A DNA stretch of 64,000 nt from Maritalea porphyrae (GTDB lineage: Bacteria > Pseudomonadota > Alphaproteobacteria > Rhizobiales > Devosiaceae), in NCBI RefSeq assembly GCF_030159895.1, contig NZ_BSNI01000002.1, forward strand, positions 1,948,306 through 2,012,305, written 5' to 3'. Positions within the stretch are counted from its first letter, which is position 1. Each line of letters opens with the position of its first letter. Positions 1 to 64,000 of this stretch are shown here, piece after piece. The translations under genes and the position numbers were made by a program. A model generated the notes under the pieces. That model did not search any database, was not told the DNA's origin, and saw only the letters and a list, made by a program, of their open reading frames with translations.

Positions 1-804
1 GCAGCGAACGGCCTTACGTCCCCGGACAAGATTTTCGTCGGTCAGGATGTGATTATACCAGGTCGCCCTGGAATGGTTGCGCCAAAAATCTCTGCACCGC
101 AAAGCATCGCTGCAAAGGAAGAGGCGTCTAAGCCGGTGAAAGTTGCGGAGGTGACAACACCTCCCGCTTCAATTCCCGACCAGACAAATGTTGCCGCCCC
201 GGTTTTGACCAAACCTGCGACGACGCCTGTAGCGCCAACACGCACTGCTGAAGTGGAGCCGCAGCAAATCGCACCTATTCCAATCGCGCGCCCCGCCAGC
301 CTGCCTGCAACAGCTCCCAAGGTCGCTGAAGTGAAAAATGTGGCGCCAAAACCTGCGCCTACGGACAAAGTGACTGTTACAGCTTCAGTTGATCCGGTGA
401 AAGTTGCTGCGCCCGTGGCTAAGGAGCCAAAAGCAGCTTCAGGTTCATTCCGCTGGCCTGTTAAGGGACGTGTGATCGCAGACTTTAAAGCGTCAAAGAA
501 CACGGGTGTGAATATTGAAGTGCCTGAAGGTTCGTCAGTACGAGCAACCGAAAACGGCGAGGTCATCTATGTCGGCAACGCTGTAGAGGGCTTTGGCAAT
601 CTCGTTTTGATCAAGCATAGCAATGGATTTGTGTCCGCTTATGCACACCTCAAAGACATTACAATTGCCAAAGGCGCAATTGTTGACCGCGGTGATTCGA
701 TCGGGACAGTCGGTATGACTGGTGCGGTGAGCCGTCCACAGTTGCACTTTGAATTGCGCAAAGGCGCAACCCCGGTGGATCCAATGCCATTGCTGGCAAG
801 CTAA
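1..804 (+). CDS. LysM/LytM (M23-like) envelope protein, NlpD-type, 5' end cut by window
   Basis: The reading frame is open from base 1, so the true start lies upstream. The first residues match the end of a LysM peptidoglycan-binding repeat. A long Pro/Ala/Lys-rich linker follows, then a C-terminal LytM (peptidase M23) fold of about 120 residues. The metal ligands of active M23 enzymes look degraded: the first His-x(n)-Asp motif reads NTGVNI, and the HxH motif reads QLHF with only the second His kept. That fits NlpD/EnvC/DipM-like proteins, which activate periplasmic amidases during septum cleavage rather than cutting the wall themselves. Family assignment is firm; the regulatory role is inferred from the missing residues. 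A strong hairpin terminator follows the stop codon. Confidence 0.85.
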   Translation, partial: AANGLTSPDKIFVGQDVIIPGRPGMVAPKISAPQSIAAKEEASKPVKVAEVTTPPASIPDQTNVAAPVLTKPATTPVAPTRTAEVEPQQIAPIPIARPASLPATAPKVAEVKNVAPKPAPTDKVTVTASVDPVKVAAPVAKEPKAASGSFRWPVKGRVIADFKASKNTGVNIEVPEGSSVRATENGEVIYVGNAVEGFGNLVLIKHSNGFVSAYAHLKDITIAKGAIVDRGDSIGTVGMTGAVSRPQLHFELRKGATPVDPMPLLAS

Positions 805-835
805 TCGCATCAGGATTACAGATTGCAGATTTGAG

Positions 836-867
836 GGCCGGTCCTAATTGATGGACTGGCCTTTTTT
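836..867 (+). terminator. Rho-independent terminator after the NlpD-like gene
   Basis: Arms GGCCGGTCC (836-844) and GGACTGGCC (853-861) pair with one G-U and an 8-nt loop, followed by six T. It overlaps the last codons of the convergent ATPase gene. Confidence 0.85.
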
Positions 868-1710
868 GCCGGCTAATTGCCGCACAAACTGAATGGCAAC
901 TCGCCCGGAACGCGCGCCACGTGTCGCTGCCCATTCGATGGCAGCAGCTCGAAGCTCGTCGTCTTCGATCGGAATGTCGAAATGCCGACAATAGTGAGCG
1001 ACCATCTCAAGATAAGTTGGCTGATCACAATTGTGAAAGCCTAGCCATAAGCCAAACCGGTCAGAGAGCGAGACTTTTTCGTCGATTGCTTCATTTGAAT
1101 GGATTGCGGCGCGTGTTTCGTTTTCAACCATGTCGCGGGGCATCAAATGGCGTCTGTTTGATGTTGCATAAAACAGTACGTTACTTGGGCGACCCTCAAG
1201 GCCACCATCCAGAACGGACTTCAAGGCTTTGTAATCCATCTCGTCTTTGTCAAACGACAAGTCGTCACAATAGACTAAGAACTGAGCACTCAGTGTGGCA
1301 ACTGAACGCATAAGGGAGGGGAGGGTTTGTATGTCCTCCCGGTGGATTTCAACCAAAACGAGACGCTTGAAACTTGAATCTGATGCTGCCTTTTGGTTGA
1401 TGTCCGCATGCAGTGCTTTGACGATGGAGCTCTTGCCCATGCCTTTTGCGCCCCACAGCAGCGCGCTATTGGCACCATGGCCACGTGCAAACTGCTCCGT
1501 ATTTGCCGCAAGGATTGCTTTTTGATTATCGATTCCCAATAACAGCGCCAAATCAATGTAGTTCACCTTTTCGATTGGGAGTAGAATCTGGTTTTGACCG
1601 TCCCATTGATAGGCGTTTGCATTTGTTAACTCGGCTTTTTGGTGCAAATCTCGCCCAGCAAGAACCGCCAAAGAGCGGGCAATATCCAAAAGCACCTGTT
1701 TCTTTTTCAT
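844..1710 (-). CDS. DUF815-family P-loop ATPase
   Basis: This 288-residue protein is an AAA-like ATPase of the DUF815 family, whose cellular role is not established. A Walker A motif (GAKGMGKSS) lies near residue 92 and a Walker B-like segment (FLVYCDDLSF) follows about 65 residues later. A segment around SDRFGLWLGF may carry sensor or arginine-finger residues. I chose the ATG giving MKKKQVLLDI because it matches the family's usual length; the frame stays open 78 codons further upstream, but that part is in the divergent yajC promoter region and looks non-coding. The gene is convergent with the NlpD-like gene and divergent from yajC. Confidence 0.85.
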   Translation of the reverse strand: MKKKQVLLDIARSLAVLAGRDLHQKAELTNANAYQWDGQNQILLPIEKVNYIDLALLLGIDNQKAILAANTEQFARGHGANSALLWGAKGMGKSSIVKALHADINQKAASDSSFKRLVLVEIHREDIQTLPSLMRSVATLSAQFLVYCDDLSFDKDEMDYKALKSVLDGGLEGRPSNVLFYATSNRRHLMPRDMVENETRAAIHSNEAIDEKVSLSDRFGLWLGFHNCDQPTYLEMVAHYCRHFDIPIEDDELRAAAIEWAATRGARSGRVAIQFVRQLAGKKGQSIN

Positions 1711-1816
1711 TTTATATCCAATCTTTGGGCGAAAAGCCTTGTTAGGCTTTGCATTTGCAAATTTGCACCTATATATTCCCGCACGATCTAAAGACCAAAC
1801 GCGACGGCCATGTTTG

Positions 1817-1833
1817 ATCCCATTAAATGGGAT
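1817..1833. promoter_or_regulatory. 17-bp dyad upstream of yajC
   Basis: ATCCCATT and AATGGGAT are exact inverted repeats around a single central A, 38 nt before the yajC ATG. The one-base centre suggests a protein-binding dyad rather than an RNA hairpin. No regulator is known. Confidence 0.4.
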
Positions 1834-1871
1834 TTGATTGTGGTTTAAAAGTCGATCTAAGGAGTATCCGT

Positions 1872-2222
1872 ATGTTTGTAACACCAGCATTTGCACAAGC
1901 TGCAGCACCAGGCGCCGCCGACTATTTGACCAGCTTGATGCCAATCTTGCTGATTATCCCGATTTTCTACTTTTTGATTATTCGGCCACAGCAAAAGCGT
2001 GTGAAAGAGCAAGCAAATATGCTCGAAGCTATCCGTCGCAACGATACAATCGTCACAAGCGGCGGTTTGGTTGGCAAAGTTGTTCGCGTGCATGAAGAAG
2101 CAGGCGAGCTGGAAGTTGAACTCGCGAAAGACGTCCGGGTGAAGGTTGTCCGTTCAATGGTTGCTGATGTGCGCACCAAAGCTGAGCCTGTCAACGACAA
2201 CAAAACAGCTGCCAAGAAATAA
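1872..2222 (+). CDS. yajC: Preprotein translocase subunit YajC
   Basis: YajC is a small single-pass inner-membrane protein that associates with SecDF and the SecYEG translocon. The 116-residue product has a short Ala-rich N-terminus, one membrane segment at about residues 18-37, the typical RPQQKR sequence just after it, and a cytoplasmic domain containing the conserved TSGG stretch. The start is the ATG preceded by AAGGAG; an in-frame upstream extension has no such site. It lies 33 nt before secDF and probably shares its transcript, the usual arrangement in proteobacteria. Confidence 0.96.
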   Translation: MFVTPAFAQAAAPGAADYLTSLMPILLIIPIFYFLIIRPQQKRVKEQANMLEAIRRNDTIVTSGGLVGKVVRVHEEAGELEVELAKDVRVKVVRSMVADVRTKAEPVNDNKTAAKK

Positions 2223-2255
2223 TCTAGCCAACAGACAAGAAGATCTGATCCGCTC

Positions 2256-4793
2256 ATGCTGCAATTCTCTCCCATCCGAACTGCGTTGATACTTATCGTG
2301 TCTTTGGCAGGTATTCTGTTCACACTGCCAAACTTTGTTTCGCAGCAAACTGTAAATGCCCTGCCAGATTGGATGCCAAAGCAGCAAATTGTTTTGGGCC
2401 TTGATTTGCAAGGCGGGTCGCACTTGCTATTGCAAGTGAACAGGGAAGAGCTTCTAACTGAGCGGGTCAAAGAGCTGCGTCGTGAGGCGCGCTCTTTGTT
2501 GGCAAATGACAATGCCATCGGGCATATCATCAAAACAGACGGCACTTTGCTCACCATCGAATTGACGGACCAAAGCCAGTTCGAACAAGCAAAAACAGCT
2601 CTGAAAGAGTTGGATATTCCGATCTCGACGACTATTGGTGGTATTGGTGGCGTTAGTGAAATTGCATTTGGTGAAACCGCTGATGGCAAGTTGACAATGC
2701 AACTTACGGACGAAGGCGTTGAAGAACGGCTTTCGTCGGTCGTTGCGCAATCTATTGAAGTTGTTCGACGTCGTATTGATGAATTGGGCACGACAGAGCC
2801 GACAATTCAGCGCCAAGGGTCTGACCGGATTTTGGTGCAAGTACCAGGCTTTGACGATTCGCAACGTTTGAAGGAATTGATTTCTCAAACCGCCCGTCTA
2901 ACTTTCCACATGGTGCACCCAACCATAACCGCGGCTCAGGCGCGCGTGCAGGGATTGCCCGCGGGTACAATGATTTTGCCTAGCCAAGATGGTGGCGACG
3001 AATTGTTGATGGAAGATGTTTCCATTGGTGGTGAATCGCTCGTAGATTCTCAGCCAGGATTTGACCCACAATCCAGCCTTCCAATCGTAACCTTCCGCTT
3101 CGATACGCGCGGCGCGGTGGTCTTTGCCGAGCTAACTGGCGCAAATGTTGGCCAACGTTTCGCAGTTGTTTTGGATGGTGAGGTCATCACCGCGCCAACA
3201 ATTCAAACAGCAATTCCAGGCGGATCTGGACAGATTACTGGCAACTTTACTGCAGAGAGCGCAAACGACTTGGCCGTGTTGCTGCGCGCGGGTGCCTTGC
3301 CAGCAACGCTAGACATCATAGAAGAACGTTCAGTTGGCCCAAGCCTTGGCGCTGACAGCGTTCAGGCCGGTCAAATAGCCGGATTGGTTGGCGGAATTCT
3401 GGTTATTGGCTTTATGCTAGCCGCCTACGGCGTGTTTGGCATCTTCGCAAATATCTCGCTGATCATAAACATTTTCCTAGTCATGGGCGCTTTGTCGATG
3501 CTGGGCGCAACGCTTACTCTGCCGGGTATTGCAGGCATTGTTCTGACCATCGGTATGGCTGTTGATGCCAATGTTTTGATTTATGAACGCATCCGAGAAG
3601 AAAAGCGGGCAGGGCGTTCGGTTGTTCAAGCTATCGAGGCCGGTTTTAAGCGAGCCTTTGCGACCATCGTAGATGCAAACGTCACAACTTTGATTGCGGC
3701 TGTGATTCTATTTTTCCTTGGTTCTGGCCCAATCCGCGGCTTCGCCATTACTTTGGCCATCGGTATCGTGACCACAATGTTCACCGCATACTTGTTGTCA
3801 CAGTTTTTGATTGCGCGTTGGTTCGCTTGGCGCCGTCCGAAAGAGCTCAAAGTACATCTGTTGCACCTTTTGCCAGATGGAACTGATTTCAAGTTCATGA
3901 GTCGCAAGGTAATTGCATTTGTATTTTCATCCGTTCTGCTTGTTGGTTCGTTGGGCTTGTTTTTCACGCAGGGCTTGAACCTCGGTATCGACTTTAAAGG
4001 TGGATCGTCCATCGAAGTTCAAGCACTTGAAGGCGATGCTGACATTGCTGATATCCGTTCACGTGTCGGCGCGCTTGGCCTTGGTGATGTTCAAGTGCAA
4101 GAATTTGGTACGCCAAAAGATGTGTTGATCCGAATTGAAACGCAGGATGGTGGCGACACTGCGCAACAGGAAGCTGTCAACAAAGTCATCAATACGGTTC
4201 AAACCGACTATGATGTGCGTCGGACTGAGGTTGTTGGGCCAACAGTTTCTGGCGAGCTGGCACAAACGGGTACAATCGCCGTTATCGCCGCAATTATAGC
4301 TGTTCTTGGCTACATTTGGATGCGATTTGAGTGGCAATTTGCTCTAGGGGCTGTCGCGGCGTTGGTGCATGACGTCGTGCTAACAATCGGCATGTTCGCC
4401 ATTACAGGGTTCGAATTCAATCTCGCCTCAATCGCCGCAATTCTGACGATTGTGGGTTACTCACTCAACGATACGGTTGTCGTCTATGACCGAGTGCGCG
4501 AAAACTTGCGTAAATACCGCAAGATGTCGATTTCCGACCTTTTGAATATGTCGATAAACAACACGCTGTCGCGCACAATCCTGACGTCGATTACCACCTT
4601 GTTGGCACTTGGTGCTTTGGTGATCTTTGGCGGCGAAGTGATCCGCAGCTTCACCTTTGCAATGGCATGGGGAGTGTTGGTTGGTACCTATTCATCAATC
4701 TTTGTTGCTGCGCCACTGCTGATCAATTTCAAACTCACGGCACGTGCGGTTGAAGAGAAAAAAGAACAGCGTGAAGACGGGGCATCGGTTTAG
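2256..4793 (+). CDS. secDF: Protein translocase SecDF (SecD-SecF fusion)
   Basis: SecDF uses the proton gradient to pull secreted proteins out of SecYEG on the periplasmic side. The 845-residue protein joins SecD and SecF in one chain. The SecD half has its first membrane helix at about residues 8-25, the D-LQGG-SH motif near residue 50, a large periplasmic domain, and the GMAVDANVLIYERIREE segment near residue 433. The SecF half starts near residue 550, with IDFKGG at about 578 and LNDTVVVYDRVREN at about 737. Twelve membrane helices are expected. Single-chain SecDF occurs in Bacillus and many Hyphomicrobiales. Two complex I assembly-factor homologues follow within 6 nt. Confidence 0.97.
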   Translation: MLQFSPIRTALILIVSLAGILFTLPNFVSQQTVNALPDWMPKQQIVLGLDLQGGSHLLLQVNREELLTERVKELRREARSLLANDNAIGHIIKTDGTLLTIELTDQSQFEQAKTALKELDIPISTTIGGIGGVSEIAFGETADGKLTMQLTDEGVEERLSSVVAQSIEVVRRRIDELGTTEPTIQRQGSDRILVQVPGFDDSQRLKELISQTARLTFHMVHPTITAAQARVQGLPAGTMILPSQDGGDELLMEDVSIGGESLVDSQPGFDPQSSLPIVTFRFDTRGAVVFAELTGANVGQRFAVVLDGEVITAPTIQTAIPGGSGQITGNFTAESANDLAVLLRAGALPATLDIIEERSVGPSLGADSVQAGQIAGLVGGILVIGFMLAAYGVFGIFANISLIINIFLVMGALSMLGATLTLPGIAGIVLTIGMAVDANVLIYERIREEKRAGRSVVQAIEAGFKRAFATIVDANVTTLIAAVILFFLGSGPIRGFAITLAIGIVTTMFTAYLLSQFLIARWFAWRRPKELKVHLLHLLPDGTDFKFMSRKVIAFVFSSVLLVGSLGLFFTQGLNLGIDFKGGSSIEVQALEGDADIADIRSRVGALGLGDVQVQEFGTPKDVLIRIETQDGGDTAQQEAVNKVINTVQTDYDVRRTEVVGPTVSGELAQTGTIAVIAAIIAVLGYIWMRFEWQFALGAVAALVHDVVLTIGMFAITGFEFNLASIAAILTIVGYSLNDTVVVYDRVRENLRKYRKMSISDLLNMSINNTLSRTILTSITTLLALGALVIFGGEVIRSFTFAMAWGVLVGTYSSIFVAAPLLINFKLTARAVEEKKEQREDGASV

Positions 4794-4798
4794 TTCTC

Positions 4799-5188
4799 GT
4801 GGCAGAAATCGCTGACGGACACTACAAATATCAAGCACCCATCGATGCCTATGGCAACGGTGGGTTTCGCTTTGATGATATGTCTCACATTGGTTCATTG
4901 CTGTGTCTTCCATCTGGTATGCACAAATGGACGATTGAAGACATCACGCTTTTGTCCATCGATCATTTTAAATTTGTGTTTGAACAGGCTGAAAAGATTG
5001 ATGTGTTTTTACTTGGCACAGGGCAAGATATCGCATTCATTGATGAGCCAGTTCGACGAGAGTTTCGAGACCGATCAATAATTCTTGAGCCAATGAGTAC
5101 GGGTGCTGCTGTTAGAACTTACAACGTCTTGATGGCAGAGAAACGTGCGGTATCCGCTGGGTTTATCGCCGTTGATAGGGCGAAGTAG
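4799..5188 (+). CDS. Mth938-like (DUF498) protein, NDUFAF3 homologue
   Basis: This 129-residue protein carries one Mth938-like domain, the fold of mitochondrial NDUFAF3, which helps assemble respiratory complex I. The family hallmarks are a central strand segment (DVFLLGTGQDIAF), a following helix with R-x-F-R-D, and a C-terminal region with TGAAVRTYNVLMAEKR before the last strand. Translation appears to start at GTG 5 nt after secDF, and the stop is 2 nt before the next gene, so the three genes are probably co-transcribed. Linkage of the bacterial homologue to sec genes has been noted in alphaproteobacteria. A role in complex I assembly here is inferred from homology. Confidence 0.85.
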   Translation: MAEIADGHYKYQAPIDAYGNGGFRFDDMSHIGSLLCLPSGMHKWTIEDITLLSIDHFKFVFEQAEKIDVFLLGTGQDIAFIDEPVRREFRDRSIILEPMSTGAAVRTYNVLMAEKRAVSAGFIAVDRAK

Positions 5189-5190
5189 CA

Positions 5191-6039
5191 ATGAAACTCA
5201 ATCAAAATCAACGGCATGTTGCGGATGAGCTGAACAAGCTCAATCGCAACGATTATCTCGTGACGTTGTTCTTGCCTGAAAACGTTCGCGTCGCGGCGCA
5301 ATCACTATTTGCCTTTTCGGCGGAGCTAAGCGTTGTCCGGCAACGGGTTTCAGAGCCAACCCCTGGCGAGATTAGACTGCAATGGTGGCATGATGCATTG
5401 AATGGTGAGGGGCACGGCGCGGTGCGCGCCAACCCAATTGCTGATCAGCTTCTAAACGCCATTGATCAATACAAACTGCCAAAAGTGCCACTATTGCGTA
5501 TGATCGCTGCGCATCGTTTTGACCTTTACGATGACCCGATGACAGATGTGAACCAGTTCGAAGGTTACGCAGGCGAAACACGTGCTGCTATATACCAATT
5601 CGTTGCTATGCTGATTTGCAAAGACGACGACCCAAGTGTTTTTGCCGATGCAGCGGGGCATTTGGGAGTGGCAGCGACTTACATTGAGCGAATGCTCTCT
5701 TTCGGTCGCGATTCATCCAAAGGGCAGATATATTTGCCCATTTCCGTTTTCCAGTCTTTCGGCGTCGACGATAAGACTATTCTTGCAGGGCAAAATACCG
5801 AATCTGTTCGGCAGGCCATGCTAGCACACCACGAAGCGGCAAAGCAGCACCTAAGTAAGGCGCAATCCGCGATCAACCTTCTGCCCAAAGATAGTCGATT
5901 GGCGTTTGCTGAATCGGCGGTTTGTGCAATTCAGTTGCGATATTTGAAAAATAAAATGGATAATCCATTCCTTGTCGGACCTGGACGGTCCGATTGGCGG
6001 AAAATGGCATCCATGTTTGCGTTCGCGGCAAAAAACTAA
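5191..6039 (+). CDS. Squalene/phytoene-synthase-fold protein, NDUFAF6-like
   Basis: The 282-residue protein has the helical squalene/phytoene synthase fold, but the two Asp-rich motifs that bind prenyl diphosphate are not in active form. The first motif region reads FSAELSVVRQRVSEPTPGEI and the second DLYDDPMTDVNQFEGYAGET. Both resemble mitochondrial NDUFAF6, a complex I assembly factor, more than carotenoid or hopanoid enzymes. The gene starts 2 nt after the NDUFAF3-like gene, which strengthens that reading. A true prenyl synthase is less likely, because no other terpenoid gene is nearby. Confidence 0.8.
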   Translation: MKLNQNQRHVADELNKLNRNDYLVTLFLPENVRVAAQSLFAFSAELSVVRQRVSEPTPGEIRLQWWHDALNGEGHGAVRANPIADQLLNAIDQYKLPKVPLLRMIAAHRFDLYDDPMTDVNQFEGYAGETRAAIYQFVAMLICKDDDPSVFADAAGHLGVAATYIERMLSFGRDSSKGQIYLPISVFQSFGVDDKTILAGQNTESVRQAMLAHHEAAKQHLSKAQSAINLLPKDSRLAFAESAVCAIQLRYLKNKMDNPFLVGPGRSDWRKMASMFAFAAKN

Positions 6040-6043
6040 GCGC

Positions 6044-7435
6044 CTACGCCCAGCTTTTCAAATCCTCAAGCGCGCGCTTTGTCATCGCAAGCTTCTTTGC
6101 TTTTGCTTTATCTGGTCCACGCCAGCGCCCCACATGACCTTCAGGTTTGGTCGGCTTTTCGACTGGTGGAAACAAACCAAAGTTCACGTTCATAGGCTGG
6201 AACGACTTAATGCCGTTTGTCTCATCAGCCAAGTGTCCGCCAGTAATATGGTGCACCAAAGCGCCCATAGCGGTGGTGCCTGGTGGCGGGCTCATTTCTA
6301 TGCCAAGAGCTTGCGCGGCCGCCAATCGACCAACCACCAAACCAAGCCCAGCGCTTTCTACGTAGCCCTCGACGCCGGTCACTTGACCTGCAAAGCGCAA
6401 ACGCGGTTCAGCTTTAAGGCGTAGTTGATCGTCAAGCAATTCTGGTGAGTTGAGGAACGTATTGCGATGCAGGCCACCAAGGCGTGCAAACTGTGCGTCT
6501 TCCAAACCAGGGATCATCCGCAAAATGTCTGCCTGTGCGCCATATTTTAGCTTTGTTTGAAACCCGACCATGTTCCACAACGTGCCAAGAGCGTTGTCTT
6601 GACGTAATTGCACGATAGCGTGGCACTTTACTTCTGGGTTGCGTGGATTAGTCAAACCAACTGGTTTCATTGGCCCAAAACGCAAGGTTTCGCGGCCGCG
6701 TTCTGCCATGACCTCAATGGGTAGACATCCATCAAAGTAAGGTACGTTTTCCCATTCTTTGAATTCCGTCTTTTCCCCCGCCAGCAGCGCATCAATGAAA
6801 TCATTGTATTGCTGTTCATCCATAGGGCAATTCAGATAGTCAGCGCCAGTGCCCCCAGGGCCAGCTTTGTCGTAGCGAGATTGCGCCCAAACAATATCCA
6901 TATTGATTGAGTCTTTGTGGATGATCGGTGCGATTGCATCAAAGAATGAGAGTGAATCTGCGTTGGTGATTGATTGAATGCCTTCAGCCAATGCAGGTGA
7001 GGTAAGCGGGCCAGTCGCCAAAATCACATTGTCCCATTCTTTGGGTGGCAATCCGGCGACTTCAGAACGATCAATTTCAATGTTTGGGTGTGTTTCAAGC
7101 GCAGCCGTCACATCATCCGAAAACGCATCGCGGTCAACCGCAAGCGCTCCACCAGCTGGCAGTTTGTTTTTATCTCCAGATTTCATGATGATCGAATTGC
7201 ACCGGCGCATCTCTTCATGAAGCAATCCGACGGCGTTGTATTCGTGATCATCAGAGCGAAAGCTGTTGGAACAAACCAGTTCGGCCAAACCATCGGTTTG
7301 GTGGGCATCGGTTTTGCGGACAGGGCGCATCTCGTGCAACACTACTTTCGCACCCATCTGCGCGGCTTGCCATGCAGCTTCTGATCCGGCGAGCCCGCCG
7401 CCAACAACGTGAATAATCTTTGAAGAATTTGTCAT
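6044..7435 (-). CDS. trmFO: Folate/FAD-dependent tRNA (uracil-54) methyltransferase TrmFO
   Basis: TrmFO makes 5-methyluridine at position 54 of tRNA, using methylenetetrahydrofolate and FADH2. The 463-residue protein begins with the FAD-binding motif [15 protein letters not shown], followed by HEMRP and by the CSNSFRSD segment that carries a conserved Cys. A second nucleotide-binding region near the C-terminus reads [18 protein letters not shown] selected the ATG giving [14 protein letters not shown]; a start 12 codons upstream would add a Cys-rich leader with no family match. It converges with the NDUFAF6-like gene, and the stops are only 4 nt apart. Confidence 0.95.
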
Positions 7436-7492
7436 AGGGCCGCACATACAATCAATGCAATTGTTGAGCAACTAAAAATGCAGTGAATAGCA

Positions 7493-7528
7493 AAACACCC
7501 GCGACTTCTTTTGAAGTGCGGGTGTTTA
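7493..7528 (-). terminator. Hairpin terminator after the first DUF1127 gene
   Basis: An AACACCCGC...ACTTC arm pairs with GAAGTGCGGGTGTT across a TTTT loop, with one bulged base. On the minus strand the hairpin is followed by TTTTG. It ends the DUF1127 transcript before trmFO. Confidence 0.75.
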
Positions 7529-7566
7529 GAATATTGGGAGGTCAGTTCTTTGTGAGGCGACCCGCA

Positions 7567-7716
7567 TTAGATGCGAGCAGCTTGCTCACGTGCCAAAGGC
7601 TGGATGTCACCGCGAGTGATGCCTAGATCGTGCAATTCACGGTCATCAAGAGCGCTTAACTCACGTACAGTTTGACGGTAAGATGCCCAGCGACGTAGTG
7701 TTTTTCCGAATTCCAT
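7567..7716 (-). CDS. DUF1127 mini-protein (copy 1)
   Basis: The 49-residue basic protein starts MEFGKTLRRWASYRQ and shows the DUF1127 (YjiS-like) core LSALDDRELHDLGITRGDI. Family members in Agrobacterium and Rhodobacter have been linked to RNA turnover and stress or nutrient physiology, some with RNA-binding activity; nothing here shows its target. AAGGAG precedes the ATG at good spacing. It is followed by its own terminator, and a paralogue with a near-identical terminator lies about 220 nt upstream on the same strand. Confidence 0.9.
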   Translation of the reverse strand: MEFGKTLRRWASYRQTVRELSALDDRELHDLGITRGDIQPLAREQAARI

Positions 7717-7860
7717 TGTTCATCTCCTTCGATTAAATGGTGTGTTTGTTTTGTTGTCCTGAAGATAGGCCGATCATCATCGATTGAGTAGATAGAAAAA
7801 GTGCAATTCGTCTATGCGTTTTGTGCATGGCTTGCAATAAGGTCCGGTAAACAATAACAA

Positions 7861-7894
7861 AACACCCGCACTTCAATGAAGAAGAGCGGGTGTT
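7861..7894 (-). terminator. Hairpin terminator after the second DUF1127 gene
   Basis: Arms AACACCCGC (7861-7869) and GCGGGTGTT (7886-7894) pair exactly; the minus-strand tail is T-rich (TTGTTATTGT). The stem matches the one after copy 1, which indicates that gene and terminator were duplicated together. Confidence 0.7.
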
Positions 7895-7934
7895 TGATAT
7901 CGTCTGATGGTCGTTGGACCGTATCAGTTTTTGC

Positions 7935-8084
7935 TTAGATGCGTTCTGCTTGTGAGCGCGCAACAGCTACAATGTCGCCACGGTTGATACCGAGGTCATT
8001 TAGGCCGCGCTCGTCAAGTGCGTTCAACGCACGAACAGTTTTACGGTAAGAAGCCCAGCGGCGTAGTGAATTTGTCAAAGCCAT
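7935..8084 (-). CDS. DUF1127 mini-protein (copy 2)
   Basis: The 49-residue protein starts MALTNSLRRWASYRK and has the family core LNALDERGLNDLGINRGDI. It is the same length as copy 1 and shares most positions. A second in-frame ATG lies two codons upstream, but AGGAG is about 7 nt from the chosen start and almost touches the other, so the shorter form is preferred. The about 220-nt gap to copy 1 and the separate terminators suggest independent transcription. Confidence 0.9.
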   Translation of the reverse strand: MALTNSLRRWASYRKTVRALNALDERGLNDLGINRGDIVAVARSQAERI

Positions 8085-8209
8085 GATCATTCTCCTGTTG
8101 AATGCATTGGTTATTGTTTCGATGACGCTGATATAGGGTTATCTAAATTTTTTTAGTAGTCTGATTTCTCGCACATCACCCATGCAAAAACTGCAGGCCT
8201 TTATTAACC

Positions 8210-8377
8210 CTATCTTGTCAGTTCAAAATTCTTGCCTAGTTGTTGATTTGGCAACCGAAATTCGCGCGCGTAGATACCAAGTTTGCTGGCTTCGTCGTGA
8301 ATGTGAGGATCAAGTTCGCGCAATTGTTGGCGAATATTCAGTAGTTCAAAGTAGGAAAATAGCGGTGCACGTTTCAT
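8210..8377 (-). CDS. Small basic hypothetical protein, possibly a divergent DUF1127 relative
   Basis: A 55-codon frame on the minus strand encodes MKRAPLFSYFELLNIRQQ... with a GGAGAG sequence 5-10 nt before its ATG. The segment LRELDPHIHDEASKLGI echoes the LSALDDRELHDLGI core of the two neighbouring DUF1127 proteins, and the gene has the same strand and similar size. That likeness and the good ribosome-binding site are the only support, so it may be a degenerate family member or a chance frame. Confidence 0.5.
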   Translation of the reverse strand: MKRAPLFSYFELLNIRQQLRELDPHIHDEASKLGIYAREFRLPNQQLGKNFELTR

Positions 8378-8512
8378 CGGGCTCTCCAATCATGCATCAA
8401 AGTATGCTTGAAGGTACCAATTGGCGCGAGTGTGCACCACCATCCATTGCGCTGAACAGCTATGCGCTAGTCACAAACGGTCAGCAACTTGCTGTCATAT
8501 GAATCAGCTATG

Positions 8513-11395
8513 CTACTCAGCTGCGGATCGCTGACCCGGGCGTCGATCTAGCAATTCCTTCAAGAACCGCCCAGTGTGAGATCGCTCGACCTCGATTATC
8601 GCTTCAGGCGGACCTTCAGCAACAATCTCACCACCGCCATCGCCACCTTCAGGACCAAGGTCGATAACCCAGTCTGCGGTTTTGATTACTTCAAGATTAT
8701 GCTCAATAACCACCACGGTGTTACCCTGGTCGACGAGTTCGTGAAGCACCTCAAGCAATTTGGCGACATCATGGAAGTGTAGGCCCGTTGTTGGTTCATC
8801 CAAAACGTAAAGTGTTCGACCGGTTGCGCGTTTTGATAGTTCCTTGGATAGCTTGACCCGTTGCGCTTCGCCACCAGAAAGGGTCGTCGCGGGTTGTCCC
8901 ACTTTAACATAGCCAAGGCCCACACGTTGTAAGGTCAACATCTTGTCGCGTATGGATGGAACCGCTGCAAAAAACTCTACAGCTTCATCTACCGTCATAT
9001 CCAAAACGTCAGAAATGGATTTTTCTTTGAACATGACTTCAAGCGTTTCACGATTGTACCGCTTGCCTTTACAGGTATCGCAGGTCACATACACATCCGG
9101 TAGGAAGTGCATTTCGATTTTGATAACGCCGTCGCCCTGGCAGGCTTCACAACGTCCGCCCTTAACGTTGAACGAAAAACGGCCAGGTGCGTACCCGCGC
9201 GCTTTTGCTTCTGGCAATCCGGCAAACCATTCACGTATTGGCGTAAAGGCGCCCGTATAGGTGGCAGGGTTAGAGCGTGGCGTGCGCCCGATTGGGCTTT
9301 GGTCGATGTCGATGACTTTGTCCAAAAACTCCAGACCCAACAATTGGTCATGCGGAGCAGGGGTGACACGTGCACCATTCAGCCTTCGCGCGATTGCTGT
9401 GTACATTGTGTCTAGTAGTAATGTTGATTTGCCACCACCAGATACGCCGGTGACGGCCACAAATGTGCCCAACGGAATATCGACTGAAACGTTCTTCAGA
9501 TTATTGCCCGTCGCGCCGGTGATCTTGATACGTCGCGAGTCAGATAGTGGCCGACGTTCCGCTGGTATCTTTACGCCCAATTCGCCCGACAGATATTTCC
9601 CGGTTAAGCTCTTTTTGCTTTTGATGATGTCTTGCGGTTTGCCTTGTGCAACAATTTGCCCGCCGTGGATACCTGCACCTGGGCCAATATCAACCACATA
9701 GTCCGCGGTTAGCACCGCATCTTCGTCATGCTCCACGACTATGACTGTGTTGCCTAAATCACGCAGACGACGCAACGTTTCGAGCAGTCGAGCATTGTCT
9801 CGCTGGTGCAAGCCAATTGAAGGCTCATCGAGAACGTACAACACACCAGTCAAACCTGAACCAATCTGTGATGCCAGTCTGATCCGTTGGCTTTCACCGC
9901 CTGACAGGGTGCCGGAATTACGTGATAGCGACAGATAGTCCAGGCCCACATCAACCAAGAAGTTTAAGCGATCCCGAATCTCTTTCATGATCCGTTCGCC
10001 AATTTCCCTCTGCGTCGGATTGAGGCGATCACCCAGGTCAGAAAACCATTCATAAGCTTCACGAATTGATTTTCGGGACACATCGCCAATGTGCAAACCA
10101 TCAATTTTTACCGCAAGCGCTTCGGGTTTTAACCGATTACCTTCGCAAACCTCACAAGGTGCGCGTGACATGTATTTCTCGATCTCTTCGCGCATACCAG
10201 CAGATTCAGTTTCGCGGTAGCGACGCTCAAGATTGCCGATGACACCTTCAAACGGCTTTTCGGTTTTGTAAGATCGCAAGCCGTCGTCATAGACAAAGAC
10301 AATCTTTTTGCCTTTGGTGCCAAAAAGAACCGCATCTCTCACATCGTCAGATAATTCCGACCACGGCGTATCCAATGACGCGCCAAATGCTTTGGTGACC
10401 GCATCAAGCGTTTGGATGTAATAGGGAGCGGAGGTCTTTGACCAAGGCAGGATTGCTCCACCTTTGAGGCTCTTTGAGTTGTCGGGGACAACCAAATCTG
10501 GCGACATTTTTGCTTCGGTTCCCAAACCATCACATGTGGGACAAGCGCCAAACGGGTTGTTGAACGAAAATAGGCGCGGCTCAACTTCTTCAATAGTGAA
10601 GCCAGAAACCGGACAAGCAAATTTCTCTGAGAAAATCAGGCGCTCATTGTCGCCCTCTTTGGCAACCAGTTCGGCAATTGCCAACCCATCTGCCAACTGC
10701 AATGCCGTTTCAAAACTCTCAGCCAGTCGCGACTGCAGATCGGGGCCGACGACAAGCCGGTCAACCACCACTTCAATATCGTGCTTGTACTTCTTGTCCA
10801 ACACCGGTGCGTCAGCTATTTCGTAAAATTCGCCATCAATTTTGACCCGCTGAAACCCACGTTTCATCAAGCTTGCGAGTTCTTTTTTGTACTCGCCCTT
10901 ACGCCCGCGAACAATCGGCGCCAGCAAGTAAAGTCGCGTGCCCTCTTCAAGCGCCAGAACCTTGTCCACCATTTGGCTGACTGTTTGACTTTCAATCGGC
11001 AGTCCGGTTGCAGGCGAGTAGGGAATGCCAACGCGGGCAAACATCAAACGCAGATAGTCATAAATCTCGGTAACTGTGCCAACAGTCGAGCGTGGATTTC
11101 GCGATGTTGTTTTTTGCTCAATCGAAATAGCTGGAGACAAGCCATCAATTTGTTCAACATCTGGCTTCTGCATCATTTCTAAGAACTGGCGAGCATATGC
11201 AGAAAGGCTTTCGACATAGCGACGTTGTCCTTCCGCATAAATCGTGTCAAATGCAAGTGAGGACTTCCCAGACCCCGATAGCCCCGTCATTACGATCAAC
11301 TGATCGCGTGGCAAGGTTAGATCCACGGACTTCAAATTGTGCTCTTTGGCCCCACGGATAACAATGTCACGATTTAGGGACGAAGATTTTGGCAT
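8513..11395 (-). CDS. uvrA: Excinuclease ABC subunit UvrA
   Basis: UvrA finds bulky DNA damage and loads UvrB in nucleotide-excision repair. The 960-residue protein contains two ABC ATPase modules. Walker A motifs are GLSGSGKSS at residues 38-46 and GVSGGGKST near 650; signatures are LSGGESQR near 500 and LSGGEAQR near 840. Zinc-binding Cys pairs are visible at [15 protein letters not shown] and CEACQGDG...CDTCKGKR. The C-terminal tail is short. It is transcribed away from ssb, and a LexA box lies over its probable -10 element, so SOS control is likely. Confidence 0.98.
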
Positions 11396-11490
11396 ACTAA
11401 ACTTCCATATCGAAGAAATTCACGCTCAAGCTGGCCTTTGACTGGCTTTGTCTGATTGAACGTATTATTGACTCGCATTTGTTTTCATAA

Positions 11491-11505
11491 GAACATAAAT
11501 AGAAC
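11491..11505. promoter_or_regulatory. LexA (SOS) box between uvrA and ssb
   Basis: GAAC, seven bases (ATAAATA), GAAC is an exact match to the alphaproteobacterial LexA site, written GTTC-N7-GTTC on the other strand. It sits between two genes commonly in SOS regulons of this class. Confidence 0.85.
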
Positions 11506-11522
11506 ACGCGCGGCGACGTCAA
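11496..11522 (-). promoter_or_regulatory. Probable uvrA promoter
   Basis: On the minus strand TTGACG (11522-11517) and TATTTA (11501-11496) resemble -35 and -10 elements, with a short 15-nt spacer. The -10 is the spacer of the LexA box, so LexA would directly block polymerase. Confidence 0.45.
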
Positions 11523-11616
11523 GTGGCTTGTGGATGAGTGTCAATCAATTCTTCTAGATTGAACAATCATGTGTACATAAGAGACAACGAACAAAATGAT
11601 GCGGCGGATTGATAAT

Positions 11617-11632
11617 AAACCCAATTGGGTTT
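11617..11632. promoter_or_regulatory. 16-bp perfect palindrome upstream of ssb
   Basis: AAACCCAATTGGGTTT is fully self-complementary and ends 31 nt before the ssb ATG. It could be an operator or lie in the ssb leader. No regulator is known for it. Confidence 0.35.
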
Positions 11633-11663
11633 GCCGTATTTCGGCATTGAAGGGAATGACAAG

Positions 11664-12143
11664 ATGGCAGGAAGCGTAAACAAGGTTATTTTGGTTGGCA
11701 ATTTGGGTGCAGACCCAGAAGTGCGCAACACGCAAGATGGTCGTCCGATCGTCAATCTTCGCATCGCGACATCTGAACGGTGGCGCGACAAAAACTCAGG
11801 TGAGCAGCGTGAAAAAACTGAGTGGCACCGCGTTGTGATCTTCTCTGAAGGTCTTTGCCGTGTTGCAGAACAGTACTTGCGCAAAGGTTCCACAGTTTAC
11901 ATTGAAGGCCAACTGCAAACTCGCAAATGGCAGGACCAAGATGGAAACGACCGTTATTCAACTGAGATCGTGCTGCAGGGTTTCAACTCAACATTGACTA
12001 TGCTTGGCGGTCGCAGCGACAACAACGATAGCAGCGGCTATGGCGGCGGTTCACGTTCAAATGATATGGGCGGCGGTGGCCGTCCTCAAGCAAGCGCGCC
12101 AGCCTTTGATAGCGGCGGTATGGACGATGATATCCCGTTCTAA
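11664..12143 (+). CDS. ssb: Single-stranded DNA-binding protein
   Basis: SSB coats single-stranded DNA during replication, recombination and repair. The 159-residue protein has an N-terminal OB fold (about residues 1-110, beginning [15 protein letters not shown]), a Gly/Ser/Asn-rich linker, and the acidic C-terminal tip MDDDIPF that recruits partner proteins. The ATG follows AGGGA; the frame continues 13 codons upstream without a family match. It is divergent from uvrA across a LexA box and ends in a strong terminator. Confidence 0.97.
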
Positions 12144-12167
12144 TGGTTATACAGACGCAAAAAAAAA

Positions 12168-12192
12168 GGCCGCAAATTTGGCGGCCTTTTTT
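12168..12192. terminator. Bidirectional terminator after ssb
   Basis: GGCCGC (12168-12173) pairs with GCGGCC (12181-12186), flanked by A-run and T-run, so it can stop transcription from both ssb and the convergent secreted-protein gene. Confidence 0.9.
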
Positions 12193-12209
12193 AATGCGTT
12201 GAATTCGAC

Positions 12210-12746
12210 TTAGCGTTTGCTAAATGGAATATTCGCAACGGATTTACCACCGCTTGCTTTGTGCAAAATATCAAACTGGACATTGATCTTTCCGCCGACC
12301 AATTTCAAAGATACGCCAATGTCGAACGCGTCGTTTGTTTCTGATTTTATGTTGTTCAAGGCAAATGAAAGATTTTTGCCTGAACGTTTGCCCACGGCTA
12401 CGCCTTGAAAGCTGGTATTTGAGGACATAACAGCCTCGAACCTACGCCGAGCTTCGATATAGCCAACGGTGCCGCGCATAGCCAGGGTTGACCCTGCTAA
12501 CGAGCAGCGGCCATCCATACCGATTTTGCTGTCACTTGATTCCGTGAACTTCATTTTACAAAGCACGGTTTCGTTGTCGCCAGTCGAAGCGAGTTTGACC
12601 TGGCCCTTACCACGCCAATCACCCACATAGGACTGCAATAGCTCAAGATCGGCTTTTGCGGCATAGGCCGGTGTCGCCATCGTTTGAATCGAAATTGCGG
12701 CCAAGAGCGCGATCCCGAATTTGGTCACTTCACTTGTGATCTTCAT
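12210..12746 (-). CDS. Secreted hypothetical protein coupled to the RND exporter
   Basis: I do not recognise the family. The 178-residue protein has a clear Sec signal peptide with cleavage expected after AYA at residue 29. The mature part is rich in short strand-like segments and begins with LQSYVGDWRGKGQVKL, which recalls small beta-barrel proteins, though this is only an impression. Two Cys may form a disulfide. The start is the ATG 8 nt after GGAGG, 17 nt inside the end of the RND transporter gene, so translation is probably coupled. The pairing suggests an envelope or periplasmic role linked to that transporter. Confidence 0.8.
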   Translation of the reverse strand: MKITSEVTKFGIALLAAISIQTMATPAYAAKADLELLQSYVGDWRGKGQVKLASTGDNETVLCKMKFTESSDSKIGMDGRCSLAGSTLAMRGTVGYIEARRRFEAVMSSNTSFQGVAVGKRSGKNLSFALNNIKSETNDAFDIGVSLKLVGGKINVQFDILHKASGGKSVANIPFSKR

Positions 12747-15000
12747 TTTGTTGTCCTCCGACATTCTTCATCAGGCGCCCCCCGGCGACCAGCAGAGCAG
12801 GCAAAATAATCAAATCGCCCAACAGTGCCAAAACCAATGTAAGCACACATAGCGCGCCAAAAAGGGCAACTTGTGGCAACACTGAGAAAATTACTACGGT
12901 CGTACCAGCACAAAGGATCAGCGTTGTTGCGATAAGCGCAGGGCCAACTCTGTCGAGTGTGCGATTAACCGCATCTCTGTGATTGTAACCTTGATCGCGT
13001 GCGCGAACATAATGGTTCATAAAGTGAATTGTATCATCCACTGCGATGCCAAATGCAATCGTGAGCGAGATTACTGTCGTCAATTGCAGCCCAGCTCCCG
13101 ATACCCAAAGATAAAGCTCAGTACCTAGAATCGGCGCGAAATTCGGAATGATACATATCAGTGCAACGCGCCAGGACCGGAATGCAAAGCCAATAATGAA
13201 AATAGAAAAGACTACGGCGAGCGACAAGCCGTCCTGTAGCCTTTTGATCATGTTCACGCTTTCATAAGCGGAGAGCACGCGGAACCCTGAAATCTTTGCG
13301 TCCGTGATGCCGGCCTCAACAAGTTGTTTCTGAGTTTGTTCAACCAGCTCGCGTACATCTTTCGAAGACAGACCCGTTGGAACAAAGGACGTTGCCATTG
13401 CGATCGAAGCATCGTCGGTGATGAAGCGGCGTTTCATAAATGGACCAACCGCATCAAAAATCTGCTGCCGTGTGAATCCGGCATCATTGTAGTGGGTGAA
13501 GCTAGCGGCAGAAATAACTTTGCCTTGGCCAAAAACGTCTTGCACAACATTGTGCACCGTTTCCATACGGCCAAAATCTGCATCGGACACATTTGGATCT
13601 GCGTCGTAGAGTGGGAAGGTGATATACAATGGCGCCACACCGCCGACCCCTTCGTCGATGGTCGCAGAAATCGCCATTGCTTCAGATTTCTTTGGCAAAA
13701 ATTGCTGGAAAGAGAAGCTAGGCTGCAATTGTGTGTGCGGATAAATCATCGCAAAGAAGGCAATAACTGAAAGCACTGCAATTGGTTTGCCAAAGCTATT
13801 TGCCAGTTTCGTCAACGCTGGGATTACTGCGGTTAGGGCGACGCTCGGTGCCTGTTTCGGCTTGTAGCCAAGTTTGATCGCCAAACGAATTGCCAGCGGC
13901 AGGAATGTCACAAGGGCCAAGAATGCCAACGGTATGGCCAGTGCGCCAGTTATCGCAAACTCAAAAATGCCTTGGCTCGGGGTAATTGCCAGCGAAAGGA
14001 ATGCAATGATCGTGGTGATAGAAGTCAGGGCACAGGCCGGGCTGACCCGCAGGATCGTTTCTTTGATCGCGTCTTCATGTTCCATGCCCTCACGTGAAAG
14101 CCGCAGCCAGTGGAAACAGAAGAACATACTTTCCGCGAAAGCGATCACCAGCACCAGTGCCGTTAGAATGTTGGTTAGAAACGTGAACGAACCAAACAGC
14201 ATCGTGACGGTGCCGACCACCCAAACCACTGAAATAAATGGCGTAAGGGTTGCAAGCACAGCCCCCCAAAATGTCCGGAATGCCAAGAATGCAGTCAGGA
14301 AACCAAGGATAATCCCTGACATAGTGAACTTAATCTGGTCGGAGCGGCTCGCGTTAAGCAGTTCGGCCTTCCAAAGCGGTGGGCCGGTGAGCTGAATTGT
14401 AAATCGAGGATCCTCATAAAACGACATGAGTTCACGCAATTCATCAATCATCGCTGCTTCGCCGCGTTCCTTAAGCGCAGAATCGTCGGGGAACATGAGC
14501 ATCACTAGTCCGCTCAAGTCCTCAACGATCAAATTCCGCATCATCGGATCATTTTGGCGCAACTCTTCAAGCGCCGCAGCCACTTCTGCAGGAGACTGCA
14601 TATTCTCAGGAACCGCAGGGCGGGTGGCGCCGTCGTCTTTTGCGGGCTTGCGCAACGAGAATGGTGAAAGTGTGCCGCGTGCGAAGCTGTTTAGCTCCAA
14701 TTCGAGCGCGAATTCGCGTAGGGCTTCAATTACCGCAGGGTCGGTCAGTTTATCCGACTTAACCAACAAATACGCATCATTTTCGAACGTGCCGAAGGTT
14801 TCACCAATCTCGACATAAGTATCATAGTGGATGCCTGAATTCTTATAGAGGCGCAAAAGGTCGCCATCGATAGAGACTTTTGGAATTTGGAGGAGGCAAA
14901 GTGCTGTGAAAGCAAGCAGTACGACAGTAACAATTTTTGGGTGCCGCATTGTGGCGGTCCCAATACGCTCCAAACCAAAACCAATCGACAAGTTTCTCAT
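12730..15000 (-). CDS. RND/MMPL-family exporter
   Basis: The 756-residue protein has the RND superfamily layout: an N-terminal membrane helix, a large periplasmic loop (about residues 50-215), a block of five or six helices, a second large loop, and a second helical block. Near the C-terminus, GIAVDDTIHFMNHY carries the Asp-Asp pair used for proton coupling. Size and single-gene form fit the MMPL/patched-like branch, which includes hopanoid and lipid exporters, rather than AcrB-type drug pumps. No membrane-fusion or outer-membrane partner is nearby. ATG at 15000 is preferred over a TTG two codons upstream. The substrate is unknown. Confidence 0.88.
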   Translation of the reverse strand: MRNLSIGFGLERIGTATMRHPKIVTVVLLAFTALCLLQIPKVSIDGDLLRLYKNSGIHYDTYVEIGETFGTFENDAYLLVKSDKLTDPAVIEALREFALELELNSFARGTLSPFSLRKPAKDDGATRPAVPENMQSPAEVAAALEELRQNDPMMRNLIVEDLSGLVMLMFPDDSALKERGEAAMIDELRELMSFYEDPRFTIQLTGPPLWKAELLNASRSDQIKFTMSGIILGFLTAFLAFRTFWGAVLATLTPFISVVWVVGTVTMLFGSFTFLTNILTALVLVIAFAESMFFCFHWLRLSREGMEHEDAIKETILRVSPACALTSITTIIAFLSLAITPSQGIFEFAITGALAIPLAFLALVTFLPLAIRLAIKLGYKPKQAPSVALTAVIPALTKLANSFGKPIAVLSVIAFFAMIYPHTQLQPSFSFQQFLPKKSEAMAISATIDEGVGGVAPLYITFPLYDADPNVSDADFGRMETVHNVVQDVFGQGKVISAASFTHYNDAGFTRQQIFDAVGPFMKRRFITDDASIAMATSFVPTGLSSKDVRELVEQTQKQLVEAGITDAKISGFRVLSAYESVNMIKRLQDGLSLAVVFSIFIIGFAFRSWRVALICIIPNFAPILGTELYLWVSGAGLQLTTVISLTIAFGIAVDDTIHFMNHYVRARDQGYNHRDAVNRTLDRVGPALIATTLILCAGTTVVIFSVLPQVALFGALCVLTLVLALLGDLIILPALLVAGGRLMKNVGGQQNEDHK

Positions 15001-15097
15001 CCCCAATACACATGAAGCCGCCCATAGACGGCGGCAATTACTAAATAGCTAGGCGAAAACGCCACGCAAAGTCTAGCGGATCAAACAAGATTTACGG

Positions 15098-15116
15098 CCA
15101 AAATCTCAGATTTTGG
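15098..15116. promoter_or_regulatory. 19-bp dyad between the RND exporter and gyrA
   Basis: CCAAAATCT and AGATTTTGG are exact inverted repeats around one C, about 74 nt before gyrA and 98 nt before the exporter start. The geometry suits a dimeric repressor site for either gene. Confidence 0.4.
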
Positions 15117-15189
15117 GAAAAGAAACGCGAAACGGTCGAAAAATACGCCTTCACTGTGCGCAAATGCACGTTCTGATTGGCCACGCGGC

Positions 15190-18000
15190 GTGGAATCACT
15201 TAAAAACAATCAACCAATTAACGCAACGAAGAATAATATCACCGTGAGCGATACACCTGAGGACAACAATAAGTCCGAACAGCCAAATTCTGACATTTCA
15301 TTGATCTCTATCACTGATGAGATGCGCCGTTCATATCTCGACTACGCGATGAGCGTGATCGTGAGCCGCGCTCTGCCAGATGTGCGAGATGGTTTGAAGC
15401 CTGTGCACCGTCGAATTCTCTATTCGATGCACGAAAATGGCTATGAGTGGAATAAGCAATACCGCAAGTCTGCGCGTGTCGTTGGCGACGTGATCGGTAA
15501 ATATCACCCACACGGTGATACGGCGATCTATCACGCCATGGTTCGTATGGCGCAAGACTTCTCAATGCGTTTGCCGCTGATTGATGGTCAGGGTAACTTT
15601 GGTTCAATCGATGGCGATATGCCCGCTGCGATGCGTTATACGGAAGTGCGCATGGAACGCGTCACGACCATGATCTTGGAAGATATCGATCGGGATACGG
15701 TCGACTTCAAAGACAACTACGACAATACGGAAAGCGAACCATCTATCCTGCCAGCGCGTTTCCCGAACCTTTTGGTGAATGGTTCCGGCGGTATTGCGGT
15801 TGGTATGGCGACAAATATTCCAAGCCACAACCTTGTTGAAGTAATTGATGGCGCGATCGCCATTATGGACAATCCAGAGATCACAACCGAAGAACTGATG
15901 GAAATCGTCCAAGGGCCAGATTTCCCAACCGCCGGTATTATTCTTGGCCGCCATGGCATTCGCTCCGCATATGAAACGGGCAGGGGCTCAGTTCTGATGC
16001 GCGGCGTCGTCACGACCGAGGAAATTCGCAAAGACCGCGAAGCTTTGATCATCACGGAAATTCCGTATCAAGTGAACAAAGCCACCATGATCGAAAAGAT
16101 TGCTGAATTGGTGCGCGACAAGCGGATCGAAGGCATTTCAGATATTCGCGATGAATCAGATCGCAATGGTATGCGCGTCGTGATTGAACTTAAGCGCGAC
16201 GCCTTCGCAGATGTCGTGCTGAACCAGCTTTATCGTTTCTCGCCGCTACAAACTTCCTTTGGTTGTAACTTTGTTGCATTGAATGGCGGTAAGCCTGAAC
16301 AGCTAAACTTGCGCCAGATATTGAAGGCATTTGTCGACTTCCGTGAGGATGTTGTTAGCCGCCGCACCAAGTTCTTGCTCAACAAGGCGCGAGATCGTGC
16401 TCACATTTTGGTTGGTTTGGTAATTGCTGTCGCCAATGTTGACGAAGTTATCTCGATCATCCGCACTTCGCCTGATCCTGCAACCGCCCGTGCGCGCTTG
16501 CTCGAACGTGCCTGGCCAGCGCACGATGTTGAACCACTTATCAAGCTGATTGATGACCCACGCCACACCGTTACGGATGAGGGAACATATTATCTCTCTG
16601 AGGAACAAGTAAAAGCGATCCTAGATTTGCGCCTACAGCGTTTGACCGCTCTGGGTCGTGACGAAATCGGCGACGAATTGAATAAGCTTGGCGAAGAAAT
16701 CAAGGACTACCTTGAGATTCTTCGCTCGCGTGAACGCATTATTGAAATCATTCGCAACGAAATGATTGAAGTTCGCGATCGCTTCGGTACACCGCGTCGC
16801 ACGCAAATTTTGGATGTTGCTGGCGATGTTGACGATGAAGATTTGATTGCCCGCGAAGAGATGGTTGTTACCGTGTCGCACGGTGGCTACATCAAGCGTG
16901 TGCCACTATCAACATATCGCGCTCAACGTCGCGGTGGCAAAGGTCGCTCTGGCATGTCCACACGCGATGAAGATTTTGTGGCGCGCCTGTTTGTAGCAAA
17001 CACCCATACGCCTGTTTTGTTCTTCTCTTCACGCGGGATTGTTTACAAACTCAAAGTTTGGCGCCTGCCTGTTGGTGCCGCCAACTCTCGTGGCAAAGCG
17101 CTCATAAACATTCTACCGTTGCAAGAAGGCGAGCGTATCACATCAATTATGCCTTTGCCCGAAGACGAGGATACTTGGCAAGATCTCGACATTATGTTTG
17201 CAACGAAGCGCGGCACCGTGCGTCGTAATTCGCTTGCAGATTTTGTGCAGGTTAACCGCAACGGTAAGATTGCCATGAAACTTGACGACGGCGACGGCAT
17301 TGTCGGCGTTGAGACTTGCTCGCCACAAGACAATGTTCTTTTGACCACGAAGATGGGCCAAGCCATGCGCTTTGGTGTCGACGAGGTGCGTGTCTTTGCT
17401 GGCCGCAACTCGGTTGGCGTTCGCGGCATTAAGCTCGCTGACGGCGATGAAGTGATTGCGATGTCAATTCTTGGACATTTTGATGCGACTTCGGATGAGC
17501 GCACGGCTTACCTTAAGCTGCGCCGCTTGATTGAAGGCGATTCAAGTGAAGCAGATGAAGATGAAGCGTTGAGCGACGCTGAAATCAGCCAAGAGCGTTA
17601 TGCTGAAATGAGCGCCGCTGAACAGTTTATTCTGGCAATTTCAGAAAATGGCTACGGTAAACGTTCATCAGCCTACGAATATCGTAAAACTGGTCGCGGC
17701 GGTAAAGGTATCACTGCGATGGCCATGAGCGAGCGGAATGGCGAAATCGTTGCGTCTTTCCCTGTTGAAAATGATGACCAAATTATGTTGGTTACCAATG
17801 GCGGCAAGTTGATCCGTGTGCCAGTTGATGGCATCCGGATTGCTGGGCGCGCCACACAGGGTGTGACAGTTCTAAATACTGCAGAGGGCGAACAAGTTGT
17901 TTCCGTCGAACGTATTTCTGAACCTGAACCAGACGATGAAGACCAAGTTGACGGTGATGATCAGTCGGACGTAAATGGAGATGGTAAGGAAAGCGAATAG
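15190..18000 (+). CDS. gyrA: DNA gyrase subunit A
   Basis: GyrA cuts and rejoins DNA as gyrase introduces negative supercoils. The 936-residue protein has the breakage-reunion core with the catalytic Tyr in RYTEVRM (residue 150) and a C-terminal beta-pinwheel containing the GyrA box QRRGGKG. An acidic insert (about residues 780-810) and acidic tail lie in the C-terminal domain. At the two main quinolone-resistance positions it has Thr111 and His115, equivalent to E. coli Ser83 and Asp87. The start is uncertain: GTG at 15190 or GTG at 15244; neither has a strong ribosome-binding site, and the extra N-terminus is poorly conserved. Confidence 0.96.
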
Positions 18001-18031
18001 ACGCATTCCTGCCCGTTATGGGGACTAGTCT

Positions 18032-18658
18032 ATGATTTTGCTCGAGCCATCTGCGTTTATCGCATTCATTACAGCGTGCTTTTTCTTGGCCATCGTTCCA
18101 GGACCAACCGTCACTTTGATCGTCGCTAATGCTCTCGCAAGAGGCCCCGTTGCTGGCCTTCTGACAGTTCTGGGTGCGCAAATCGCCATATTCCTAATGG
18201 TGATTGTCGTCGCACTTGGCCTTCAAGCGGTAATTGGATTTATGAGTTGGGCATTCTTTTGGGTGAAGCTAGTTGGTGCCGCCTATTTGTTGTGGATCGG
18301 TTATAAGATGATCACCAGTAGGTCCGGTTTGGTATTTGACGAAAACACAACTGTCAAAAGTGGCCACCAATCGGTCGTTCAGGGCTTCGTGGTCACGATG
18401 TCAAATCCCAAGGCGCTGCTATTTTTGGGTGCATTCTTACCACAGTTTATTGAACCTTCAGCAGCAACCGCGCCGCAAGTCATAGGCTTAGGGCTTATAA
18501 CCATGCTGGTATTTACAATTCTAGACAGCATTTATGCAGTTGCTGCAGGTGGCACGCGCAAGTTTTTGACCCAACAACGACTTTCAATAGTCAACAAAAT
18601 CTCAGGGTCGCTCTTGATTGTCGGTGGCGCATGGTTGGCGCTGCAACGCAAAATTTAG
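18032..18658 (+). CDS. LysE-family amino-acid exporter
   Basis: The 208-residue membrane protein belongs to the LysE/RhtB superfamily, which exports amino acids or related small molecules. It has about six membrane helices, the family motif VPGPTVTLIVANALARG near residue 23, and LVGAAYLLWIGYKM in the third helix region. Substrate cannot be read from the sequence. It lies 31 nt after gyrA and 12 nt before coaD, so it may be transcribed with either. Confidence 0.92.
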   Translation: MILLEPSAFIAFITACFFLAIVPGPTVTLIVANALARGPVAGLLTVLGAQIAIFLMVIVVALGLQAVIGFMSWAFFWVKLVGAAYLLWIGYKMITSRSGLVFDENTTVKSGHQSVVQGFVVTMSNPKALLFLGAFLPQFIEPSAATAPQVIGLGLITMLVFTILDSIYAVAAGGTRKFLTQQRLSIVNKISGSLLIVGGAWLALQRKI

Positions 18659-18670
18659 GAAGGAAACTCG

Positions 18671-19165
18671 ATGACAAAGCAAGTAGGCTTCTATCCCGGC
18701 TCATTTGATCCCATAACCAATGGCCATTTGGATGTCATCGAACGCGCGTGTCGTTTGGTTGACAAACTAATTGTCGGCGTCGGCGTACATCACTCCAAGT
18801 CTCCGTTGACCACAACTGAAGAACGATTTGAATTGCTGCAGCAAACTACCGGCCCAATCGCCGCGCGCAACAATACTGAACTTGAGCTAGTCACATTTGA
18901 CAAATTGATGGTGCAAGCTGCGCGCGATGTTGGCGCAAATATCATCGTGCGCGGATTGCGCGACACAACCGACTACAATTATGAAATGCAGATGGTCGGC
19001 ATGAACGCGCAAATGGCGCCAGACCAGCAGACTGTTTTTGTGCCATCTAGCCCGCACGTGCGCCATATTTCAGCAACGTTAGTTCGCCAAATAGCACAAA
19101 TGGATGGCGACATCTCTGCGTTTGTGCCTGCGGCCGTTCTCAAACTATTGGCAGACAAAAAATGA
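18671..19165 (+). CDS. coaD: Phosphopantetheine adenylyltransferase
   Basis: CoaD adenylates 4'-phosphopantetheine to dephospho-CoA, the penultimate step of coenzyme A synthesis. The 164-residue protein has the nucleotidyltransferase motif GSFDPITNGHLD near residue 9, RGLRDTTDYNYE near 90 and the C-terminal ISATLVRQ motif. Length is typical. AGGAAGGA precedes the ATG. The stop overlaps the next gene by 4 nt (ATGA). Confidence 0.97.
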   Translation: MTKQVGFYPGSFDPITNGHLDVIERACRLVDKLIVGVGVHHSKSPLTTTEERFELLQQTTGPIAARNNTELELVTFDKLMVQAARDVGANIIVRGLRDTTDYNYEMQMVGMNAQMAPDQQTVFVPSSPHVRHISATLVRQIAQMDGDISAFVPAAVLKLLADKK

Positions 19166-19794
19166 GTGAAACACCTAAATCAAACAACGTAGCCGTCACA
19201 CTTCTAGTTGTCGGCTTGCTTGCCGTTGTTGGTTATATGCTTTTCGTCAATTACCGGACATCGGCGCCGACACCAGTTGAGCCGACTGAGTATGCGGCTT
19301 GCGAAACCCCGGTTGCGCCAGCAGGCGTAGAAGTCGTCAACCTGCAACTCAAGCTAAAAACTGGCGACGTAAAGCTTGAGCTTCGTCCAGATTTGGCACC
19401 CAAACATGTTGAACGTCTAACCACATTGGCCAAACAAGGGTTCTATGACGGCATAGTTTTCCACCGCGTAATCGATGGGTTTATGGCGCAAACGGGTGAT
19501 CCAACCGGCACCGGAATGGGGAGTTCTGACCTGCCAGATTTGCCTTCTGAGTTTACCGATACACCCTATCAGTGCGGAACAATCGGCATGGCGCGCAGCC
19601 AAAATCCAAATTCGGCCAACTCGCAATTTTTCATTACATTCCAAGATGCACGGTTTCTAGATGGTCAATACACTGTCTTGGGTTATGTGCGTGAAGGTAT
19701 GGAACACATTCACCAAATCAAAAAAGGCGTCGGCCAAAACGGAATTGTGAAGGATCCAGACCAGATGATTTCACTCAAAGTTCTCGATCAATAG
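19162..19794 (+). CDS. Membrane-anchored cyclophilin-type peptidyl-prolyl isomerase
   Basis: Cyclophilins catalyse cis-trans isomerisation of Xaa-Pro bonds. This 210-residue protein has an N-terminal membrane helix (about residues 9-29) and a Pro-rich spacer, then a cyclophilin domain from about residue 55 with FHRVIDGFMAQTGDPTGTG and NSANSQFFITF. The anchor suggests that the domain faces the periplasm. It overlaps coaD by 4 nt and precedes a second, soluble cyclophilin. Confidence 0.92.
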   Translation: MSETPKSNNVAVTLLVVGLLAVVGYMLFVNYRTSAPTPVEPTEYAACETPVAPAGVEVVNLQLKLKTGDVKLELRPDLAPKHVERLTTLAKQGFYDGIVFHRVIDGFMAQTGDPTGTGMGSSDLPDLPSEFTDTPYQCGTIGMARSQNPNSANSQFFITFQDARFLDGQYTVLGYVREGMEHIHQIKKGVGQNGIVKDPDQMISLKVLDQ

Positions 19795-19878
19795 GCAATC
19801 CGCGACCAAATAGTCAAAGAATGGGGCTAGCACATTAGCTCTTGTCCGTATAAGTAGGCGGCAACAAAGGAGATTACC

Positions 19879-20349
19879 ATGGTTGAAATCAAAGACCGCG
19901 AAAACACATTGTTGCTTGAAACGTCAAAAGGCAGCGTCGTCATTGAAATGTATCCTGACGTTGCGCCAAAGCACGTTGAGCGGATCAAAGAGCTTGCTCG
20001 CGAAAATTTCTACGACGGAATCGTGTTTCACCGTGTAATTGATGGATTCATGGCGCAGGTTGGTTGCCCTCTAGGCACAGGTACTGGCGGATCAGACAAG
20101 CCAGATTTGGCCCAAGAATTCAACGAAACACCTCATAAGCGCGGCACTTGTTCCATGGCACGCACAATGGACCCGAATTCTGCCAACTCACAATTCTTCA
20201 TCTGCTATGGCGACCAAGGATTCTTGGACGGTCAGTATACAGTTTGGGGACAAGTGATTGACGGTATGGATGCAGTTGATGCTTTGAAAAAAGGCGAGCC
20301 AGTGCAAGACCCAGATCAAATCTTGTCAATGCGCGTTGCTGCTGACTAA
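19879..20349 (+). CDS. Soluble cyclophilin-type peptidyl-prolyl isomerase
   Basis: The 156-residue protein is a bare cyclophilin domain without signal peptide, so it is likely cytoplasmic like PpiB. Active-site segments are FHRVIDGFMAQVG and NSANSQFFICY. AAGGAG precedes the ATG. It resembles the preceding membrane-anchored protein throughout, which indicates an old tandem duplication that split the periplasmic and cytoplasmic functions. Confidence 0.93.
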   Translation: MVEIKDRENTLLLETSKGSVVIEMYPDVAPKHVERIKELARENFYDGIVFHRVIDGFMAQVGCPLGTGTGGSDKPDLAQEFNETPHKRGTCSMARTMDPNSANSQFFICYGDQGFLDGQYTVWGQVIDGMDAVDALKKGEPVQDPDQILSMRVAAD

Positions 20350-20371
20350 CTAAAACCCCGGAAAAACCAAC

Positions 20372-21448
20372 ATGCGCGTCGATCAGTTCGATTTTGAACT
20401 GCCCGCTGACCGTGTGGCACTGCATCCCGCTGTGCCACGCGATAGCGCGCGTATGCTTGTTGTTGACCCAGCAAAAATGTCAGCTGGCGAACCGCCAGCT
20501 GATCATGTCGTCACGGATCTACTGGATTTTCTCCGCCCGGGGGATATTCTGATCGCCAACAATACGCGGGTTCTACCTGCGGAATTGGTGGGAAAGCGTA
20601 CGCGCGGCGAGGCAGTTGCCAAAGTCACCGTCAATCTGCACAAACGCGACGCCACAGATCTTTGGCGTGCTTTCGCGCGACCTGCCAAAAAACTCAAAGT
20701 TGGTGAGCAAGTCGCTTTTGAGGCTGTAGGCATGGAGCCGCTAATCGCTACTTGCGAAGAAAAAGGCGAGGCGGGCGAAGTTCTCTTGCGTTTTGAAGTT
20801 GCTGGCGCAGAACTTGATGAGGCGATCAAGGCGCGCGGCGCGATGCCGCTGCCACCCTATATCAGTGCAAAACGTGATCATGATGATCAGGACGATACTG
20901 ACTATCAAACGGTTTATGCGCAACACGATGGCGCAGTAGCTGCACCAACCGCCGGTTTGCATTTTACGGATGAATTGTTGGATAACATTGCCAGCAAAGG
21001 CGTCGAAATTGATTATGCGACGCTGCATGTGGGGGCCGGTACTTTTTTACCGGTCAAAGCCGAAGACACTGATGACCATAAAATGCACGCAGAATGGGGC
21101 GAACTCAGCGCCGAAACTGTGGCAAAAATAAAAAAATGTTGGGCAAATGGTGGGCGGTTATTCGCTGTTGGCACCACAAGTTTGCGAGTGCTTGAATCTG
21201 CGGCATTTGATGGAGAACTCAAACCGTTTTGTGGCGAAACCGAAATCTTCATCACACCAGGTTATCAATTCAACGCAGTTGACGTGTTGATGACAAATTT
21301 CCATTTGCCCAAAAGCACTTTGTTTATGCTTGTTAGCGCCTTCTCAGGTCTGGACAATATGCGCAATGCCTACAAACATGCGATTGATAACGAATATCGC
21401 TTTTACTCTTTCGGCGATGCGTCGCTTCTGTTTCGGGAACAAAAATGA
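20372..21448 (+). CDS. queA: S-adenosylmethionine:tRNA ribosyltransferase-isomerase
   Basis: QueA transfers the ribosyl part of SAM to preQ1 in tRNA, giving epoxyqueuosine. The 358-residue protein shows the family N-terminus ([11 protein letters not shown]), [10 protein letters not shown] near residue 55, [13 protein letters not shown] in the middle, and the C-terminal [17 protein letters not shown]. It overlaps tgt by 4 nt, the usual queuosine gene pair. Confidence 0.96.
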
Positions 21449-22581
21449 GCCAGCAATCATTCTCATTTGAATTGAAAAACACCGACAATGGTGCGCGCTT
21501 AGGCAATATTTCGACGCCGCGCGGCGACATTCGCACACCTGCCTTTATGCCTGTTGGTACTGCCGCCACCGTAAAAGGTATGTATCCCGAACAAGTGGAA
21601 GCGCTTGGAGCGGATATTATTCTTGGCAACACATATCACTTGATGTTGCGTCCTGGCGCGGAACGCATGGCAAAATTGGGTGGTTTGCATGAGTTTGCGC
21701 AGTGGAAAAAGCCAATTCTGACTGACAGTGGCGGTTTCCAGGTTATGTCTTTGGCAAAATTGCGAAAACTCAATGAAAATGGTGTTTCTTTTAAGTCCCA
21801 TATTGATGGCTCTTCTCATCTTTTGACCCCTGAACGATCGATTGAAATTCAGACCTTGCTCGGCGCGGACATCCAAATGCAGCTCGACGAGTGCGTGGCA
21901 CTGCCAGCCGAACTTTCTGAAATCAAACGCGCAATGGAATTGTCTGTTCGCTGGGCGGAACGATCAAAAACAGCGTTTGGCACACAACCAGGTCATGCAC
22001 TATTTGGCATTGTGCAGGGCGGCGACAATGAAGTGTTGCGCCTGCAATCCGCTAAAGAACTGACAGGCATTGGTTTTCACGGTTACGCCGTTGGTGGTCT
22101 TGCTGTGGGCGAGCCGCAAGAAACTATGTTTGAAGTACTCAACTACACAACGCCCGCACTGCCAACCGATAAACCACGCTATTTGATGGGCGTTGGCAAA
22201 CCTGACGATCTCTTAGGTGCTGTGAAACGCGGAATCGATATGTTCGATTGTGTTCACCCAACGCGCGCCGGCCGCCATGGCCATGCCTATACGCGGTTCG
22301 GTGTTATCAATATCAAGAATGCACGGCACAAAGAAGATAGCCGTCCGCTGGATGAACAGTCGCCAAATGAAAATTGTCGTCGTTTTCAGCGCGCTTATTT
22401 GCATCATTTGATGAAAGCGAACGAAATGTTGGGTGCGATGCTTTTAAGCCAGATCAATCTGGCTTATTACCAAGAATTGATGCAGGGCGCGCGCGCTGCA
22501 ATCGCAGAAAACAGATATGACGATTACGTCGCTGAAACCCGTGCGGGATGGGAAAGAGGCGACATCGACCCCATAGAATAG
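21445..22581 (+). CDS. tgt: tRNA-guanine transglycosylase with altered zinc site
   Basis: Tgt swaps guanine-34 for preQ1 in tRNAs for Asp, Asn, His and Tyr. The 378-residue protein has the catalytic and base-binding segments [10 protein letters not shown] and GIVQGG, and a second conserved Asp in [12 protein letters not shown]. The structural zinc site is unusual: at the positions of the bacterial Cys-x-Cys-x2-Cys...His set it has Ser306, Asn308, Cys311 and Ile337. The protein otherwise looks full length and its operon is intact, so it is probably active with a zinc-free or remodelled subdomain. Confidence 0.94.
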
Positions 22582-22589
22582 GTGAAAAT

Positions 22590-24221
22590 ATGCCCAAAAA
22601 CGTTGCTGAGAATCTCGCGAAGCTAAAAGCAGAACAAAATCGGTTAAGTCGCGAGCATTTGCGAAGAATGTTCAAGAATGATCCGCAACGTTTTAGCAAT
22701 TTCTCCCTAAATTCTGGCACACTTTTTCTCGATTATTCGAAGAACATCGTCGACCAAGAAGCCATGAATGTTCTGCTTGACCTGGCGCGTAATTCTGGTG
22801 TTGAGCAGCTCCGCGACAAGATGTGGGCTGGCGAACACATCAACCTAACTGAAGATCGTGCTGTCATGCACATGGCACTGCGCCATCAAGGCGACGACGA
22901 TTTACATGTCGACGGTGAGAATGTTTCAGCACCAATTCGCACTGTCTTGGCGGCAATGCGCAGCTATTCAGCAAAGCTCAGAAACGGTGAAATCGCGGGC
23001 TCAACGGGAACTAAGATTACCGATGTGGTCAATATCGGCATTGGCGGATCTGATCTCGGGCCAGCAATGGTCGTTCGCGCACTAAGCCCATATGTCTCTG
23101 AAATAAAACCGCATTTTGTTTCCAATGTTGATGGATCAGACATCGCAGACACACTTGCTGGCCTAGATCCGGAAACGACATTATTCATCGTGGCGTCGAA
23201 AACCTTCACCACTGATGAAACCATGACAAACGCTAATTCTGCACGCAAATGGCTTGCAGAAGCACTGGGCGATAAGGCTGTAGGTGATCACTTTGTTGCG
23301 GTATCAACCAACTTGGATGCGTGCGCTGAGTTCGGCATTCAAGAGGATCGAATCTTTGGATTCTGGGACTGGGTCGGCGGGCGATATTCTGTGTGGAGCG
23401 CCATCGGCCTTTCGGTGATGTTGGCAATCGGGCCCGAGAATTTTGACGAGTTCTTGGCCGGTGCAGCTGAAATGGATCAGCATTTCCTCACCGCGCCACT
23501 TGATAAAAACATGCCTGTTATCATGGCTTTACTCGGTGTTTGGTACAGAAATGCATTTGGGTACTCGACCCATGCCGTCCTGCCATATGACGAGCGTATG
23601 GGCCGTTTTGCAGCCTATCTTCAGCAACAGGATATGGAGAGCAACGGGAAGTCCGTTCAACGCGATGGCAGTACGGTGGACTATGCCACTGGTCCAATCG
23701 TCTGGGGTGAGCCTGGCACCAACGGACAACACGCATTCTACCAATTGATCCACCAAGGCACCGACGTTATTCCTGTCGATTTTTTGATCGCTGCGCAAGG
23801 CGAAACGGACTACCCGGAACATCACGAAAAGCTGGTTGCCAACTGTTTTGCGCAGTCTGAAGCGTTGATGTTGGGTAAAACCGCTGACGAAGTAAGATCA
23901 GAGCTTGAAGCGCAAGGCTTGAGCGATAGCGAAATTGAAGAATTGACTCCGCATAAGGTGTTTCCAGGTAATCGACCTTCGAATACCATTATGTATCAGA
24001 AGCTTACGCCAAAAACGTTAGGTAACCTAATCGCGCTTTATGAACATAAGGTGTTTGTGCAGGGCGCCATATGGAACGTGAATTCATACGATCAATGGGG
24101 CGTCGAGTTGGGCAAGCAATTGGCCAAAGCGCTTCTGCCAAAGGTGCAAGGAAGTGCTGATGCGAAAGATCATGATAGTTCGACACAGGGCCTGCTTGAG
24201 CACTTCCATGCGTTGCGCTAG
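22590..24221 (+). CDS. pgi: Glucose-6-phosphate isomerase
   Basis: Pgi interconverts glucose-6-phosphate and fructose-6-phosphate. The 543-residue protein carries the phosphate-binding GIGGSDLGPAM near residue 150, the first signature FWDWVGGRYSVWSAIGLS, and the second signature ending NSYDQWGVELGKQLA. The ATG is preceded by AGGTGA 8 nt after tgt; an in-frame ATG 14 codons earlier lies inside tgt and is less likely. Its end overlaps the convergent di-heme gene by 4 nt. Confidence 0.97.
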   Translation: MPKNVAENLAKLKAEQNRLSREHLRRMFKNDPQRFSNFSLNSGTLFLDYSKNIVDQEAMNVLLDLARNSGVEQLRDKMWAGEHINLTEDRAVMHMALRHQGDDDLHVDGENVSAPIRTVLAAMRSYSAKLRNGEIAGSTGTKITDVVNIGIGGSDLGPAMVVRALSPYVSEIKPHFVSNVDGSDIADTLAGLDPETTLFIVASKTFTTDETMTNANSARKWLAEALGDKAVGDHFVAVSTNLDACAEFGIQEDRIFGFWDWVGGRYSVWSAIGLSVMLAIGPENFDEFLAGAAEMDQHFLTAPLDKNMPVIMALLGVWYRNAFGYSTHAVLPYDERMGRFAAYLQQQDMESNGKSVQRDGSTVDYATGPIVWGEPGTNGQHAFYQLIHQGTDVIPVDFLIAAQGETDYPEHHEKLVANCFAQSEALMLGKTADEVRSELEAQGLSDSEIEELTPHKVFPGNRPSNTIMYQKLTPKTLGNLIALYEHKVFVQGAIWNVNSYDQWGVELGKQLAKALLPKVQGSADAKDHDSSTQGLLEHFHALR

Positions 24222-25528
24222 AGCGAGTTCAGAAAAGCGATAAGGGCGTTCCGCTCATTTGTTGAAAGTGAGCGGAAAGTCTCTTTTGTGCGCTCAGCTT
24301 CGCCGCCGTGCCACATAATTGCTTCTATCAGGTCGCGGGCCCGGCCATCGTGCAGATAGAATTGATTGCCATTTACTTCTTCAGTGTAGCCAATTCCCCA
24401 AAGTGGCGGTGTCCGCCATTCGCGCGCTAATTCGGTCTCACCATAAGTAGGATCGCTCAGGCCCATACCCATTTCGTGTAAGAGCATATCCGTGTAAGCC
24501 CCGCGATATTCTTGAGATTCCGAAAACACCGGAACATGGCATGATGCGCAGCCGATTGCGGAGAATATGCCTTCGCCACGGCGCACTTCCGGATCATAGG
24601 CATTGCGACGCGGCGGCACATGTATATTTGCGCTGTAGAGCGCAAGAATGCGCGCTTCATTCACATCTAGCTCGGTTTTTTTGTTCTGCGGCTGCTCGAG
24701 ACTAGCTTCAAGACACTCAACCTGCTTTTGGGTGCAATCCCCCGCATATGCTGGAAATAGTGGCGTTGATATGCCCATATCACTGCTCGCAGCCTTTGCT
24801 GTCTGATGCAAAACAGTTGGCGCTGTTGCTTTCCATCCGAACCGCCCAATTTCACCATTTTCCATCAATGATATTCTGCCCGAAATACCATCGCCATTGA
24901 CATCCTCAGGATCAGCAAATGTGCTCAGCGTTTCGAACCCTATTTGCTCCAAATACCCTAGGCCGATTATTTGCTGGGGAAGTCGACCTGAAAGTTCAGC
25001 GTGTTCATGCAATTGTCCGTAATTTGCGGCGCCAATTTCAAATATAGGCGTGCGCAACTCAACTGGCGTGCCATCTGACAGGCGGTCCAGCGTTGCTTTA
25101 TATGACACGAAAACCTCTGCTTCAGTTGGTGTGCCCACGGCATTTGATTGGATCTGTGCGCCATAGATTGGGTCGGGGAGTGTTCCATACAGGGCAGAAG
25201 GGATACCTACAGCAATGACATAGGCGGTTGGTCTCTCTCCTTTTTCTGGCGTTTTACCCCTGCCACCGCGGATATGGCATGCTGCACAGGCGTTCGCAGA
25301 GAAAATTGGGCCCAATCCACTCTGGCTTCCATTCGCGTGTCGATGGACTTGCCATTCATGGTGAAATAGGCCGCGACCGTAGTTAAACTTGGCCAAATCG
25401 GATGAGTTGAGAGCTGGGTCTGCAAGTGAAAAAGCGGTGGGGCCAAATGGCACAAGTTGTTCGGCCACCGCAACCGAACTGAATGCAATGCCAATCAAAA
25501 AGCCAAACAGTCGAATTCTCACTCGCAT
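24218..25528 (-). CDS. Periplasmic di-heme oxidoreductase (DUF1111 family)
   Basis: The 436-residue protein has a signal peptide (cleavage expected after AVA, residue 22) and two c-type heme sites, CAACH at residues 81-85 and CASCH at about 326-330. It belongs to the DUF1111 'di-heme oxidoreductase' family, distantly related to cytochrome c peroxidases; the substrate is not established. It stands alone, divergent from the EamA gene, and export with heme attachment in the periplasm is expected. Confidence 0.88.
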   Translation of the reverse strand: MRVRIRLFGFLIGIAFSSVAVAEQLVPFGPTAFSLADPALNSSDLAKFNYGRGLFHHEWQVHRHANGSQSGLGPIFSANACAACHIRGGRGKTPEKGERPTAYVIAVGIPSALYGTLPDPIYGAQIQSNAVGTPTEAEVFVSYKATLDRLSDGTPVELRTPIFEIGAANYGQLHEHAELSGRLPQQIIGLGYLEQIGFETLSTFADPEDVNGDGISGRISLMENGEIGRFGWKATAPTVLHQTAKAASSDMGISTPLFPAYAGDCTQKQVECLEASLEQPQNKKTELDVNEARILALYSANIHVPPRRNAYDPEVRRGEGIFSAIGCASCHVPVFSESQEYRGAYTDMLLHEMGMGLSDPTYGETELAREWRTPPLWGIGYTEEVNGNQFYLHDGRARDLIEAIMWHGGEAERTKETFRSLSTNERNALIAFLNSL

Positions 25529-25593
25529 AGGATTAAGCCTATCACGACCAAAATACTTGGATAGAAATAAATTGTGTTGCAGGTTTATTTGGA

Positions 25594-25598
25594 TAGAC
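25594..25598 (+). promoter_or_regulatory. TAGAC element upstream of the EamA gene
   Basis: One copy of a pentamer that recurs upstream of two other genes of this cluster. It lies at the end of the second of two TTGGATAGA repeats (25557 and 25589), 32 nt apart. Confidence 0.3.
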
Positions 25599-25636
25599 TA
25601 GCTTTAAACTACTCCCATCTCGTTCTTGAGAACACC

Positions 25637-26524
25637 ATGTCAAATGATAGCTTTGCAATTGCCCTAAGGGTAGGGTCTGGCCTGCTTTTTGCGGGAATGG
25701 TCGCTTGCGTAAAGCTTGCAGCGACCTCGGAATCACCAACGGGACAAATCGTGTTCTTCCGCAGCGCGTTTGCGTTAATTCCGTTGGTTTTGTTCCTTGT
25801 AATCACGCGAGAGTTCCCATCGGGCCTATATACAAAGAAGCCAATCGGGCACCTTTTGCGGTGTTTGACTGGGTGTGTGGCTATGTTTGGCAGCTTCGCT
25901 ACTCTTAGCTATTTGCCAATCGCCGAAGCGACAATTTTGACCTATCTGTCACCCGTCCTGGTGGCGATACTCGCAGCGGTTTTTCTAAAGGAAGATGTGA
26001 ATAGCACAAGATGGATGGGGATTGCCCTAGGCGTAATCGGCACACTCGTCCTCATTGTACCTCAACTTACAGGCGAAGTTGACCAAAACTATGCTTTTGG
26101 CATTGGCCTTGGCGTATTTACGGCAATCGTTACGGCATTTGCAATTATCCAAATTCGGAACTTGGCAAGAACCGAAAATGCCGGGGCAATTGCATTCTAC
26201 TTTGCCTTGGTGTGCGCAATTGCAGGATTGATGACTGCACCATTTGGGTGGACACAACCGTCTATGCCAAGCTTGCTTGCACTGATAGGCGCGGGGTTAT
26301 TTGGTGGCTTCGCACATATTGCGATGACGCTAAGTTTCAAATATGCCGAAGCATCAAAACTGGCACCATTTGATTACTTATCTCTGATTTGGGCAATTGG
26401 AACTGGTTTCGCCATATTTGGCGATTTGCCGACGATCAGTTTCTATTTTGCGCTGCCTTTCATATTGTTGGGTGCAATGTTGGTCGCCTTTAAAGATGGG
26501 TTCCGTCGTCATTTGCCACGTTGA
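25637..26524 (+). CDS. EamA/DMT-family transporter
   Basis: The 295-residue protein has ten predicted membrane helices in two EamA repeats. The second halves of the repeats show the usual PIAEATILTYLSPVLVAILAAVFLKE and AEASKLAPFDYLSLIWA patterns. Such proteins often export amino acids or other metabolites. The ATG giving MSNDSF is preferred; the 21 upstream codons lack a family match. Its stop lies 77 nt before the likely start of the next gene, and its location suggests a role in the adjacent amino-acid cluster. Confidence 0.88.
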   Translation: MSNDSFAIALRVGSGLLFAGMVACVKLAATSESPTGQIVFFRSAFALIPLVLFLVITREFPSGLYTKKPIGHLLRCLTGCVAMFGSFATLSYLPIAEATILTYLSPVLVAILAAVFLKEDVNSTRWMGIALGVIGTLVLIVPQLTGEVDQNYAFGIGLGVFTAIVTAFAIIQIRNLARTENAGAIAFYFALVCAIAGLMTAPFGWTQPSMPSLLALIGAGLFGGFAHIAMTLSFKYAEASKLAPFDYLSLIWAIGTGFAIFGDLPTISFYFALPFILLGAMLVAFKDGFRRHLPR

Positions 26525-26554
26525 CGCGGCTTGTTCGACGAACACTTGACTTGG

Positions 26555-26587
26555 TAGACAAAAAGGCCACTATAGACAAAGAGTCTA
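26555..26587. promoter_or_regulatory. TAGAC/GTCTA cluster upstream of the ornithine-cyclodeaminase-family gene
   Basis: TAGAC occurs at 26555 and 26573, and GTCTA at 26583. The last two form an inverted repeat with a 5-nt gap. They lie 15-47 nt before the proposed start of the next gene and next to a TTGACT that could be a -35 element. Confidence 0.4.
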
Positions 26588-26601
26588 AAAGTGGTGGTGC
26601 C

Positions 26602-27546
26602 GTGCGTATATTGCAGCGAGAAGAAATTGTTTCATTGTGTGACTTTGACGAAATGGCAAGTGCCATTGAACGGTCATATGTCGCTGTATCGTCTGGATCA
26701 GCAACAATTCCGCCTGTCGGCTATATTCAGTTCCCTGAGCAAAATGGTGACTGCCACATCAAATTTGGCCATTTGCATGGTGACGACGTGTTCGTCATCA
26801 AAATTGCTACGGGATTTTACAACAACCCAAAGCTGGGCTTGCCGACAAGCAATGGCATGATGGTGGCACTCTCAGCCAAGACAGGTGAGGTTTTGGCTGT
26901 TTTACAAGATGAAGGTTATTTAACGGATGTTCGGACCGCGATAGGGGCTGCCATTGCCACCAAAGCACTGGCGCGGCCAAACGCCAAAAAACTGCTGATT
27001 ATTGGTGCTGGCATTCAAGCGCGTGAACAAGCTTTGGCGCACAACCGGTTCCTGCCTGAGCGAGATTTTAAAACGACAATCTGGGCGCGCAACAAAGACA
27101 AAGCAGCTGAGTTGGCGCAGCAATTAGCGAAGCGTGGCATAGCGGCAAATCCTTCAGACGCATTGGAAGAGGAATGTCGGGCCGCTGACATAATTCTGAC
27201 GACAACACCCAGCGTTGAACCAATTGTCCAATCTGATTGGATTGCGCCAGGGACGCACATAACGGCTTCAGGGGCCGATGCGCCGGGCAAGTGTGAACTT
27301 GATCCCGCACTGGTGCAACGTGCGCAATTGTTGGTGGCAGACAAGGTCGATCAATGCCTTGATCATGGTGAGTTTTCTAATGCTGCGCTCGATAAAACTC
27401 GTATTATTGAGCTGGGTGAGGTTCTGGCGGGGAGCGCAGGTGGGCGGCAAAATGACGAACAAGTTAGCATTGCTGACATGACGGGCCTTGCTAGCCAAGA
27501 TATCGCTGCGGCAACAACAGTCTTGAAGGCTGCCGGTGTTTCGTAA
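26602..27546 (+). CDS. Ornithine cyclodeaminase / mu-crystallin family protein
   Basis: This family contains NAD(P)-dependent enzymes acting on amino or imino acids: ornithine cyclodeaminase, alanine dehydrogenase, arginine dehydrogenase DauB, EutC and iminosuccinate reductase. The 314-residue protein has the Rossmann motif IIGAGIQAREQA near residue 135 and the conserved Lys in HIKFGHLH. I place the start at GTG (26602), giving VRILQREEI, because homologues begin there; a TTG at 26521 overlapping the EamA stop would add 27 codons. Its exact reaction cannot be told from the sequence. Neighbours point to catabolism of an uncommon amino acid. Confidence 0.85.
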   Translation: MRILQREEIVSLCDFDEMASAIERSYVAVSSGSATIPPVGYIQFPEQNGDCHIKFGHLHGDDVFVIKIATGFYNNPKLGLPTSNGMMVALSAKTGEVLAVLQDEGYLTDVRTAIGAAIATKALARPNAKKLLIIGAGIQAREQALAHNRFLPERDFKTTIWARNKDKAAELAQQLAKRGIAANPSDALEEECRAADIILTTTPSVEPIVQSDWIAPGTHITASGADAPGKCELDPALVQRAQLLVADKVDQCLDHGEFSNAALDKTRIIELGEVLAGSAGGRQNDEQVSIADMTGLASQDIAAATTVLKAAGVS

Positions 27547-27550
27547 TGGC

Positions 27551-28159
27551 TCAGGATTCCTTCAAATAATTGTAGATTGTAGCTCTACCCAACCCGAGTA
27601 CGCGTGCAACATAGTTCACTGAGTGCTTGGCAGCGAACGCCTTCTTTTGGTCAAGTGCGACCACAAGCGCCTTTTTTTGTTCGCGATCCAAACGTTCAAC
27701 CGCGAGATTTTGCTCCGTCGCCCAGGCGTTGATAAACGCATTGATTTGCTCATGCCAATCGTCATTGAAAAGCTTTTCCGGTTTTGCTTTGTCACCCGGC
27801 AAGTTCATTAGACTGGTCAAGATTTGCCGTGCTTGGTCAAACTGGGAAAGATCTAAATTGACGCAAACCAACGCCGCAGCGCTTCCATCTTCGTCGCGAA
27901 TGACAATTGAGATGGATTTGATCAATCGACCGTCCCAGTTTACTTTGTCGTATGGTCCAATAACCTGTTCCTGGGGATCAAATTCTATCTCTTTCAGATT
28001 TGATGGATCACCGATTTCACGCTTTGAGAAATTGTTCGCAATATGGATTACGCACTCGGTCGCTATGTCATGCACGATCACTTCCGCATTTGGCGCCAAC
28101 AAGGTCGCGACGCCATCCGCTACGTTCACTGCATTTTGTATTGCGGCGCTGTGGGTCAA
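27551..28159 (-). CDS. YheO/DauR-type transcriptional regulator (PAS_6 + HTH_22)
   Basis: The 202-residue protein has an N-terminal PAS-like sensor (LLAPNAEVIVHDIA, about residues 15-120) and a C-terminal helix-turn-helix (NYVARVLGLGRATIYNYL). This matches the YheO family, which includes DauR, the D-arginine utilisation repressor of Pseudomonas. Translation probably starts at TTG in a TTGA overlap with the aminotransferase stop, with AAGGGA at good spacing; the longer frame upstream is just aminotransferase sequence in another frame. It is likely co-transcribed with the aminotransferase and may act at the nearby TAGAC elements. Confidence 0.83.
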   Translation of the reverse strand: MTHSAAIQNAVNVADGVATLLAPNAEVIVHDIATECVIHIANNFSKREIGDPSNLKEIEFDPQEQVIGPYDKVNWDGRLIKSISIVIRDEDGSAAALVCVNLDLSQFDQARQILTSLMNLPGDKAKPEKLFNDDWHEQINAFINAWATEQNLAVERLDREQKKALVVALDQKKAFAAKHSVNYVARVLGLGRATIYNYLKES

Positions 28160-29271
28160 TTGTTCATTCCCTTGGTAAACTCGGCTAGCTGTTCTAGGCC
28201 TGCTTCCAGATGTGATTTTGGGGCCCCAACGCCAATCCGAATATATCCATCCATGCCGTAACAATCTCCGGGTAAGAGCATGATGGAGCGTTGCTCGCGC
28301 ATGCGATGTACCAAGTCAGTTGAATTGATGCCCATATTGTATCGAACAAATGCCATACCACCAGCTTGAGGTAGACGGCACGAATAGTTCTCGTGATGCG
28401 CTTTAACCCAATTATCGAGCATCGCTACGTTTTCATTCAGGATTGTCCTGCTGCGCGCCAAAATCTCATTTCGTTTTTCTGGTTGCACTACAATGTTTGC
28501 AGCGAACTCGCTAACCGCGCTTGTCGTGATTGAGGTATAGTCCTTGCAGTGCCATGCACGCTCAATAACTTCGGTTGGACCGCACAACCAGCCAACGCGA
28601 AGACCGGGCAGAGCCATCGCTTTGGATAACCCGTTGGTGGCTATGCCTTTTTCATAGATATCGGCGATACTTGGTCCCTCATTGCCATCTAGCTCGGACC
28701 CTTTGTAGACTTCGTCAGCATGGACATAAATGTCGTATTGGCGTGCAAGGTTCACGATTTCCGTCAGCATCTCAGTAGGGATAACGCTACCGGTCGGATT
28801 GTTTGGCGAACAATAGCTTATCATTTTAGTCTTGGCGGTAATCGCAGACTTCAGCTCATCCAGATCGGGCAACCAGCCATTCTCTTCACGGAGAGGCACC
28901 TCAATAACCTTGACGCCAAGTGCCTTCGCCCAGCCCCACATTTGCAAGTAGTTAGGCACAACTACAACGAGTTCGTCGCCTGCGTTGAGCATCCCCATAA
29001 CCAAGACAAAATTTGCTTCGGCTGATCCATTGGTAACAATCACGTTGTCTGTGGACTTGTTTTCATAAAGTTTTGAGATGGATTGACGCAGTTCAACGCC
29101 GCCATTTGTCCACCCATAGCCCAATTCTACATCAAGCAGTTTTTCAATCTCTGCACTTGAAAGCAATTCACGCAATGAGTAGGGGTGAACGCCGCTATCC
29201 GACAAATTATAGTCGACAGTGTTTTCGTATAGCGATTGAATGCGCTCAATTGAGAATTCTACAATATCCAT
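28156..29271 (-). CDS. Class I/II PLP-dependent aminotransferase
   Basis: The 371-residue protein has the fold-type I aminotransferase pattern: CSPNNPTGSV near residue 165, the Asp/Tyr pair HADEVYKG, the PLP Lys in NGLSKAMALPGLRVGW, and a C-terminal Arg region (DGYIRIGVG). It resembles family members annotated as aspartate/aromatic or capreomycidine-synthase-like enzymes; the substrate is unknown. The ATG giving MDIVEFS follows GGAGG and is chosen over one 7 codons earlier. It is divergent from the dehydratase gene and overlaps the regulator. Confidence 0.88.
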   Translation of the reverse strand: MDIVEFSIERIQSLYENTVDYNLSDSGVHPYSLRELLSSAEIEKLLDVELGYGWTNGGVELRQSISKLYENKSTDNVIVTNGSAEANFVLVMGMLNAGDELVVVVPNYLQMWGWAKALGVKVIEVPLREENGWLPDLDELKSAITAKTKMISYCSPNNPTGSVIPTEMLTEIVNLARQYDIYVHADEVYKGSELDGNEGPSIADIYEKGIATNGLSKAMALPGLRVGWLCGPTEVIERAWHCKDYTSITTSAVSEFAANIVVQPEKRNEILARSRTILNENVAMLDNWVKAHHENYSCRLPQAGGMAFVRYNMGINSTDLVHRMREQRSIMLLPGDCYGMDGYIRIGVGAPKSHLEAGLEQLAEFTKGMNN

Positions 29272-29320
29272 CGTGTCCTCCGAGTTGCGCAACCATATCG
29301 TGGATAGAGCGAGATTAAAA

Positions 29321-29333
29321 GTCTATATTAGAC
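29321..29333. promoter_or_regulatory. GTCTA-N3-TAGAC inverted repeat between aminotransferase and dehydratase
   Basis: GTCTA (29321-29325) and TAGAC (29329-29333) are inverted around TAT, in the 114-nt gap between two divergent genes. The same pentamer occurs upstream of the ornithine-cyclodeaminase-family gene. Confidence 0.45.
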
Positions 29334-29385
29334 AAAATGTATTGTTTATGATTATCTCAGCTGAAGCTAAATAGGAGACGACCGC

Positions 29386-30345
29386 GTGGAAGATCAAATT
29401 TGTCAATCAGCTGCAGCATCTGTTCGAGCGCGAAGGCGGATTGCAGACCACATTTATATGACGCCTTGCCTGCCTGCCAAATTGCTCGGCGAAGTGCTTG
29501 GGTGTGATCTGCACTTCAAAGCGGAAAACTTTCAAAAGACAGGCTCGTTTAAACTACGCGGCGCGTTGAGCAAACTCACGACATTGCCGACCGATCAGAG
29601 GGTGGTTACTGCGAGTTCTGGAAATCATGGGATTGCCTCTTCATTTGCAGCATCTGTCCTGGGGCACAATCTTACCGTCTATTTGCCTGAAGGCGTATCA
29701 CCTGCAAAACTTGATAAGATCAAGTCATTTGGCGTGGACGTCGTACTTAAAGGCAGCGATTCTGGCCAGTCAGAAGTCATTGCACGCGCCGCGGCCGCAG
29801 CAGATGAAAACCTAACCTATGTTTCTCCATATAATGACTACGAGATTATGGCGGGTCAGGGCACCATCGGTCTAGAAATCGTAGAGCAAGTTCCAGAGGT
29901 GGATAACGTATTTATCTCGCTCGGCGGCGGCGGGTTAGTCAGCGGCATTGGTTCAGTGTTCAAGGCATTTGGCACAAACATCAATGTAATCGGCGTTTCA
30001 GCCAAAAACTCTGCCGCATTAGATGCTGCGATCAAAAATGGATCTGTGGTCGATGTGCCGCACCTTGATACATTGGCAGATGGTGTCGCTGGCGCGATGG
30101 ATGAAGATAGCCTGACACTTCCAATTGCGTCGGCCGTGATAGATGAACTAGTTGTTTGTGATGAAGCTGAAATTGCATCGGCGCTAAAGTTGCTAGCACG
30201 CAAGGAACACCAAATCGTTGAGGGCGCGGCTGCATTGGCATTGGCGGGGCTAGTTAAGAACGCGGAAAAATATCGCGGACAGACCAACATAGTCTTATTG
30301 TGCGGCGCGAACTTCGACGAACAGAAAATTCTCCCACTGATTTGA
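29386..30345 (+). CDS. Threonine/serine dehydratase-family PLP enzyme
   Basis: The 319-residue protein is a fold-type II PLP enzyme. The PLP Lys is in NFQKTGSFKLRGA near residue 58, the substrate loop is ASSGNHG, and the phosphate-binding loop is SLGGGGLVSG. Length matches catabolic threonine dehydratase without the ACT domain; EutB and beta-hydroxyaspartate dehydratase share this form. It starts with GTG after AGGAG. The substrate is inferred only as a hydroxy-amino acid. Confidence 0.9.
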   Translation: MEDQICQSAAASVRARRRIADHIYMTPCLPAKLLGEVLGCDLHFKAENFQKTGSFKLRGALSKLTTLPTDQRVVTASSGNHGIASSFAASVLGHNLTVYLPEGVSPAKLDKIKSFGVDVVLKGSDSGQSEVIARAAAAADENLTYVSPYNDYEIMAGQGTIGLEIVEQVPEVDNVFISLGGGGLVSGIGSVFKAFGTNINVIGVSAKNSAALDAAIKNGSVVDVPHLDTLADGVAGAMDEDSLTLPIASAVIDELVVCDEAEIASALKLLARKEHQIVEGAAALALAGLVKNAEKYRGQTNIVLLCGANFDEQKILPLI

Positions 30346-30357
30346 AAAGACTAATCT

Positions 30358-30999
30358 ATGCATGACCGTCCCGGTAACAAGAATTACGAGTTGTTAGAGC
30401 TTGCAAACGGCAAAACGGTTCTTCCATTGATGGCCACTGCAGCTGAGTACCTATCTGAGCTCAAAAAGCTTATTAATCCGGCCATCGTCGGTGTTGGTCC
30501 GGTTGAAGCAGCAATCAACACCTGCCGCATCATTGAGCGCCTGCAGGTAACACCTGACTTTGTGGTGTTGCTCGGCTCGGCAGGTTCAGCAATTTTGGGG
30601 CAGGGCGAAGTTTATCAGGCATCAAGCGTAAGCTATCGCGACATGGATGCGACGCCTCTTGGTTTTGCACCTGGCCAAACCCCGTTTCTTGAACAGCCGC
30701 CAATAATTCACTTGCCACATACTGTGCCGGACATACCGAGTGTGTCATTGTCGACCGGCGGCAACATCATTCTCACGGATCAGTTCGATCTGATCGAGCA
30801 AGACATGGTCGATATGGAAAGCTACGCGGTTCAGCGCGTCTGTCAGTCTTATGATTTGGATTTAATCGTGCTTCGCGGCATTAGTGACGGACCAAAAGAG
30901 CTCAAAGTCTATGAAGATTGGACCGAGCTTCTACCGACCGTCGATAAGAACTTGGCGACCGCATTTCAAACAACAGTCAACTGGTTGGCGAAAAAGTAA
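30358..30999 (+). CDS. MTA/SAH nucleosidase-family protein
   Basis: The 213-residue protein belongs to the nucleoside phosphorylase/nucleosidase superfamily. GVGPVEAAINT, VVLLGSAGS and DMVDMESYAVQRV (catalytic-region Met-Glu) are visible, and GISDG near the C-terminus carries the catalytic Asp. It fits the rhizobial form of 5'-methylthioadenosine/S-adenosylhomocysteine nucleosidase. It lies 12 nt after the dehydratase and is probably co-transcribed. Confidence 0.88.
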   Translation: MHDRPGNKNYELLELANGKTVLPLMATAAEYLSELKKLINPAIVGVGPVEAAINTCRIIERLQVTPDFVVLLGSAGSAILGQGEVYQASSVSYRDMDATPLGFAPGQTPFLEQPPIIHLPHTVPDIPSVSLSTGGNIILTDQFDLIEQDMVDMESYAVQRVCQSYDLDLIVLRGISDGPKELKVYEDWTELLPTVDKNLATAFQTTVNWLAKK

Positions 31000-31012
31000 A
31001 ACCACTATTGCT

Positions 31013-31042
31013 TTGCAAATTCACATTAAGAAGTGAATGCAA
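31013..31042. terminator. Imperfect hairpin after the nucleosidase gene
   Basis: TTGCA-AA-TTCAC pairs with GTGAATGCAA, with a two-base bulge and an 8-nt loop. There is no T-run, so its role as a terminator is uncertain. Confidence 0.3.
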
Positions 31043-31078
31043 GCCGTTGAACTAATGAATTTATCGAATTTGGGAGAA

Positions 31079-31154
31079 TGGTGTGCCCGGAAGGATTCGA
31101 ACCTTCGACCGTCCGATTAAAAGTCGGATGCTCTACCAGCTGAGCTACGGGCAC
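31079..31154 (-). tRNA. tRNA-Lys (UUU)
   Basis: A 76-nt cloverleaf on the minus strand has a 7-bp acceptor stem GTGCCCG/CGGGCAC, anticodon loop CTTTTAA with anticodon UUU, a T loop containing GGTTCGAATCC, and an encoded 3' CCA. Confidence 0.97.
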
Positions 31155-31249
31155 TTAGTGTTCATCTGCGAACAGCGCGGACAATAGTTTTATTGGCTGC
31201 TAAGTCAACAAGAAAAATCGAAGTTTTTGAATTTTTCTTTCCAACCCAT

Positions 31250-32146
31250 TTAGCGACCTAGTTCAACACCACCAAAACCGCTAGCTTCGCACGTCAAACC
31301 GGTTTGAGAAATCTGCAAACATAACGAGATCGTTTCTGAGATGTCCGCAATAGGACCAGCGATTAGTCGCCATTTTTCAGAATCATTTCCAACCGGCAAA
31401 GCACGTGGTTCTAATCCAATGAGCAATGTGCCTATATTGGCTTTATACTTTTCCCAAGCAACAGACGTACTGTTCATCTCGAGAGATGGCCCAATGATCA
31501 GCCCAAATTCAGTCGCGCTAATCTCAACCACGGGCATTTTCTCGACGGGTTCCTCTGTCATCATCTCGCTGTCGTCGACAGCTTCAGGTAATGCTTGCTG
31601 CAGTGTCGCGGGTGCGGCCTCTGACATCGGTCGATTGTCAAACAGGTTCGACTGAGTGACTTTTACGTTTTCGTCGCTTTTTATGATCTCTTCGCCATTT
31701 GCTTCGTTGATTGACGCGGTGATCAGCGAGCGGTCAATAGTTGCGTCAGCTGGCAAGGCCTCAAGCAGCATTGGAATGCTAGATTCAAGGGCGCGGACGC
31801 GACGCGAGAACTTCGAATTTGACTCTTCACCCAACGTAATACGCGTTCCGGCGATGGAGTTTTCGCGCTTAATAGATGCAAATTCCAGGCGGATCTTTGT
31901 CAATTCGGCATGCAGTTGGTTGATCGTGCCGGAAGTCTGACGTGTTTCGCGTAAAGCGTTGAGATATTGCGAAGGCACAAAGTTCGCAACGCTTGATAAG
32001 AGCAGCATTGTGGTGACCACACCTACAGCGATGAAGCCCCATATCTTAACGTCAGCTTGCTCAAAACGGTTGAATTCAGTCGATGCCAAATTCGTCTCCC
32101 ATGTCCGCCGAAAACCCCGCACGAATCGCGATGCAACTGTAATCAT
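31250..32146 (-). CDS. Membrane protein with coiled coil and SPOR-like C-terminus
   Basis: I do not recognise a named family for this 298-residue protein. One membrane helix lies at about residues 36-57, followed by a helical region predicted to form a coiled coil (about 65-125), then an acidic low-complexity linker. The last 80 residues resemble a SPOR peptidoglycan-binding domain, with KWRLIAGPIADISETISLC matching the second repeat of that fold. Topology would place the C-terminus in the periplasm. A role in the cell envelope or division is suggested but not shown. It is divergent from glmU. Confidence 0.75.
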   Translation of the reverse strand: MITVASRFVRGFRRTWETNLASTEFNRFEQADVKIWGFIAVGVVTTMLLLSSVANFVPSQYLNALRETRQTSGTINQLHAELTKIRLEFASIKRENSIAGTRITLGEESNSKFSRRVRALESSIPMLLEALPADATIDRSLITASINEANGEEIIKSDENVKVTQSNLFDNRPMSEAAPATLQQALPEAVDDSEMMTEEPVEKMPVVEISATEFGLIIGPSLEMNSTSVAWEKYKANIGTLLIGLEPRALPVGNDSEKWRLIAGPIADISETISLCLQISQTGLTCEASGFGGVELGR

Positions 32147-32258
32147 TATTGCATAAGTTGAATATTTGGTTCATGGGCTGCTTGGATGTTTCCATTTTGC
32201 CAACACATTCTTGCAATAAGTGAACGACAGATATTCAATTTCGGAGCAATATCCGCAC

Positions 32259-33599
32259 ATGACTGCTATTTTGACGATTGTACTCGCGGCCGGTGAGGGC
32301 ACGCGCATGAAATCAAAAACACCAAAAGTTCTGCACAAGGTTGGCGGTTTGCCAATGCTGGCACACGTGGTGAACAGTTGCCAGCGCGCCGGGGCGGATA
32401 AAATTGCAGTAGTTCTTGGGCCAAAACATCAAGAATCAGAAGAATATATTCAAAAATTGAATGCGGGCATTGAAACGGTCACGCAGCATGAGCAATTGGG
32501 TACCGGACATGCCGCAATGCAGGCGCGCCAACATTGGCAAAAAATGGATGGCTATGTCTTCGTCCTTTTTGCAGACAATCCCATGATTCAACCGGAAACA
32601 ATTGAACGCGCGAAAGCCGTATTGGATGACGGTGCTGACCTCGTAGTTGTCGGATATGAGCCCAAAAACGCATTTGGCTTAGGTCGACTGGTAATGGAAG
32701 GCGATCAGTTGGTGAGGATCGTTGAGGAAAAAGACGCCTCTGAGCAAGAACGCCAAATCGGCTTTTGCAATTCAGGCATTATGGGTTTTAAAACCGATTG
32801 CCTGAATGCAATTATTGACAAGATTGATAATGCAAACGCTCAAGGCGAGTACTATCTCACCGATGCAGCGCAAATCGCTCGCGATAATGGGTTTGTGGTG
32901 AAAACCTCGACCAGTCCAGAAGCAGAGGTTTTAGGTGTCAACGATCGTCGACAACTCGCGATGGCGGAAAACACATTCCAACAGCGTATGCGGGAAAAGG
33001 TGATGATTGGCGGGGTCACCCTGATCGCGCCTGAGACCGTTTTCTTCTCCCATGATACCAAAATCGAAAATGATGTCGTGATTGAACCGAATGTAGTTTT
33101 CGGCGCAGGTGTGACTGTCAAAAGCGGTGCGGTTATTCACGCGTTCAGTCATTTGGAAGGCGCAAATGTGGGTGAAGAAGCTCAAATTGGACCTTACGCG
33201 CGACTGCGACCGGGCGCCAATATGGGCGCAAAAAGCAAAGCGGGGAACTTCGTTGAGGTCAAAAAATCTGACATTGGCGTCGGCGCAAAAATCAATCACC
33301 TGACCTATATTGGCGATGCTGAGGTAGGTGCCGGTTCAAATATCGGCGCAGGAACCATCACCTGCAATTATGATGGGAGATACAAATATAAAACAAACAT
33401 CGGAGAGAACGCATTTATCGGATCGAACAGTGCGCTAGTGGCACCTGTGACGATTGCAGACGGTGCATATGTCGCTTCGGGAAGTGTTGTTACGCACAAT
33501 GTAGAAAAAGATGCTCTGGCAATTGGCCGGTCCAAGCAAACTAATAAACCCGATTACGCCAACACGATTAGGCGTCGTTGGAGTGAGAAAAAAGACTAG
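32259..33599 (+). CDS. glmU: Bifunctional UDP-GlcNAc pyrophosphorylase / GlcN-1-P acetyltransferase
   Basis: GlmU acetylates glucosamine-1-phosphate and then makes UDP-GlcNAc for peptidoglycan and lipopolysaccharide. The 446-residue protein starts MTAILTIVLAAGEGTRMKS, the nucleotidyltransferase signature, and the C-terminal half is a left-handed beta-helix of hexapeptide repeats with NFVEVKKS and GAGTITCNYDG. The chosen ATG gives the normal family N-terminus; a GTG 13 codons earlier is possible. It is followed 10 nt later by glmS, so the two pathway steps are linked. Confidence 0.97.
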   Translation: MTAILTIVLAAGEGTRMKSKTPKVLHKVGGLPMLAHVVNSCQRAGADKIAVVLGPKHQESEEYIQKLNAGIETVTQHEQLGTGHAAMQARQHWQKMDGYVFVLFADNPMIQPETIERAKAVLDDGADLVVVGYEPKNAFGLGRLVMEGDQLVRIVEEKDASEQERQIGFCNSGIMGFKTDCLNAIIDKIDNANAQGEYYLTDAAQIARDNGFVVKTSTSPEAEVLGVNDRRQLAMAENTFQQRMREKVMIGGVTLIAPETVFFSHDTKIENDVVIEPNVVFGAGVTVKSGAVIHAFSHLEGANVGEEAQIGPYARLRPGANMGAKSKAGNFVEVKKSDIGVGAKINHLTYIGDAEVGAGSNIGAGTITCNYDGRYKYKTNIGENAFIGSNSALVAPVTIADGAYVASGSVVTHNVEKDALAIGRSKQTNKPDYANTIRRRWSEKKD

Positions 33600-33609
33600 A
33601 GGGAATACT

Positions 33610-35436
33610 ATGTGCGGAATCGTTGGAATCGTTAGCGACAAGCCTGTCGCCGATCGAATTGCAGACGCGCTCAAACGACTTGAATATCGCGGTTATGATA
33701 GCGCGGGAATTGCAACGTTTGATCAGGGTAAAATGGACCGTCGTCGTGCGCCGGGGAAGCTGACAAACCTAAAAGCACGCATGGAAGAATCACCCCTGGC
33801 CGGGAACATCGGTATTGGCCACACAAGATGGGCAACGCACGGCGCTCCAACCGAAGAAAATGCTCACCCACATATGACCGACAAGGTTGCAGTGGTCCAC
33901 AATGGTATAATTGAAAACTTTCGCGAACTAAAAGACGAATTGGCTATCGACGGATATGCGCCGATTTCTGAAACTGACACAGAAATGGTTGCGTTGTTGG
34001 TAACGCGTGAAATGGATCGCGGCGCGGCACCGTTTGATGCTGCGGCAGCAGTCATCAAACGCCTAGATGGCGCGTTTGCGCTGGCAATGATGTTCAAGGG
34101 TGAAGAAAACCTGATCATCGGTGCGCGACAAGGTGCGCCGCTTGCCGTCGGCCACGGTGATGGCGAAATGATTTTGGGATCTGATGCAATTGCATTGGCG
34201 CCTTTCACCAACAAGGTCACCTATCTTGAAGAGGGCGATTGGGTTGCAATAACCAAATCCGATATGCGCGTTTTTGACCGCGAAGGTAATCCAGTGAATC
34301 GCCCAGTTTCGACAGCGAATACCGGCGCTGAATCTGTGAGCAAAGGCAACCATAGGCACTTCATGTCGAAGGAGATCTATGAGCAACCGGATACGATCTC
34401 GCACACGCTTTCCAATTATGTGAATTTTGCTGAACGCAAAGTGCAACTGCCGCAAGAATTGCCGTTTGATTTCGCAAAGCTCTCACGACTGACTATTTCA
34501 AGTTGTGGCGGATCCTACTATGCGGCAATGATTGCCAAATATTGGTTCGAAAAATATGCGCGCTTGCCTGTAGAAGTCGATATTGCATCAGAGTTTAGGT
34601 ATCGCGAACCGCCGATGGAAAAAGACGGTTTGGCGTTGTTTGTTTCGCAATCGGGTGAGACTGCGGACACGCTTGCAGCCCTTCGCTATTGTGTTTCTCA
34701 AGACCAGCATATTGCCTCGATTGTGAACGTTGCCGAGAGCACGATTGCTCGTGAATCCGATGTTGTGTTCCCGACCTTATGTGGACCTGAAATTTGCGTT
34801 GCCTCAACCAAAGCAACTACTGCGCAGCAAACCGTTTTGGCCACGCTGGCTATTGCTGCAGGCAAGCAACGCGGAATACTCAGCGACGCTCAAGAAGCAG
34901 AAATGGTAGATGCTCTAGCTAAGTTGCCGGGTGCCATGTCTAAAGCGCTGGCATCGGAGCCAAAAATTGCAAGTTTGGACAAATCTTTGTCCAAGGCAAA
35001 AGACGTGTTTTATTTGGGGCGCGGCGCGCTCTATCCTGTTGCGCTCGAAGGTGCACTTAAGTTCAAAGAGATCACCTATATTCACGCAGAAGGTTATGCA
35101 GCGGGCGAACTAAAACATGGACCGATCGCATTGATTGACGAAAAAGTGCCCGTCGTGGTCGTTGCACCGTCAGATGCGTTGCTTGAGAAAACGCTGTCGA
35201 ATATGCACGAGGTAGCTGCACGTGGTGGAAACATCATTCTGATCACCGATGAAGCAGGTGCCAAACAAGCCGGGCCGGACATCAACGAGATCATCCTGAT
35301 GCCAGAGGTCCACGAACTCGTGCAACCGATAGTTGCAACAGTGCCTGTCCAACTGCTCGCATATCACACAGCTGTATTTATGGGCACTGACGTGGACCAA
35401 CCGCGTAATTTGGCAAAATCAGTGACCGTAGAGTAA
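33610..35436 (+). CDS. glmS: Glutamine-fructose-6-phosphate aminotransferase
   Basis: GlmS makes glucosamine-6-phosphate from fructose-6-phosphate and glutamine. The 608-residue protein begins MCGIVGIVSD; Cys2 becomes the N-terminal nucleophile after Met removal. The glutaminase domain (about 1-240) is followed by two SIS domains with SQSGETADT and the C-terminal NLAKSVTVE. GAGGGA precedes the ATG. No glmS ribozyme is present upstream, as expected for this group. Confidence 0.97.
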   Translation: MCGIVGIVSDKPVADRIADALKRLEYRGYDSAGIATFDQGKMDRRRAPGKLTNLKARMEESPLAGNIGIGHTRWATHGAPTEENAHPHMTDKVAVVHNGIIENFRELKDELAIDGYAPISETDTEMVALLVTREMDRGAAPFDAAAAVIKRLDGAFALAMMFKGEENLIIGARQGAPLAVGHGDGEMILGSDAIALAPFTNKVTYLEEGDWVAITKSDMRVFDREGNPVNRPVSTANTGAESVSKGNHRHFMSKEIYEQPDTISHTLSNYVNFAERKVQLPQELPFDFAKLSRLTISSCGGSYYAAMIAKYWFEKYARLPVEVDIASEFRYREPPMEKDGLALFVSQSGETADTLAALRYCVSQDQHIASIVNVAESTIARESDVVFPTLCGPEICVASTKATTAQQTVLATLAIAAGKQRGILSDAQEAEMVDALAKLPGAMSKALASEPKIASLDKSLSKAKDVFYLGRGALYPVALEGALKFKEITYIHAEGYAAGELKHGPIALIDEKVPVVVVAPSDALLEKTLSNMHEVAARGGNIILITDEAGAKQAGPDINEIILMPEVHELVQPIVATVPVQLLAYHTAVFMGTDVDQPRNLAKSVTVE

Positions 35437-35464
35437 GCAGTCGCCACAAGTTGATCAAAATTTA

Positions 35465-35501
35465 GCAATGTCTGATCGGTTATGTATCAATCAGGCATTG
35501 C
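35465..35501. terminator. Long hairpin between glmS and the DUF502 gene
   Basis: GCAATGTCTGAT (35465-35476) pairs over 12 positions with ATCAGGCATTGC (35490-35501), with one T-G pair and a 13-nt loop. It probably ends the glmU-glmS transcript, though no T-run follows on the plus strand. Confidence 0.5.
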
Positions 35502-35534
35502 ACAATCTTGAGGGCGCTCTATATAGATCAGACT

Positions 35535-36260
35535 ATGAGCGAAAAACCTGAAAACAATAGTCACGACGAAGATCATCACGCCCATCAGGTCACGGCAGGA
35601 CGCCGCCTGACCAACTACTTTTTGACAGGTTTGGTGATAGCTGCGCCGGTTGGACTGACGATTTATATCACTTGGTCGATCATTCAGTTTGTCGATAATT
35701 TCGTCAAACCGCTCATTCCACCACAATATAATCCAGATACCTATTTGCCTGTGAATATTCCAGGCTTTGGATTGGTAATCGCTGCATTCGCGATTGTAAT
35801 GCTTGGCTTCCTGACGGCGAATCTTGTCGGACGGACGCTTGTACAATTTGGTGAGTCCATTTTGCACAAAATGCCTTTTGTTTCAGTCCTTTATCGTGGT
35901 TTGAAGCAGATTTTTGAGACTGTTGTAAGTCAAAGTCATTCCAACTTTAAGCAAGTTGGCTTGATCGAATATCCGCGCAAAGGACTTTGGGCATTGGTTT
36001 TCATTTCAACCGATGCAAAAGGTGAGGTGGCTGAGAAAGTTGCAGGCGAAGGCATTACCAGCGTGTTTCTACCGACCACGCCAAACCCAACATCTGGCTT
36101 CTTGTTGTTCCTGCCAAAAGAAGAAGTTCATATTCTCGATATGAGTGTTGAAGATGGTGCAAAGCTCGTGATTTCTGCTGGACTGGTTGCTCCAGAATAT
36201 CAAAAGAAAACAGCAGAATTAGCCGAGAAATCTGGCGCTGCAAAAAAGAGCAAGCGCTAG
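35535..36260 (+). CDS. DUF502 membrane protein
   Basis: The 241-residue protein has two membrane helices (about residues 30-52 and 75-100), a His-rich N-terminus and a soluble C-terminal domain with the family segments HKMPFVSVLYRGLKQIFETV and FLPTTPNPTSGFL. DUF502 proteins are widespread and their function is not established. The gene sits beside recG in many alphaproteobacteria and here overlaps the end of recG by 4 nt. Confidence 0.9.
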   Translation: MSEKPENNSHDEDHHAHQVTAGRRLTNYFLTGLVIAAPVGLTIYITWSIIQFVDNFVKPLIPPQYNPDTYLPVNIPGFGLVIAAFAIVMLGFLTANLVGRTLVQFGESILHKMPFVSVLYRGLKQIFETVVSQSHSNFKQVGLIEYPRKGLWALVFISTDAKGEVAEKVAGEGITSVFLPTTPNPTSGFLLFLPKEEVHILDMSVEDGAKLVISAGLVAPEYQKKTAELAEKSGAAKKSKR

Positions 36261-38365
36261 CCTGCGCGGATCAGTGGGATCGCCAAGTCTTTTCTGAACA
36301 GATACAATAGCGTTCGGATTGCCTGACCCTCTTCACCCTGCAAGCCCGGATTGCGTTCCAATACGTCAATCGCATCTTCATGAGCAACTTCAAGCAAGTC
36401 TTTGTGAAAGTCCGGTATGGCGATTCTGAAGCCAGGCATGCCCGATTGTCGTGTGCCCAGCAAATCACCTTGACCTCGCAACTCAAGGTCTTTTTCGGCG
36501 ATCTCAAATCCATCTTCTGTCGCTCGGATGGTTATTAGTCGTGCTTCCGCCATTTCTGTAAGCTTTTCGCCGTGCAACAAAAGACAAGCTGATCTTTGGC
36601 TGCCACGTCCGACGCGCCCACGCAGCTGGTGTAACTGCGATAGGCCGAACCGTTCAGCATGTTCTATGATCATGATGGTTGCGTTTGGGACGTCTACGCC
36701 AACTTCAATTACGGTCGTGGCCACCAGTATAGAGAGTTCGTTGTTTTGAAAACGCTCCATAACGGCCTGTTTTTCGTCGGCCTTCATTCGACCATGCACA
36801 AGTCCAACGCGATTTCCGAAAACATTTGCGAGCGATTTATGTCGGTCTTCTGCCGAAATAACGTCTAGATTCTCGGACTCTTCAACCAAGGGGCAGACCC
36901 AAAACGCCTGCGCGCCTTCAGCGACTTTCGCCTTTAGTCGTGAAATGACGCGGTCATATTCGCTTGCGGCCAATACTGCAGTGTCGATTGGTTGACGGCC
37001 TGCTGGCTTCTCTTTGAGCAAACTGACATCCATGTCCCCAAAGTGCGTAAGTACAAGCGTTCGAGGGATAGGGGTTGCTGTCATCACCAGCAACTCTGTC
37101 TTGCGTCCCTTTTCAGAAAGCGCAAGCCGCTGGTGGACGCCAAAACGATGTTGCTCGTCGACAACGGTGAGCCCTAATGACTTAAAGAGAACGCTTGATT
37201 GGAAGAGCGCGTGCGTACCAACTACGATATCAATTTCGCCAGACTCAATACGCGCTTGGATAGCTCGACGTTCGCCAACCGGCATTTTTCCTGTCAAAAG
37301 AGCAGCTCGAAGACCTGCTTGTTCAGCAATTGCCGAAATGGTCGCATAATGTTGCGTTGCTAAAATTTCAGTGGGCGCCATCAAGGCACTCTGATGTCCA
37401 GCTTCAGCCATTGCGGCCATTGCCATTAAGGCGACAACTGTCTTGCCTGAGCCGACATCGCCTTGCACCAAGCGCGCCATCTTGCGGTTTGATTCTAGGT
37501 CCTTTTCAATGTCGAGCACGGCCTGATCCTGGCCTTCAGTAAGCGCAAAGGGAAGTGCACTGCGCACTTTTGCGGTGATTGTTCCATCAAGTTGCCGCTG
37601 AACACCACTTTCTCGTGTCATCGTCGCACGTACCAACTGTAGCGCCAGTTGACCCGCAAAATATTCATCATAGGCGAGGCGCGCGCGCGCAGCCCCTTCA
37701 ATTTTTGCGTCAGCCGGTGTCTTCGGGTTGTGCGTTTGATGCATCGCTTCACCAAAAGAGGGCCAACCATTCATTTGAATGCGTGCAGGGCTTATCCACT
37801 CTGGAACTGATGGCAGCTTTGACAATGCAAATTGCGTGACCAGCTGCAGTTTTTTGGAGGTTAATCCATGCGTGAGTGGGTAAACAGGTTCCACGAGCGG
37901 TAGCTCATCAAACTTGTCTTCGGCAACGATGTAGTCTGGGTGATTAAGTTGCGCCATGCCATGGTAAAACGTGACGGGTCCTGAAACGTAGCGTTTTTCG
38001 CCAACAGGCAAAGTTTTCTCAAGCCAGGAAGCACGACCAGCGAAATAGGAAATTGTGATTTCACCGCTCTCGTCATGCGCTTCAATCCGATAAGGCACCC
38101 GTTTGTTGTTGCGCGGCGGCGGTAAATGACGATCAATATGCAATAGAAATGTCGAAATCGCGCCTGGTTGCGCAAACTGAACGCCCGGTTGTTGCCTTCG
38201 ATCTATAATGCCAGACGGCATATGCATCAGCACGTCTAACAATACCGCATCTTGATTCTCTGGTGCACCAAAAAAGCTCGCCATTAGCTTGCTGAGCTGC
38301 GGGCCGACGCCTTTTACGGTGCTAACAGAAGCAAAAAGTGGGTTTAGAATGTCCGGGCGGGCCAA
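36257..38365 (-). CDS. recG: ATP-dependent DNA helicase RecG
   Basis: RecG remodels stalled replication forks and branch-migrates Holliday junctions. The 702-residue protein has an N-terminal wedge (OB) domain and a superfamily 2 helicase core: Walker A GDVGSGKT near residue 303, the DEQH box VVDEQHRFGVHQR, TATPIPRTL, and the QLRGRVGRGSQ motif VI. It is divergent from sdhE. Confidence 0.97.
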   Translation of the reverse strand: MARPDILNPLFASVSTVKGVGPQLSKLMASFFGAPENQDAVLLDVLMHMPSGIIDRRQQPGVQFAQPGAISTFLLHIDRHLPPPRNNKRVPYRIEAHDESGEITISYFAGRASWLEKTLPVGEKRYVSGPVTFYHGMAQLNHPDYIVAEDKFDELPLVEPVYPLTHGLTSKKLQLVTQFALSKLPSVPEWISPARIQMNGWPSFGEAMHQTHNPKTPADAKIEGAARARLAYDEYFAGQLALQLVRATMTRESGVQRQLDGTITAKVRSALPFALTEGQDQAVLDIEKDLESNRKMARLVQGDVGSGKTVVALMAMAAMAEAGHQSALMAPTEILATQHYATISAIAEQAGLRAALLTGKMPVGERRAIQARIESGEIDIVVGTHALFQSSVLFKSLGLTVVDEQHRFGVHQRLALSEKGRKTELLVMTATPIPRTLVLTHFGDMDVSLLKEKPAGRQPIDTAVLAASEYDRVISRLKAKVAEGAQAFWVCPLVEESENLDVISAEDRHKSLANVFGNRVGLVHGRMKADEKQAVMERFQNNELSILVATTVIEVGVDVPNATIMIIEHAERFGLSQLHQLRGRVGRGSQRSACLLLHGEKLTEMAEARLITIRATEDGFEIAEKDLELRGQGDLLGTRQSGMPGFRIAIPDFHKDLLEVAHEDAIDVLERNPGLQGEEGQAIRTLLYLFRKDLAIPLIRAG

Positions 38366-38491
38366 GGATTGTTCCTAGTTCTCGATGTTTTGAGCAATTT
38401 ATATTGATTTTCTGCTGGGCGGAAGGCTGACAAATCCAAATTAACCGCGTAAATGAAAGTTCCAATTCAGCAACGCATATGGTGGCAGCTT

Positions 38492-38779
38492 GTGACAAGT
38501 ACAAAACGTGAAAATCATCAGGATCGCCTGAAGAAAATCAAATACCGAGCGCACCACCGTGGCACCCAGGAGATGGATATTATCTTGGGCGGTTTTGTTG
38601 ACGGCGTTATCGCAGACTACAGTCCTGAGCAACTTGACGACCTTGAATCGTTGATGGGGGAAACAGATGCGGACCTGTATAATTGGATTATTGGCAAAGA
38701 GCCGCTCGACAAAGCCCCACATCCTGATTTGTTGAAACAGATTGCTAAATACCAACACAGTCGTGTTTCTGACGAATAA
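38492..38779 (+). CDS. sdhE: SdhE, succinate dehydrogenase FAD-assembly factor
   Basis: SdhE helps attach FAD to the flavoprotein of succinate dehydrogenase. The 95-residue protein has the family motif HRGTQEMDIILGGF near residue 22, with the conserved RGxxE. I prefer GTG (38492), which has GGTGG upstream and fits family length; an ATG at 38453 would add 13 residues and has no ribosome-binding site. Its stop overlaps the mfd ATG by one base. Confidence 0.9.
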   Translation: MTSTKRENHQDRLKKIKYRAHHRGTQEMDIILGGFVDGVIADYSPEQLDDLESLMGETDADLYNWIIGKEPLDKAPHPDLLKQIAKYQHSRVSDE

Positions 38780-41700
38780 TGGCAGACATCGACGAACATA
38801 CGCTTTCACATGATAAACGCTTAGACGTAAATGCGTTGTCGCCCAATCGGTTCATAACCGGAGTGCCTGACGGCATGCAACCGATTGAACTCGCGCGTCT
38901 GATTGAAAGCGAAAGTGCTGCCAATCCAGATCGAAAAGTGTCTGTCTGCTTTGTCGCGCGCGACGGTCGTCGGATGCAAAAGATGGCGGAGCTTATTAAG
39001 AAGCTGATGCCCGCACATAGTGTATATTTGTTTCCCGCTTGGGATTGCCTTCCGTATGATCGTGTTTCTCCCAACGCGGCTGTGTTGGCAGAGCGGATGA
39101 CAACATTGGCGGCACTTCGCAACGCTCAAACCAAAGGCGCTGTAGTTCTGACAGCTGTGAATGCTATTGTGCAGAAAACTGTTTCAACACAATTTGTTGA
39201 TGAGTTTTCTTTTAGCGTTACATCAGGTCAAGATGTGAAAACCGAAAAACTGGTTCAATGGGCCACAGTCAATGGCTATATGCGCGTGCCAACGGTGCGC
39301 GAGCCTGGCGAATATGCGGTTCGTGGCGGACTGATCGACTTGTTTCCGGCCGGGTTTGAGAACCCTGTGCGGTTTGACTTTTTCGGTTCAAGCCTAGAAA
39401 GCATTCGAACATTCGATCCCGAGACCCAGCGTACAATCGCCCAACAAAAGGCGGCAACAATGGTGCCGATGGGTGAAATTGTATTGCAGGATGAAACGGT
39501 TTCACGATTTCGACGTGGCTACACGGCCAGTTTTGGTGGCAATACCGCAAATGACCCCCTTTATGCTGCGATTAGTGCCGGGCAGCGTTTTGCAGGTATG
39601 GAACACTGGTTGCCGCTGTTCCATACCGAAATGGGCAGCCTTCCTGACTTTCTGGATCAAGCACCACTTGCGCTTGATGAACAAGCCAACCAGGCAATCG
39701 CCGAGCGTCGGACCCAAATTGCCGATTACTACGACGCGCGCCGGGAAGCATTTGAAGAAGGGGACGTAGGGTCAGTCTACAAACCCTTGCCTGCCGAACA
39801 GCTATATATGTTGGGCGACGAACTCGCGCTCGCAAATAATGCCGACGTGATTCAAATAACGCCGTTTTCGACGCTTGAGAGTGATCTCAAATCAAGTGAA
39901 AACCGGAATGGGCAGTTAGCGCCGAACTTTTCGAAAGAGCGACAAGCTGAGGATATCAACTTATTTGAAGCTGTCATTGCGACAACAAGAGCGCGCGCAA
40001 GAGATGGTCGCCGTGTCGTGATTGCTTGTTGGACAGAAGGCACGCGTGACCGCATGGCGCAGGTGCTTAAGGACCACGATGTCACCAAGACTAAGTTGAT
40101 CGAACACTGGCCTCAGGTTTCAACGCTAAATATCGGCGAAGTTGGTCTTATAGTTTTGGGGCTTGAAAGCGGCTTTGAAACCGAAGAAATCCTCGTTTTG
40201 TCTGAACAGGATATTCTTGGTGAACGGATTATTCGTGCCTCGAAACGTCGAAAGGGTGCTGAAGCACTTACCGAGGCCACGGGATTAGCTTCCGGCGATC
40301 TGGTCGTGCATGTCGACCATGGCATCGGCCGTTTCGTAGGGCTAAAGGCAATCGATGTGATGGGCGCACCGCATGATTGTGTGGAAATTGAGTATGCGAA
40401 AAATGATCGCCTTTATTTGCCAGTCGAAAACATTGAACTGCTTTCGCGATATGGGTCAGATGCAGGCGATGGGATTTTGGACAAACTTGGCGGCGTCGCC
40501 TGGCAAGCCAAAAAATCCAAACTCAAGAAACGCATCCGCGAAATGGCGGAACAACTCATTCAAATCGCTGCCGCACGTACAATGTCGAAGGGCGATGTGG
40601 TTGAACCACAAATGGGCGTTTATGAGGAATTCTGTGCGCGTTTTCCTTATGAGGAAACAGAAGACCAACTAACAGCTATCGATGCAATTTTTGGCGACCT
40701 TACGTCTGGTCGAGTGATGGACCGATTGGTATGTGGCGACGTTGGCTTTGGAAAAACGGAAGTTGCATTGCGTGCGGCCTTCGCTGTTGCTCTTTCTGGC
40801 AAACAAGTTGCGGTGGTTGTGCCCACGACATTGCTGGCGCGTCAGCACTTCAAAACGTTTTCTGAGCGGTTCGCCGACCTGCCTGTTCGTGTGCGCCAAG
40901 CTTCACGTTTGGTCTCGGCCAAGCAACTAAAATTGACCAAAGATGGCCTTGCCGATGGCAGCGTTGACATTGTCATTGGAACCCACGCATTGCTGGCAAA
41001 GACAATAAAGTTCAAAGACTTGGGGTTGCTTGTTGTCGATGAAGAACAGCATTTTGGCGTGGGGCACAAAGAACGACTTAAAGAGTTGAAGTCAAGCGTT
41101 CACGTTCTGACATTATCTGCAACGCCAATTCCGCGTACTCTTCAATTGGCGCTTACGGGTGTTCGTGATCTTTCATTGCTTGCAACCGCACCAGTTGATC
41201 GATTATCCGTTCGAAGCTTTGTTCTTCCGTTTGACCCGTTGGTCGTTCGTGAGGCGTTGCTGCGAGAGAAATACCGGGGCGGTCAATCTTTCTACGTGGT
41301 GCCGCGTATTAAAGACCAGGCTGAGATTGTTAGATTTCTCGACGAACACGTACCAGAAGTTTCCTACGTGGTCGCAAATGGTCAAATGCCACCTGGCGAA
41401 CTTGATTACATCATGAACGCCTTTTACGATGGGAAGTTTGACGTTCTCATCGCCACCACAATTGTCGAATCTGGGCTCGATATTCCGACAGCGAACACGT
41501 TGGTCGTTCACCGCGCAGATAACTTTGGACTTTCACAACTGCACCAAATACGTGGACGCATCGGCCGGTCAAAGATTCGCGCTTACGCCTTGTTCACCAC
41601 GCCAACCCATCAGAAACTTACTGATACTGCGACCCGACGACTGACGGTTCTACAGTCACTCGATAGCTTGGGGGCAGGGTTCCAACTGGCGAGCCACGAC

Positions 41701-42303
41701 CTCGACATACGTGGTGCCGGCAATATTTTGGGTGAAGAGCAGTCCGGGCACATCAAAGAAGTGGGCTATGAGCTTTACCAAGCAATGTTGGAAGAAGCCG
41801 TGGCCACGCTCAAAAGTGGCGGCAATTTGGACGAAGAAGACGGCAAGTGGTCTCCCCAGATTTCGCTTGGCATGCCGGTTATGATTCCAGAGACATATGT
41901 GCCAGATTTGCAAGTGCGGATGCAGCTCTATCGCCGGTTGGGCGATTTGACCGAGTCAGAGGAAATCAACGCCTTTGGTTCCGAGTTGATAGACCGGTTT
42001 GGTCCGCTACCTGAGGAAGTGCAGCATCTACTCAAAATTGTGTTGGTTAAATCACTTTGTCGAACTGCGAATGTCGAAAAAGTTGATGCGGGTCCCAAAG
42101 GTGCGGTCATCACCTTAAGGAACGGGATATTCCCAAATCCTCACGCATTGGTGCAACTGGTTGCAGATCCCAAAGAACACGCTAAAGTGCGCCCGGATCA
42201 AAAGTTAGTGTTTTCGCGTAATTGGCCCGACGCCAACAAAAAACTTATGGGGGCGGCAAGAATACTAACTCAATTGGCCAAGCTGGCGACTTCAGCTAGC
42301 TGA
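38779..42303 (+). CDS. mfd: Transcription-repair coupling factor
   Basis: Mfd removes RNA polymerase stalled at DNA damage and recruits UvrA. The 1174-residue protein has the UvrB-like N-terminal region, an RNA polymerase-interaction domain (residues about 505-580, HVDHGIGRFVGL), and a RecG-like motor: GDVGFGKTEVALRAAF near residue 653, VDEEQHFGVGHKERLK, SATPIPRTLQLA, and the C-terminal TRCF domain. It is translated just after sdhE (TAATG). Confidence 0.97.
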   Translation: MADIDEHTLSHDKRLDVNALSPNRFITGVPDGMQPIELARLIESESAANPDRKVSVCFVARDGRRMQKMAELIKKLMPAHSVYLFPAWDCLPYDRVSPNAAVLAERMTTLAALRNAQTKGAVVLTAVNAIVQKTVSTQFVDEFSFSVTSGQDVKTEKLVQWATVNGYMRVPTVREPGEYAVRGGLIDLFPAGFENPVRFDFFGSSLESIRTFDPETQRTIAQQKAATMVPMGEIVLQDETVSRFRRGYTASFGGNTANDPLYAAISAGQRFAGMEHWLPLFHTEMGSLPDFLDQAPLALDEQANQAIAERRTQIADYYDARREAFEEGDVGSVYKPLPAEQLYMLGDELALANNADVIQITPFSTLESDLKSSENRNGQLAPNFSKERQAEDINLFEAVIATTRARARDGRRVVIACWTEGTRDRMAQVLKDHDVTKTKLIEHWPQVSTLNIGEVGLIVLGLESGFETEEILVLSEQDILGERIIRASKRRKGAEALTEATGLASGDLVVHVDHGIGRFVGLKAIDVMGAPHDCVEIEYAKNDRLYLPVENIELLSRYGSDAGDGILDKLGGVAWQAKKSKLKKRIREMAEQLIQIAAARTMSKGDVVEPQMGVYEEFCARFPYEETEDQLTAIDAIFGDLTSGRVMDRLVCGDVGFGKTEVALRAAFAVALSGKQVAVVVPTTLLARQHFKTFSERFADLPVRVRQASRLVSAKQLKLTKDGLADGSVDIVIGTHALLAKTIKFKDLGLLVVDEEQHFGVGHKERLKELKSSVHVLTLSATPIPRTLQLALTGVRDLSLLATAPVDRLSVRSFVLPFDPLVVREALLREKYRGGQSFYVVPRIKDQAEIVRFLDEHVPEVSYVVANGQMPPGELDYIMNAFYDGKFDVLIATTIVESGLDIPTANTLVVHRADNFGLSQLHQIRGRIGRSKIRAYALFTTPTHQKLTDTATRRLTVLQSLDSLGAGFQLASHDLDIRGAGNILGEEQSGHIKEVGYELYQAMLEEAVATLKSGGNLDEEDGKWSPQISLGMPVMIPETYVPDLQVRMQLYRRLGDLTESEEINAFGSELIDRFGPLPEEVQHLLKIVLVKSLCRTANVEKVDAGPKGAVITLRNGIFPNPHALVQLVADPKEHAKVRPDQKLVFSRNWPDANKKLMGAARILTQLAKLATSAS

Positions 42304-42471
42304 CAGCCTATGCGATTTCTCTATGCTATCAACCATTTGCAAGAAAAATCGTTGGATTGAGGTCAGCGTCATGTTATTGCCCGAATTGAGGGTTCAAAAA
42401 GGGACGAAAATTTAGCGCGGCGAGTGATTGCGGAAATAACGTATCCTCGAGCGACGCAACCGGGAAAAGCA

Positions 42472-43116
42472 ATGCAAAAGATGAAGAACAAATTCTCACA
42501 ACTCGCAGCGATTGCCGCATTGGCACTGACCATTGGCACAGCAAATGCGCAGGATGCGGCTGAAAAGCCCAAAGTTAACCCGGAAGACAATTGGGTAAAA
42601 GTTTGCGACACGCTTAAATCTGGCGAGAAGGCTTGTATTGTTCGACAAGTCGTATTCGCTGGTACCACCAAGATTGGCGCATTCACCTTCCGTGATGATC
42701 CATCTTCAAAGAACCGCTATTTTGTGCAGGCAGAAATGCCGCTCGCAATTTCATTGTTGTTCAACCTAAAATGGCAGATCGATGGTGCGAAGCCCTTTTA
42801 CACGCCTTGGGCGACTTGCGATCCTACCAAGTGTACAAGCCATTCAAATATGCCAAAAGCCTTTCTCGAAGCGCTCAAGCGCGGAGCGAAGCTTACAATG
42901 ACGGCCAAGAATCGTGCATTTAAGGATTTGCCTGTTGCAATAGACCTAAATGGTTTTACAGCCGTTTATGAAGGCGACAAATTCTTGACGCCAACACAAT
43001 TCCAAAGTCAGATTTCTGGACAAAGCGCGTTGCAGCAGCAGTTGCAAGAAGCAGCTGAAAAAATCCGTCAGGAAAAGCAGGGCAGTGAGACACCTGCTAC
43101 ATCAGACGGCAACTAA
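42472..43116 (+). CDS. Invasion-associated locus B (IalB) family protein
   Basis: The 214-residue protein has a signal peptide with cleavage expected after ANA (residue 26) and an IalB domain: NWVKVCDT, RQVVFAGTTK, and a pair of Cys around ATCDPTKCT. The C-terminus is helical and Gln-rich (about residues 185-214). IalB was named from Bartonella, but the family is common in free-living Hyphomicrobiales and its role is unclear. ATG at 42472 is preferred; the longer frame lacks a signal peptide at its start. Confidence 0.88.
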   Translation: MQKMKNKFSQLAAIAALALTIGTANAQDAAEKPKVNPEDNWVKVCDTLKSGEKACIVRQVVFAGTTKIGAFTFRDDPSSKNRYFVQAEMPLAISLLFNLKWQIDGAKPFYTPWATCDPTKCTSHSNMPKAFLEALKRGAKLTMTAKNRAFKDLPVAIDLNGFTAVYEGDKFLTPTQFQSQISGQSALQQQLQEAAEKIRQEKQGSETPATSDGN

Positions 43117-43140
43117 ATTCGAATGCAGTATGAATTGCTT

Positions 43141-43166
43141 AAAAGGGTCGCACGCGCGGCCCTTTT
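43141..43166. terminator. Bidirectional terminator between ialB-like and ubiH-like genes
   Basis: AAAAGGGTCGC pairs with GCGGCCCTTTT (one T-G) around ACGC and is followed by T on the plus strand and preceded by A. It serves two convergent genes. Confidence 0.85.
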
Positions 43167-44311
43167 TAATTGCCCATACCAAATTGAAAAGCGAACTTTC
43201 GCAGTGGGGAAATGGTCTTAAGCGCCCAAACGCCTGTCTGGCGTAATCCCTGAGCTCCAACAAAGTCCGAAAGCAAAGAGCGAAACAGCCCGTCCACGAA
43301 GCCGCCTGTACGTCTTAGATCATGCTGACGTTGTTGATCGTACCGAATGCTTGCTTTCTCCGCCATTTCAACGCTGAAGCCTGGTTCCAACTCATCTATT
43401 GCTGAAACGAAGTTTTCAACGTCACGCAGACCTAGGTTTAGCCCCTGGGCCCCAATTGGTGGAAACGCGTGGGCGGCTTCGCCAACAAGCATGGCGCCGT
43501 TCTTGCCAACGCACGGCACTGATAAGTTGCTTAGTGGAAACACGAACGCTTTCGTCAAGGCCTTGGCATGGCCGAATAGGTGATGTGACTTTTCTTCGAG
43601 CGCACGCTCAAATTCATTTTGCGAACCTCGGGCTGCCGCAGCAACGATTTCGTGTTTGTCCAGCCAAACAAGATTGATTTTTCTATCGCCAGCGGGAACC
43701 AGCGTGAATGGACCATCTTCATAGTGAAATTCAACAGATGTCTCAGGCTCGACCCGCTCAAATTCGATGTCAGCGACAAGCGCGGATTGTCCAAACTCTG
43801 TCATATGCGACAAAAAACCAAGACTGTCGCGGACGCGTGATTTTTTCCCATCTGCACCCAGCACCATAGTTGCCGAGACCGCTCGGCCATCCTCAGTTTC
43901 TATCGCGTAACCTTCACCGACTCGTTTGATGCTTGAAACCACTGCATTGATAGATCGCTTCTTGGCAGATGTTTTGGAAAACGCACCAAGCAAGTCACTG
44001 TTCGCATAGTTGTAACCGAATGCGGCTCGACCGGTTTCAGCACTATCAAATAACGCTTCTGGCGCGCGCAATAGTCGATTGGTGGCGTCAATAATCCGGA
44101 TTTTCTGCAGTGGTGTGCCAAATGCAACGTCCCCTGCGAGCAGTCCTGAGGACTTCATGAAATCCACAGTAGGCATCATCAGCGCCGAAGTGCGATAGTC
44201 CTTAGCGAATTTGGGCGCAAAGTGAGCCACTTTGTGGCCGCGCTCGGCAGCCAATCGTGCAGCTGCGACGCCGGTTAATCCACCACCAATTACCGCAATA
44301 TCGTAATGCAT
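43166..44311 (-). CDS. UbiH/UbiF-family FAD-dependent monooxygenase
   Basis: The 381-residue flavoprotein belongs to the ubiquinone-ring hydroxylase group. The FAD dinucleotide motif is VIGGGLTGVAAARLA, the middle motif GADGKKSRVRDSLG, and the second FAD motif GEAAHAFPPIGAQGLNLGLRD. Alphaproteobacteria often use UbiL or UbiM variants with different ring positions, so I do not assign which carbon is hydroxylated. Confidence 0.9.
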   Translation of the reverse strand: MHYDIAVIGGGLTGVAAARLAAERGHKVAHFAPKFAKDYRTSALMMPTVDFMKSSGLLAGDVAFGTPLQKIRIIDATNRLLRAPEALFDSAETGRAAFGYNYANSDLLGAFSKTSAKKRSINAVVSSIKRVGEGYAIETEDGRAVSATMVLGADGKKSRVRDSLGFLSHMTEFGQSALVADIEFERVEPETSVEFHYEDGPFTLVPAGDRKINLVWLDKHEIVAAAARGSQNEFERALEEKSHHLFGHAKALTKAFVFPLSNLSVPCVGKNGAMLVGEAAHAFPPIGAQGLNLGLRDVENFVSAIDELEPGFSVEMAEKASIRYDQQRQHDLRRTGGFVDGLFRSLLSDFVGAQGLRQTGVWALKTISPLRKFAFQFGMGN

Positions 44312-44488
44312 TTCGCCACATCTTTTTGTTTTGACCTCGGCCTCTTATGCCTCATCTATTGACTTGTGCCAATTACTAGATTGCCGCAGTGGAGCGGTAT
44401 GTGGAGACGAAACACAGGTACTGCATACTGTCTCGAATTCAATTATGCTCCTTACTTAGTTCTGTTTAAGGATAAGGGATTCGCGATA

Positions 44489-45214
44489 ATGGAATGGATT
44501 TCAGACCCGGCCATTTGGGCCAGCCTTGCAACGCTGACTGTCATGGAGATCATCCTTGGCATCGATAATATTGTGTTTATCTCGGTGCTGGTTTCACGCT
44601 TACCTGAAAAACAAGCCGATCAAGCTCGAAAGATCGGGCTTGCGCTCGCGCTTTTTGCCAGAATTGTTATGCTTGCGTTGCTCGCTTGGATCATTGGGCT
44701 AACGCAGCCGCTCTTCACAGCTTTTGGTCATGACTTCGCTTGGCGTGACATAATATTGATATCTGGCGGGTTGTTCCTTTTGTACAAAGCAACGCATGAA
44801 ATCCACCAAGCCGTCGAAGATCCCGATGACCACGCGCCGAAATCAAAAGCAGGCGCTACATTTGCAGCAATTATTGGCCAGATCATAATCATCGACGTCG
44901 TGTTTTCTGTGGATTCCATTGTAACAGCGATTGGGATGGCACAACACGTGCCGGTTATGGTTGCTGCAGTGACTATTGCGATGATCGTCATGTATATTGG
45001 GTCCATACCGATTTCGAAATTCATCGCTGAACACCCAACGACTAAAATGCTCGCCTTGGCATTCTTGATGTTGATTGGCATGTCGTTGGTCGCCGATGGC
45101 ATAGGGTTCCATATTCCCAAAGGCTATATCTATTTTGCCATGGTGTTCTCGGTGTCAGTCGAATCGATCAATGTGTTGATTTCAATGCGCAAAAAGAAAC
45201 AAAGACAGGCCTAA
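44489..45214 (+). CDS. TerC-family integral membrane protein
   Basis: The 241-residue protein has seven or so membrane helices and the TerC signature LEIILGIDN-like segment MEIILGIDNIVFISVL near residue 20, with conserved acidic residues in membrane (DVVFSVDSIVTAIGM). Family members (Alx, YceF-like, TerC) are linked to manganese export or metallation of secreted proteins. The ATG giving MEWISDP is chosen as the normal N-terminus; 41 upstream in-frame codons look non-coding. Confidence 0.9.
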   Translation: MEWISDPAIWASLATLTVMEIILGIDNIVFISVLVSRLPEKQADQARKIGLALALFARIVMLALLAWIIGLTQPLFTAFGHDFAWRDIILISGGLFLLYKATHEIHQAVEDPDDHAPKSKAGATFAAIIGQIIIIDVVFSVDSIVTAIGMAQHVPVMVAAVTIAMIVMYIGSIPISKFIAEHPTTKMLALAFLMLIGMSLVADGIGFHIPKGYIYFAMVFSVSVESINVLISMRKKKQRQA

Positions 45215-45244
45215 ACCCAGAGACATGGGCGCATAGGCGAGGGG

Positions 45245-45273
45245 ACTTGCCTGTGCGTTCGCAAGTTTTCTTT
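45245..45273 (+). terminator. Probable terminator after terC-family gene
   Basis: ACTTGC (45245-45250) pairs with GCAAGT (45261-45266), extended by two G-U pairs, and is followed by TTTCTTT. The stem is short. Confidence 0.55.
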
Positions 45274-45391
45274 GCAGCCAAATCCCCTGTGATTGGCGAC
45301 ATTTGTTGCCCTTGTGGATTTATTCGATTTTTATCTAACATTTCCCCTTGCAACTTCGGTCTCACTGGGTTAGATCACGCTCCATCATTGC

Positions 45392-45482
45392 GGGTGGGTG
45401 GCAGAGCTGGTTGAATGCACCGGTCTTGAAAACCGGCGAGCGTGCAAGCGTTCCGGGGGTTCGAATCCCTCCCCACCCGCCA
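45392..45482 (+). tRNA. tRNA-Ser (UGA)
   Basis: A 91-nt class II tRNA has acceptor stem GGGTGGG/CCCACCC, anticodon stem CCGGT/ACCGG with loop CTTGAAA (anticodon UGA), a long variable arm, T loop GGGTTCGAATCCC-like and an encoded CCA. Confidence 0.97.
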
Positions 45483-45595
45483 TGATAAAATCCATACATC
45501 TATTGCAACTGATGTCTGATCAGACAAAGTTTCGTCCTGCGCTGAATTATCATCGGCGACCGAGATAAGTTTGTCTTGAGTTTCTTCCATATTCG

Positions 45596-45609
45596 TTTCA
45601 TATATGAAA
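45596..45609. promoter_or_regulatory. Palindrome before the IclR-family gene
   Basis: TTTCATATATGAAA is a 14-bp perfect palindrome ending 20 nt before the regulator's ATG. The position suits autoregulation, and TTTC/GAAA half-sites are seen with some IclR-family regulators. Confidence 0.45.
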
Positions 45610-45629
45610 GTGCGAAGAAAGAGGCACGT

Positions 45630-46400
45630 ATGGAACAGTCCGATAAATATAAGGCGCCAGCTCTTGATAAAGGTCTTGATATCATCGAGATCCTGGCATC
45701 TGAAGGAACCAGTCTTACGCAAGGGGAAATTGCAAGCAGGCTTGGACGTTCAGTCAGTGAAATATTTCGGATGCTACATGTACTGCGCAAACGTGGTTTG
45801 ATTGCGCTTGATGAGCAAAGTGATCGTTATCACCTCACCACTCACTTATTTGAGCTTGCTCACCGTATACCCATTGTCAAACGTCTTACTGTTGCCGCAG
45901 CTCCAGTAATGCAACAGCTCGCCAAGAAGTGTAACCAATCATGCCACCTTGCGGTTCGCTCAGAGCATAGCGTTGTAATTGTTGGGCAGGTCGATAATCC
46001 TGGCAACAATGTTCTAAGCGTTCGTATGGGGGCCCGAATTGATCTATGGCGCACTTCCTCTGGTCGGGTAATCTTGGCTAATAGCGATCCTGCGGAACTC
46101 GAAAACGCATTCAAGACAATTCCGCATCCGGATGGCATTTCAATTGCGACGTTGCGCAAAGAGCTAACCGAAAGCGCTCGGATGGGTTTTGAGCAAATGC
46201 AGAGCTTTGTCGTTAAAGGGGTTGAAAACATCAGCGCGCCAATTTTGGGGTTTGATGGTTTCGCTGCGGCGGCACTGACAATTCCCTACATAGGTCGTTT
46301 TCACGGCGGCGTACCCATAGAAGAATGTCGACAGCATTTGCTGGATGCCGCCGACACGATTTCGGTTCAGCTAGGTGGACCCGCTCGGCACAGCGACTAA
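45630..46400 (+). CDS. IclR-family transcriptional regulator
   Basis: The 256-residue protein has an N-terminal winged helix-turn-helix (LDIIEILASEG...LTQGEIASRLGRSVSEIFRMLHVL) and a C-terminal effector-binding domain of the IclR type. KdgR and similar members control sugar-acid catabolism, which fits the cluster that follows. ATG at 45630 is used; the frame is open 18 codons further upstream. It converges with the Gfo/Idh gene, overlapping by 4 nt. It is the only regulator in this cluster. Confidence 0.9.
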   Translation: MEQSDKYKAPALDKGLDIIEILASEGTSLTQGEIASRLGRSVSEIFRMLHVLRKRGLIALDEQSDRYHLTTHLFELAHRIPIVKRLTVAAAPVMQQLAKKCNQSCHLAVRSEHSVVIVGQVDNPGNNVLSVRMGARIDLWRTSSGRVILANSDPAELENAFKTIPHPDGISIATLRKELTESARMGFEQMQSFVVKGVENISAPILGFDGFAAAALTIPYIGRFHGGVPIEECRQHLLDAADTISVQLGGPARHSD

Positions 46401-47458
46401 ATATCAGCAGATGGCAGCCTGTGTGATGCCAGTTCGTTCGCTTCAAAACAGGCTTCAACTAGGGCCATGGTTTCAATGCAATCTTCCACTGATGTTACAA
46501 GGAACTTGTCTTCTCCTGTGTGAAAACGTTGCACGTTACTCATGACACCGACAAATGCGTCGATGAACCAAGACCCTTCTAGTGGTATTTGCGCCCATTC
46601 GCCGCCAGACTTTGCATGCCATAGTTCGTCGGGCTCACCTTCAGGGTAATTCAAGTTAACGCCGATTTGTGTGATGAGTGCACCTTTCGTGCCTTCAAAA
46701 CGAAATTTGCAATTTTGGAATTTGGGATCAAAATCATGATTGTGATTGATCGAGAGCACACATCGCAACTGGTCGCCATAATCTAGCATGGCCGTCGTGC
46801 GTGTTTGTGCCATATCTGGGGAGCGAGGGTCACCCATTGTGCGGGCGAACACGCCCTTTGGCGCGCCAACGAGTGATCTGATCAAATCCAAATAGTGAAT
46901 TGAATGCACCGCGATCTCCACGCGATCCATTGTCTTTAGAAATGGAAAAAGGTGCCAAGGCGTGTTTACATTCAAATTCACTTCAATTTCTAGCAGTTCG
47001 CCAAGCACGCCTTGTTCAATCGCGTCGCGAACAGCGAGCATTTGGGGGCTGAAACGTAGTTGGAAATTTATAGCTGCATTCAAGTCTCTATCTCGAGAAA
47101 TTCTTAGTATCTCACAAGCTTGTGCGAAATCGGCACCCATTGGTTTTTGGATAAGGACTGTCGCCCCGTAAGGGATCTTGCTCAGAACGGGCGCAATTGC
47201 GGCAGGTGGCAATGCAAGGTCGTAAATCACTTCCGAGCCGAATCTAATGGCGTCTTCAAGCGAAGAGAATGTGTTTTCAATCGCCCATTCTTTGGCGACA
47301 TCGCTTGCGCGTTTTGGGTCTAGATCAAAAATGCCCAGAACAGTGAAGCCAGACTGAGCGTAAGCAGGGAGGTGCGCGTCAGTCACTATGCCGCCAGCGC
47401 CTATGATCACAATTGGAGTGGTTCGGGACGGCAGTTTCCATTTTTGTTGGAGTTGCAT
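46397..47458 (-). CDS. Gfo/Idh/MocA-family oxidoreductase
   Basis: The 353-residue protein has a Rossmann NAD(P) site (VIIGAGGIVTDAHLPAYAQSG) and the family motif IQKPMG near residue 105, the EKP-like segment with the catalytic Lys, and HSIHYLDLIRSLVG later. Such enzymes oxidise sugars or inositols. Here it is a candidate for the first oxidation of the imported sugar, because no other obvious sugar 1-dehydrogenase is present. ATG overlaps the preceding MaoC stop (TGATG), and AAGGGAG lies inside that gene's end. Confidence 0.88.
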   Translation of the reverse strand: MQLQQKWKLPSRTTPIVIIGAGGIVTDAHLPAYAQSGFTVLGIFDLDPKRASDVAKEWAIENTFSSLEDAIRFGSEVIYDLALPPAAIAPVLSKIPYGATVLIQKPMGADFAQACEILRISRDRDLNAAINFQLRFSPQMLAVRDAIEQGVLGELLEIEVNLNVNTPWHLFPFLKTMDRVEIAVHSIHYLDLIRSLVGAPKGVFARTMGDPRSPDMAQTRTTAMLDYGDQLRCVLSINHNHDFDPKFQNCKFRFEGTKGALITQIGVNLNYPEGEPDELWHAKSGGEWAQIPLEGSWFIDAFVGVMSNVQRFHTGEDKFLVTSVEDCIETMALVEACFEANELASHRLPSADI

Positions 47459-47910
47459 CAATGGCTCCCTTGTTTCTTTACAAGCAGAATATGTTCGCAA
47501 AACAAAACTGTCTCGTTTTTTTGGTTCTTGACTGAACAGCTCTCTATAACTTGGCCAAATGCGGGTCGTTTTGGATCATCCAAAACTCGTGAAATCTCAA
47601 TCTCAGTGTGAATTGTGTTGCCGATAAAAACTGGGTTCGGGAAGCGCAGGCGCTCGTATCCGTAGGTCATGGCATGTGGATTGATGATGGTGGCTGTTAA
47701 GCCAATCCCAATCGCAAATGTCATTGTTCCGTGCGCAATTCGTTTGCCAAATGGTTGGGTCTTACAAAACTCCTCGTCCATGTGATGGGGAAAAAAATCT
47801 CCGCTATGCCCCGCGTGAACGACGAAGTCCGTCTCAGTTATGGTTCGTGAAAGTGTTGTTCGCCGCTCCCCGAGTTCAAAACTCTCGAAATATCTGGGCT
47901 CTTCGTGCAT
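47458..47910 (-). CDS. MaoC-like hot-dog-fold protein (dehydratase family), copy 1
   Basis: The 150-residue protein has the MaoC-like hot-dog fold used by enoyl-CoA hydratases. The active-site region reads TDFVVHAGHSGDFFPHHMDEEF, with Asp and His at the expected places, followed by GKRIAHGTMTFAIGIGL. AAGGA lies 8 nt before the chosen ATG. It is translationally coupled to the Gfo/Idh gene and divergent from a second MaoC-like gene. A CoA-thioester substrate is expected from the family. Confidence 0.88.
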   Translation of the reverse strand: MHEEPRYFESFELGERRTTLSRTITETDFVVHAGHSGDFFPHHMDEEFCKTQPFGKRIAHGTMTFAIGIGLTATIINPHAMTYGYERLRFPNPVFIGNTIHTEIEISRVLDDPKRPAFGQVIESCSVKNQKNETVLFCEHILLVKKQGSH

Positions 47911-47938
47911 TACAAATATCCTTCTACTTTTGTATATA

Positions 47939-47976
47939 AAAATAGATTTGACATATAAAATAGTCAAGTTTAAGTT
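47939..47976. promoter_or_regulatory. Overlapping divergent promoters with shared inverted repeat
   Basis: On the plus strand TTGACA (47948-47953) is 17 nt from TAAGTT (47971-47976). On the minus strand TTGACT (47967-47962) is 17 nt from TATTTT (47944-47939). The two -35 boxes form an inverted repeat TTGAC-N10-GTCAA, so one bound protein could block or balance both MaoC-headed operons. Confidence 0.6.
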
Positions 47977-48003
47977 GAGGAAAATTCAGGGAGCACGCGA
48001 ACA

Positions 48004-48561
48004 ATGTCAGTTCAAATAGGAAGTCATGTAAGGCCGCCGGTAGATATGCCTAAGGAGCATGGCGCGATTCCTGTTTGGAATGCCGAGAACTGGTTTTACG
48101 AGGACTTCACTGTTGGAGATCAGATCAGGAGCTTAAGGCGCACCATCTCAGAAGGTGAGGCGATGCAATTCAATATGATGGTCATGGATCTGCACCCATA
48201 TGTGGCTGATCAGCACTTTGCAGAAAAAGAAGGTGTATTTGGCAAACGGCTCGTAGCAGGGGCGCAGGTGTTTTCTTACGGCTTGGGTCTTGCAGCAACA
48301 AACTGTTTGAACTCGTTCTCTTATGGATACGACCGCCTAAGGTTCATCAAGCCAGTATTCATTGGCGACACGATCTACACAATTCGCGAAAACCTTTCTA
48401 AGGAGCCCAAGTATGATGACATGGGTTTGGTGAAGGTAAGCTACAGCGTCTTCAAAGAGGAAGGCGTGCAGGTGCTTTATTGCGAGCATCTAATGACCGT
48501 GAAGTACCAGGACGCCACAACATTGCAAAGCAGTGCAAATCGCGCGGCAGGAAAGGCGTAA
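48004..48561 (+). CDS. MaoC-like hot-dog-fold protein, copy 2
   Basis: The 185-residue protein is longer than its divergent neighbour and has the same fold: [41 protein letters not shown], then [17 protein letters not shown]. The usual D-x4-H active-site pair is less clear here: the [12 protein letters not shown] segment has Asp and His, but spacing is shifted. It may therefore bind a different ligand or form a heterodimer with copy 1. Its stop is directly followed by the next ATG. Confidence 0.85.
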
Positions 48562-49698
48562 ATGGGAAAGGAATTCATCACGCTGAAGGGCATGACGTGG
48601 GATCATGCGCGCGGTTATGATCCGATGGTTGTTACGTCTGAAGTGTTTTGCGAAAAACGTTCACCCGCAGTGCAAATCGTTTGGGAAAAACGCTCGCTTC
48701 AGGCCTTCGCAGATCGGCCAATCCAAGATATGGCGAACGAATACGATTTGATGGTGATCGATCACCCGCACGTTGGTGACATCGCTTCGACAGGCATATT
48801 GCTGCCGCTCGATGGGCAGGGATATGATGACAAACTGCAGGTCCTTTCAGAACAATCTGTTGGCGTTTCGCATCCGTCATACAACTTCAGTGGCCGCCAG
48901 TGGGCGTTAGCAATTGATGCCGCCACACCGATTTCGGCGTACCGCGCTGACATTTTAGAGCGCGCGCCAAAAAGCTGGGATGAGGTTGTAGCATTGGCTT
49001 CGGCCGGTCAGGTTATTTGGCCCTTAATCCCAATCAATGCCCTTATGAGCTACTTCAATGTGCTTTCAAACTGCGGTTCTGACTTTGGAGCTGAACCGAC
49101 CGGAGTAGATTTGGAAGTCGGCGCAAACGCCTTACGCCAAATGAAACGGGTTAGTGATCATGTGCCTCAAGAGTCGTTCTTTCTCGACCCAATTGGCGCT
49201 TATGAATGGTTGTCTTGTCGAAATAGCCATTCATATTGTCCCTATCTTTACGGCTATACAAACTACTCTCGCCAAGGCTTCCGGCCAAATCAAGTTAGCG
49301 TTGCGAACATTCCCTCGTTTGCAGGAAGCGGTCCAATTGGGTCTCCAATCGGTGGAACAGGAATAGCGATTTCTGCGCGCACCAAACACAAAGACTTGGC
49401 GTTGGAATATGCGTACTGGATAGCATCGGCAGAGTGTCAGTCAGGCTTGTTTTTTGATGCAGGTGGTCAACCGGCAAATAACGTAGCTTGGACGGATGAG
49501 CGCTGTAACGCCGGTGCTTCAAATTTCTTCGCAAATACAATAGCAACGCTGGAAAATTCATACCTACGACCCCGCCACAAAGGATATATGGCGTTTCAAG
49601 ATGTCGCTGGCGACATCGTGCGTGATTGCTTAATGGGCGCCATATCGGAAAATGAAGCGGCGCGAAAAATCAATGTCCTCTATCAGAGGAGTTTTTGA
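48562..49698 (+). CDS. Solute-binding-protein-like protein without signal peptide
   Basis: The 378-residue protein has the fold pattern of sugar ABC transporter binding proteins (for example YDLMVIDHPHVGDIA, PKSWDEVVALA, GGTGIAISARTKHKDLALEYAYWIAS), but the N-terminus MGKEFITLKGMTWDH is hydrophilic. The ATG directly follows the MaoC stop with AGGAAAGG in front, so no export signal has been missed. It should stay in the cytoplasm. The cluster's real importer has its own binding protein 1.2 kb downstream. A cytosolic sugar sensor or a protein that holds a substrate for its enzymes is possible; neither is shown. Confidence 0.8.
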   Translation: MGKEFITLKGMTWDHARGYDPMVVTSEVFCEKRSPAVQIVWEKRSLQAFADRPIQDMANEYDLMVIDHPHVGDIASTGILLPLDGQGYDDKLQVLSEQSVGVSHPSYNFSGRQWALAIDAATPISAYRADILERAPKSWDEVVALASAGQVIWPLIPINALMSYFNVLSNCGSDFGAEPTGVDLEVGANALRQMKRVSDHVPQESFFLDPIGAYEWLSCRNSHSYCPYLYGYTNYSRQGFRPNQVSVANIPSFAGSGPIGSPIGGTGIAISARTKHKDLALEYAYWIASAECQSGLFFDAGGQPANNVAWTDERCNAGASNFFANTIATLENSYLRPRHKGYMAFQDVAGDIVRDCLMGAISENEAARKINVLYQRSF

Positions 49699-49700
49699 TT

Positions 49701-50924
49701 ATGAATCTCTACAACGCAAATGAAAATGCGATGTTGGATGGCCTGCTAGTGGTCGATTTTTCGCAGTTCCTCGCCGGTCCACTGGCAGGCCTTAAACTCG
49801 CCGATATGGGCGCCCGCGTCATAAAAATTGAACGGCCGGAAGTTGGTGACTTGTGCCGCTATCTTTACCTGACTGACGTCGAAGTGGATGGCGCCAACAC
49901 GCTGTTTCATGCAATCAACCGAAACAAACAAAGCTACTCTGCCGACCTGAAAAACAGCGATGATCTTGAGCGCGTTCGTACGCTCTGTTCGAAGGCTGAT
50001 GTCATCATTCAAAACTTTCGCCCCGGCATTATGCAAAGGCTTGGTCTCGACTACGAACAGATAAGGGCGATCAACCCGGGCGTGGTCTACGCTTCAATTT
50101 CTGGCTATGGAGAGCAAGGTGATTGGAAAGACTTGCCTGGGCAAGATTTATTGGCGCAAGCAAAGTCGGGCTTACTATGGCTCTCAGGTGATGATGGCGA
50201 TGCGCCTACCGCTATGGGATTGGCAGTAGCTGATCAACTCGCTGGAAATATTGCCGTGCAAGGTATCCTGGCCGCACTTATCAAGAGCGGCAGAACGGGC
50301 AGGGGCGCGCATATTCAGACCAGCCTCCTTGAGGCTTTGGTCGACTTCCAATTTGAAGTGCTGACTACGCATGTAAATGACCAAAAGAAGAGACTGCCCA
50401 AACGAAGTAGCTTCAATAATGCACATGCCTACCTTTCTGCCCCATATGGCGTTTATTCAACGAAGGACGGTTTCATTGCATTGGCGATGATGTCAGTCGT
50501 CAAGCTTGGTGAGATTATCAGTTGCGCGGCACTCGAGGCATTTAGTGATGAAACTCAATGGTTTGAGCAACGCGATCACATAAAGCGCATCCTTGCCCAG
50601 CACCTTGCATCCGAAAAATCAGAACACTGGATGAAGCTCTTCGTTGCGCACGATGTGTGGGCATCAGAAGTTTTGGATTGGCCGCAATTGTTCCAATCAA
50701 CAAGTTTTCAAGAACTCGACTTTTTCCAAGAAATTGACCTTGGAAAAGGCGCTTCCATGACAGCAATGCGTTCTCCAATAAGGGTGGATGGCGAGGTGCT
50801 CAAGAGCACAAAACCGGCGCCGATCATTGGCCAGCACAATGCTGAAATCGACCGTGAGTTTGACCTCACGACTTTGAACGACCAATCTATCACCAAGGGA
50901 GGATATGATGAGATTGTTAAGTAA
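49701..50924 (+). CDS. CaiB/BaiF-family (class III) CoA-transferase
   Basis: The 407-residue protein has the family start LLVVDFSQFLAGPLAGLKLADMGARVIKIERP, the VIIQNFRPG segment, and the nucleophilic Asp149 in LPGQDLLAQAKSGL. Such enzymes move CoA between carboxylic acids. ATG at 49701 follows GAGGAG; TTG two codons earlier is less likely. It is encoded between the solute-binding-like protein and the ABC importer. Its donor and acceptor acids cannot be read from sequence. Confidence 0.92.
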   Translation: MNLYNANENAMLDGLLVVDFSQFLAGPLAGLKLADMGARVIKIERPEVGDLCRYLYLTDVEVDGANTLFHAINRNKQSYSADLKNSDDLERVRTLCSKADVIIQNFRPGIMQRLGLDYEQIRAINPGVVYASISGYGEQGDWKDLPGQDLLAQAKSGLLWLSGDDGDAPTAMGLAVADQLAGNIAVQGILAALIKSGRTGRGAHIQTSLLEALVDFQFEVLTTHVNDQKKRLPKRSSFNNAHAYLSAPYGVYSTKDGFIALAMMSVVKLGEIISCAALEAFSDETQWFEQRDHIKRILAQHLASEKSEHWMKLFVAHDVWASEVLDWPQLFQSTSFQELDFFQEIDLGKGASMTAMRSPIRVDGEVLKSTKPAPIIGQHNAEIDREFDLTTLNDQSITKGGYDEIVK

Positions 50925-52221
50925 ACTATCGACTGTGCTGTTGGCAGGTGCCACAGCCGTCACAATGTTTGCCGGCGCGTCGAGCGCGGGCGAATTTGAT
51001 GGCTACACGCTGAAGGTGAAGCTTATCGGTGGTGCGCAATATGAGCCTTTGTACACGCGAATTCCGGAATGGGAAGCAGCAACGGGCGCGAAAGTAGAAA
51101 TTTTATCACGGAAAAACCACTTTGAGTTGGACCGCGAAATTAAACAGGATATCGCTTCGGGTTCAATCAATTGGTGTGTTGGCTCGAACCACACTAGCTT
51201 CGCACCACAATATGGCTCACTCTATATCGATCTAAGCGTTGTTTTGGATGAAGATGTAGTTGGCGCCATTTCCGAAAACGTCAACAATTCAAGCATGGTT
51301 GATGGCCGCTTGGTACAACTGGCGCGTCACTCTGACGTATCGAACTTGTACTACATCAAATCGCTTTATGAAGACGAGCAGAACAAGGCCGATTTTAAGG
51401 CCGAGTATGGCTATGATCTTATGCCGCCTGAGACTTGGGACCAGGTGAAAGACCAGGCAATTTTCTTTGCTGATCCACCGAACTTCTACGGAACACAATA
51501 TGTGGGCAAGGACGAAGGCATCTCGGGCCGTTTCTATGAAATGCTTGTGGCAGAGGGCGGAACGTTTTTTGGAACCGACGGCAAAGTTGCATTTAATTCG
51601 CCTGAAGGTGTTCGCGCACTTGAGTGGTTCGTTGACCTTTACGAAGCCAAAGCTGTTCCAGCTGGGGTTCCAAACTACCTGTGGGATGAAACAGGTCTAG
51701 GCTTTGCTTCAGGTACGGTCGCCCTAAACCTTGATTGGGGTGGTTGGGCAACCTTCTTCAACAGTGCGGACAGCAAAATCCAAGGCGATGTTGGGCTCAT
51801 CCGCGCGCCAAAAGGCTCCAGCGGCAAGCGTACTGGTTGGTCAGGTTCACACTCATTCTCAATCACTGAGGCCTGTGACAACAAAAAAGCAGCAGCTTCT
51901 TTTGTCACCTTCCTAACCAACTTTGACAGTCAATTGCTTGAAGGTCGCACAGGGTTATTGCCAACGCGTCCAGATGCAATCGCAGCTGTAATCGAAGAGT
52001 CACGTGCTGCTGGCAACGACTGGCTGGTGGAGGTGTTTGAAACCTATGGGGCTTCCATGGCTGAGGACGCATTCGCGGTTCCTTCAACACCATTGTGGAT
52101 TCCAATTTCAAATGAGCTCTTCCCTGAGCTTCAGGCCGCAATCGTTGGTGAAAAAACACCGCAACAAGCGTTGGATGATGCAGCTGCCGCTGCAAACCAA
52201 CTCATCGAGGATGAAGGCTGA
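50908..52221 (+). CDS. Sugar ABC transporter substrate-binding protein
   Basis: The 437-residue protein has a clear signal peptide with cleavage expected after SSA (residue 27), then a family 1 solute-binding domain (GFASGTVALNLDWGGWATFF, NPEGVRAL-like FNSPEGVRALEWFVDLY). It would capture a sugar in the periplasm for the two permeases and ATPase that follow. ATG at 50908 fits AAGGGAGG spacing better than the ATG 3 nt earlier; the start lies inside the CoA-transferase gene. A stem-loop separates it from the permease. Confidence 0.93.
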   Translation: MRLLSKLSTVLLAGATAVTMFAGASSAGEFDGYTLKVKLIGGAQYEPLYTRIPEWEAATGAKVEILSRKNHFELDREIKQDIASGSINWCVGSNHTSFAPQYGSLYIDLSVVLDEDVVGAISENVNNSSMVDGRLVQLARHSDVSNLYYIKSLYEDEQNKADFKAEYGYDLMPPETWDQVKDQAIFFADPPNFYGTQYVGKDEGISGRFYEMLVAEGGTFFGTDGKVAFNSPEGVRALEWFVDLYEAKAVPAGVPNYLWDETGLGFASGTVALNLDWGGWATFFNSADSKIQGDVGLIRAPKGSSGKRTGWSGSHSFSITEACDNKKAAASFVTFLTNFDSQLLEGRTGLLPTRPDAIAAVIEESRAAGNDWLVEVFETYGASMAEDAFAVPSTPLWIPISNELFPELQAAIVGEKTPQQALDDAAAAANQLIEDEG

Positions 52222-52246
52222 CCTCTGGCCGCAACCTCAGAACTAG

Positions 52247-52268
52247 GAGTGGGGTTACGACCCCACTC
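52247..52268 (+). promoter_or_regulatory. Intercistronic stem-loop between binding protein and permease
   Basis: GAGTGGGG pairs exactly with CCCCACTC around TTACGA, with no T-run. Such hairpins often protect the upstream message, raising binding-protein level over the permeases. Confidence 0.55.
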
Positions 52269-52306
52269 ATTTGCCACCTATCTGGCATATAGTCGTTGGA
52301 GAAATC

Positions 52307-53230
52307 ATGTCAGTCATGACAAACATAAAGAGAAAACTATTCTCGGAACAGGCCACACCGTATGTGTTGTTGTTGCCGGCAGTGATCATGATTTTGATCG
52401 TTGTTTTGTTTCCGTTGATCTTCTCGCTTTACACCAGTTTCACTGGGTACAAATTAACTAGACCCGATACGCTTTTTAAGCTTGTTGGTTTCAGGAACTA
52501 TGTCCGAATTTTTGGCGATTGGGATTTTTGGGTCGCGTTTTTTAGGACCGTCGGATTTCTCGCTGTTGTGATTAATCTCGAGTTCCTACTTGGGCTTGGT
52601 ATCGCACTTCTGATCAACAAGATCACGTGGGGACAACGCACGATGCGCACCATCATGATGTTTCCCATGATGTTTTCGCCCATTCTGGTTGGTTTTCAAT
52701 TCAAATTCATTTTCAACGACAATGTCGGCATCTTGAATAATGCGTTGCAGGGGCTTGGGATCACGGAAGCTGCAATACCTTGGCTCGTTGATGGTTGGCT
52801 CGCCATGGGAGCGATTGCCTTCGCTGAGATTTGGATGAGCACAAGTATTTTTGCCATTCTGTTGCTCGCTGGCCTTTTCGCGATGCCAAAAGACCCTCTT
52901 GAAGCGGCCCAAGTTGATGGGTGCAATGCGTGGCAGACTTTTCGACACATCACGCTGCCATTTTTGATGCCCTTTGCCTATATCGCGATGACTATTCGCT
53001 CACTTGATGTCGCCCGTGCCTATGACGTGGTGGACACTATGACCGGAGGCGGGCCTGCGGGGCGCACGGAGCTGCTTTGGACACTTATCGCTCGAACAGG
53101 GTACGACAGCGCGAACATGGGTATGGCGAATGCGATGGCCTATGTGTCGATCATTCTCTCGATCGCTTTCACATATTACTTCTTTTCTAAACTCGTTGCT
53201 GCCCGACGTTACATGGGAGGCGCACTCTAA
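52307..53230 (+). CDS. Sugar ABC transporter permease (MalF-type)
   Basis: The 307-residue protein has six membrane helices and the ATPase-contact EAA loop EAAQVDGCNAWQTFRHITLP near residue 210. MSVMTNIKRK start follows GGAG by 6 nt. The stop overlaps the next permease start by one base (TAATG). Confidence 0.94.
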   Translation: MSVMTNIKRKLFSEQATPYVLLLPAVIMILIVVLFPLIFSLYTSFTGYKLTRPDTLFKLVGFRNYVRIFGDWDFWVAFFRTVGFLAVVINLEFLLGLGIALLINKITWGQRTMRTIMMFPMMFSPILVGFQFKFIFNDNVGILNNALQGLGITEAAIPWLVDGWLAMGAIAFAEIWMSTSIFAILLLAGLFAMPKDPLEAAQVDGCNAWQTFRHITLPFLMPFAYIAMTIRSLDVARAYDVVDTMTGGGPAGRTELLWTLIARTGYDSANMGMANAMAYVSIILSIAFTYYFFSKLVAARRYMGGAL

Positions 53231-54075
53231 TGAGCACTCAAACAAAAGCCATCATCAGCTGGATTGTCACCTTCATCGTAATGCTCATCATCACGATGCC
53301 AGGTCTGTGGGTCATCCTTTCCGGTTTCCGGCCCTTGCAAGAAATCCTAGCGAAACCGGCAATATGGATACCTCAGCGCCTAACGCTAGACAATTTCTAT
53401 GCCATATTTGGCATTGGTGAAACACAGATTGCCATCCCAGTTTTGGCGTATTTCCGCAACTCGATAATCATCGCTACCACCAGCACGGCGATTGCAATCA
53501 TCGTGGGTATTTCTGGCGGTTACGCATTCGCGCGGTATCGCTTTAAGTTCAAAGATACGCTGTTCTTGGGGTTGATGCTGTCTCGCACCGTCCCTGGAAT
53601 TGCACTTAGCTTACCAGTGTTCATTGTATGGGCTCGCCTTGGCTGGATAGACACACAGTTTGGATTGATCCTTGTTTATGTCGCGCTAAACGTGCCGTTC
53701 ACGATCTGGTTGATTGATGGGTTTTTCCGCCAGATTCCAAAGGAACTCGCAGAAGCAGCCGAAGTTGATGGATGTACGCGTTGGCAGGCATTTTGGAAGA
53801 TCGAGTTTCCGCTCGCCAAGTCCGGAATCGCATCCGCAGGAATCTTTGCTTTCCTAACGAGCTGGAACGAATTTGCCCTCGCAAGCAATCTGACGCGGTC
53901 CACAAACAGCAAGACACTACCAGTTGGCTTAACCGACTTCATTGCACAATTCACGACGGATTGGGCGGGCATGTGCGCAATGGCATTTATCATTATCGTG
54001 CCAGCGCTGATCCTGACTTTCCTTGTTCAAAAACACCTCATTGCCGGCCTGACGTTCGGCGGCGTAAAGGGATAA
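53230..54075 (+). CDS. Sugar ABC transporter permease (MalG-type)
   Basis: The 281-residue protein has six membrane helices and the EAA loop [20 protein letters not shown] near residue 178. It pairs with the upstream MalF-type permease to form the channel of a carbohydrate uptake (CUT1) importer. The ATPase gene follows within 2 nt. Confidence 0.94.
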
Positions 54076-54077
54076 AA

Positions 54078-55196
54078 ATGACTGAAGTATCACTCAGCCA
54101 AGTTGTAAAACGTTACGGACAACTGGAAGTTGTTCATGCCATCGACCTTGAAATCAGACACTCAGAGTTTGTTGTTTTAGTCGGTCCGTCAGGATGTGGA
54201 AAATCCACAACATTACGGATGATTGCAGGACTTGAAGAGATTTCGGGTGGCACCATTAAGATTGGCGACAAAGTCGTCAATAAATTGGCACCGCGTGATC
54301 GCAACATCTCGATGGTGTTCCAAAACTACGCGCTTTATCCGCACATGACTGTTCGCGACAATCTTGGGTTTGGTTTGAAGATCGCAAAACACCCAGAAAG
54401 CGAAATTCAAAATCGGGTTGAAGAAGCAGCTGAAATTTTGGGACTTGGTATGCTGATGGATCGTTTGCCAGCAGCGCTATCAGGTGGACAACGTCAGCGT
54501 GTGGCCATGGGGCGCGCGATTGTACGCAATCCCGATGTGTTCCTGTTTGATGAGCCTTTGTCGAACCTAGATGCGAAGCTGCGCGTGCAAATGCGCACGG
54601 AAATCAAGAAGCTACACAAGCGGGTTAACAACACCATCGTCTACGTTACGCACGACCAAGTGGAGGCGATGACGCTGGCCGACCGGATTGTGATAATGCG
54701 CGACGGCCATATAGAGCAGGTGGGGACACCGCTAGAGGTGTTCGACCATCCCGTGAATACATTTGTCGCATCATTCATTGGCAGTCCTCCTATGAACCAG
54801 TTGGAAGGAAAAGTTGTTGATGGTGGAAAATCAGGTCTGCAGATCACGCTAGCCGACAACATCCTAATTCCGGTTCCAAAGCGCTCGAAAAACCGTGTCA
54901 GCGTAGGGCAGGACATCACTGTCGGTATCCGTCCTGACGATCTGACACCAGTAGGACATGGCATGAAGGAAGACGGCGAAACGGTGAGTTTTGATCTTAC
55001 GGTTTCTATCTCCGAGCCACTAGGCACTGAAACAATTCTTTTCTCCTCAATTGGAGCAAAAGAAGTACAGGGCAAAATGCTTAACCCTCGTCCGATTGAA
55101 CTTGATGAACGCCTTACATTCAATTTGGCGATGGATCGTGTTCATTTGTTCGACGCAGCAAGCGGCCAAAACGTACTTGGCGATGCCAATGGCTAA
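54078..55196 (+). CDS. Sugar ABC transporter ATP-binding protein (UgpC/MalK type)
   Basis: The 372-residue ATPase drives the importer. Walker [10 protein letters not shown] is near residue 38, the signature LSGGQRQRV near 136, Walker [17 protein letters not shown] near 156 and the switch His in [15 protein letters not shown] domain forms the last 120 residues. AAGGGA precedes the ATG. The 3' end overlaps the enolase-superfamily gene by 8 nt. Confidence 0.95.
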
Positions 55197-56298
55197 GATC
55201 GAGCGCATTGAAATCTTGATGGTCGACCTGCCACCAAAGGTGAAGCGGGTTGACGCCATCCAGAGTTTCGAAAGTCAAGAGACACCGATTGTCAAAATCA
55301 CGGATAGCGATGGCGCAATCGGGGTCGGCTACACATACACAATCGGGCAGGGTGGTCCGGCCATCATGTCACTCTTAGAGCGCACTTTGTTGCCCAAGCT
55401 GGTCGGCTGTGATCCCATGCAAATAGAGAAGATTTGGCGCGATATGCTGTTTGCAACTCATGCGACTAGTGTTGGTGCTATTACATCTCTGGCACTTGCA
55501 GCAATCGATACAGCCCTTTGGGACTTGAAATGTAAAAAACTAAATCAACCGCTGCACAAAATGGCAGGCGGTGCAAAGGAACGTATCCAGCTTTACTCAA
55601 CGGAAGGTGGATGGTTGCACCTTTCACCCGAACAACTGGTCGAGGATGCACAGGCAAGAAAAGCCGAAGGATTTAAGGGCGCAAAGATCAAAATTGGTCA
55701 TCAATTGGCCGCCGACGATGCTGCAAGGTTGAGCGCGGTGAGAAATGCGGTTGGCGATCGCTTTGAAATCATGACGGATGCAAACCAAAGCTTCAGTCTT
55801 TCCGAAGCGCGCCGTCGTGCACGGGTGCTAGAAGAATTCAACATTGGGTGGTTTGAAGAGCCATTGCACGCCGATGATGTCGGCGCGCACGAAAACCTAG
55901 CCGCATCCACGAGTATTCCTATTGCGGTTGGTGAAAGCATGTACTCGATCTCCCAGTTCAATGAATATTTACGCCGCGATGCTGCCTCGATTATTCAAGT
56001 GGATGTTGCGCGCATTGGTGGCATCACACCCTGGTTAAAGGTCGCTCATGTGGCAGAAGCATTCAACGTCGCAGTGTGTCCGCATTTTCTGATGGAATTG
56101 CATGTTTCGCTTTGCTGCGCTGTCCCAAATTCCAACTGGCTTGAATTCATTCCGCAGCTTGACCGTTTGACGAATTCTTCGATGAAAATTGAAGACGGTT
56201 TTGGCGTGCCATCTGATGAACCTGGCTTGGGCATTGATTGGGATTTCGAGGCAATCGCAAGACTTAAAGCTGATGGGTCTGAAGCGGTCATAAACTAG
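55189..56298 (+). CDS. Enolase-superfamily sugar-acid dehydratase (mandelate racemase group)
   Basis: The 369-residue protein has a capping domain and barrel with the superfamily residues: KIK (Lys-x-Lys) near 164, Asp in MTDANQSF near 195, Glu in EEPLHADD near 222, Glu in VGES near 247, and Asp/His in QVDVARIGG and CPHF. This places it with acid-sugar dehydratases such as L-fuconate, L-rhamnonate or galactonate dehydratase, though it is shorter than typical L-fuconate dehydratase (about 440). A 2-keto-3-deoxy sugar acid is the expected product. ATG at 55189 or 55183 is possible. Confidence 0.88.
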
Positions 56299-56308
56299 GG
56301 AGTTCACA

Positions 56309-56638
56309 ATGGAACGAATGGGAATGGTCATTGGTATCAGACCAGAGTTCATCGAAAAATATAAAGCCCTACACGCTGATGTTTGGCCGGAGATCCTGCG
56401 AAGTTTGTCAGACTGCAACGTGACTAACTATTCAATATTCCTGCGTGAACCGGAGAACTTGCTGTTCGGTTATTGGGAGTACGTCGGTGACGATTTCGAA
56501 GCAGATATGCAGAAGATGGCCAGTCTGCCAATTACCCAAGAATGGTGGGATGTTTGCATTCCATGCCAGAAGGCGCTCGACACCCGCAAAGAAGGTGAGT
56601 GGTGGGCAATGATGGAAGAGGTTTTCTACCATGCCTGA
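56309..56638 (+). CDS. RhaM-type (DUF718) sugar mutarotase
   Basis: The 109-residue protein fits the RhaM/DUF718 family, which interconverts anomers of L-rhamnose or L-fucose. GIRPEFIEKYKALHADVWPEI carries the conserved His/Asp region, and YSIFLREPENLLFGYWEY is family-typical. AGGGAG precedes the ATG. Of all genes here it points most directly to a 6-deoxyhexose substrate. Confidence 0.88.
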   Translation: MERMGMVIGIRPEFIEKYKALHADVWPEILRSLSDCNVTNYSIFLREPENLLFGYWEYVGDDFEADMQKMASLPITQEWWDVCIPCQKALDTRKEGEWWAMMEEVFYHA

Positions 56639-57287
56639 ATTGAAAAAACTCACGGATGATTTGTCCAAATGCTACACCGGCGTTGTCCACGACATCATGC
56701 GCAAAGAAGGTTTCCGAAACTTCACATTTCCAAGCGAAATCACTGCGCTTTTGCCCGATCAAGTGCTTTGCGGCCCAGTGTTCACCATTGAAGGGCGGGT
56801 TGATGAGACCGCTGACGGACACCAGACGTTGTTGGAGTGGACGGGTTTGCTTTCAAGAGCAAAACCAGGTCGCATTTGGGTATCTCAACCAAATGACCGC
56901 ACAATTGCGCACATGGGCGAGTTGTCCTCTGAAACGCTAAAATCAAAAGGTGTTTTGGGTTGTGTTGTGGATGGGGGAATCCGCGATACCCACTTTTTGA
57001 AAGCACAAGGATTTCAAGCTTGGCGGAGGTTTCACACGCCAAGAGACGTCGTTGGTCATTGGTTGCCGACGGGTTTCGACGTCGACATCATTATAGGTGA
57101 CGTCCTCATTCAGCCAGGTGATTTTCTCCTCGGTGATCTGGACGGGTTGGTGCGTGTGCCCAAGGCTAAAGTGCAAGACATTACCGCCAAGTCAGTTATG
57201 GCAATGCAGACAGAGAGCAAAGTGCGAACTGCAATCCTTGGTGGCATGGATCCCCAAGAAGCCTATCTCGAGTTTGGAAAGTTCTAG
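56631..57287 (+). CDS. RraA-like / HMG-CHA aldolase-fold protein
   Basis: The 218-residue protein has the RraA fold with GCVVDGGIRDTHFLK near residue 110, where Arg and Asp bind the substrate and a metal in the aldolase members. The family includes 4-carboxy-4-hydroxy-2-oxoadipate aldolase and oxaloacetate decarboxylases as well as the RNase E inhibitor RraA. In this catabolic setting a decarboxylase or retro-aldolase is more likely. It overlaps the mutarotase gene by 8 nt. Confidence 0.83.
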   Translation: MPELKKLTDDLSKCYTGVVHDIMRKEGFRNFTFPSEITALLPDQVLCGPVFTIEGRVDETADGHQTLLEWTGLLSRAKPGRIWVSQPNDRTIAHMGELSSETLKSKGVLGCVVDGGIRDTHFLKAQGFQAWRRFHTPRDVVGHWLPTGFDVDIIIGDVLIQPGDFLLGDLDGLVRVPKAKVQDITAKSVMAMQTESKVRTAILGGMDPQEAYLEFGKF

Positions 57288-57290
57288 ACT

Positions 57291-57632
57291 ATGAACGATG
57301 ATACAAAAAAACGGCTCTCTAAACCGACTGACAATCGGCTGTTGTTGTTGGATGATGATGACAACGTTTTGGGGGTAGCGCGCCCGATCCGGGCTGGGGA
57401 AGCGATCCCGATTGATGGCGAATATGTACGGTTGGATCGCAATGCTGGCATTGGCTTCAAAATCGCACGAAAACCAATCAAAAAAGGTGATGAGATCAAA
57501 AAATATGGCGCGGTGATTGGCACTGCAAGTTCTGACATATCGGTGGGGCAGTTGGTGCACGTGCACAACACCCAGTCCAACTATTTGGCAAATACAGTGC
57601 TAGCGGGAACACAAGAGGACAACAATTCATGA
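57291..57632 (+). CDS. UxaA-type dehydratase, small (SAF) subunit
   Basis: The 113-residue protein is the SAF-domain half of altronate/galactarate-type dehydratases, with AIPIDGEYVRLDRNAGIGFKIA and the His-rich LVHVHN end. In single-chain UxaA this is the N-terminal part. It overlaps the large-subunit gene by 4 nt, so the enzyme is split. Confidence 0.88.
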   Translation: MNDDTKKRLSKPTDNRLLLLDDDDNVLGVARPIRAGEAIPIDGEYVRLDRNAGIGFKIARKPIKKGDEIKKYGAVIGTASSDISVGQLVHVHNTQSNYLANTVLAGTQEDNNS

Positions 57633-58819
57633 ATGGTTACCTACGTTCTGATGGCCGCAAGGGCATCCGAAATGTGACACTTGTGGTGTATTTGGTGGAG
57701 TGTGCGCATCACGTGGCGCGCCAGATTGCGCAGAAATTTACGCCCCAACATGTTCAAGTCGTTGGGTTTCCAGGCTGTTATCCCAATGAATACGCGCAGT
57801 CGATGATGGAGAAACTTTGCACACATCCAAATGTTGGCGCAATTCTAATTGTGTCTTTGGGGTGTGAAGGGTTCAACAAACTAAGGCTTAAGGATGTTAT
57901 CGCACAGAGCGATCGCCCTGTTGATGTTCTAACAATACAAGGTGAGGGGGGCACACGCTCGACTGTCCAAAAGGGCATTGACTGGGTCCAAAAAACGAAG
58001 AAGAGACTTGATGAAACTCCAATTGTAGCGATGGACGTTTCTGAATTGGTCGTTGGCACCATTTGCGGTGGCTCGGATGGTACGAGCGGTTTGACGGCGA
58101 ACCCGGCAATCGGCCGGGCTTTTGATAAGCTCGTTGAACAAGATGCAACGTGCATTTTTGAAGAAACCGGAGAATTGATCGGCTGTGAAACGCATATGGC
58201 GCAGCGAGCCATCACGCCTGAGCTAGGCGAAGAGCTAACTAAATCCGTTGAAAAAGCCGCACGCTACTATGAAACACTAGGGTATCCTAGCTTTGCGCCT
58301 GGCAATGCGGATGGTGGGCTTTCGACCATCGAAGAGAAATCAATGGGTGCATATGCCAAGAGCGGAAAGTCAAAGATTTCAGGATTGTTGAAGCCTGGTG
58401 ATTTGGCGCCAGCTGGCGGGTTATATTTGCTAGATGTTGTCCCAGATGGCGAGGTACGGTTTGGCTTCCCAAACATTGTCGACAATGCCGAAATTGTAGA
58501 GCTCATCGCCTGCGGGGCACATGTAATCTTGTTTGCAACGGGTCGAGGTTCGGTCGTTGGGTCCGCAATATCACCTGTTATCAAAGTCTGCGCAAATCCG
58601 CTGACCTATTCGCGCTTATCCGAGGATATGGATGTAAACGCTGGACGAATATTGGACGGTGACGGCTCGCTAGATGAGGTGGGTGATGAGATATTTGATC
58701 TAGTTGGCAAGGTTGGCCGTGGCCAAATGACCTGTTCTGAGGAGCTGGGTCATACAGAGTTTGTTTTGACGTACAAGAGTTTTGAGCCCATTGGACCGGC
58801 ATGTTTGCCGCACGCATAG
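57629..58819 (+). CDS. UxaA-type dehydratase, large subunit
   Basis: The 396-residue protein matches the UxaA C-terminal domain: YLRSDGRKGIRN at the start, FPGCYPNEYAQ, LGCEGFN, and ICGGSDGTSGLTANPAIG near residue 150. Conserved Cys and acidic residues bind the catalytic iron in this family. Altronate, galactarate and L-fuconate-type sugar acids are known or proposed substrates. It gives the cluster a second possible sugar-acid dehydratase besides the enolase-type protein. Confidence 0.9.
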   Translation: MNGYLRSDGRKGIRNVTLVVYLVECAHHVARQIAQKFTPQHVQVVGFPGCYPNEYAQSMMEKLCTHPNVGAILIVSLGCEGFNKLRLKDVIAQSDRPVDVLTIQGEGGTRSTVQKGIDWVQKTKKRLDETPIVAMDVSELVVGTICGGSDGTSGLTANPAIGRAFDKLVEQDATCIFEETGELIGCETHMAQRAITPELGEELTKSVEKAARYYETLGYPSFAPGNADGGLSTIEEKSMGAYAKSGKSKISGLLKPGDLAPAGGLYLLDVVPDGEVRFGFPNIVDNAEIVELIACGAHVILFATGRGSVVGSAISPVIKVCANPLTYSRLSEDMDVNAGRILDGDGSLDEVGDEIFDLVGKVGRGQMTCSEELGHTEFVLTYKSFEPIGPACLPHA

Positions 58820-58833
58820 AAGAGTAGAATGAT

Positions 58834-59571
58834 ATGACTTCACTTAAAGGAAAGAAGTGTTTGGTTACAGCCGCGGCCCAAGGTATTGGCCGTGCTAGTG
58901 TTTTGCGCCTTATTGAGGGTGGGGCAGAAGTAATTGCGACAGATATAGATGAAGAGGGTCTGAACTCGTTGGTCGGTGAAACTGAATGCAGAGTTTCGGT
59001 GTTGAACGTGTTGGACAGTCAGGCAATCGCCAACCTGGCTGCTGACCTTGGGTCCATAGATGTTCTGTTTAACTGCGCTGGCTTTGTTGCAAATGGTTCA
59101 ATTCTTGAAAGTGAAGACAAGGATTGGGACTTTTCATTCTCTTTGAACGTGACAGCCATGTATCAAATGATCAAAGCATTTCTGCCCAAAATGCTGGATA
59201 ATGGCGGCGGCTCAATCATCAACATGTCTTCTGTAGCATCCAGTCTCAAAGGTGTGCCGAACCGATGTGCGTACAGTGCTTCAAAGGCCGCTGTCATTGG
59301 CCTCACCAAATCCGTTGCTGCAGATTACGTTACGCAAGGAATACGTTGTAACGCCATATGCCCCGGTACTGTGCAGTCGCCGTCGCTGGAGGGACGATTG
59401 TCTGCTGATGGCAATTATGAACAAGCAAGAGCTGAGTTTATTGCCCGACAGCCAATGGGCCGTATCGGCGAGCCAGAAGAAATAGCAGAATTGGTAGCAT
59501 ATTTGGCCAGTGATCTCGCGGCATACACCACAGGACAAGCGCTTGCCATTGATGGCGGCTGGACAATTTAG
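58834..59571 (+). CDS. BDH2-like SDR, probable 2-keto-3-deoxy-sugar-acid 4-dehydrogenase
   Basis: The 245-residue short-chain dehydrogenase has the NAD motif TAAAQGIGRAS near residue 11, the NAG-type motif NCAGFV, Ser in MSSVASS and YSASK as the catalytic Tyr-Lys. It is strikingly like human BDH2/DHRS6 and the bacterial 2-keto-3-deoxy-L-fuconate dehydrogenases (EDKDWDFSFSLNV, IKAFLPKML). It would oxidise C4 to a 2,4-diketo acid for the next enzyme. Confidence 0.9.
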   Translation: MTSLKGKKCLVTAAAQGIGRASVLRLIEGGAEVIATDIDEEGLNSLVGETECRVSVLNVLDSQAIANLAADLGSIDVLFNCAGFVANGSILESEDKDWDFSFSLNVTAMYQMIKAFLPKMLDNGGGSIINMSSVASSLKGVPNRCAYSASKAAVIGLTKSVAADYVTQGIRCNAICPGTVQSPSLEGRLSADGNYEQARAEFIARQPMGRIGEPEEIAELVAYLASDLAAYTTGQALAIDGGWTI

Positions 59572-59582
59572 GGAAAGAAAAA

Positions 59583-60425
59583 ATGAAACTTATGCGTGTT
59601 GGTCCGAAGGGGCAAGAACGACCCGTCATTCTTGATGCAGACGGTATTTATCGGGACATTTCCGCTCACATTGGTGATCTAACGGGAGACAAGTTGGGCG
59701 CTGAAACACTCACAAAACTACAAGCGTTGGACTTGTCGACTTTGCCCGAGTTAGATGCGAATGAGCGCATTGGTGCATGTGTCGCCAATGTTGGAAAATT
59801 TATCTGCATAGGGCTCAATTATGCCGACCACGCAGCAGAGTCGGGCCTTGATGTTCCATCTGAGCCCGTGATGTTTATGAAGGCAACTTCCGCTATCATC
59901 GGCCCAAATGATGATGTTGAAATCCCGCGCAACTCTACCAAAACGGACTGGGAAGTCGAATTGGGTGTTGTGATCGGCCAAGAGGCTAAGTATGTGGAAG
60001 AGGCGGACGCCCTTGACTATGTTTCTGGCTACTGCGTGATCAACGATCTGTCCGAGCGCGAATTCCAGATAGAACGGCAAGGGCAGTGGGTCAAAGGAAA
60101 ATCTGCAGATACATTTGGGCCAATTGGTCCATATCTCGTGACCAAAGACGAAATTGCTGACCCTCAAAACCTAGATATGTACTTAGAAGTCAACGGTGCA
60201 CGCCATCAAAGCGGTAATACTAAAACCATGGTGTATGGGGTTGCGCACCTCGTGGCTTATGTTTCTCAGTTTATGAGCCTACAACCCGGCGACATTATTT
60301 CAACCGGCACACCTCCGGGCGTTGGTTTGGGCATGAACCCGCCAGTTTACCTTAAGCCAGGTGATAAAATGAAACTTGGTATTCAGGGATTGGGTGAACA
60401 GCAACAAACTGTCATTCAAGGATAG
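59583..60425 (+). CDS. Fumarylacetoacetate-hydrolase-family enzyme, probable 2,4-diketo-3-deoxy-sugar-acid hydrolase
   Basis: The 280-residue protein has the FAH C-terminal fold with metal ligands in WEVELGVVIG (Glu-x-Glu) and the Asp of VINDLSERE, plus STGTPPGVGLG near residue 240. In the non-phosphorylative L-fucose and L-rhamnose routes a member of this family cleaves the 2,4-diketo acid to pyruvate and lactate. Neighbouring SDR and lactonase genes support that assignment. Confidence 0.9.
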   Translation: MKLMRVGPKGQERPVILDADGIYRDISAHIGDLTGDKLGAETLTKLQALDLSTLPELDANERIGACVANVGKFICIGLNYADHAAESGLDVPSEPVMFMKATSAIIGPNDDVEIPRNSTKTDWEVELGVVIGQEAKYVEEADALDYVSGYCVINDLSEREFQIERQGQWVKGKSADTFGPIGPYLVTKDEIADPQNLDMYLEVNGARHQSGNTKTMVYGVAHLVAYVSQFMSLQPGDIISTGTPPGVGLGMNPPVYLKPGDKMKLGIQGLGEQQQTVIQG

Positions 60426-60436
60426 GAGAGGTCGCC

Positions 60437-61288
60437 ATGTCCCCATTAATCGACACGCATCAACATCTAATGTACCCGAAGCAATTCGGTTATTCGTGGG
60501 CAAATGAACTGCCAGTTCTTCATGAGAAACAGTATGATGTCTCTTCGTACGAAGCGTTGGCAGGTGGTCAAGTTTCTGCATCAGTTTTTATGGAAACAGG
60601 TGTTGATGAAAATGACTATCGCGACGAGACTGAGTTTGCAATCAGCCTCGCTCGCGATCCGTCGAACAACACCGTTGGTGTAATTGCCGCAGCGTTTCCT
60701 GAGCATACAGAAGAGTTTGAACAGTGGCTTGAACAAACCGTCGATGAGCCTTTGATACTGGGCTATCGCAGAATTTTGCATGTCGTGGACAATTCTGTTT
60801 CGAAAGATGCTGCGTTTCGCAAAAATGTGCGTCGAATTGGTGCGCACGAAAAGACATTCGATATGTGTTTTCTAGAAGCGCAACTCGATGTGGCGAATGC
60901 ATTTGCCGCAGCATGTGACAATACCCAACTTGTTCTTGACCATTGTGGTGTGCCTAATATTGCAAATGGCGATTACAAGTTTTGGAAATCACAAATTGCA
61001 GAACTCGCAAAAATGGATCACGTAGCTTGCAAAATATCGGGCTTGGTTGCGTATTGCGCACCTGATCAGGATCGTGAAGTCGCTGTCCGGCCATATATTG
61101 AATTTGTCGTTGAACAATTTGGTGCTGATCGTTGCGTTTGGGGCAGCGATTGGCCAGTCGTCAACATGGCAGAAGGTCTGCCTGACTGGTTGAACGTAAC
61201 GAAGCGCATCTTGGGCGAAGAAACGATCGAAACGCAATCAAAGATATTCTCAGAGAATGCTCGATCAATTTATGGGGTTGCTGTTTGA
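60437..61288 (+). CDS. Amidohydrolase-2 family lactonase (L-fucono/L-rhamnono-lactonase-like)
   Basis: The 283-residue metal-dependent hydrolase has DTHQHLMYP at the N-terminus, the barrel residues LDHCGVP near residue 168, and WGSDWPVV near 236, typical of amidohydrolase family 2. Sugar-lactone members open L-fucono- or L-rhamnono-1,4-lactone. It is the last gene of the cluster and follows FAH by 11 nt with AGGAGAGG. Confidence 0.88.
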   Translation: MSPLIDTHQHLMYPKQFGYSWANELPVLHEKQYDVSSYEALAGGQVSASVFMETGVDENDYRDETEFAISLARDPSNNTVGVIAAAFPEHTEEFEQWLEQTVDEPLILGYRRILHVVDNSVSKDAAFRKNVRRIGAHEKTFDMCFLEAQLDVANAFAAACDNTQLVLDHCGVPNIANGDYKFWKSQIAELAKMDHVACKISGLVAYCAPDQDREVAVRPYIEFVVEQFGADRCVWGSDWPVVNMAEGLPDWLNVTKRILGEETIETQSKIFSENARSIYGVAV

Positions 61289-61383
61289 ACATCAGCACTT
61301 GTGAGCGTCATGTAGTCTGCCATTGGGGTTAGACGGTAAGAACTCTTAGCAAACAAAGACACCAAGGGCCTACGCACATCAGC

Positions 61384-61413
61384 AAATTGCAATTTCGCAT
61401 AATATATATTATG
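61384..61413. repeat. Two AT-rich palindromes in the gap after the lactonase
   Basis: AAATTGCAATTT (61384-61395) and CATAATATATATTATG (61398-61413) are perfect palindromes in an otherwise featureless 217-nt gap between convergent gene ends. No role is clear. Confidence 0.35.
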
Positions 61414-61505
61414 GAACTTATAGGTAAAGCCGAGTGTTGTTACAGCAAGGACTTGATTAGATTAGGTTCCTGCTACGCACGAGAACCAATTGCGCTTCTT
61501 AGGTA

Positions 61506-62321
61506 TTATCCGGCGATACGTATCCGCAAACCGTCAAACGCCGGCTCAACATGTTCCGGTGTTTCATTCCGCACGGTCTCGTAGTCCAAGTCGATATGCA
61601 TGTTTGTAAGATATGCTTGTCCAGGTTTGAACCGTACGATCCAATGCAAAGCATCGTCGAGCGAAAAATGGCTTGGATGTGGTGTGCGCCGCAGCGCGTC
61701 GATAATCCAGACATCTAGACCACTCAGTGCACTGAACGAAGAATTTGGAATGTCCGAAACGTCGCAAGAATATGCGAGATTCTTGATGCGAAATCCAAGC
61801 GAACGGATACTGCCATGTTCCTGGTCAAAAGCGTGCAGGGTGATTGCACCGCCCTCACCGTCAATCTTTACCGACTGACCAGCGACAATCTCGTTGCCGT
61901 TGAGAATTGGCGGATATGGACTACCGACAGGTGCCTGAAAACAATAACCAAATGCCGAGTGCAAACGATCTAAAGTTGGCTTGTTTGCATAAACTTCAAC
62001 ACGTTTTCGATCGTTCAACGCCAACACACGCAGATCGTCTATGCCATGTGTATGGTCGGCATGATCGTGTGTATAAAAAACGGCGTCAACACTTGGCACA
62101 TTCGCATCAAGTAGCTGCTCTCGAATATCGCACCCGGTGTCGATTAACACATTGGTTTGACCGCCATTTTCAGCCGTTGCAGTAATTAGAAGCGAACACC
62201 GCCGCCGCCGATTCTTGGAGTTCGTCGGGTCGCAATCTCCCCAATTCCCGCCAACACGTGGCACGCCGCCAGAGGATCCGCAGCCAAGGATTGTCACATC
62301 GATGGTTTGCCTAGAACTCAT
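61506..62321 (-). CDS. Metallo-beta-lactamase-fold hydrolase (PhnP-like)
   Basis: The 271-residue protein has a zinc-binding THDHADH motif near residue 82 and GCGSSGGVPRVGGNWG at the N-terminus. It resembles PhnP/RNase Z-like phosphodiesterases commonly encoded after tatD in alphaproteobacteria. The stop-start overlap with tatD is 4 nt. The substrate is unknown. Confidence 0.9.
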   Translation of the reverse strand: MSSRQTIDVTILGCGSSGGVPRVGGNWGDCDPTNSKNRRRRCSLLITATAENGGQTNVLIDTGCDIREQLLDANVPSVDAVFYTHDHADHTHGIDDLRVLALNDRKRVEVYANKPTLDRLHSAFGYCFQAPVGSPYPPILNGNEIVAGQSVKIDGEGGAITLHAFDQEHGSIRSLGFRIKNLAYSCDVSDIPNSSFSALSGLDVWIIDALRRTPHPSHFSLDDALHWIVRFKPGQAYLTNMHIDLDYETVRNETPEHVEPAFDGLRIRIAG

Positions 62322-63094
62322 CCGGCCGCCTTTGAGAACAAACGGTCAAAATTGGTGGTAGTCTGCGCTGCAAACTCCTCGTAAGAGACACCTAAGTCAG
62401 CCGCTAAATATTCAGCGGTGTGGCGCACAAAACTCGGCTCGTTGGACTTGCCGCGATGCGGAACGGGCGCCAAATACGGTGCATCGGTTTCTACCAAAAT
62501 ACGCTCATTTGGAACCGCGTGGGCCGCATCACGAATGGATTGTGCAGATTTGAACGTTGCAATGCCTGAAAATGAAACATATCCACCTAGCTCAACGCCG
62601 ATCTTGGCCAACTCCAACCCAGCAGAAAAACAATGCAAAACAAAGGGAAAGCTCCCCTTTTTGGTTTCTTCTTGCAGGATTTTGATTGTGTCGTCGTCTG
62701 CTGAGCGAGTGTGGATCACCAACGGCAATTGGGTGATACGCGCAGCTTCAATGTGGCGACGAAAACCAACTTCTTGGGCATCGCGTGGCGCATTGTCATA
62801 ATGATAATCTAAACCTGCCTCGCCGATCGCAATGCACTTGGGGTGCTGCGCCAATTCAACGAGCTGCTCGGTGGTGACGTCGAGCTCTTCGTCTGCATTG
62901 TGTGGATGCGTGCCAACAGAGCAAAACACATTGTCATTTTGCTCAGCGATACGTTTGATTTGATCGAACTTTTTGACGCGCGTGCAGATGGTCACCATGC
63001 GGTCGACACCAGCATCCTTGGCACGCGCCAGAACGCCTTCAAAGTCATCCTGAAGTGCATCAAAGTCTAAGTGGCAGTGGCTATCAACGAGCAT
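62318..63094 (-). CDS. TatD-family deoxyribonuclease
   Basis: The 258-residue protein is a metal-dependent TatD-type nuclease with VDSHCHLDF at the start, GEAGLDYHY near residue 90, and VETDAPYLAP near 200. It lies 8 nt after metG, the common alphaproteobacterial order. Confidence 0.93.
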   Translation of the reverse strand: MLVDSHCHLDFDALQDDFEGVLARAKDAGVDRMVTICTRVKKFDQIKRIAEQNDNVFCSVGTHPHNADEELDVTTEQLVELAQHPKCIAIGEAGLDYHYDNAPRDAQEVGFRRHIEAARITQLPLVIHTRSADDDTIKILQEETKKGSFPFVLHCFSAGLELAKIGVELGGYVSFSGIATFKSAQSIRDAAHAVPNERILVETDAPYLAPVPHRGKSNEPSFVRHTAEYLAADLGVSYEEFAAQTTTNFDRLFSKAAG

Positions 63095-63102
63095 TGAAGT
63101 CC

Positions 63103-64000
63103 TTACGCGTCCTTGTCAAATCGCTGGAACACGGGGCTCGGCGCAGGCAATTCGGTACCTGAAGCGATCATGTGGTCATCGCCAACATGTGCAAACATGC
63201 GCTTGTCTTGTTCAATAGCCAGCATATCCAAAAACTTCGCGGCAGAATCCGGTACAATCGCTTGTGCCTGAATGGCAAGCCGTCGGATTGCTTCAGCGGT
63301 AACATAAAGCACGGTGTTCATACGTTCTGGATCGGTTTTTTTCAGCGCCCATGGTTCCGCATTTGCAAAATAGCGGTTTGCCTCTCCCACGACGTCCCAA
63401 ATTGCAGAAACGGCAGCATGAACATGGTTTCGATCGATTGCCTTACGACCAACATCAATCGCATCTGCACAAGCTTTTAGAAGCTCTTTGTCATCGTCTG
63501 TCAAATTGCCTGGCACGGGGACTTTGCCCTCGCAATTTTTTGCGATCATCGACAAAGACCGTTGCGCCAAGTTTCCAAAATCATTGGCCAAATCGGCATT
63601 GCAGCGCAGAATAAACTTCTCTCGGCCATAGTCGCCATCATTGCCAAAATTTACTTCGCGCAAGAAGAAGAAGCGCACCGGATCAACGCCAAAATCATCA
63701 ATAATTTCAAATGGATCAACGACATTCCCAAGCGACTTTGACATCTTTTGTCCGTCATTGGTCAAAAAGCCATGCGCAAACACACGTTTTGGCAACTCGA
63801 TACCGGCAGACATCAAAAACGCGGGCCAGTAGACCGCATGAAAACGAATGATGTCTTTGCCGATCACATGAACATCTGCAGGCCAATATTTCTTAAAATC
63901 GGCACTTTCAATGTCTGGATAGCCAACTCCAGTCAAATAATTGGTGAGTGCATCAACCCAAACATACATCACGTGCCCATCAATATTTGGCACGGGAATT
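63103..64000 (-). CDS. metG: Methionyl-tRNA synthetase, 5' part beyond the window
   Basis: MetG charges tRNA with methionine. The last 298 residues or so are present and remain open to base 64000. The class I motif QKMSKSLGN binds ATP, preceded by VMYVWVDAL and GKDIIRFHAVYWPAFL, with the anticodon-binding helical domain after it. The C-terminus ends shortly after that domain, without a tRNA-binding extension. The N-terminal HIGH motif lies outside the window. Confidence 0.96.
   Translation of the reverse strand, partial: IPVPNIDGHVMYVWVDALTNYLTGVGYPDIESADFKKYWPADVHVIGKDIIRFHAVYWPAFLMSAGIELPKRVFAHGFLTNDGQKMSKSLGNVVDPFEIIDDFGVDPVRFFFLREVNFGNDGDYGREKFILRCNADLANDFGNLAQRSLSMIAKNCEGKVPVPGNLTDDDKELLKACADAIDVGRKAIDRNHVHAAVSAIWDVVGEANRYFANAEPWALKKTDPERMNTVLYVTAEAIRRLAIQAQAIVPDSAAKFLDMLAIEQDKRMFAHVGDDHMIASGTELPAPSPVFQRFDKDA

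Follow-up and report, generated by a model that had tools for sequence, protein, structure and literature searches.

We report that a packed operon of Maritalea porphyrae joins the genes of a predicted hydrolytic pathway for 6-deoxy-L-hexoses to a recurrent block of CoA-thioester genes (MaoC1, MaoC2, SBPc and CaiB) which that pathway does not need. The locus lies in a stretch of 64,000 nucleotides, referred to here as the window, and is predicted from its gene families to degrade an imported 6-deoxy-L-hexose by route 3, the known non-phosphorylating pathway for sugars of the L-fucose/L-rhamnose kind, for which it holds a nearly complete set of candidate enzymes. The CoA block is not a hitchhiker, since it is found beside a sugar operon, or under a similar promoter motif, in several genera. 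We tentatively propose, giving the idea somewhat less than an even chance, that the block is a CoA-cycling acid dehydratase of the kind represented by CaiB/CaiD of E. coli, which would feed a second 6-deoxy-hexonate into the same diketo-acid.

Organisation of the operon and the sugar pathway

Fifteen genes from MaoC2 to amidohydrolase-2 form a packed run at 48004-61288, adjoined by an IclR gene and by the divergent MaoC1 and Gfo/Idh genes (Table 1). All junctions within the run are overlaps or gaps of at most 14 bp, except that between the exported solute-binding protein (SBP) and the first permease, where the gap is 49-85 bp according to the start codon chosen; given these overlaps and short gaps, the sugar genes and the CoA block appear to belong to a single predicted transcription unit. 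The genes of the CUT1 importer span 50905-55196. Pfam and NCBIfam profile matches and the translations located every family named in the sequence-only reading where it had been placed, and the same string of genes was found again in other genera, which shows that the combination exceeds chance.

Table 1. Features of the 6-deoxyhexose locus, with positions in the window
Feature	Position	Strand	Basis
IclR-family regulator	45630-46400	+	PF01614/PF09339
Gfo/Idh/MocA dehydrogenase, candidate sugar 1-dehydrogenase	46397-47458	-	PF01408, PF22725; adjoins MaoC1 in annotated fucose-type loci
MaoC1, hot-dog hydratase, Asp38/His43 intact	47458-47910	-	PF01575
Divergent promoter region, operator match	47911-48003		motif scan
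MaoC2, hot-dog protein, Val at catalytic His position	48004-48561	+	PF01575
SBPc, leaderless CUT1-type solute-binding fold	48562-49698	+	PF13416
CaiB, class III CoA-transferase, catalytic-type Asp149	49701-50924	+	PF02515 322 bits
Exported CUT1 solute-binding protein	50905-52221	+	PF01547; signal-peptide-like, hydrophobic N-terminus
ABC permeases (two)	52307-53230, 53230-54075	+	PF00528
UgpC/MalK-type ATPase	54078-55196	+	NF008653 486.6 bits, cut-off 432
Mandelate racemase/enolase-type sugar-acid enzyme	55183-56298	+	PF13378; nearest PDB 2og9, 2pp0, 5xd7
RhaM-type mutarotase	56309-56638	+	PF05336 115 bits; TIGR02625 55.9 bits, cut-off 99.6
RraA-like aldolase-family protein	56631-57287	+	PF03737
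SAF subunit, split UxaA-type dehydratase	57291-57632	+	PF08666
UxaA/GarD C-terminal subunit, candidate L-fuconate-type dehydratase	57629-58819	+	PF20629/PF04295; 6u7l
BDH2-type SDR, candidate L-KDF 4-dehydrogenase	58834-59571	+	2ag5 288 bits, 8y11 283 bits
FAH hydrolase, candidate 2,4-diketo-3-deoxy-L-fuconate/rhamnonate hydrolase	59583-60425	+	NF053535 429 bits, cut-off 500
Amidohydrolase-2, candidate fuconolactonase	60437-61288	+	PF04909; 4dlf 1.8e-19; NF052480 121.7 bits, cut-off 400

Route 3 for L-fucose consists of FucM, FucA, FucB, FucC, FucF and FucG and ends in pyruvate and L-lactate (PMC11199699). With the route as set out in that source the window shares, each by family, a mutarotase, a dehydrogenase, a lactonase, a dehydratase, a KDF 4-dehydrogenase and an FAH hydrolase; it differs in its candidate 1-dehydrogenase, a Gfo/Idh protein, and in its split UxaA-type dehydratase, and adds the enolase-type gene, the RraA-like gene and the CoA block. 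The sequence-only reading had seen every step of the route alongside a CoA-thioester block superfluous to it. That pairing is upheld, and "every step" is slightly overstated: the roles of the Gfo/Idh protein (1-dehydrogenase) and of the amidohydrolase (lactonase) are assigned by family and context, and the lactonase and FAH scores lie below their cut-offs. The Gfo/Idh protein matched no PDB chain at E<=1e-9 and is the sole dehydrogenase of the cluster besides the SDR, whose PDB matches place it in the KDF/KDR 4-dehydrogenase family.

The single sugar-acid dehydratase of the earlier reading is present but as two systems, the enolase-type enzyme and a split UxaA-type pair (57291-58819). Pfam matches and synteny give the pair a predicted aldonate dehydratase activity, its C-terminal subunit occupying the slot of an annotated L-fuconate dehydratase in syntenic Sinorhizobium and Roseibium loci. 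For Paraburkholderia mimosarum, gene context has pointed to a heteromeric UxaA-type L-fuconate dehydratase (PMC6336799), and both systems have a two-gene UxaA-family dehydratase, a candidate in the window, beside fucose genes; unlike the window, P. mimosarum is described with no mention of a CoA block in the main text of that paper, where the term CoA is absent. On the strength of this slot and of the heteromeric enzyme proposed in the literature, a reading of the SAF/UxaA pair as SuyAB (sulfolactate sulfo-lyase), acting in sulfoquinovose breakdown, was set aside. The RraA-like gene of the same operon had no place in the earlier reading.

Components and recurrence of the CoA block

MaoC1 matches 4ffu (E 1.8e-59) and the N-terminal half of 8hgn, a two-domain MaoC hydratase (beta-methylmalyl-CoA dehydratase), and MaoC2 matches its C-terminal half; unlike in 8hgn, the two halves are separate genes in the window. 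MaoC1 is a hydratase with intact active-site residues, its Asp/His dyad being kept in 14/14 sequences of an alignment that left out the homologues closest to the MaoCq probe. MaoC2, which like all 13 aligned sequences has Val at the catalytic His position, is likely a non-catalytic partner. The window CaiB is a class III CoA-transferase whose catalytic-type Asp is shared by 52 of the 53 CaiB-family proteins aligned from the sampled loci; its score falls far below the cut-off for a carnitine CoA-transferase equivalog (NF002914 86 bits, cut-off 413). Among 19 aligned crotonases, some from outside SBPc loci, Glu129 is present in 18 and Glu109 in 13.

SBPc carries the motif GxTWxHxRG and has a predicted fold (AF2 pLDDT 90.9) that resembles CUT1 sugar binders in Foldseek; among the 50 matches listed, TM scores against binders such as SmoF and MalE3 are 0.71-0.83 normalised by SBPc, at 12-19% identity. 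Unlike those binders it lacks a leader and sits with CaiB rather than with permeases. The window protein starts six residues ahead of the motif region of its first strand, with no export signal, and a leader-like stretch ahead of the motif is absent in 39 of 40 full-length homologues, the call for a long frame in L088 resting on its annotated start; the exception (L123) has a hydrophobic upstream stretch of 1.79, compared with 2.03 for the exported SBP, given the most upstream start. SBPc is uncommon (6/385 genomes of the class, 18/398 of the phylum), and plasmid records name its homologues as solute-binding or carbohydrate-transport proteins. We infer that it would be a substrate-binding subunit of the module or an unrecognised enzyme; a strict role as CaiB subunit is contradicted by 7 of 40 loci in which it occurs without CaiB. 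An apparent CaiB-SBPc gene fusion was rejected, the long frame in L134 being an upstream extension in a different frame from the annotated CaiB, and the two genes being annotated separately in the L088 record.

CaiB is accompanied by a hydratase in 33 of the 40 SBPc loci sampled; only a hydratase is present in one, neither in six and only CaiB in none. These counts rest on tblastn positions; greedy gene calls mislabel the strand in some GC-rich loci. The hydratase is MaoC only in 17 loci, crotonase only in 15 and both in one. The crotonase label changes four times on the SBPc tree, with labels set by the analyst and one change hanging on the long branch L126, so that the MaoC and crotonase folds seem to replace each other in the module. 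Probes for acyl-CoA dehydrogenase, CoA ligase, MCC and HMG-CoA lyase matched none of the 40 SBPc loci and a thiolase probe matched one, so ligase and beta-oxidation enzymes are not regular neighbours in this sample; among 14 hand-picked plasmid loci, thiolase was found in one and ligase in two.

The earlier reading would have failed had the block lain mostly beside unrelated genes. Instead, SBPc is present in 12 of the 14 genomes with RhaM, SDR and FAH beside UxaA and in 12 of the 35 others, the two without it being Stappia (L058) and a Blastopirellula MAG (L050). Across the 49 genomes, 21 have both SBPc and MaoC1, three only SBPc, one only MaoC1 and 24 neither (Fisher 1e-9). The module is seen with several kinds of importer and several sets of sugar genes. 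For example, eight CaiB loci have a TRAP importer within 10 kb, and seven of these lack a Gfo/Idh or lactonase match, an absence that for Gfo/Idh is probe-limited, since the probes missed the Gfo/Idh gene of L127 seen by Pfam; loci with TRAP and with ABC importers do not differ significantly in Gfo/Idh (P 0.10), the compared loci including L089 and L115, close relatives of one type. A KDF-dehydrogenase homologue lies beside the module in two of the eight. L147 has the order TRAP, SBPc, CaiB, MaoC2, MaoC1, KDF dehydrogenase (62%) and FAH (66%), with a UxaA cluster next door, and L153 has TRAP, MaoC1, two CaiB, SBPc and KDF dehydrogenase (62%), divergent, with no probed dehydratase. L127 combines Gfo/Idh, a lactonase-type amidohydrolase, CaiB, SBPc, an FAH-like gene, a sugar ABC importer and a MaoC (below threshold in one search, found by Pfam and in the tblastn table), with no probed sugar-acid dehydratase.

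An operator-like palindrome, TTTCATATATGAAA, lies at 45596 upstream of the IclR gene and is one of the sites that built the motif matrix. The top operator match of the 64-kb window, TTTTGTATATAAAA at 47928, lies in the divergent MaoC1/MaoC2 promoter (shuffle P 0.002, with the matrix built without the window's own 45596 site). The block promoter carries the motif at P<0.05 in five of nine loci and is not significant in the other four (P 0.067 to 0.29). In Sinorhizobium it marks a separate CaiB/SBPc operon (P 0.037) that lies some 10 kb away from the fucose operon. L113 has weak matches, ranked 6 at the block and 40 at IclR, and the match in the analyst-chosen CaiB region of L087 ranks 65, although that locus has better ones at 19500 and 19889. 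Our literature search found no published description of the CoA block and no paper giving the S. meliloti locus numbers SMb211xx.

A possible CoA-cycling dehydratase and its alternatives

In E. coli carnitine metabolism CaiB and CaiD cycle CoA, and a ligase is not required. The window likewise pairs a class III CoA-transferase with a hydratase, and differs in its substrate class, in having MaoC rather than crotonase and in its additional SBP-fold protein. From gene content, packing, conservation, active-site residues, leader loss, co-occurrence and the promoter motif, we infer a comparable cycle alongside the route 3 arm, in which mutarotase, dehydrogenase, lactonase, UxaA-type dehydratase, KDF 4-dehydrogenase and FAH hydrolase would yield pyruvate and L-lactate. 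CaiB would take CoA off the product thioester and load it onto a free sugar acid bound by leaderless SBPc, MaoC1 with its non-catalytic partner would eliminate the 3-hydroxyl from the resulting (3R)-aldonyl-CoA, and CaiB would then pass the CoA on to the next acid, a hand-over that would make ligase and thiolase unnecessary. The likely substrate would be a second 6-deoxy-hexonate, either another epimer or an acid imported as such, that the UxaA enzyme refuses, and the dehydration product would enter the same 2-keto-3-deoxy to 2,4-diketo pathway. A parallel for breaking down sugar acids as CoA thioesters is oxidative deoxyribonate catabolism, which is named in PMC9007349 and proceeds through glyceryl-CoA. 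The beta-keto-acid cleavage enzyme of that pathway is not among the families of the window cluster, where a CoA-transferase and a hydratase stand instead.

The second branch suggested by the sequence-only reading is thus favoured, whereas its example of a hydroxy acid released from the sugar has become less likely. That the L-lactate of the FAH step is used through a CoA ester is very improbable: lactoyl-CoA offers no beta-hydroxyl for a MaoC-type elimination, few other acyl-CoA enzymes lie close by and none recurs with the block, and two TRAP-linked loci join the module to a KDF dehydrogenase, even if one module (L133) has an annotated D-lactate dehydrogenase nearby and route 3 does release lactate (PMC11199699). 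Scarcely better placed is an independent carboxylate pathway sharing the promoter by chance; SBPc and CaiB do accompany TRAP importers without fucose-type genes in L089, L115, L155 and L157, but the unbroken overlapping run in the window, the repeated synteny, the genome-wide co-occurrence and the motif at the separate Sinorhizobium operon speak against it. A role in uronoside or Rha-GlcA beta-elimination via CoA was also considered; among annotated regions, uronate genes lie near the module only in L139.

A difficulty for the CoA-cycling dehydratase is that many sugar-importer loci hold an ordinary dehydratase as well, so that the module looks redundant there. A special substrate would account for this coexistence, and it is conceivable, if unlikely, that the module handles a substituted acid such as a 2-O-methyl or otherwise blocked 6-deoxy-hexonate, the thioester standing in for the free alpha-hydroxyl that metal-dependent dehydratases require and the hydratase opening an enol ether. 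Of the NCBIfam models, PaaZ, an enzyme whose hydratase domain opens a cyclic enol ether by hydrolysis, gives the highest score for MaoC1 (67 bits) and also for MaoC2 (48 bits), though far below its cut-off of 563; against this, no recurrent demethylase or methanol gene was noticed in the annotated neighbourhoods, and the module accompanies several importer kinds and sugar genes. The retained dehydratase would also be explained, with slightly lower probability, by an aldonate epimerase in which, once CaiB has formed the thioester, C2 is inverted by the hot-dog or crotonase protein to give the epimer that the UxaA enzyme takes. CaiB shares a fold family with alpha-methylacyl-CoA racemases, some loci have two CaiB, and enolase-type L-fuconate dehydratase is reported to partition to a 2-epimer with D-arabinonate (PMC6336799). 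The conserved hydratase dyad suits elimination instead, and CaiB with a hydratase occurs without a probed dehydratase within 10 kb in 21 of 54 loci, some of them cut by contig ends or with a dehydratase just past 10 kb.

Significance for sugar-acid catabolism

Sugar-acid dehydration is usually ascribed to metal or iron-sulfur enzymes that work independently of CoA. If the CoA-cycling dehydratase is correct, aldonyl-CoA chemistry would be a new type of step in sugar catabolism and would account for CaiB genes that annotation cannot place; a periplasmic binding-protein fold would have been recruited into the cytosol, and the transport and solute-binding annotations of SBPc homologues in plasmid records would be wrong. 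It is more doubtful that CaiB, a leaderless SBP-fold protein and a hydratase suited to the stereochemistry of the acid (MaoC with 3R and crotonase with 3S acids, a pairing derived from stereodescriptors) represent a general, undescribed CoA-thioester dehydration of many sugar acids in Pseudomonadota, Bacteroidota and Verrucomicrobiota, with a transport fold turned cytosolic enzyme subunit. Sinorhizobium meliloti has SBPc, CaiB and MaoC1 and is listed as growing on L-fucose (PMC4207669 Table 2), so the question can be put to the test there. The operon of M. porphyrae joins the predicted breakdown of a fucose-like sugar to recurrent CoA enzymes, and may thereby allow a second, unexpected route of sugar-acid dehydration.

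Cluster layout and predicted sugar route

The gene list of the sequence-only reading, which set enzymes of the non-phosphorylating L-fucose/L-rhamnose route beside two MaoC-like proteins, a solute-binding-like protein and a CaiB-type CoA-transferase, was borne out by ORF, Pfam and NCBIfam analysis, which added an enolase-superfamily enzyme, an RraA-like protein and a split UxaA-type dehydratase. From MaoC2 (48004) through the amidohydrolase (61288) run 15 genes that either overlap or are at most 14 bp apart, the one exception being a gap of 49-85 bp ahead of permease 1. Diverging from this run are MaoC1 and Gfo/Idh, whose ends overlap each other. The genome is 3.35 Mb, and the closest UxaA homologues found (81%) are from Maritalea, with the same block-importer-enolase string (L149, L150).

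Features in and beside the cluster (window positions)
Feature	Position	Remark
tRNA-Ser	45392-45482	immediately ahead of cluster
MaoC1, hot-dog hydratase type	47458-47910	minus strand
MaoC2, hot-dog hydratase type	48004-48561	plus strand
SBPc, leaderless CUT1-type solute-binding fold	48562-49698	
CaiB, class III CoA-transferase	49701-50924	
Enolase-superfamily enzyme	55183-56298	
RraA-like protein	56631-57287	
SAF subunit, split UxaA-type dehydratase	57291-57632	
UxaA-C subunit, split UxaA-type dehydratase	57629-58819	
KDFDH, L-KDF 4-dehydrogenase homologue (SDR)	58834-59571	
FAH, 2,4-diketo-3-deoxy acid hydrolase candidate	59583-60425	

The SDR scored 288 bits against human DHRS6/BDH2 (2ag5) and 283 bits against 8y11/8xwk, SDR entries which we take to be the published L-KDF 4-dehydrogenase structures (PMC11199699). 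FAH reached 429 bits against the 2,4-didehydro-3-deoxy-L-rhamnonate hydrolase model (cut-off 500) and the amidohydrolase 121.7 bits against the fuconolactonase model (cut-off 400; both NCBIfam). Syntenic operons of Sinorhizobium, Roseibium, Shinella, Nitratireductor and Pararhizobium contain an annotated L-fuconate dehydratase, in place of which Ponticoccus and the window have SAF/UxaA; a heteromeric UxaA-type L-fuconate dehydratase has been inferred from gene context in one study (PMC6336799). On these grounds the predicted route resembles the published non-phosphorylating route 3 (PMC11199699), with Gfo/Idh as candidate 1-dehydrogenase. The C. jejuni fuc genes include the predicted dehydratase Cj0483 and the mutarotase Cj0488 (PMC6946681). 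The enolase-type enzyme is kept even at loci with an annotated L-fuconate dehydratase, so it probably has another job; its nearest solved structures include anhydrogalactonate cycloisomerase and L-talarate/galactarate dehydratase. The RraA-like gene accompanies the UxaA-type dehydratase, also at Bosea loci lacking fucose genes, and its product may be an aldolase acting on the dehydratase product.

Recurrence of the CoA-transferase block

Among 40 SBPc loci from the searched genomes (L113-132 and L147-166; at this length, matches of close relatives and some weak matches were not fetched), 33 had CaiB within 10 kb, 34 had a MaoC or crotonase and 33 had both (Fisher 1.8e-6); six had neither (L119-121, L154, L164, L166), and L152 alone had a hydratase without CaiB. 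The hydratase was MaoC only at 17 loci, crotonase only at 15 and both in L115; on a tree of 41 SBPc sequences the crotonase label, assigned by us, requires four changes, all forced by starred branches, one of them concerning L126, a long branch of unsure placement. Probes for acyl-CoA dehydrogenase, ligase, MCC and HMG-CoA lyase matched none of the 40 loci and that for thiolase one (L115), although a single probe per enzyme could miss distant members. A further 14 plasmid loci, picked by hand, had CaiB and a hydratase together in 13 cases, the MaoC1 of L084 falling outside the 10-kb limit; among them a thiolase matched once (L085, next to an aromatic cluster) and a ligase twice (L085, L137). 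We infer that the transferase itself loads and unloads CoA.

Starting from the UxaA subunit, SBPc fell inside the flank at 12 of 80 loci. It was present somewhere in 12 of 14 genomes with route-type loci (RhaM and SDR at least 55%, FAH at least 60% identity) vs 12 of 35 others searched (P 0.0015), and of 49 genomes 21 had both SBPc and MaoC1, three just SBPc, one just MaoC1 and 24 neither (Fisher 1e-9), P values that are upper-bound indications because the genomes were reached via UxaA and many are related. SBPc is uncommon in wider samples (6/385 class and 18/398 phylum genomes, counting the genome that holds the window). The promoter of separate CaiB/SBPc operons resembles the sugar-operon promoter: once the site of the locus under test was removed from the matrix, shuffle P for the shared operator-like motif was 0.002 in the window and Nitratireductor, 0.007 in Shinella, 0.037 in S. 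meliloti, 0.045 at L114 and 0.067-0.29 at Roseibium, L116, L132 and Pararhizobium, values that are optimistic because the motif was chosen and the regions redrawn after viewing them.

Proteins of the block

MaoC1 retains Asp38 and His43 (14/14 aligned), and MaoC2 retains the Asp and has Val for the catalytic-position His (13/13). They align to opposite halves of the two-domain MaoC hydratase 8hgn, MaoC1 to the N-half and MaoC2 to the C-half, so we read them as a putative split double hot dog; no MaoC2 turned up at L086, L117 or L118, and in S. medicae MaoC2 (65%) lies downstream of a TRAP transporter, right after the fucose operon. CaiB Asp149 is conserved in 52 of 53 aligned sequences, with Asn in L046.

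The confident model of SBPc (pLDDT 90.9; alignment of 13 rows, six of them truncated where the locus ended) has the predicted fold of a CUT1 binding protein. All 40 full-length homologues carry the N-terminal motif [GA]x[TA]Wx[HD]xR, with no leader-like stretch ahead of it in 39 (L123 may have one). The 41 rows selected by this motif, which itself includes W13 and R17, show no variation at W13, R17, D67, H68, Y107, D119, Y235, Q293, Q303, W310 and R336. L119, L120 and L121 group as their own SBPc clade (100/99 support); they show no CaiB or hydratase match and have SDR and enolase-type genes nearby, which suggests a possible independent function for SBPc. A second leaderless SBP-type protein occurs at L133 and L138 (N-termini read), with homologues at L124 and L125, alongside two CaiB genes and RbsABC-type or SusCD/RhaT importers; no CUT1 permease was seen there. 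This second protein lies near Gfo/Idh or MaoC1 and is also matched in L148, where one CaiB shows.

Proposed place of the module in sugar-acid catabolism

Eight CaiB-carrying loci have a TRAP match within 10 kb (that of L139 being part of a uronate operon), and seven of them lack Gfo/Idh and lactonase matches; Gfo/Idh occurs at 15 of 29 CaiB loci with ABC only, a difference from the TRAP loci that is not significant (P 0.10). L147 (Microvirga, same contig as L071) runs TRAP, SBPc, CaiB, MaoC2, MaoC1, KDFDH (62%) and FAH (66%), with a UxaA cluster adjoining, and L153 (Skermanella) has TRAP, MaoC1 and CaiB on one strand, SBPc, CaiB and KDFDH (62%) on the other and none of the probed dehydratases within 10 kb. 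L127 combines Gfo/Idh, a lactonase-type amidohydrolase, CaiB, SBPc, MaoC, an FAH-like gene and ABC importers with no match to the probed dehydratases. Of 54 loci in all, 21 have CaiB and a hydratase yet no enolase-type, UxaA, UxuA or IlvD/Edd match within 10 kb, some of them clipped by contig ends or with a dehydratase farther off. By elimination, these loci place the module at the sugar-acid dehydration step. A recurrent sugar cluster at L134, L135, L136, L130 and L163 comprises Gfo/Idh, an AP_endonuc_2 barrel, a DUF4432 epimerase-like protein, SDR, CaiB, SBPc and crotonase, with an FAH-like gene also present at L130, L134 and L136.

The precedent is CaiB/CaiD, where a class III CoA-transferase works with a hydratase to dehydrate a 3-hydroxy acid and CoA is used catalytically. 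MaoC-type hydratases show R specificity and crotonases S specificity; the configuration at C3 is R in L-fuconate and L-rhamnonate and S in D-mannonate. MaoC is used by the fucose-type loci and crotonase by three related mannonate-dehydratase loci (L128, with UxuA above cut-off, and L129 and L131, with probe matches), a small but suggestive match of hydratase type to sugar-acid configuration that is a prediction rather than proof. In the open-access literature, searches for CaiB/MaoC together with terms for fucose, rhamnose or binding proteins gave, among titles and abstracts, none on such a block, and aldonyl-CoA-type names gave no paper; a sponge-symbiont paper describes an unexplained CaiB enrichment in SAR202 (PMC6306507). 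According to PMC11199699, C4 oxidation brings L-fucose- and L-rhamnose-type acids together. Since a dehydratase for L-fuconate is already present, the most parsimonious substrate for the module would be another 6-deoxy-hexonate.
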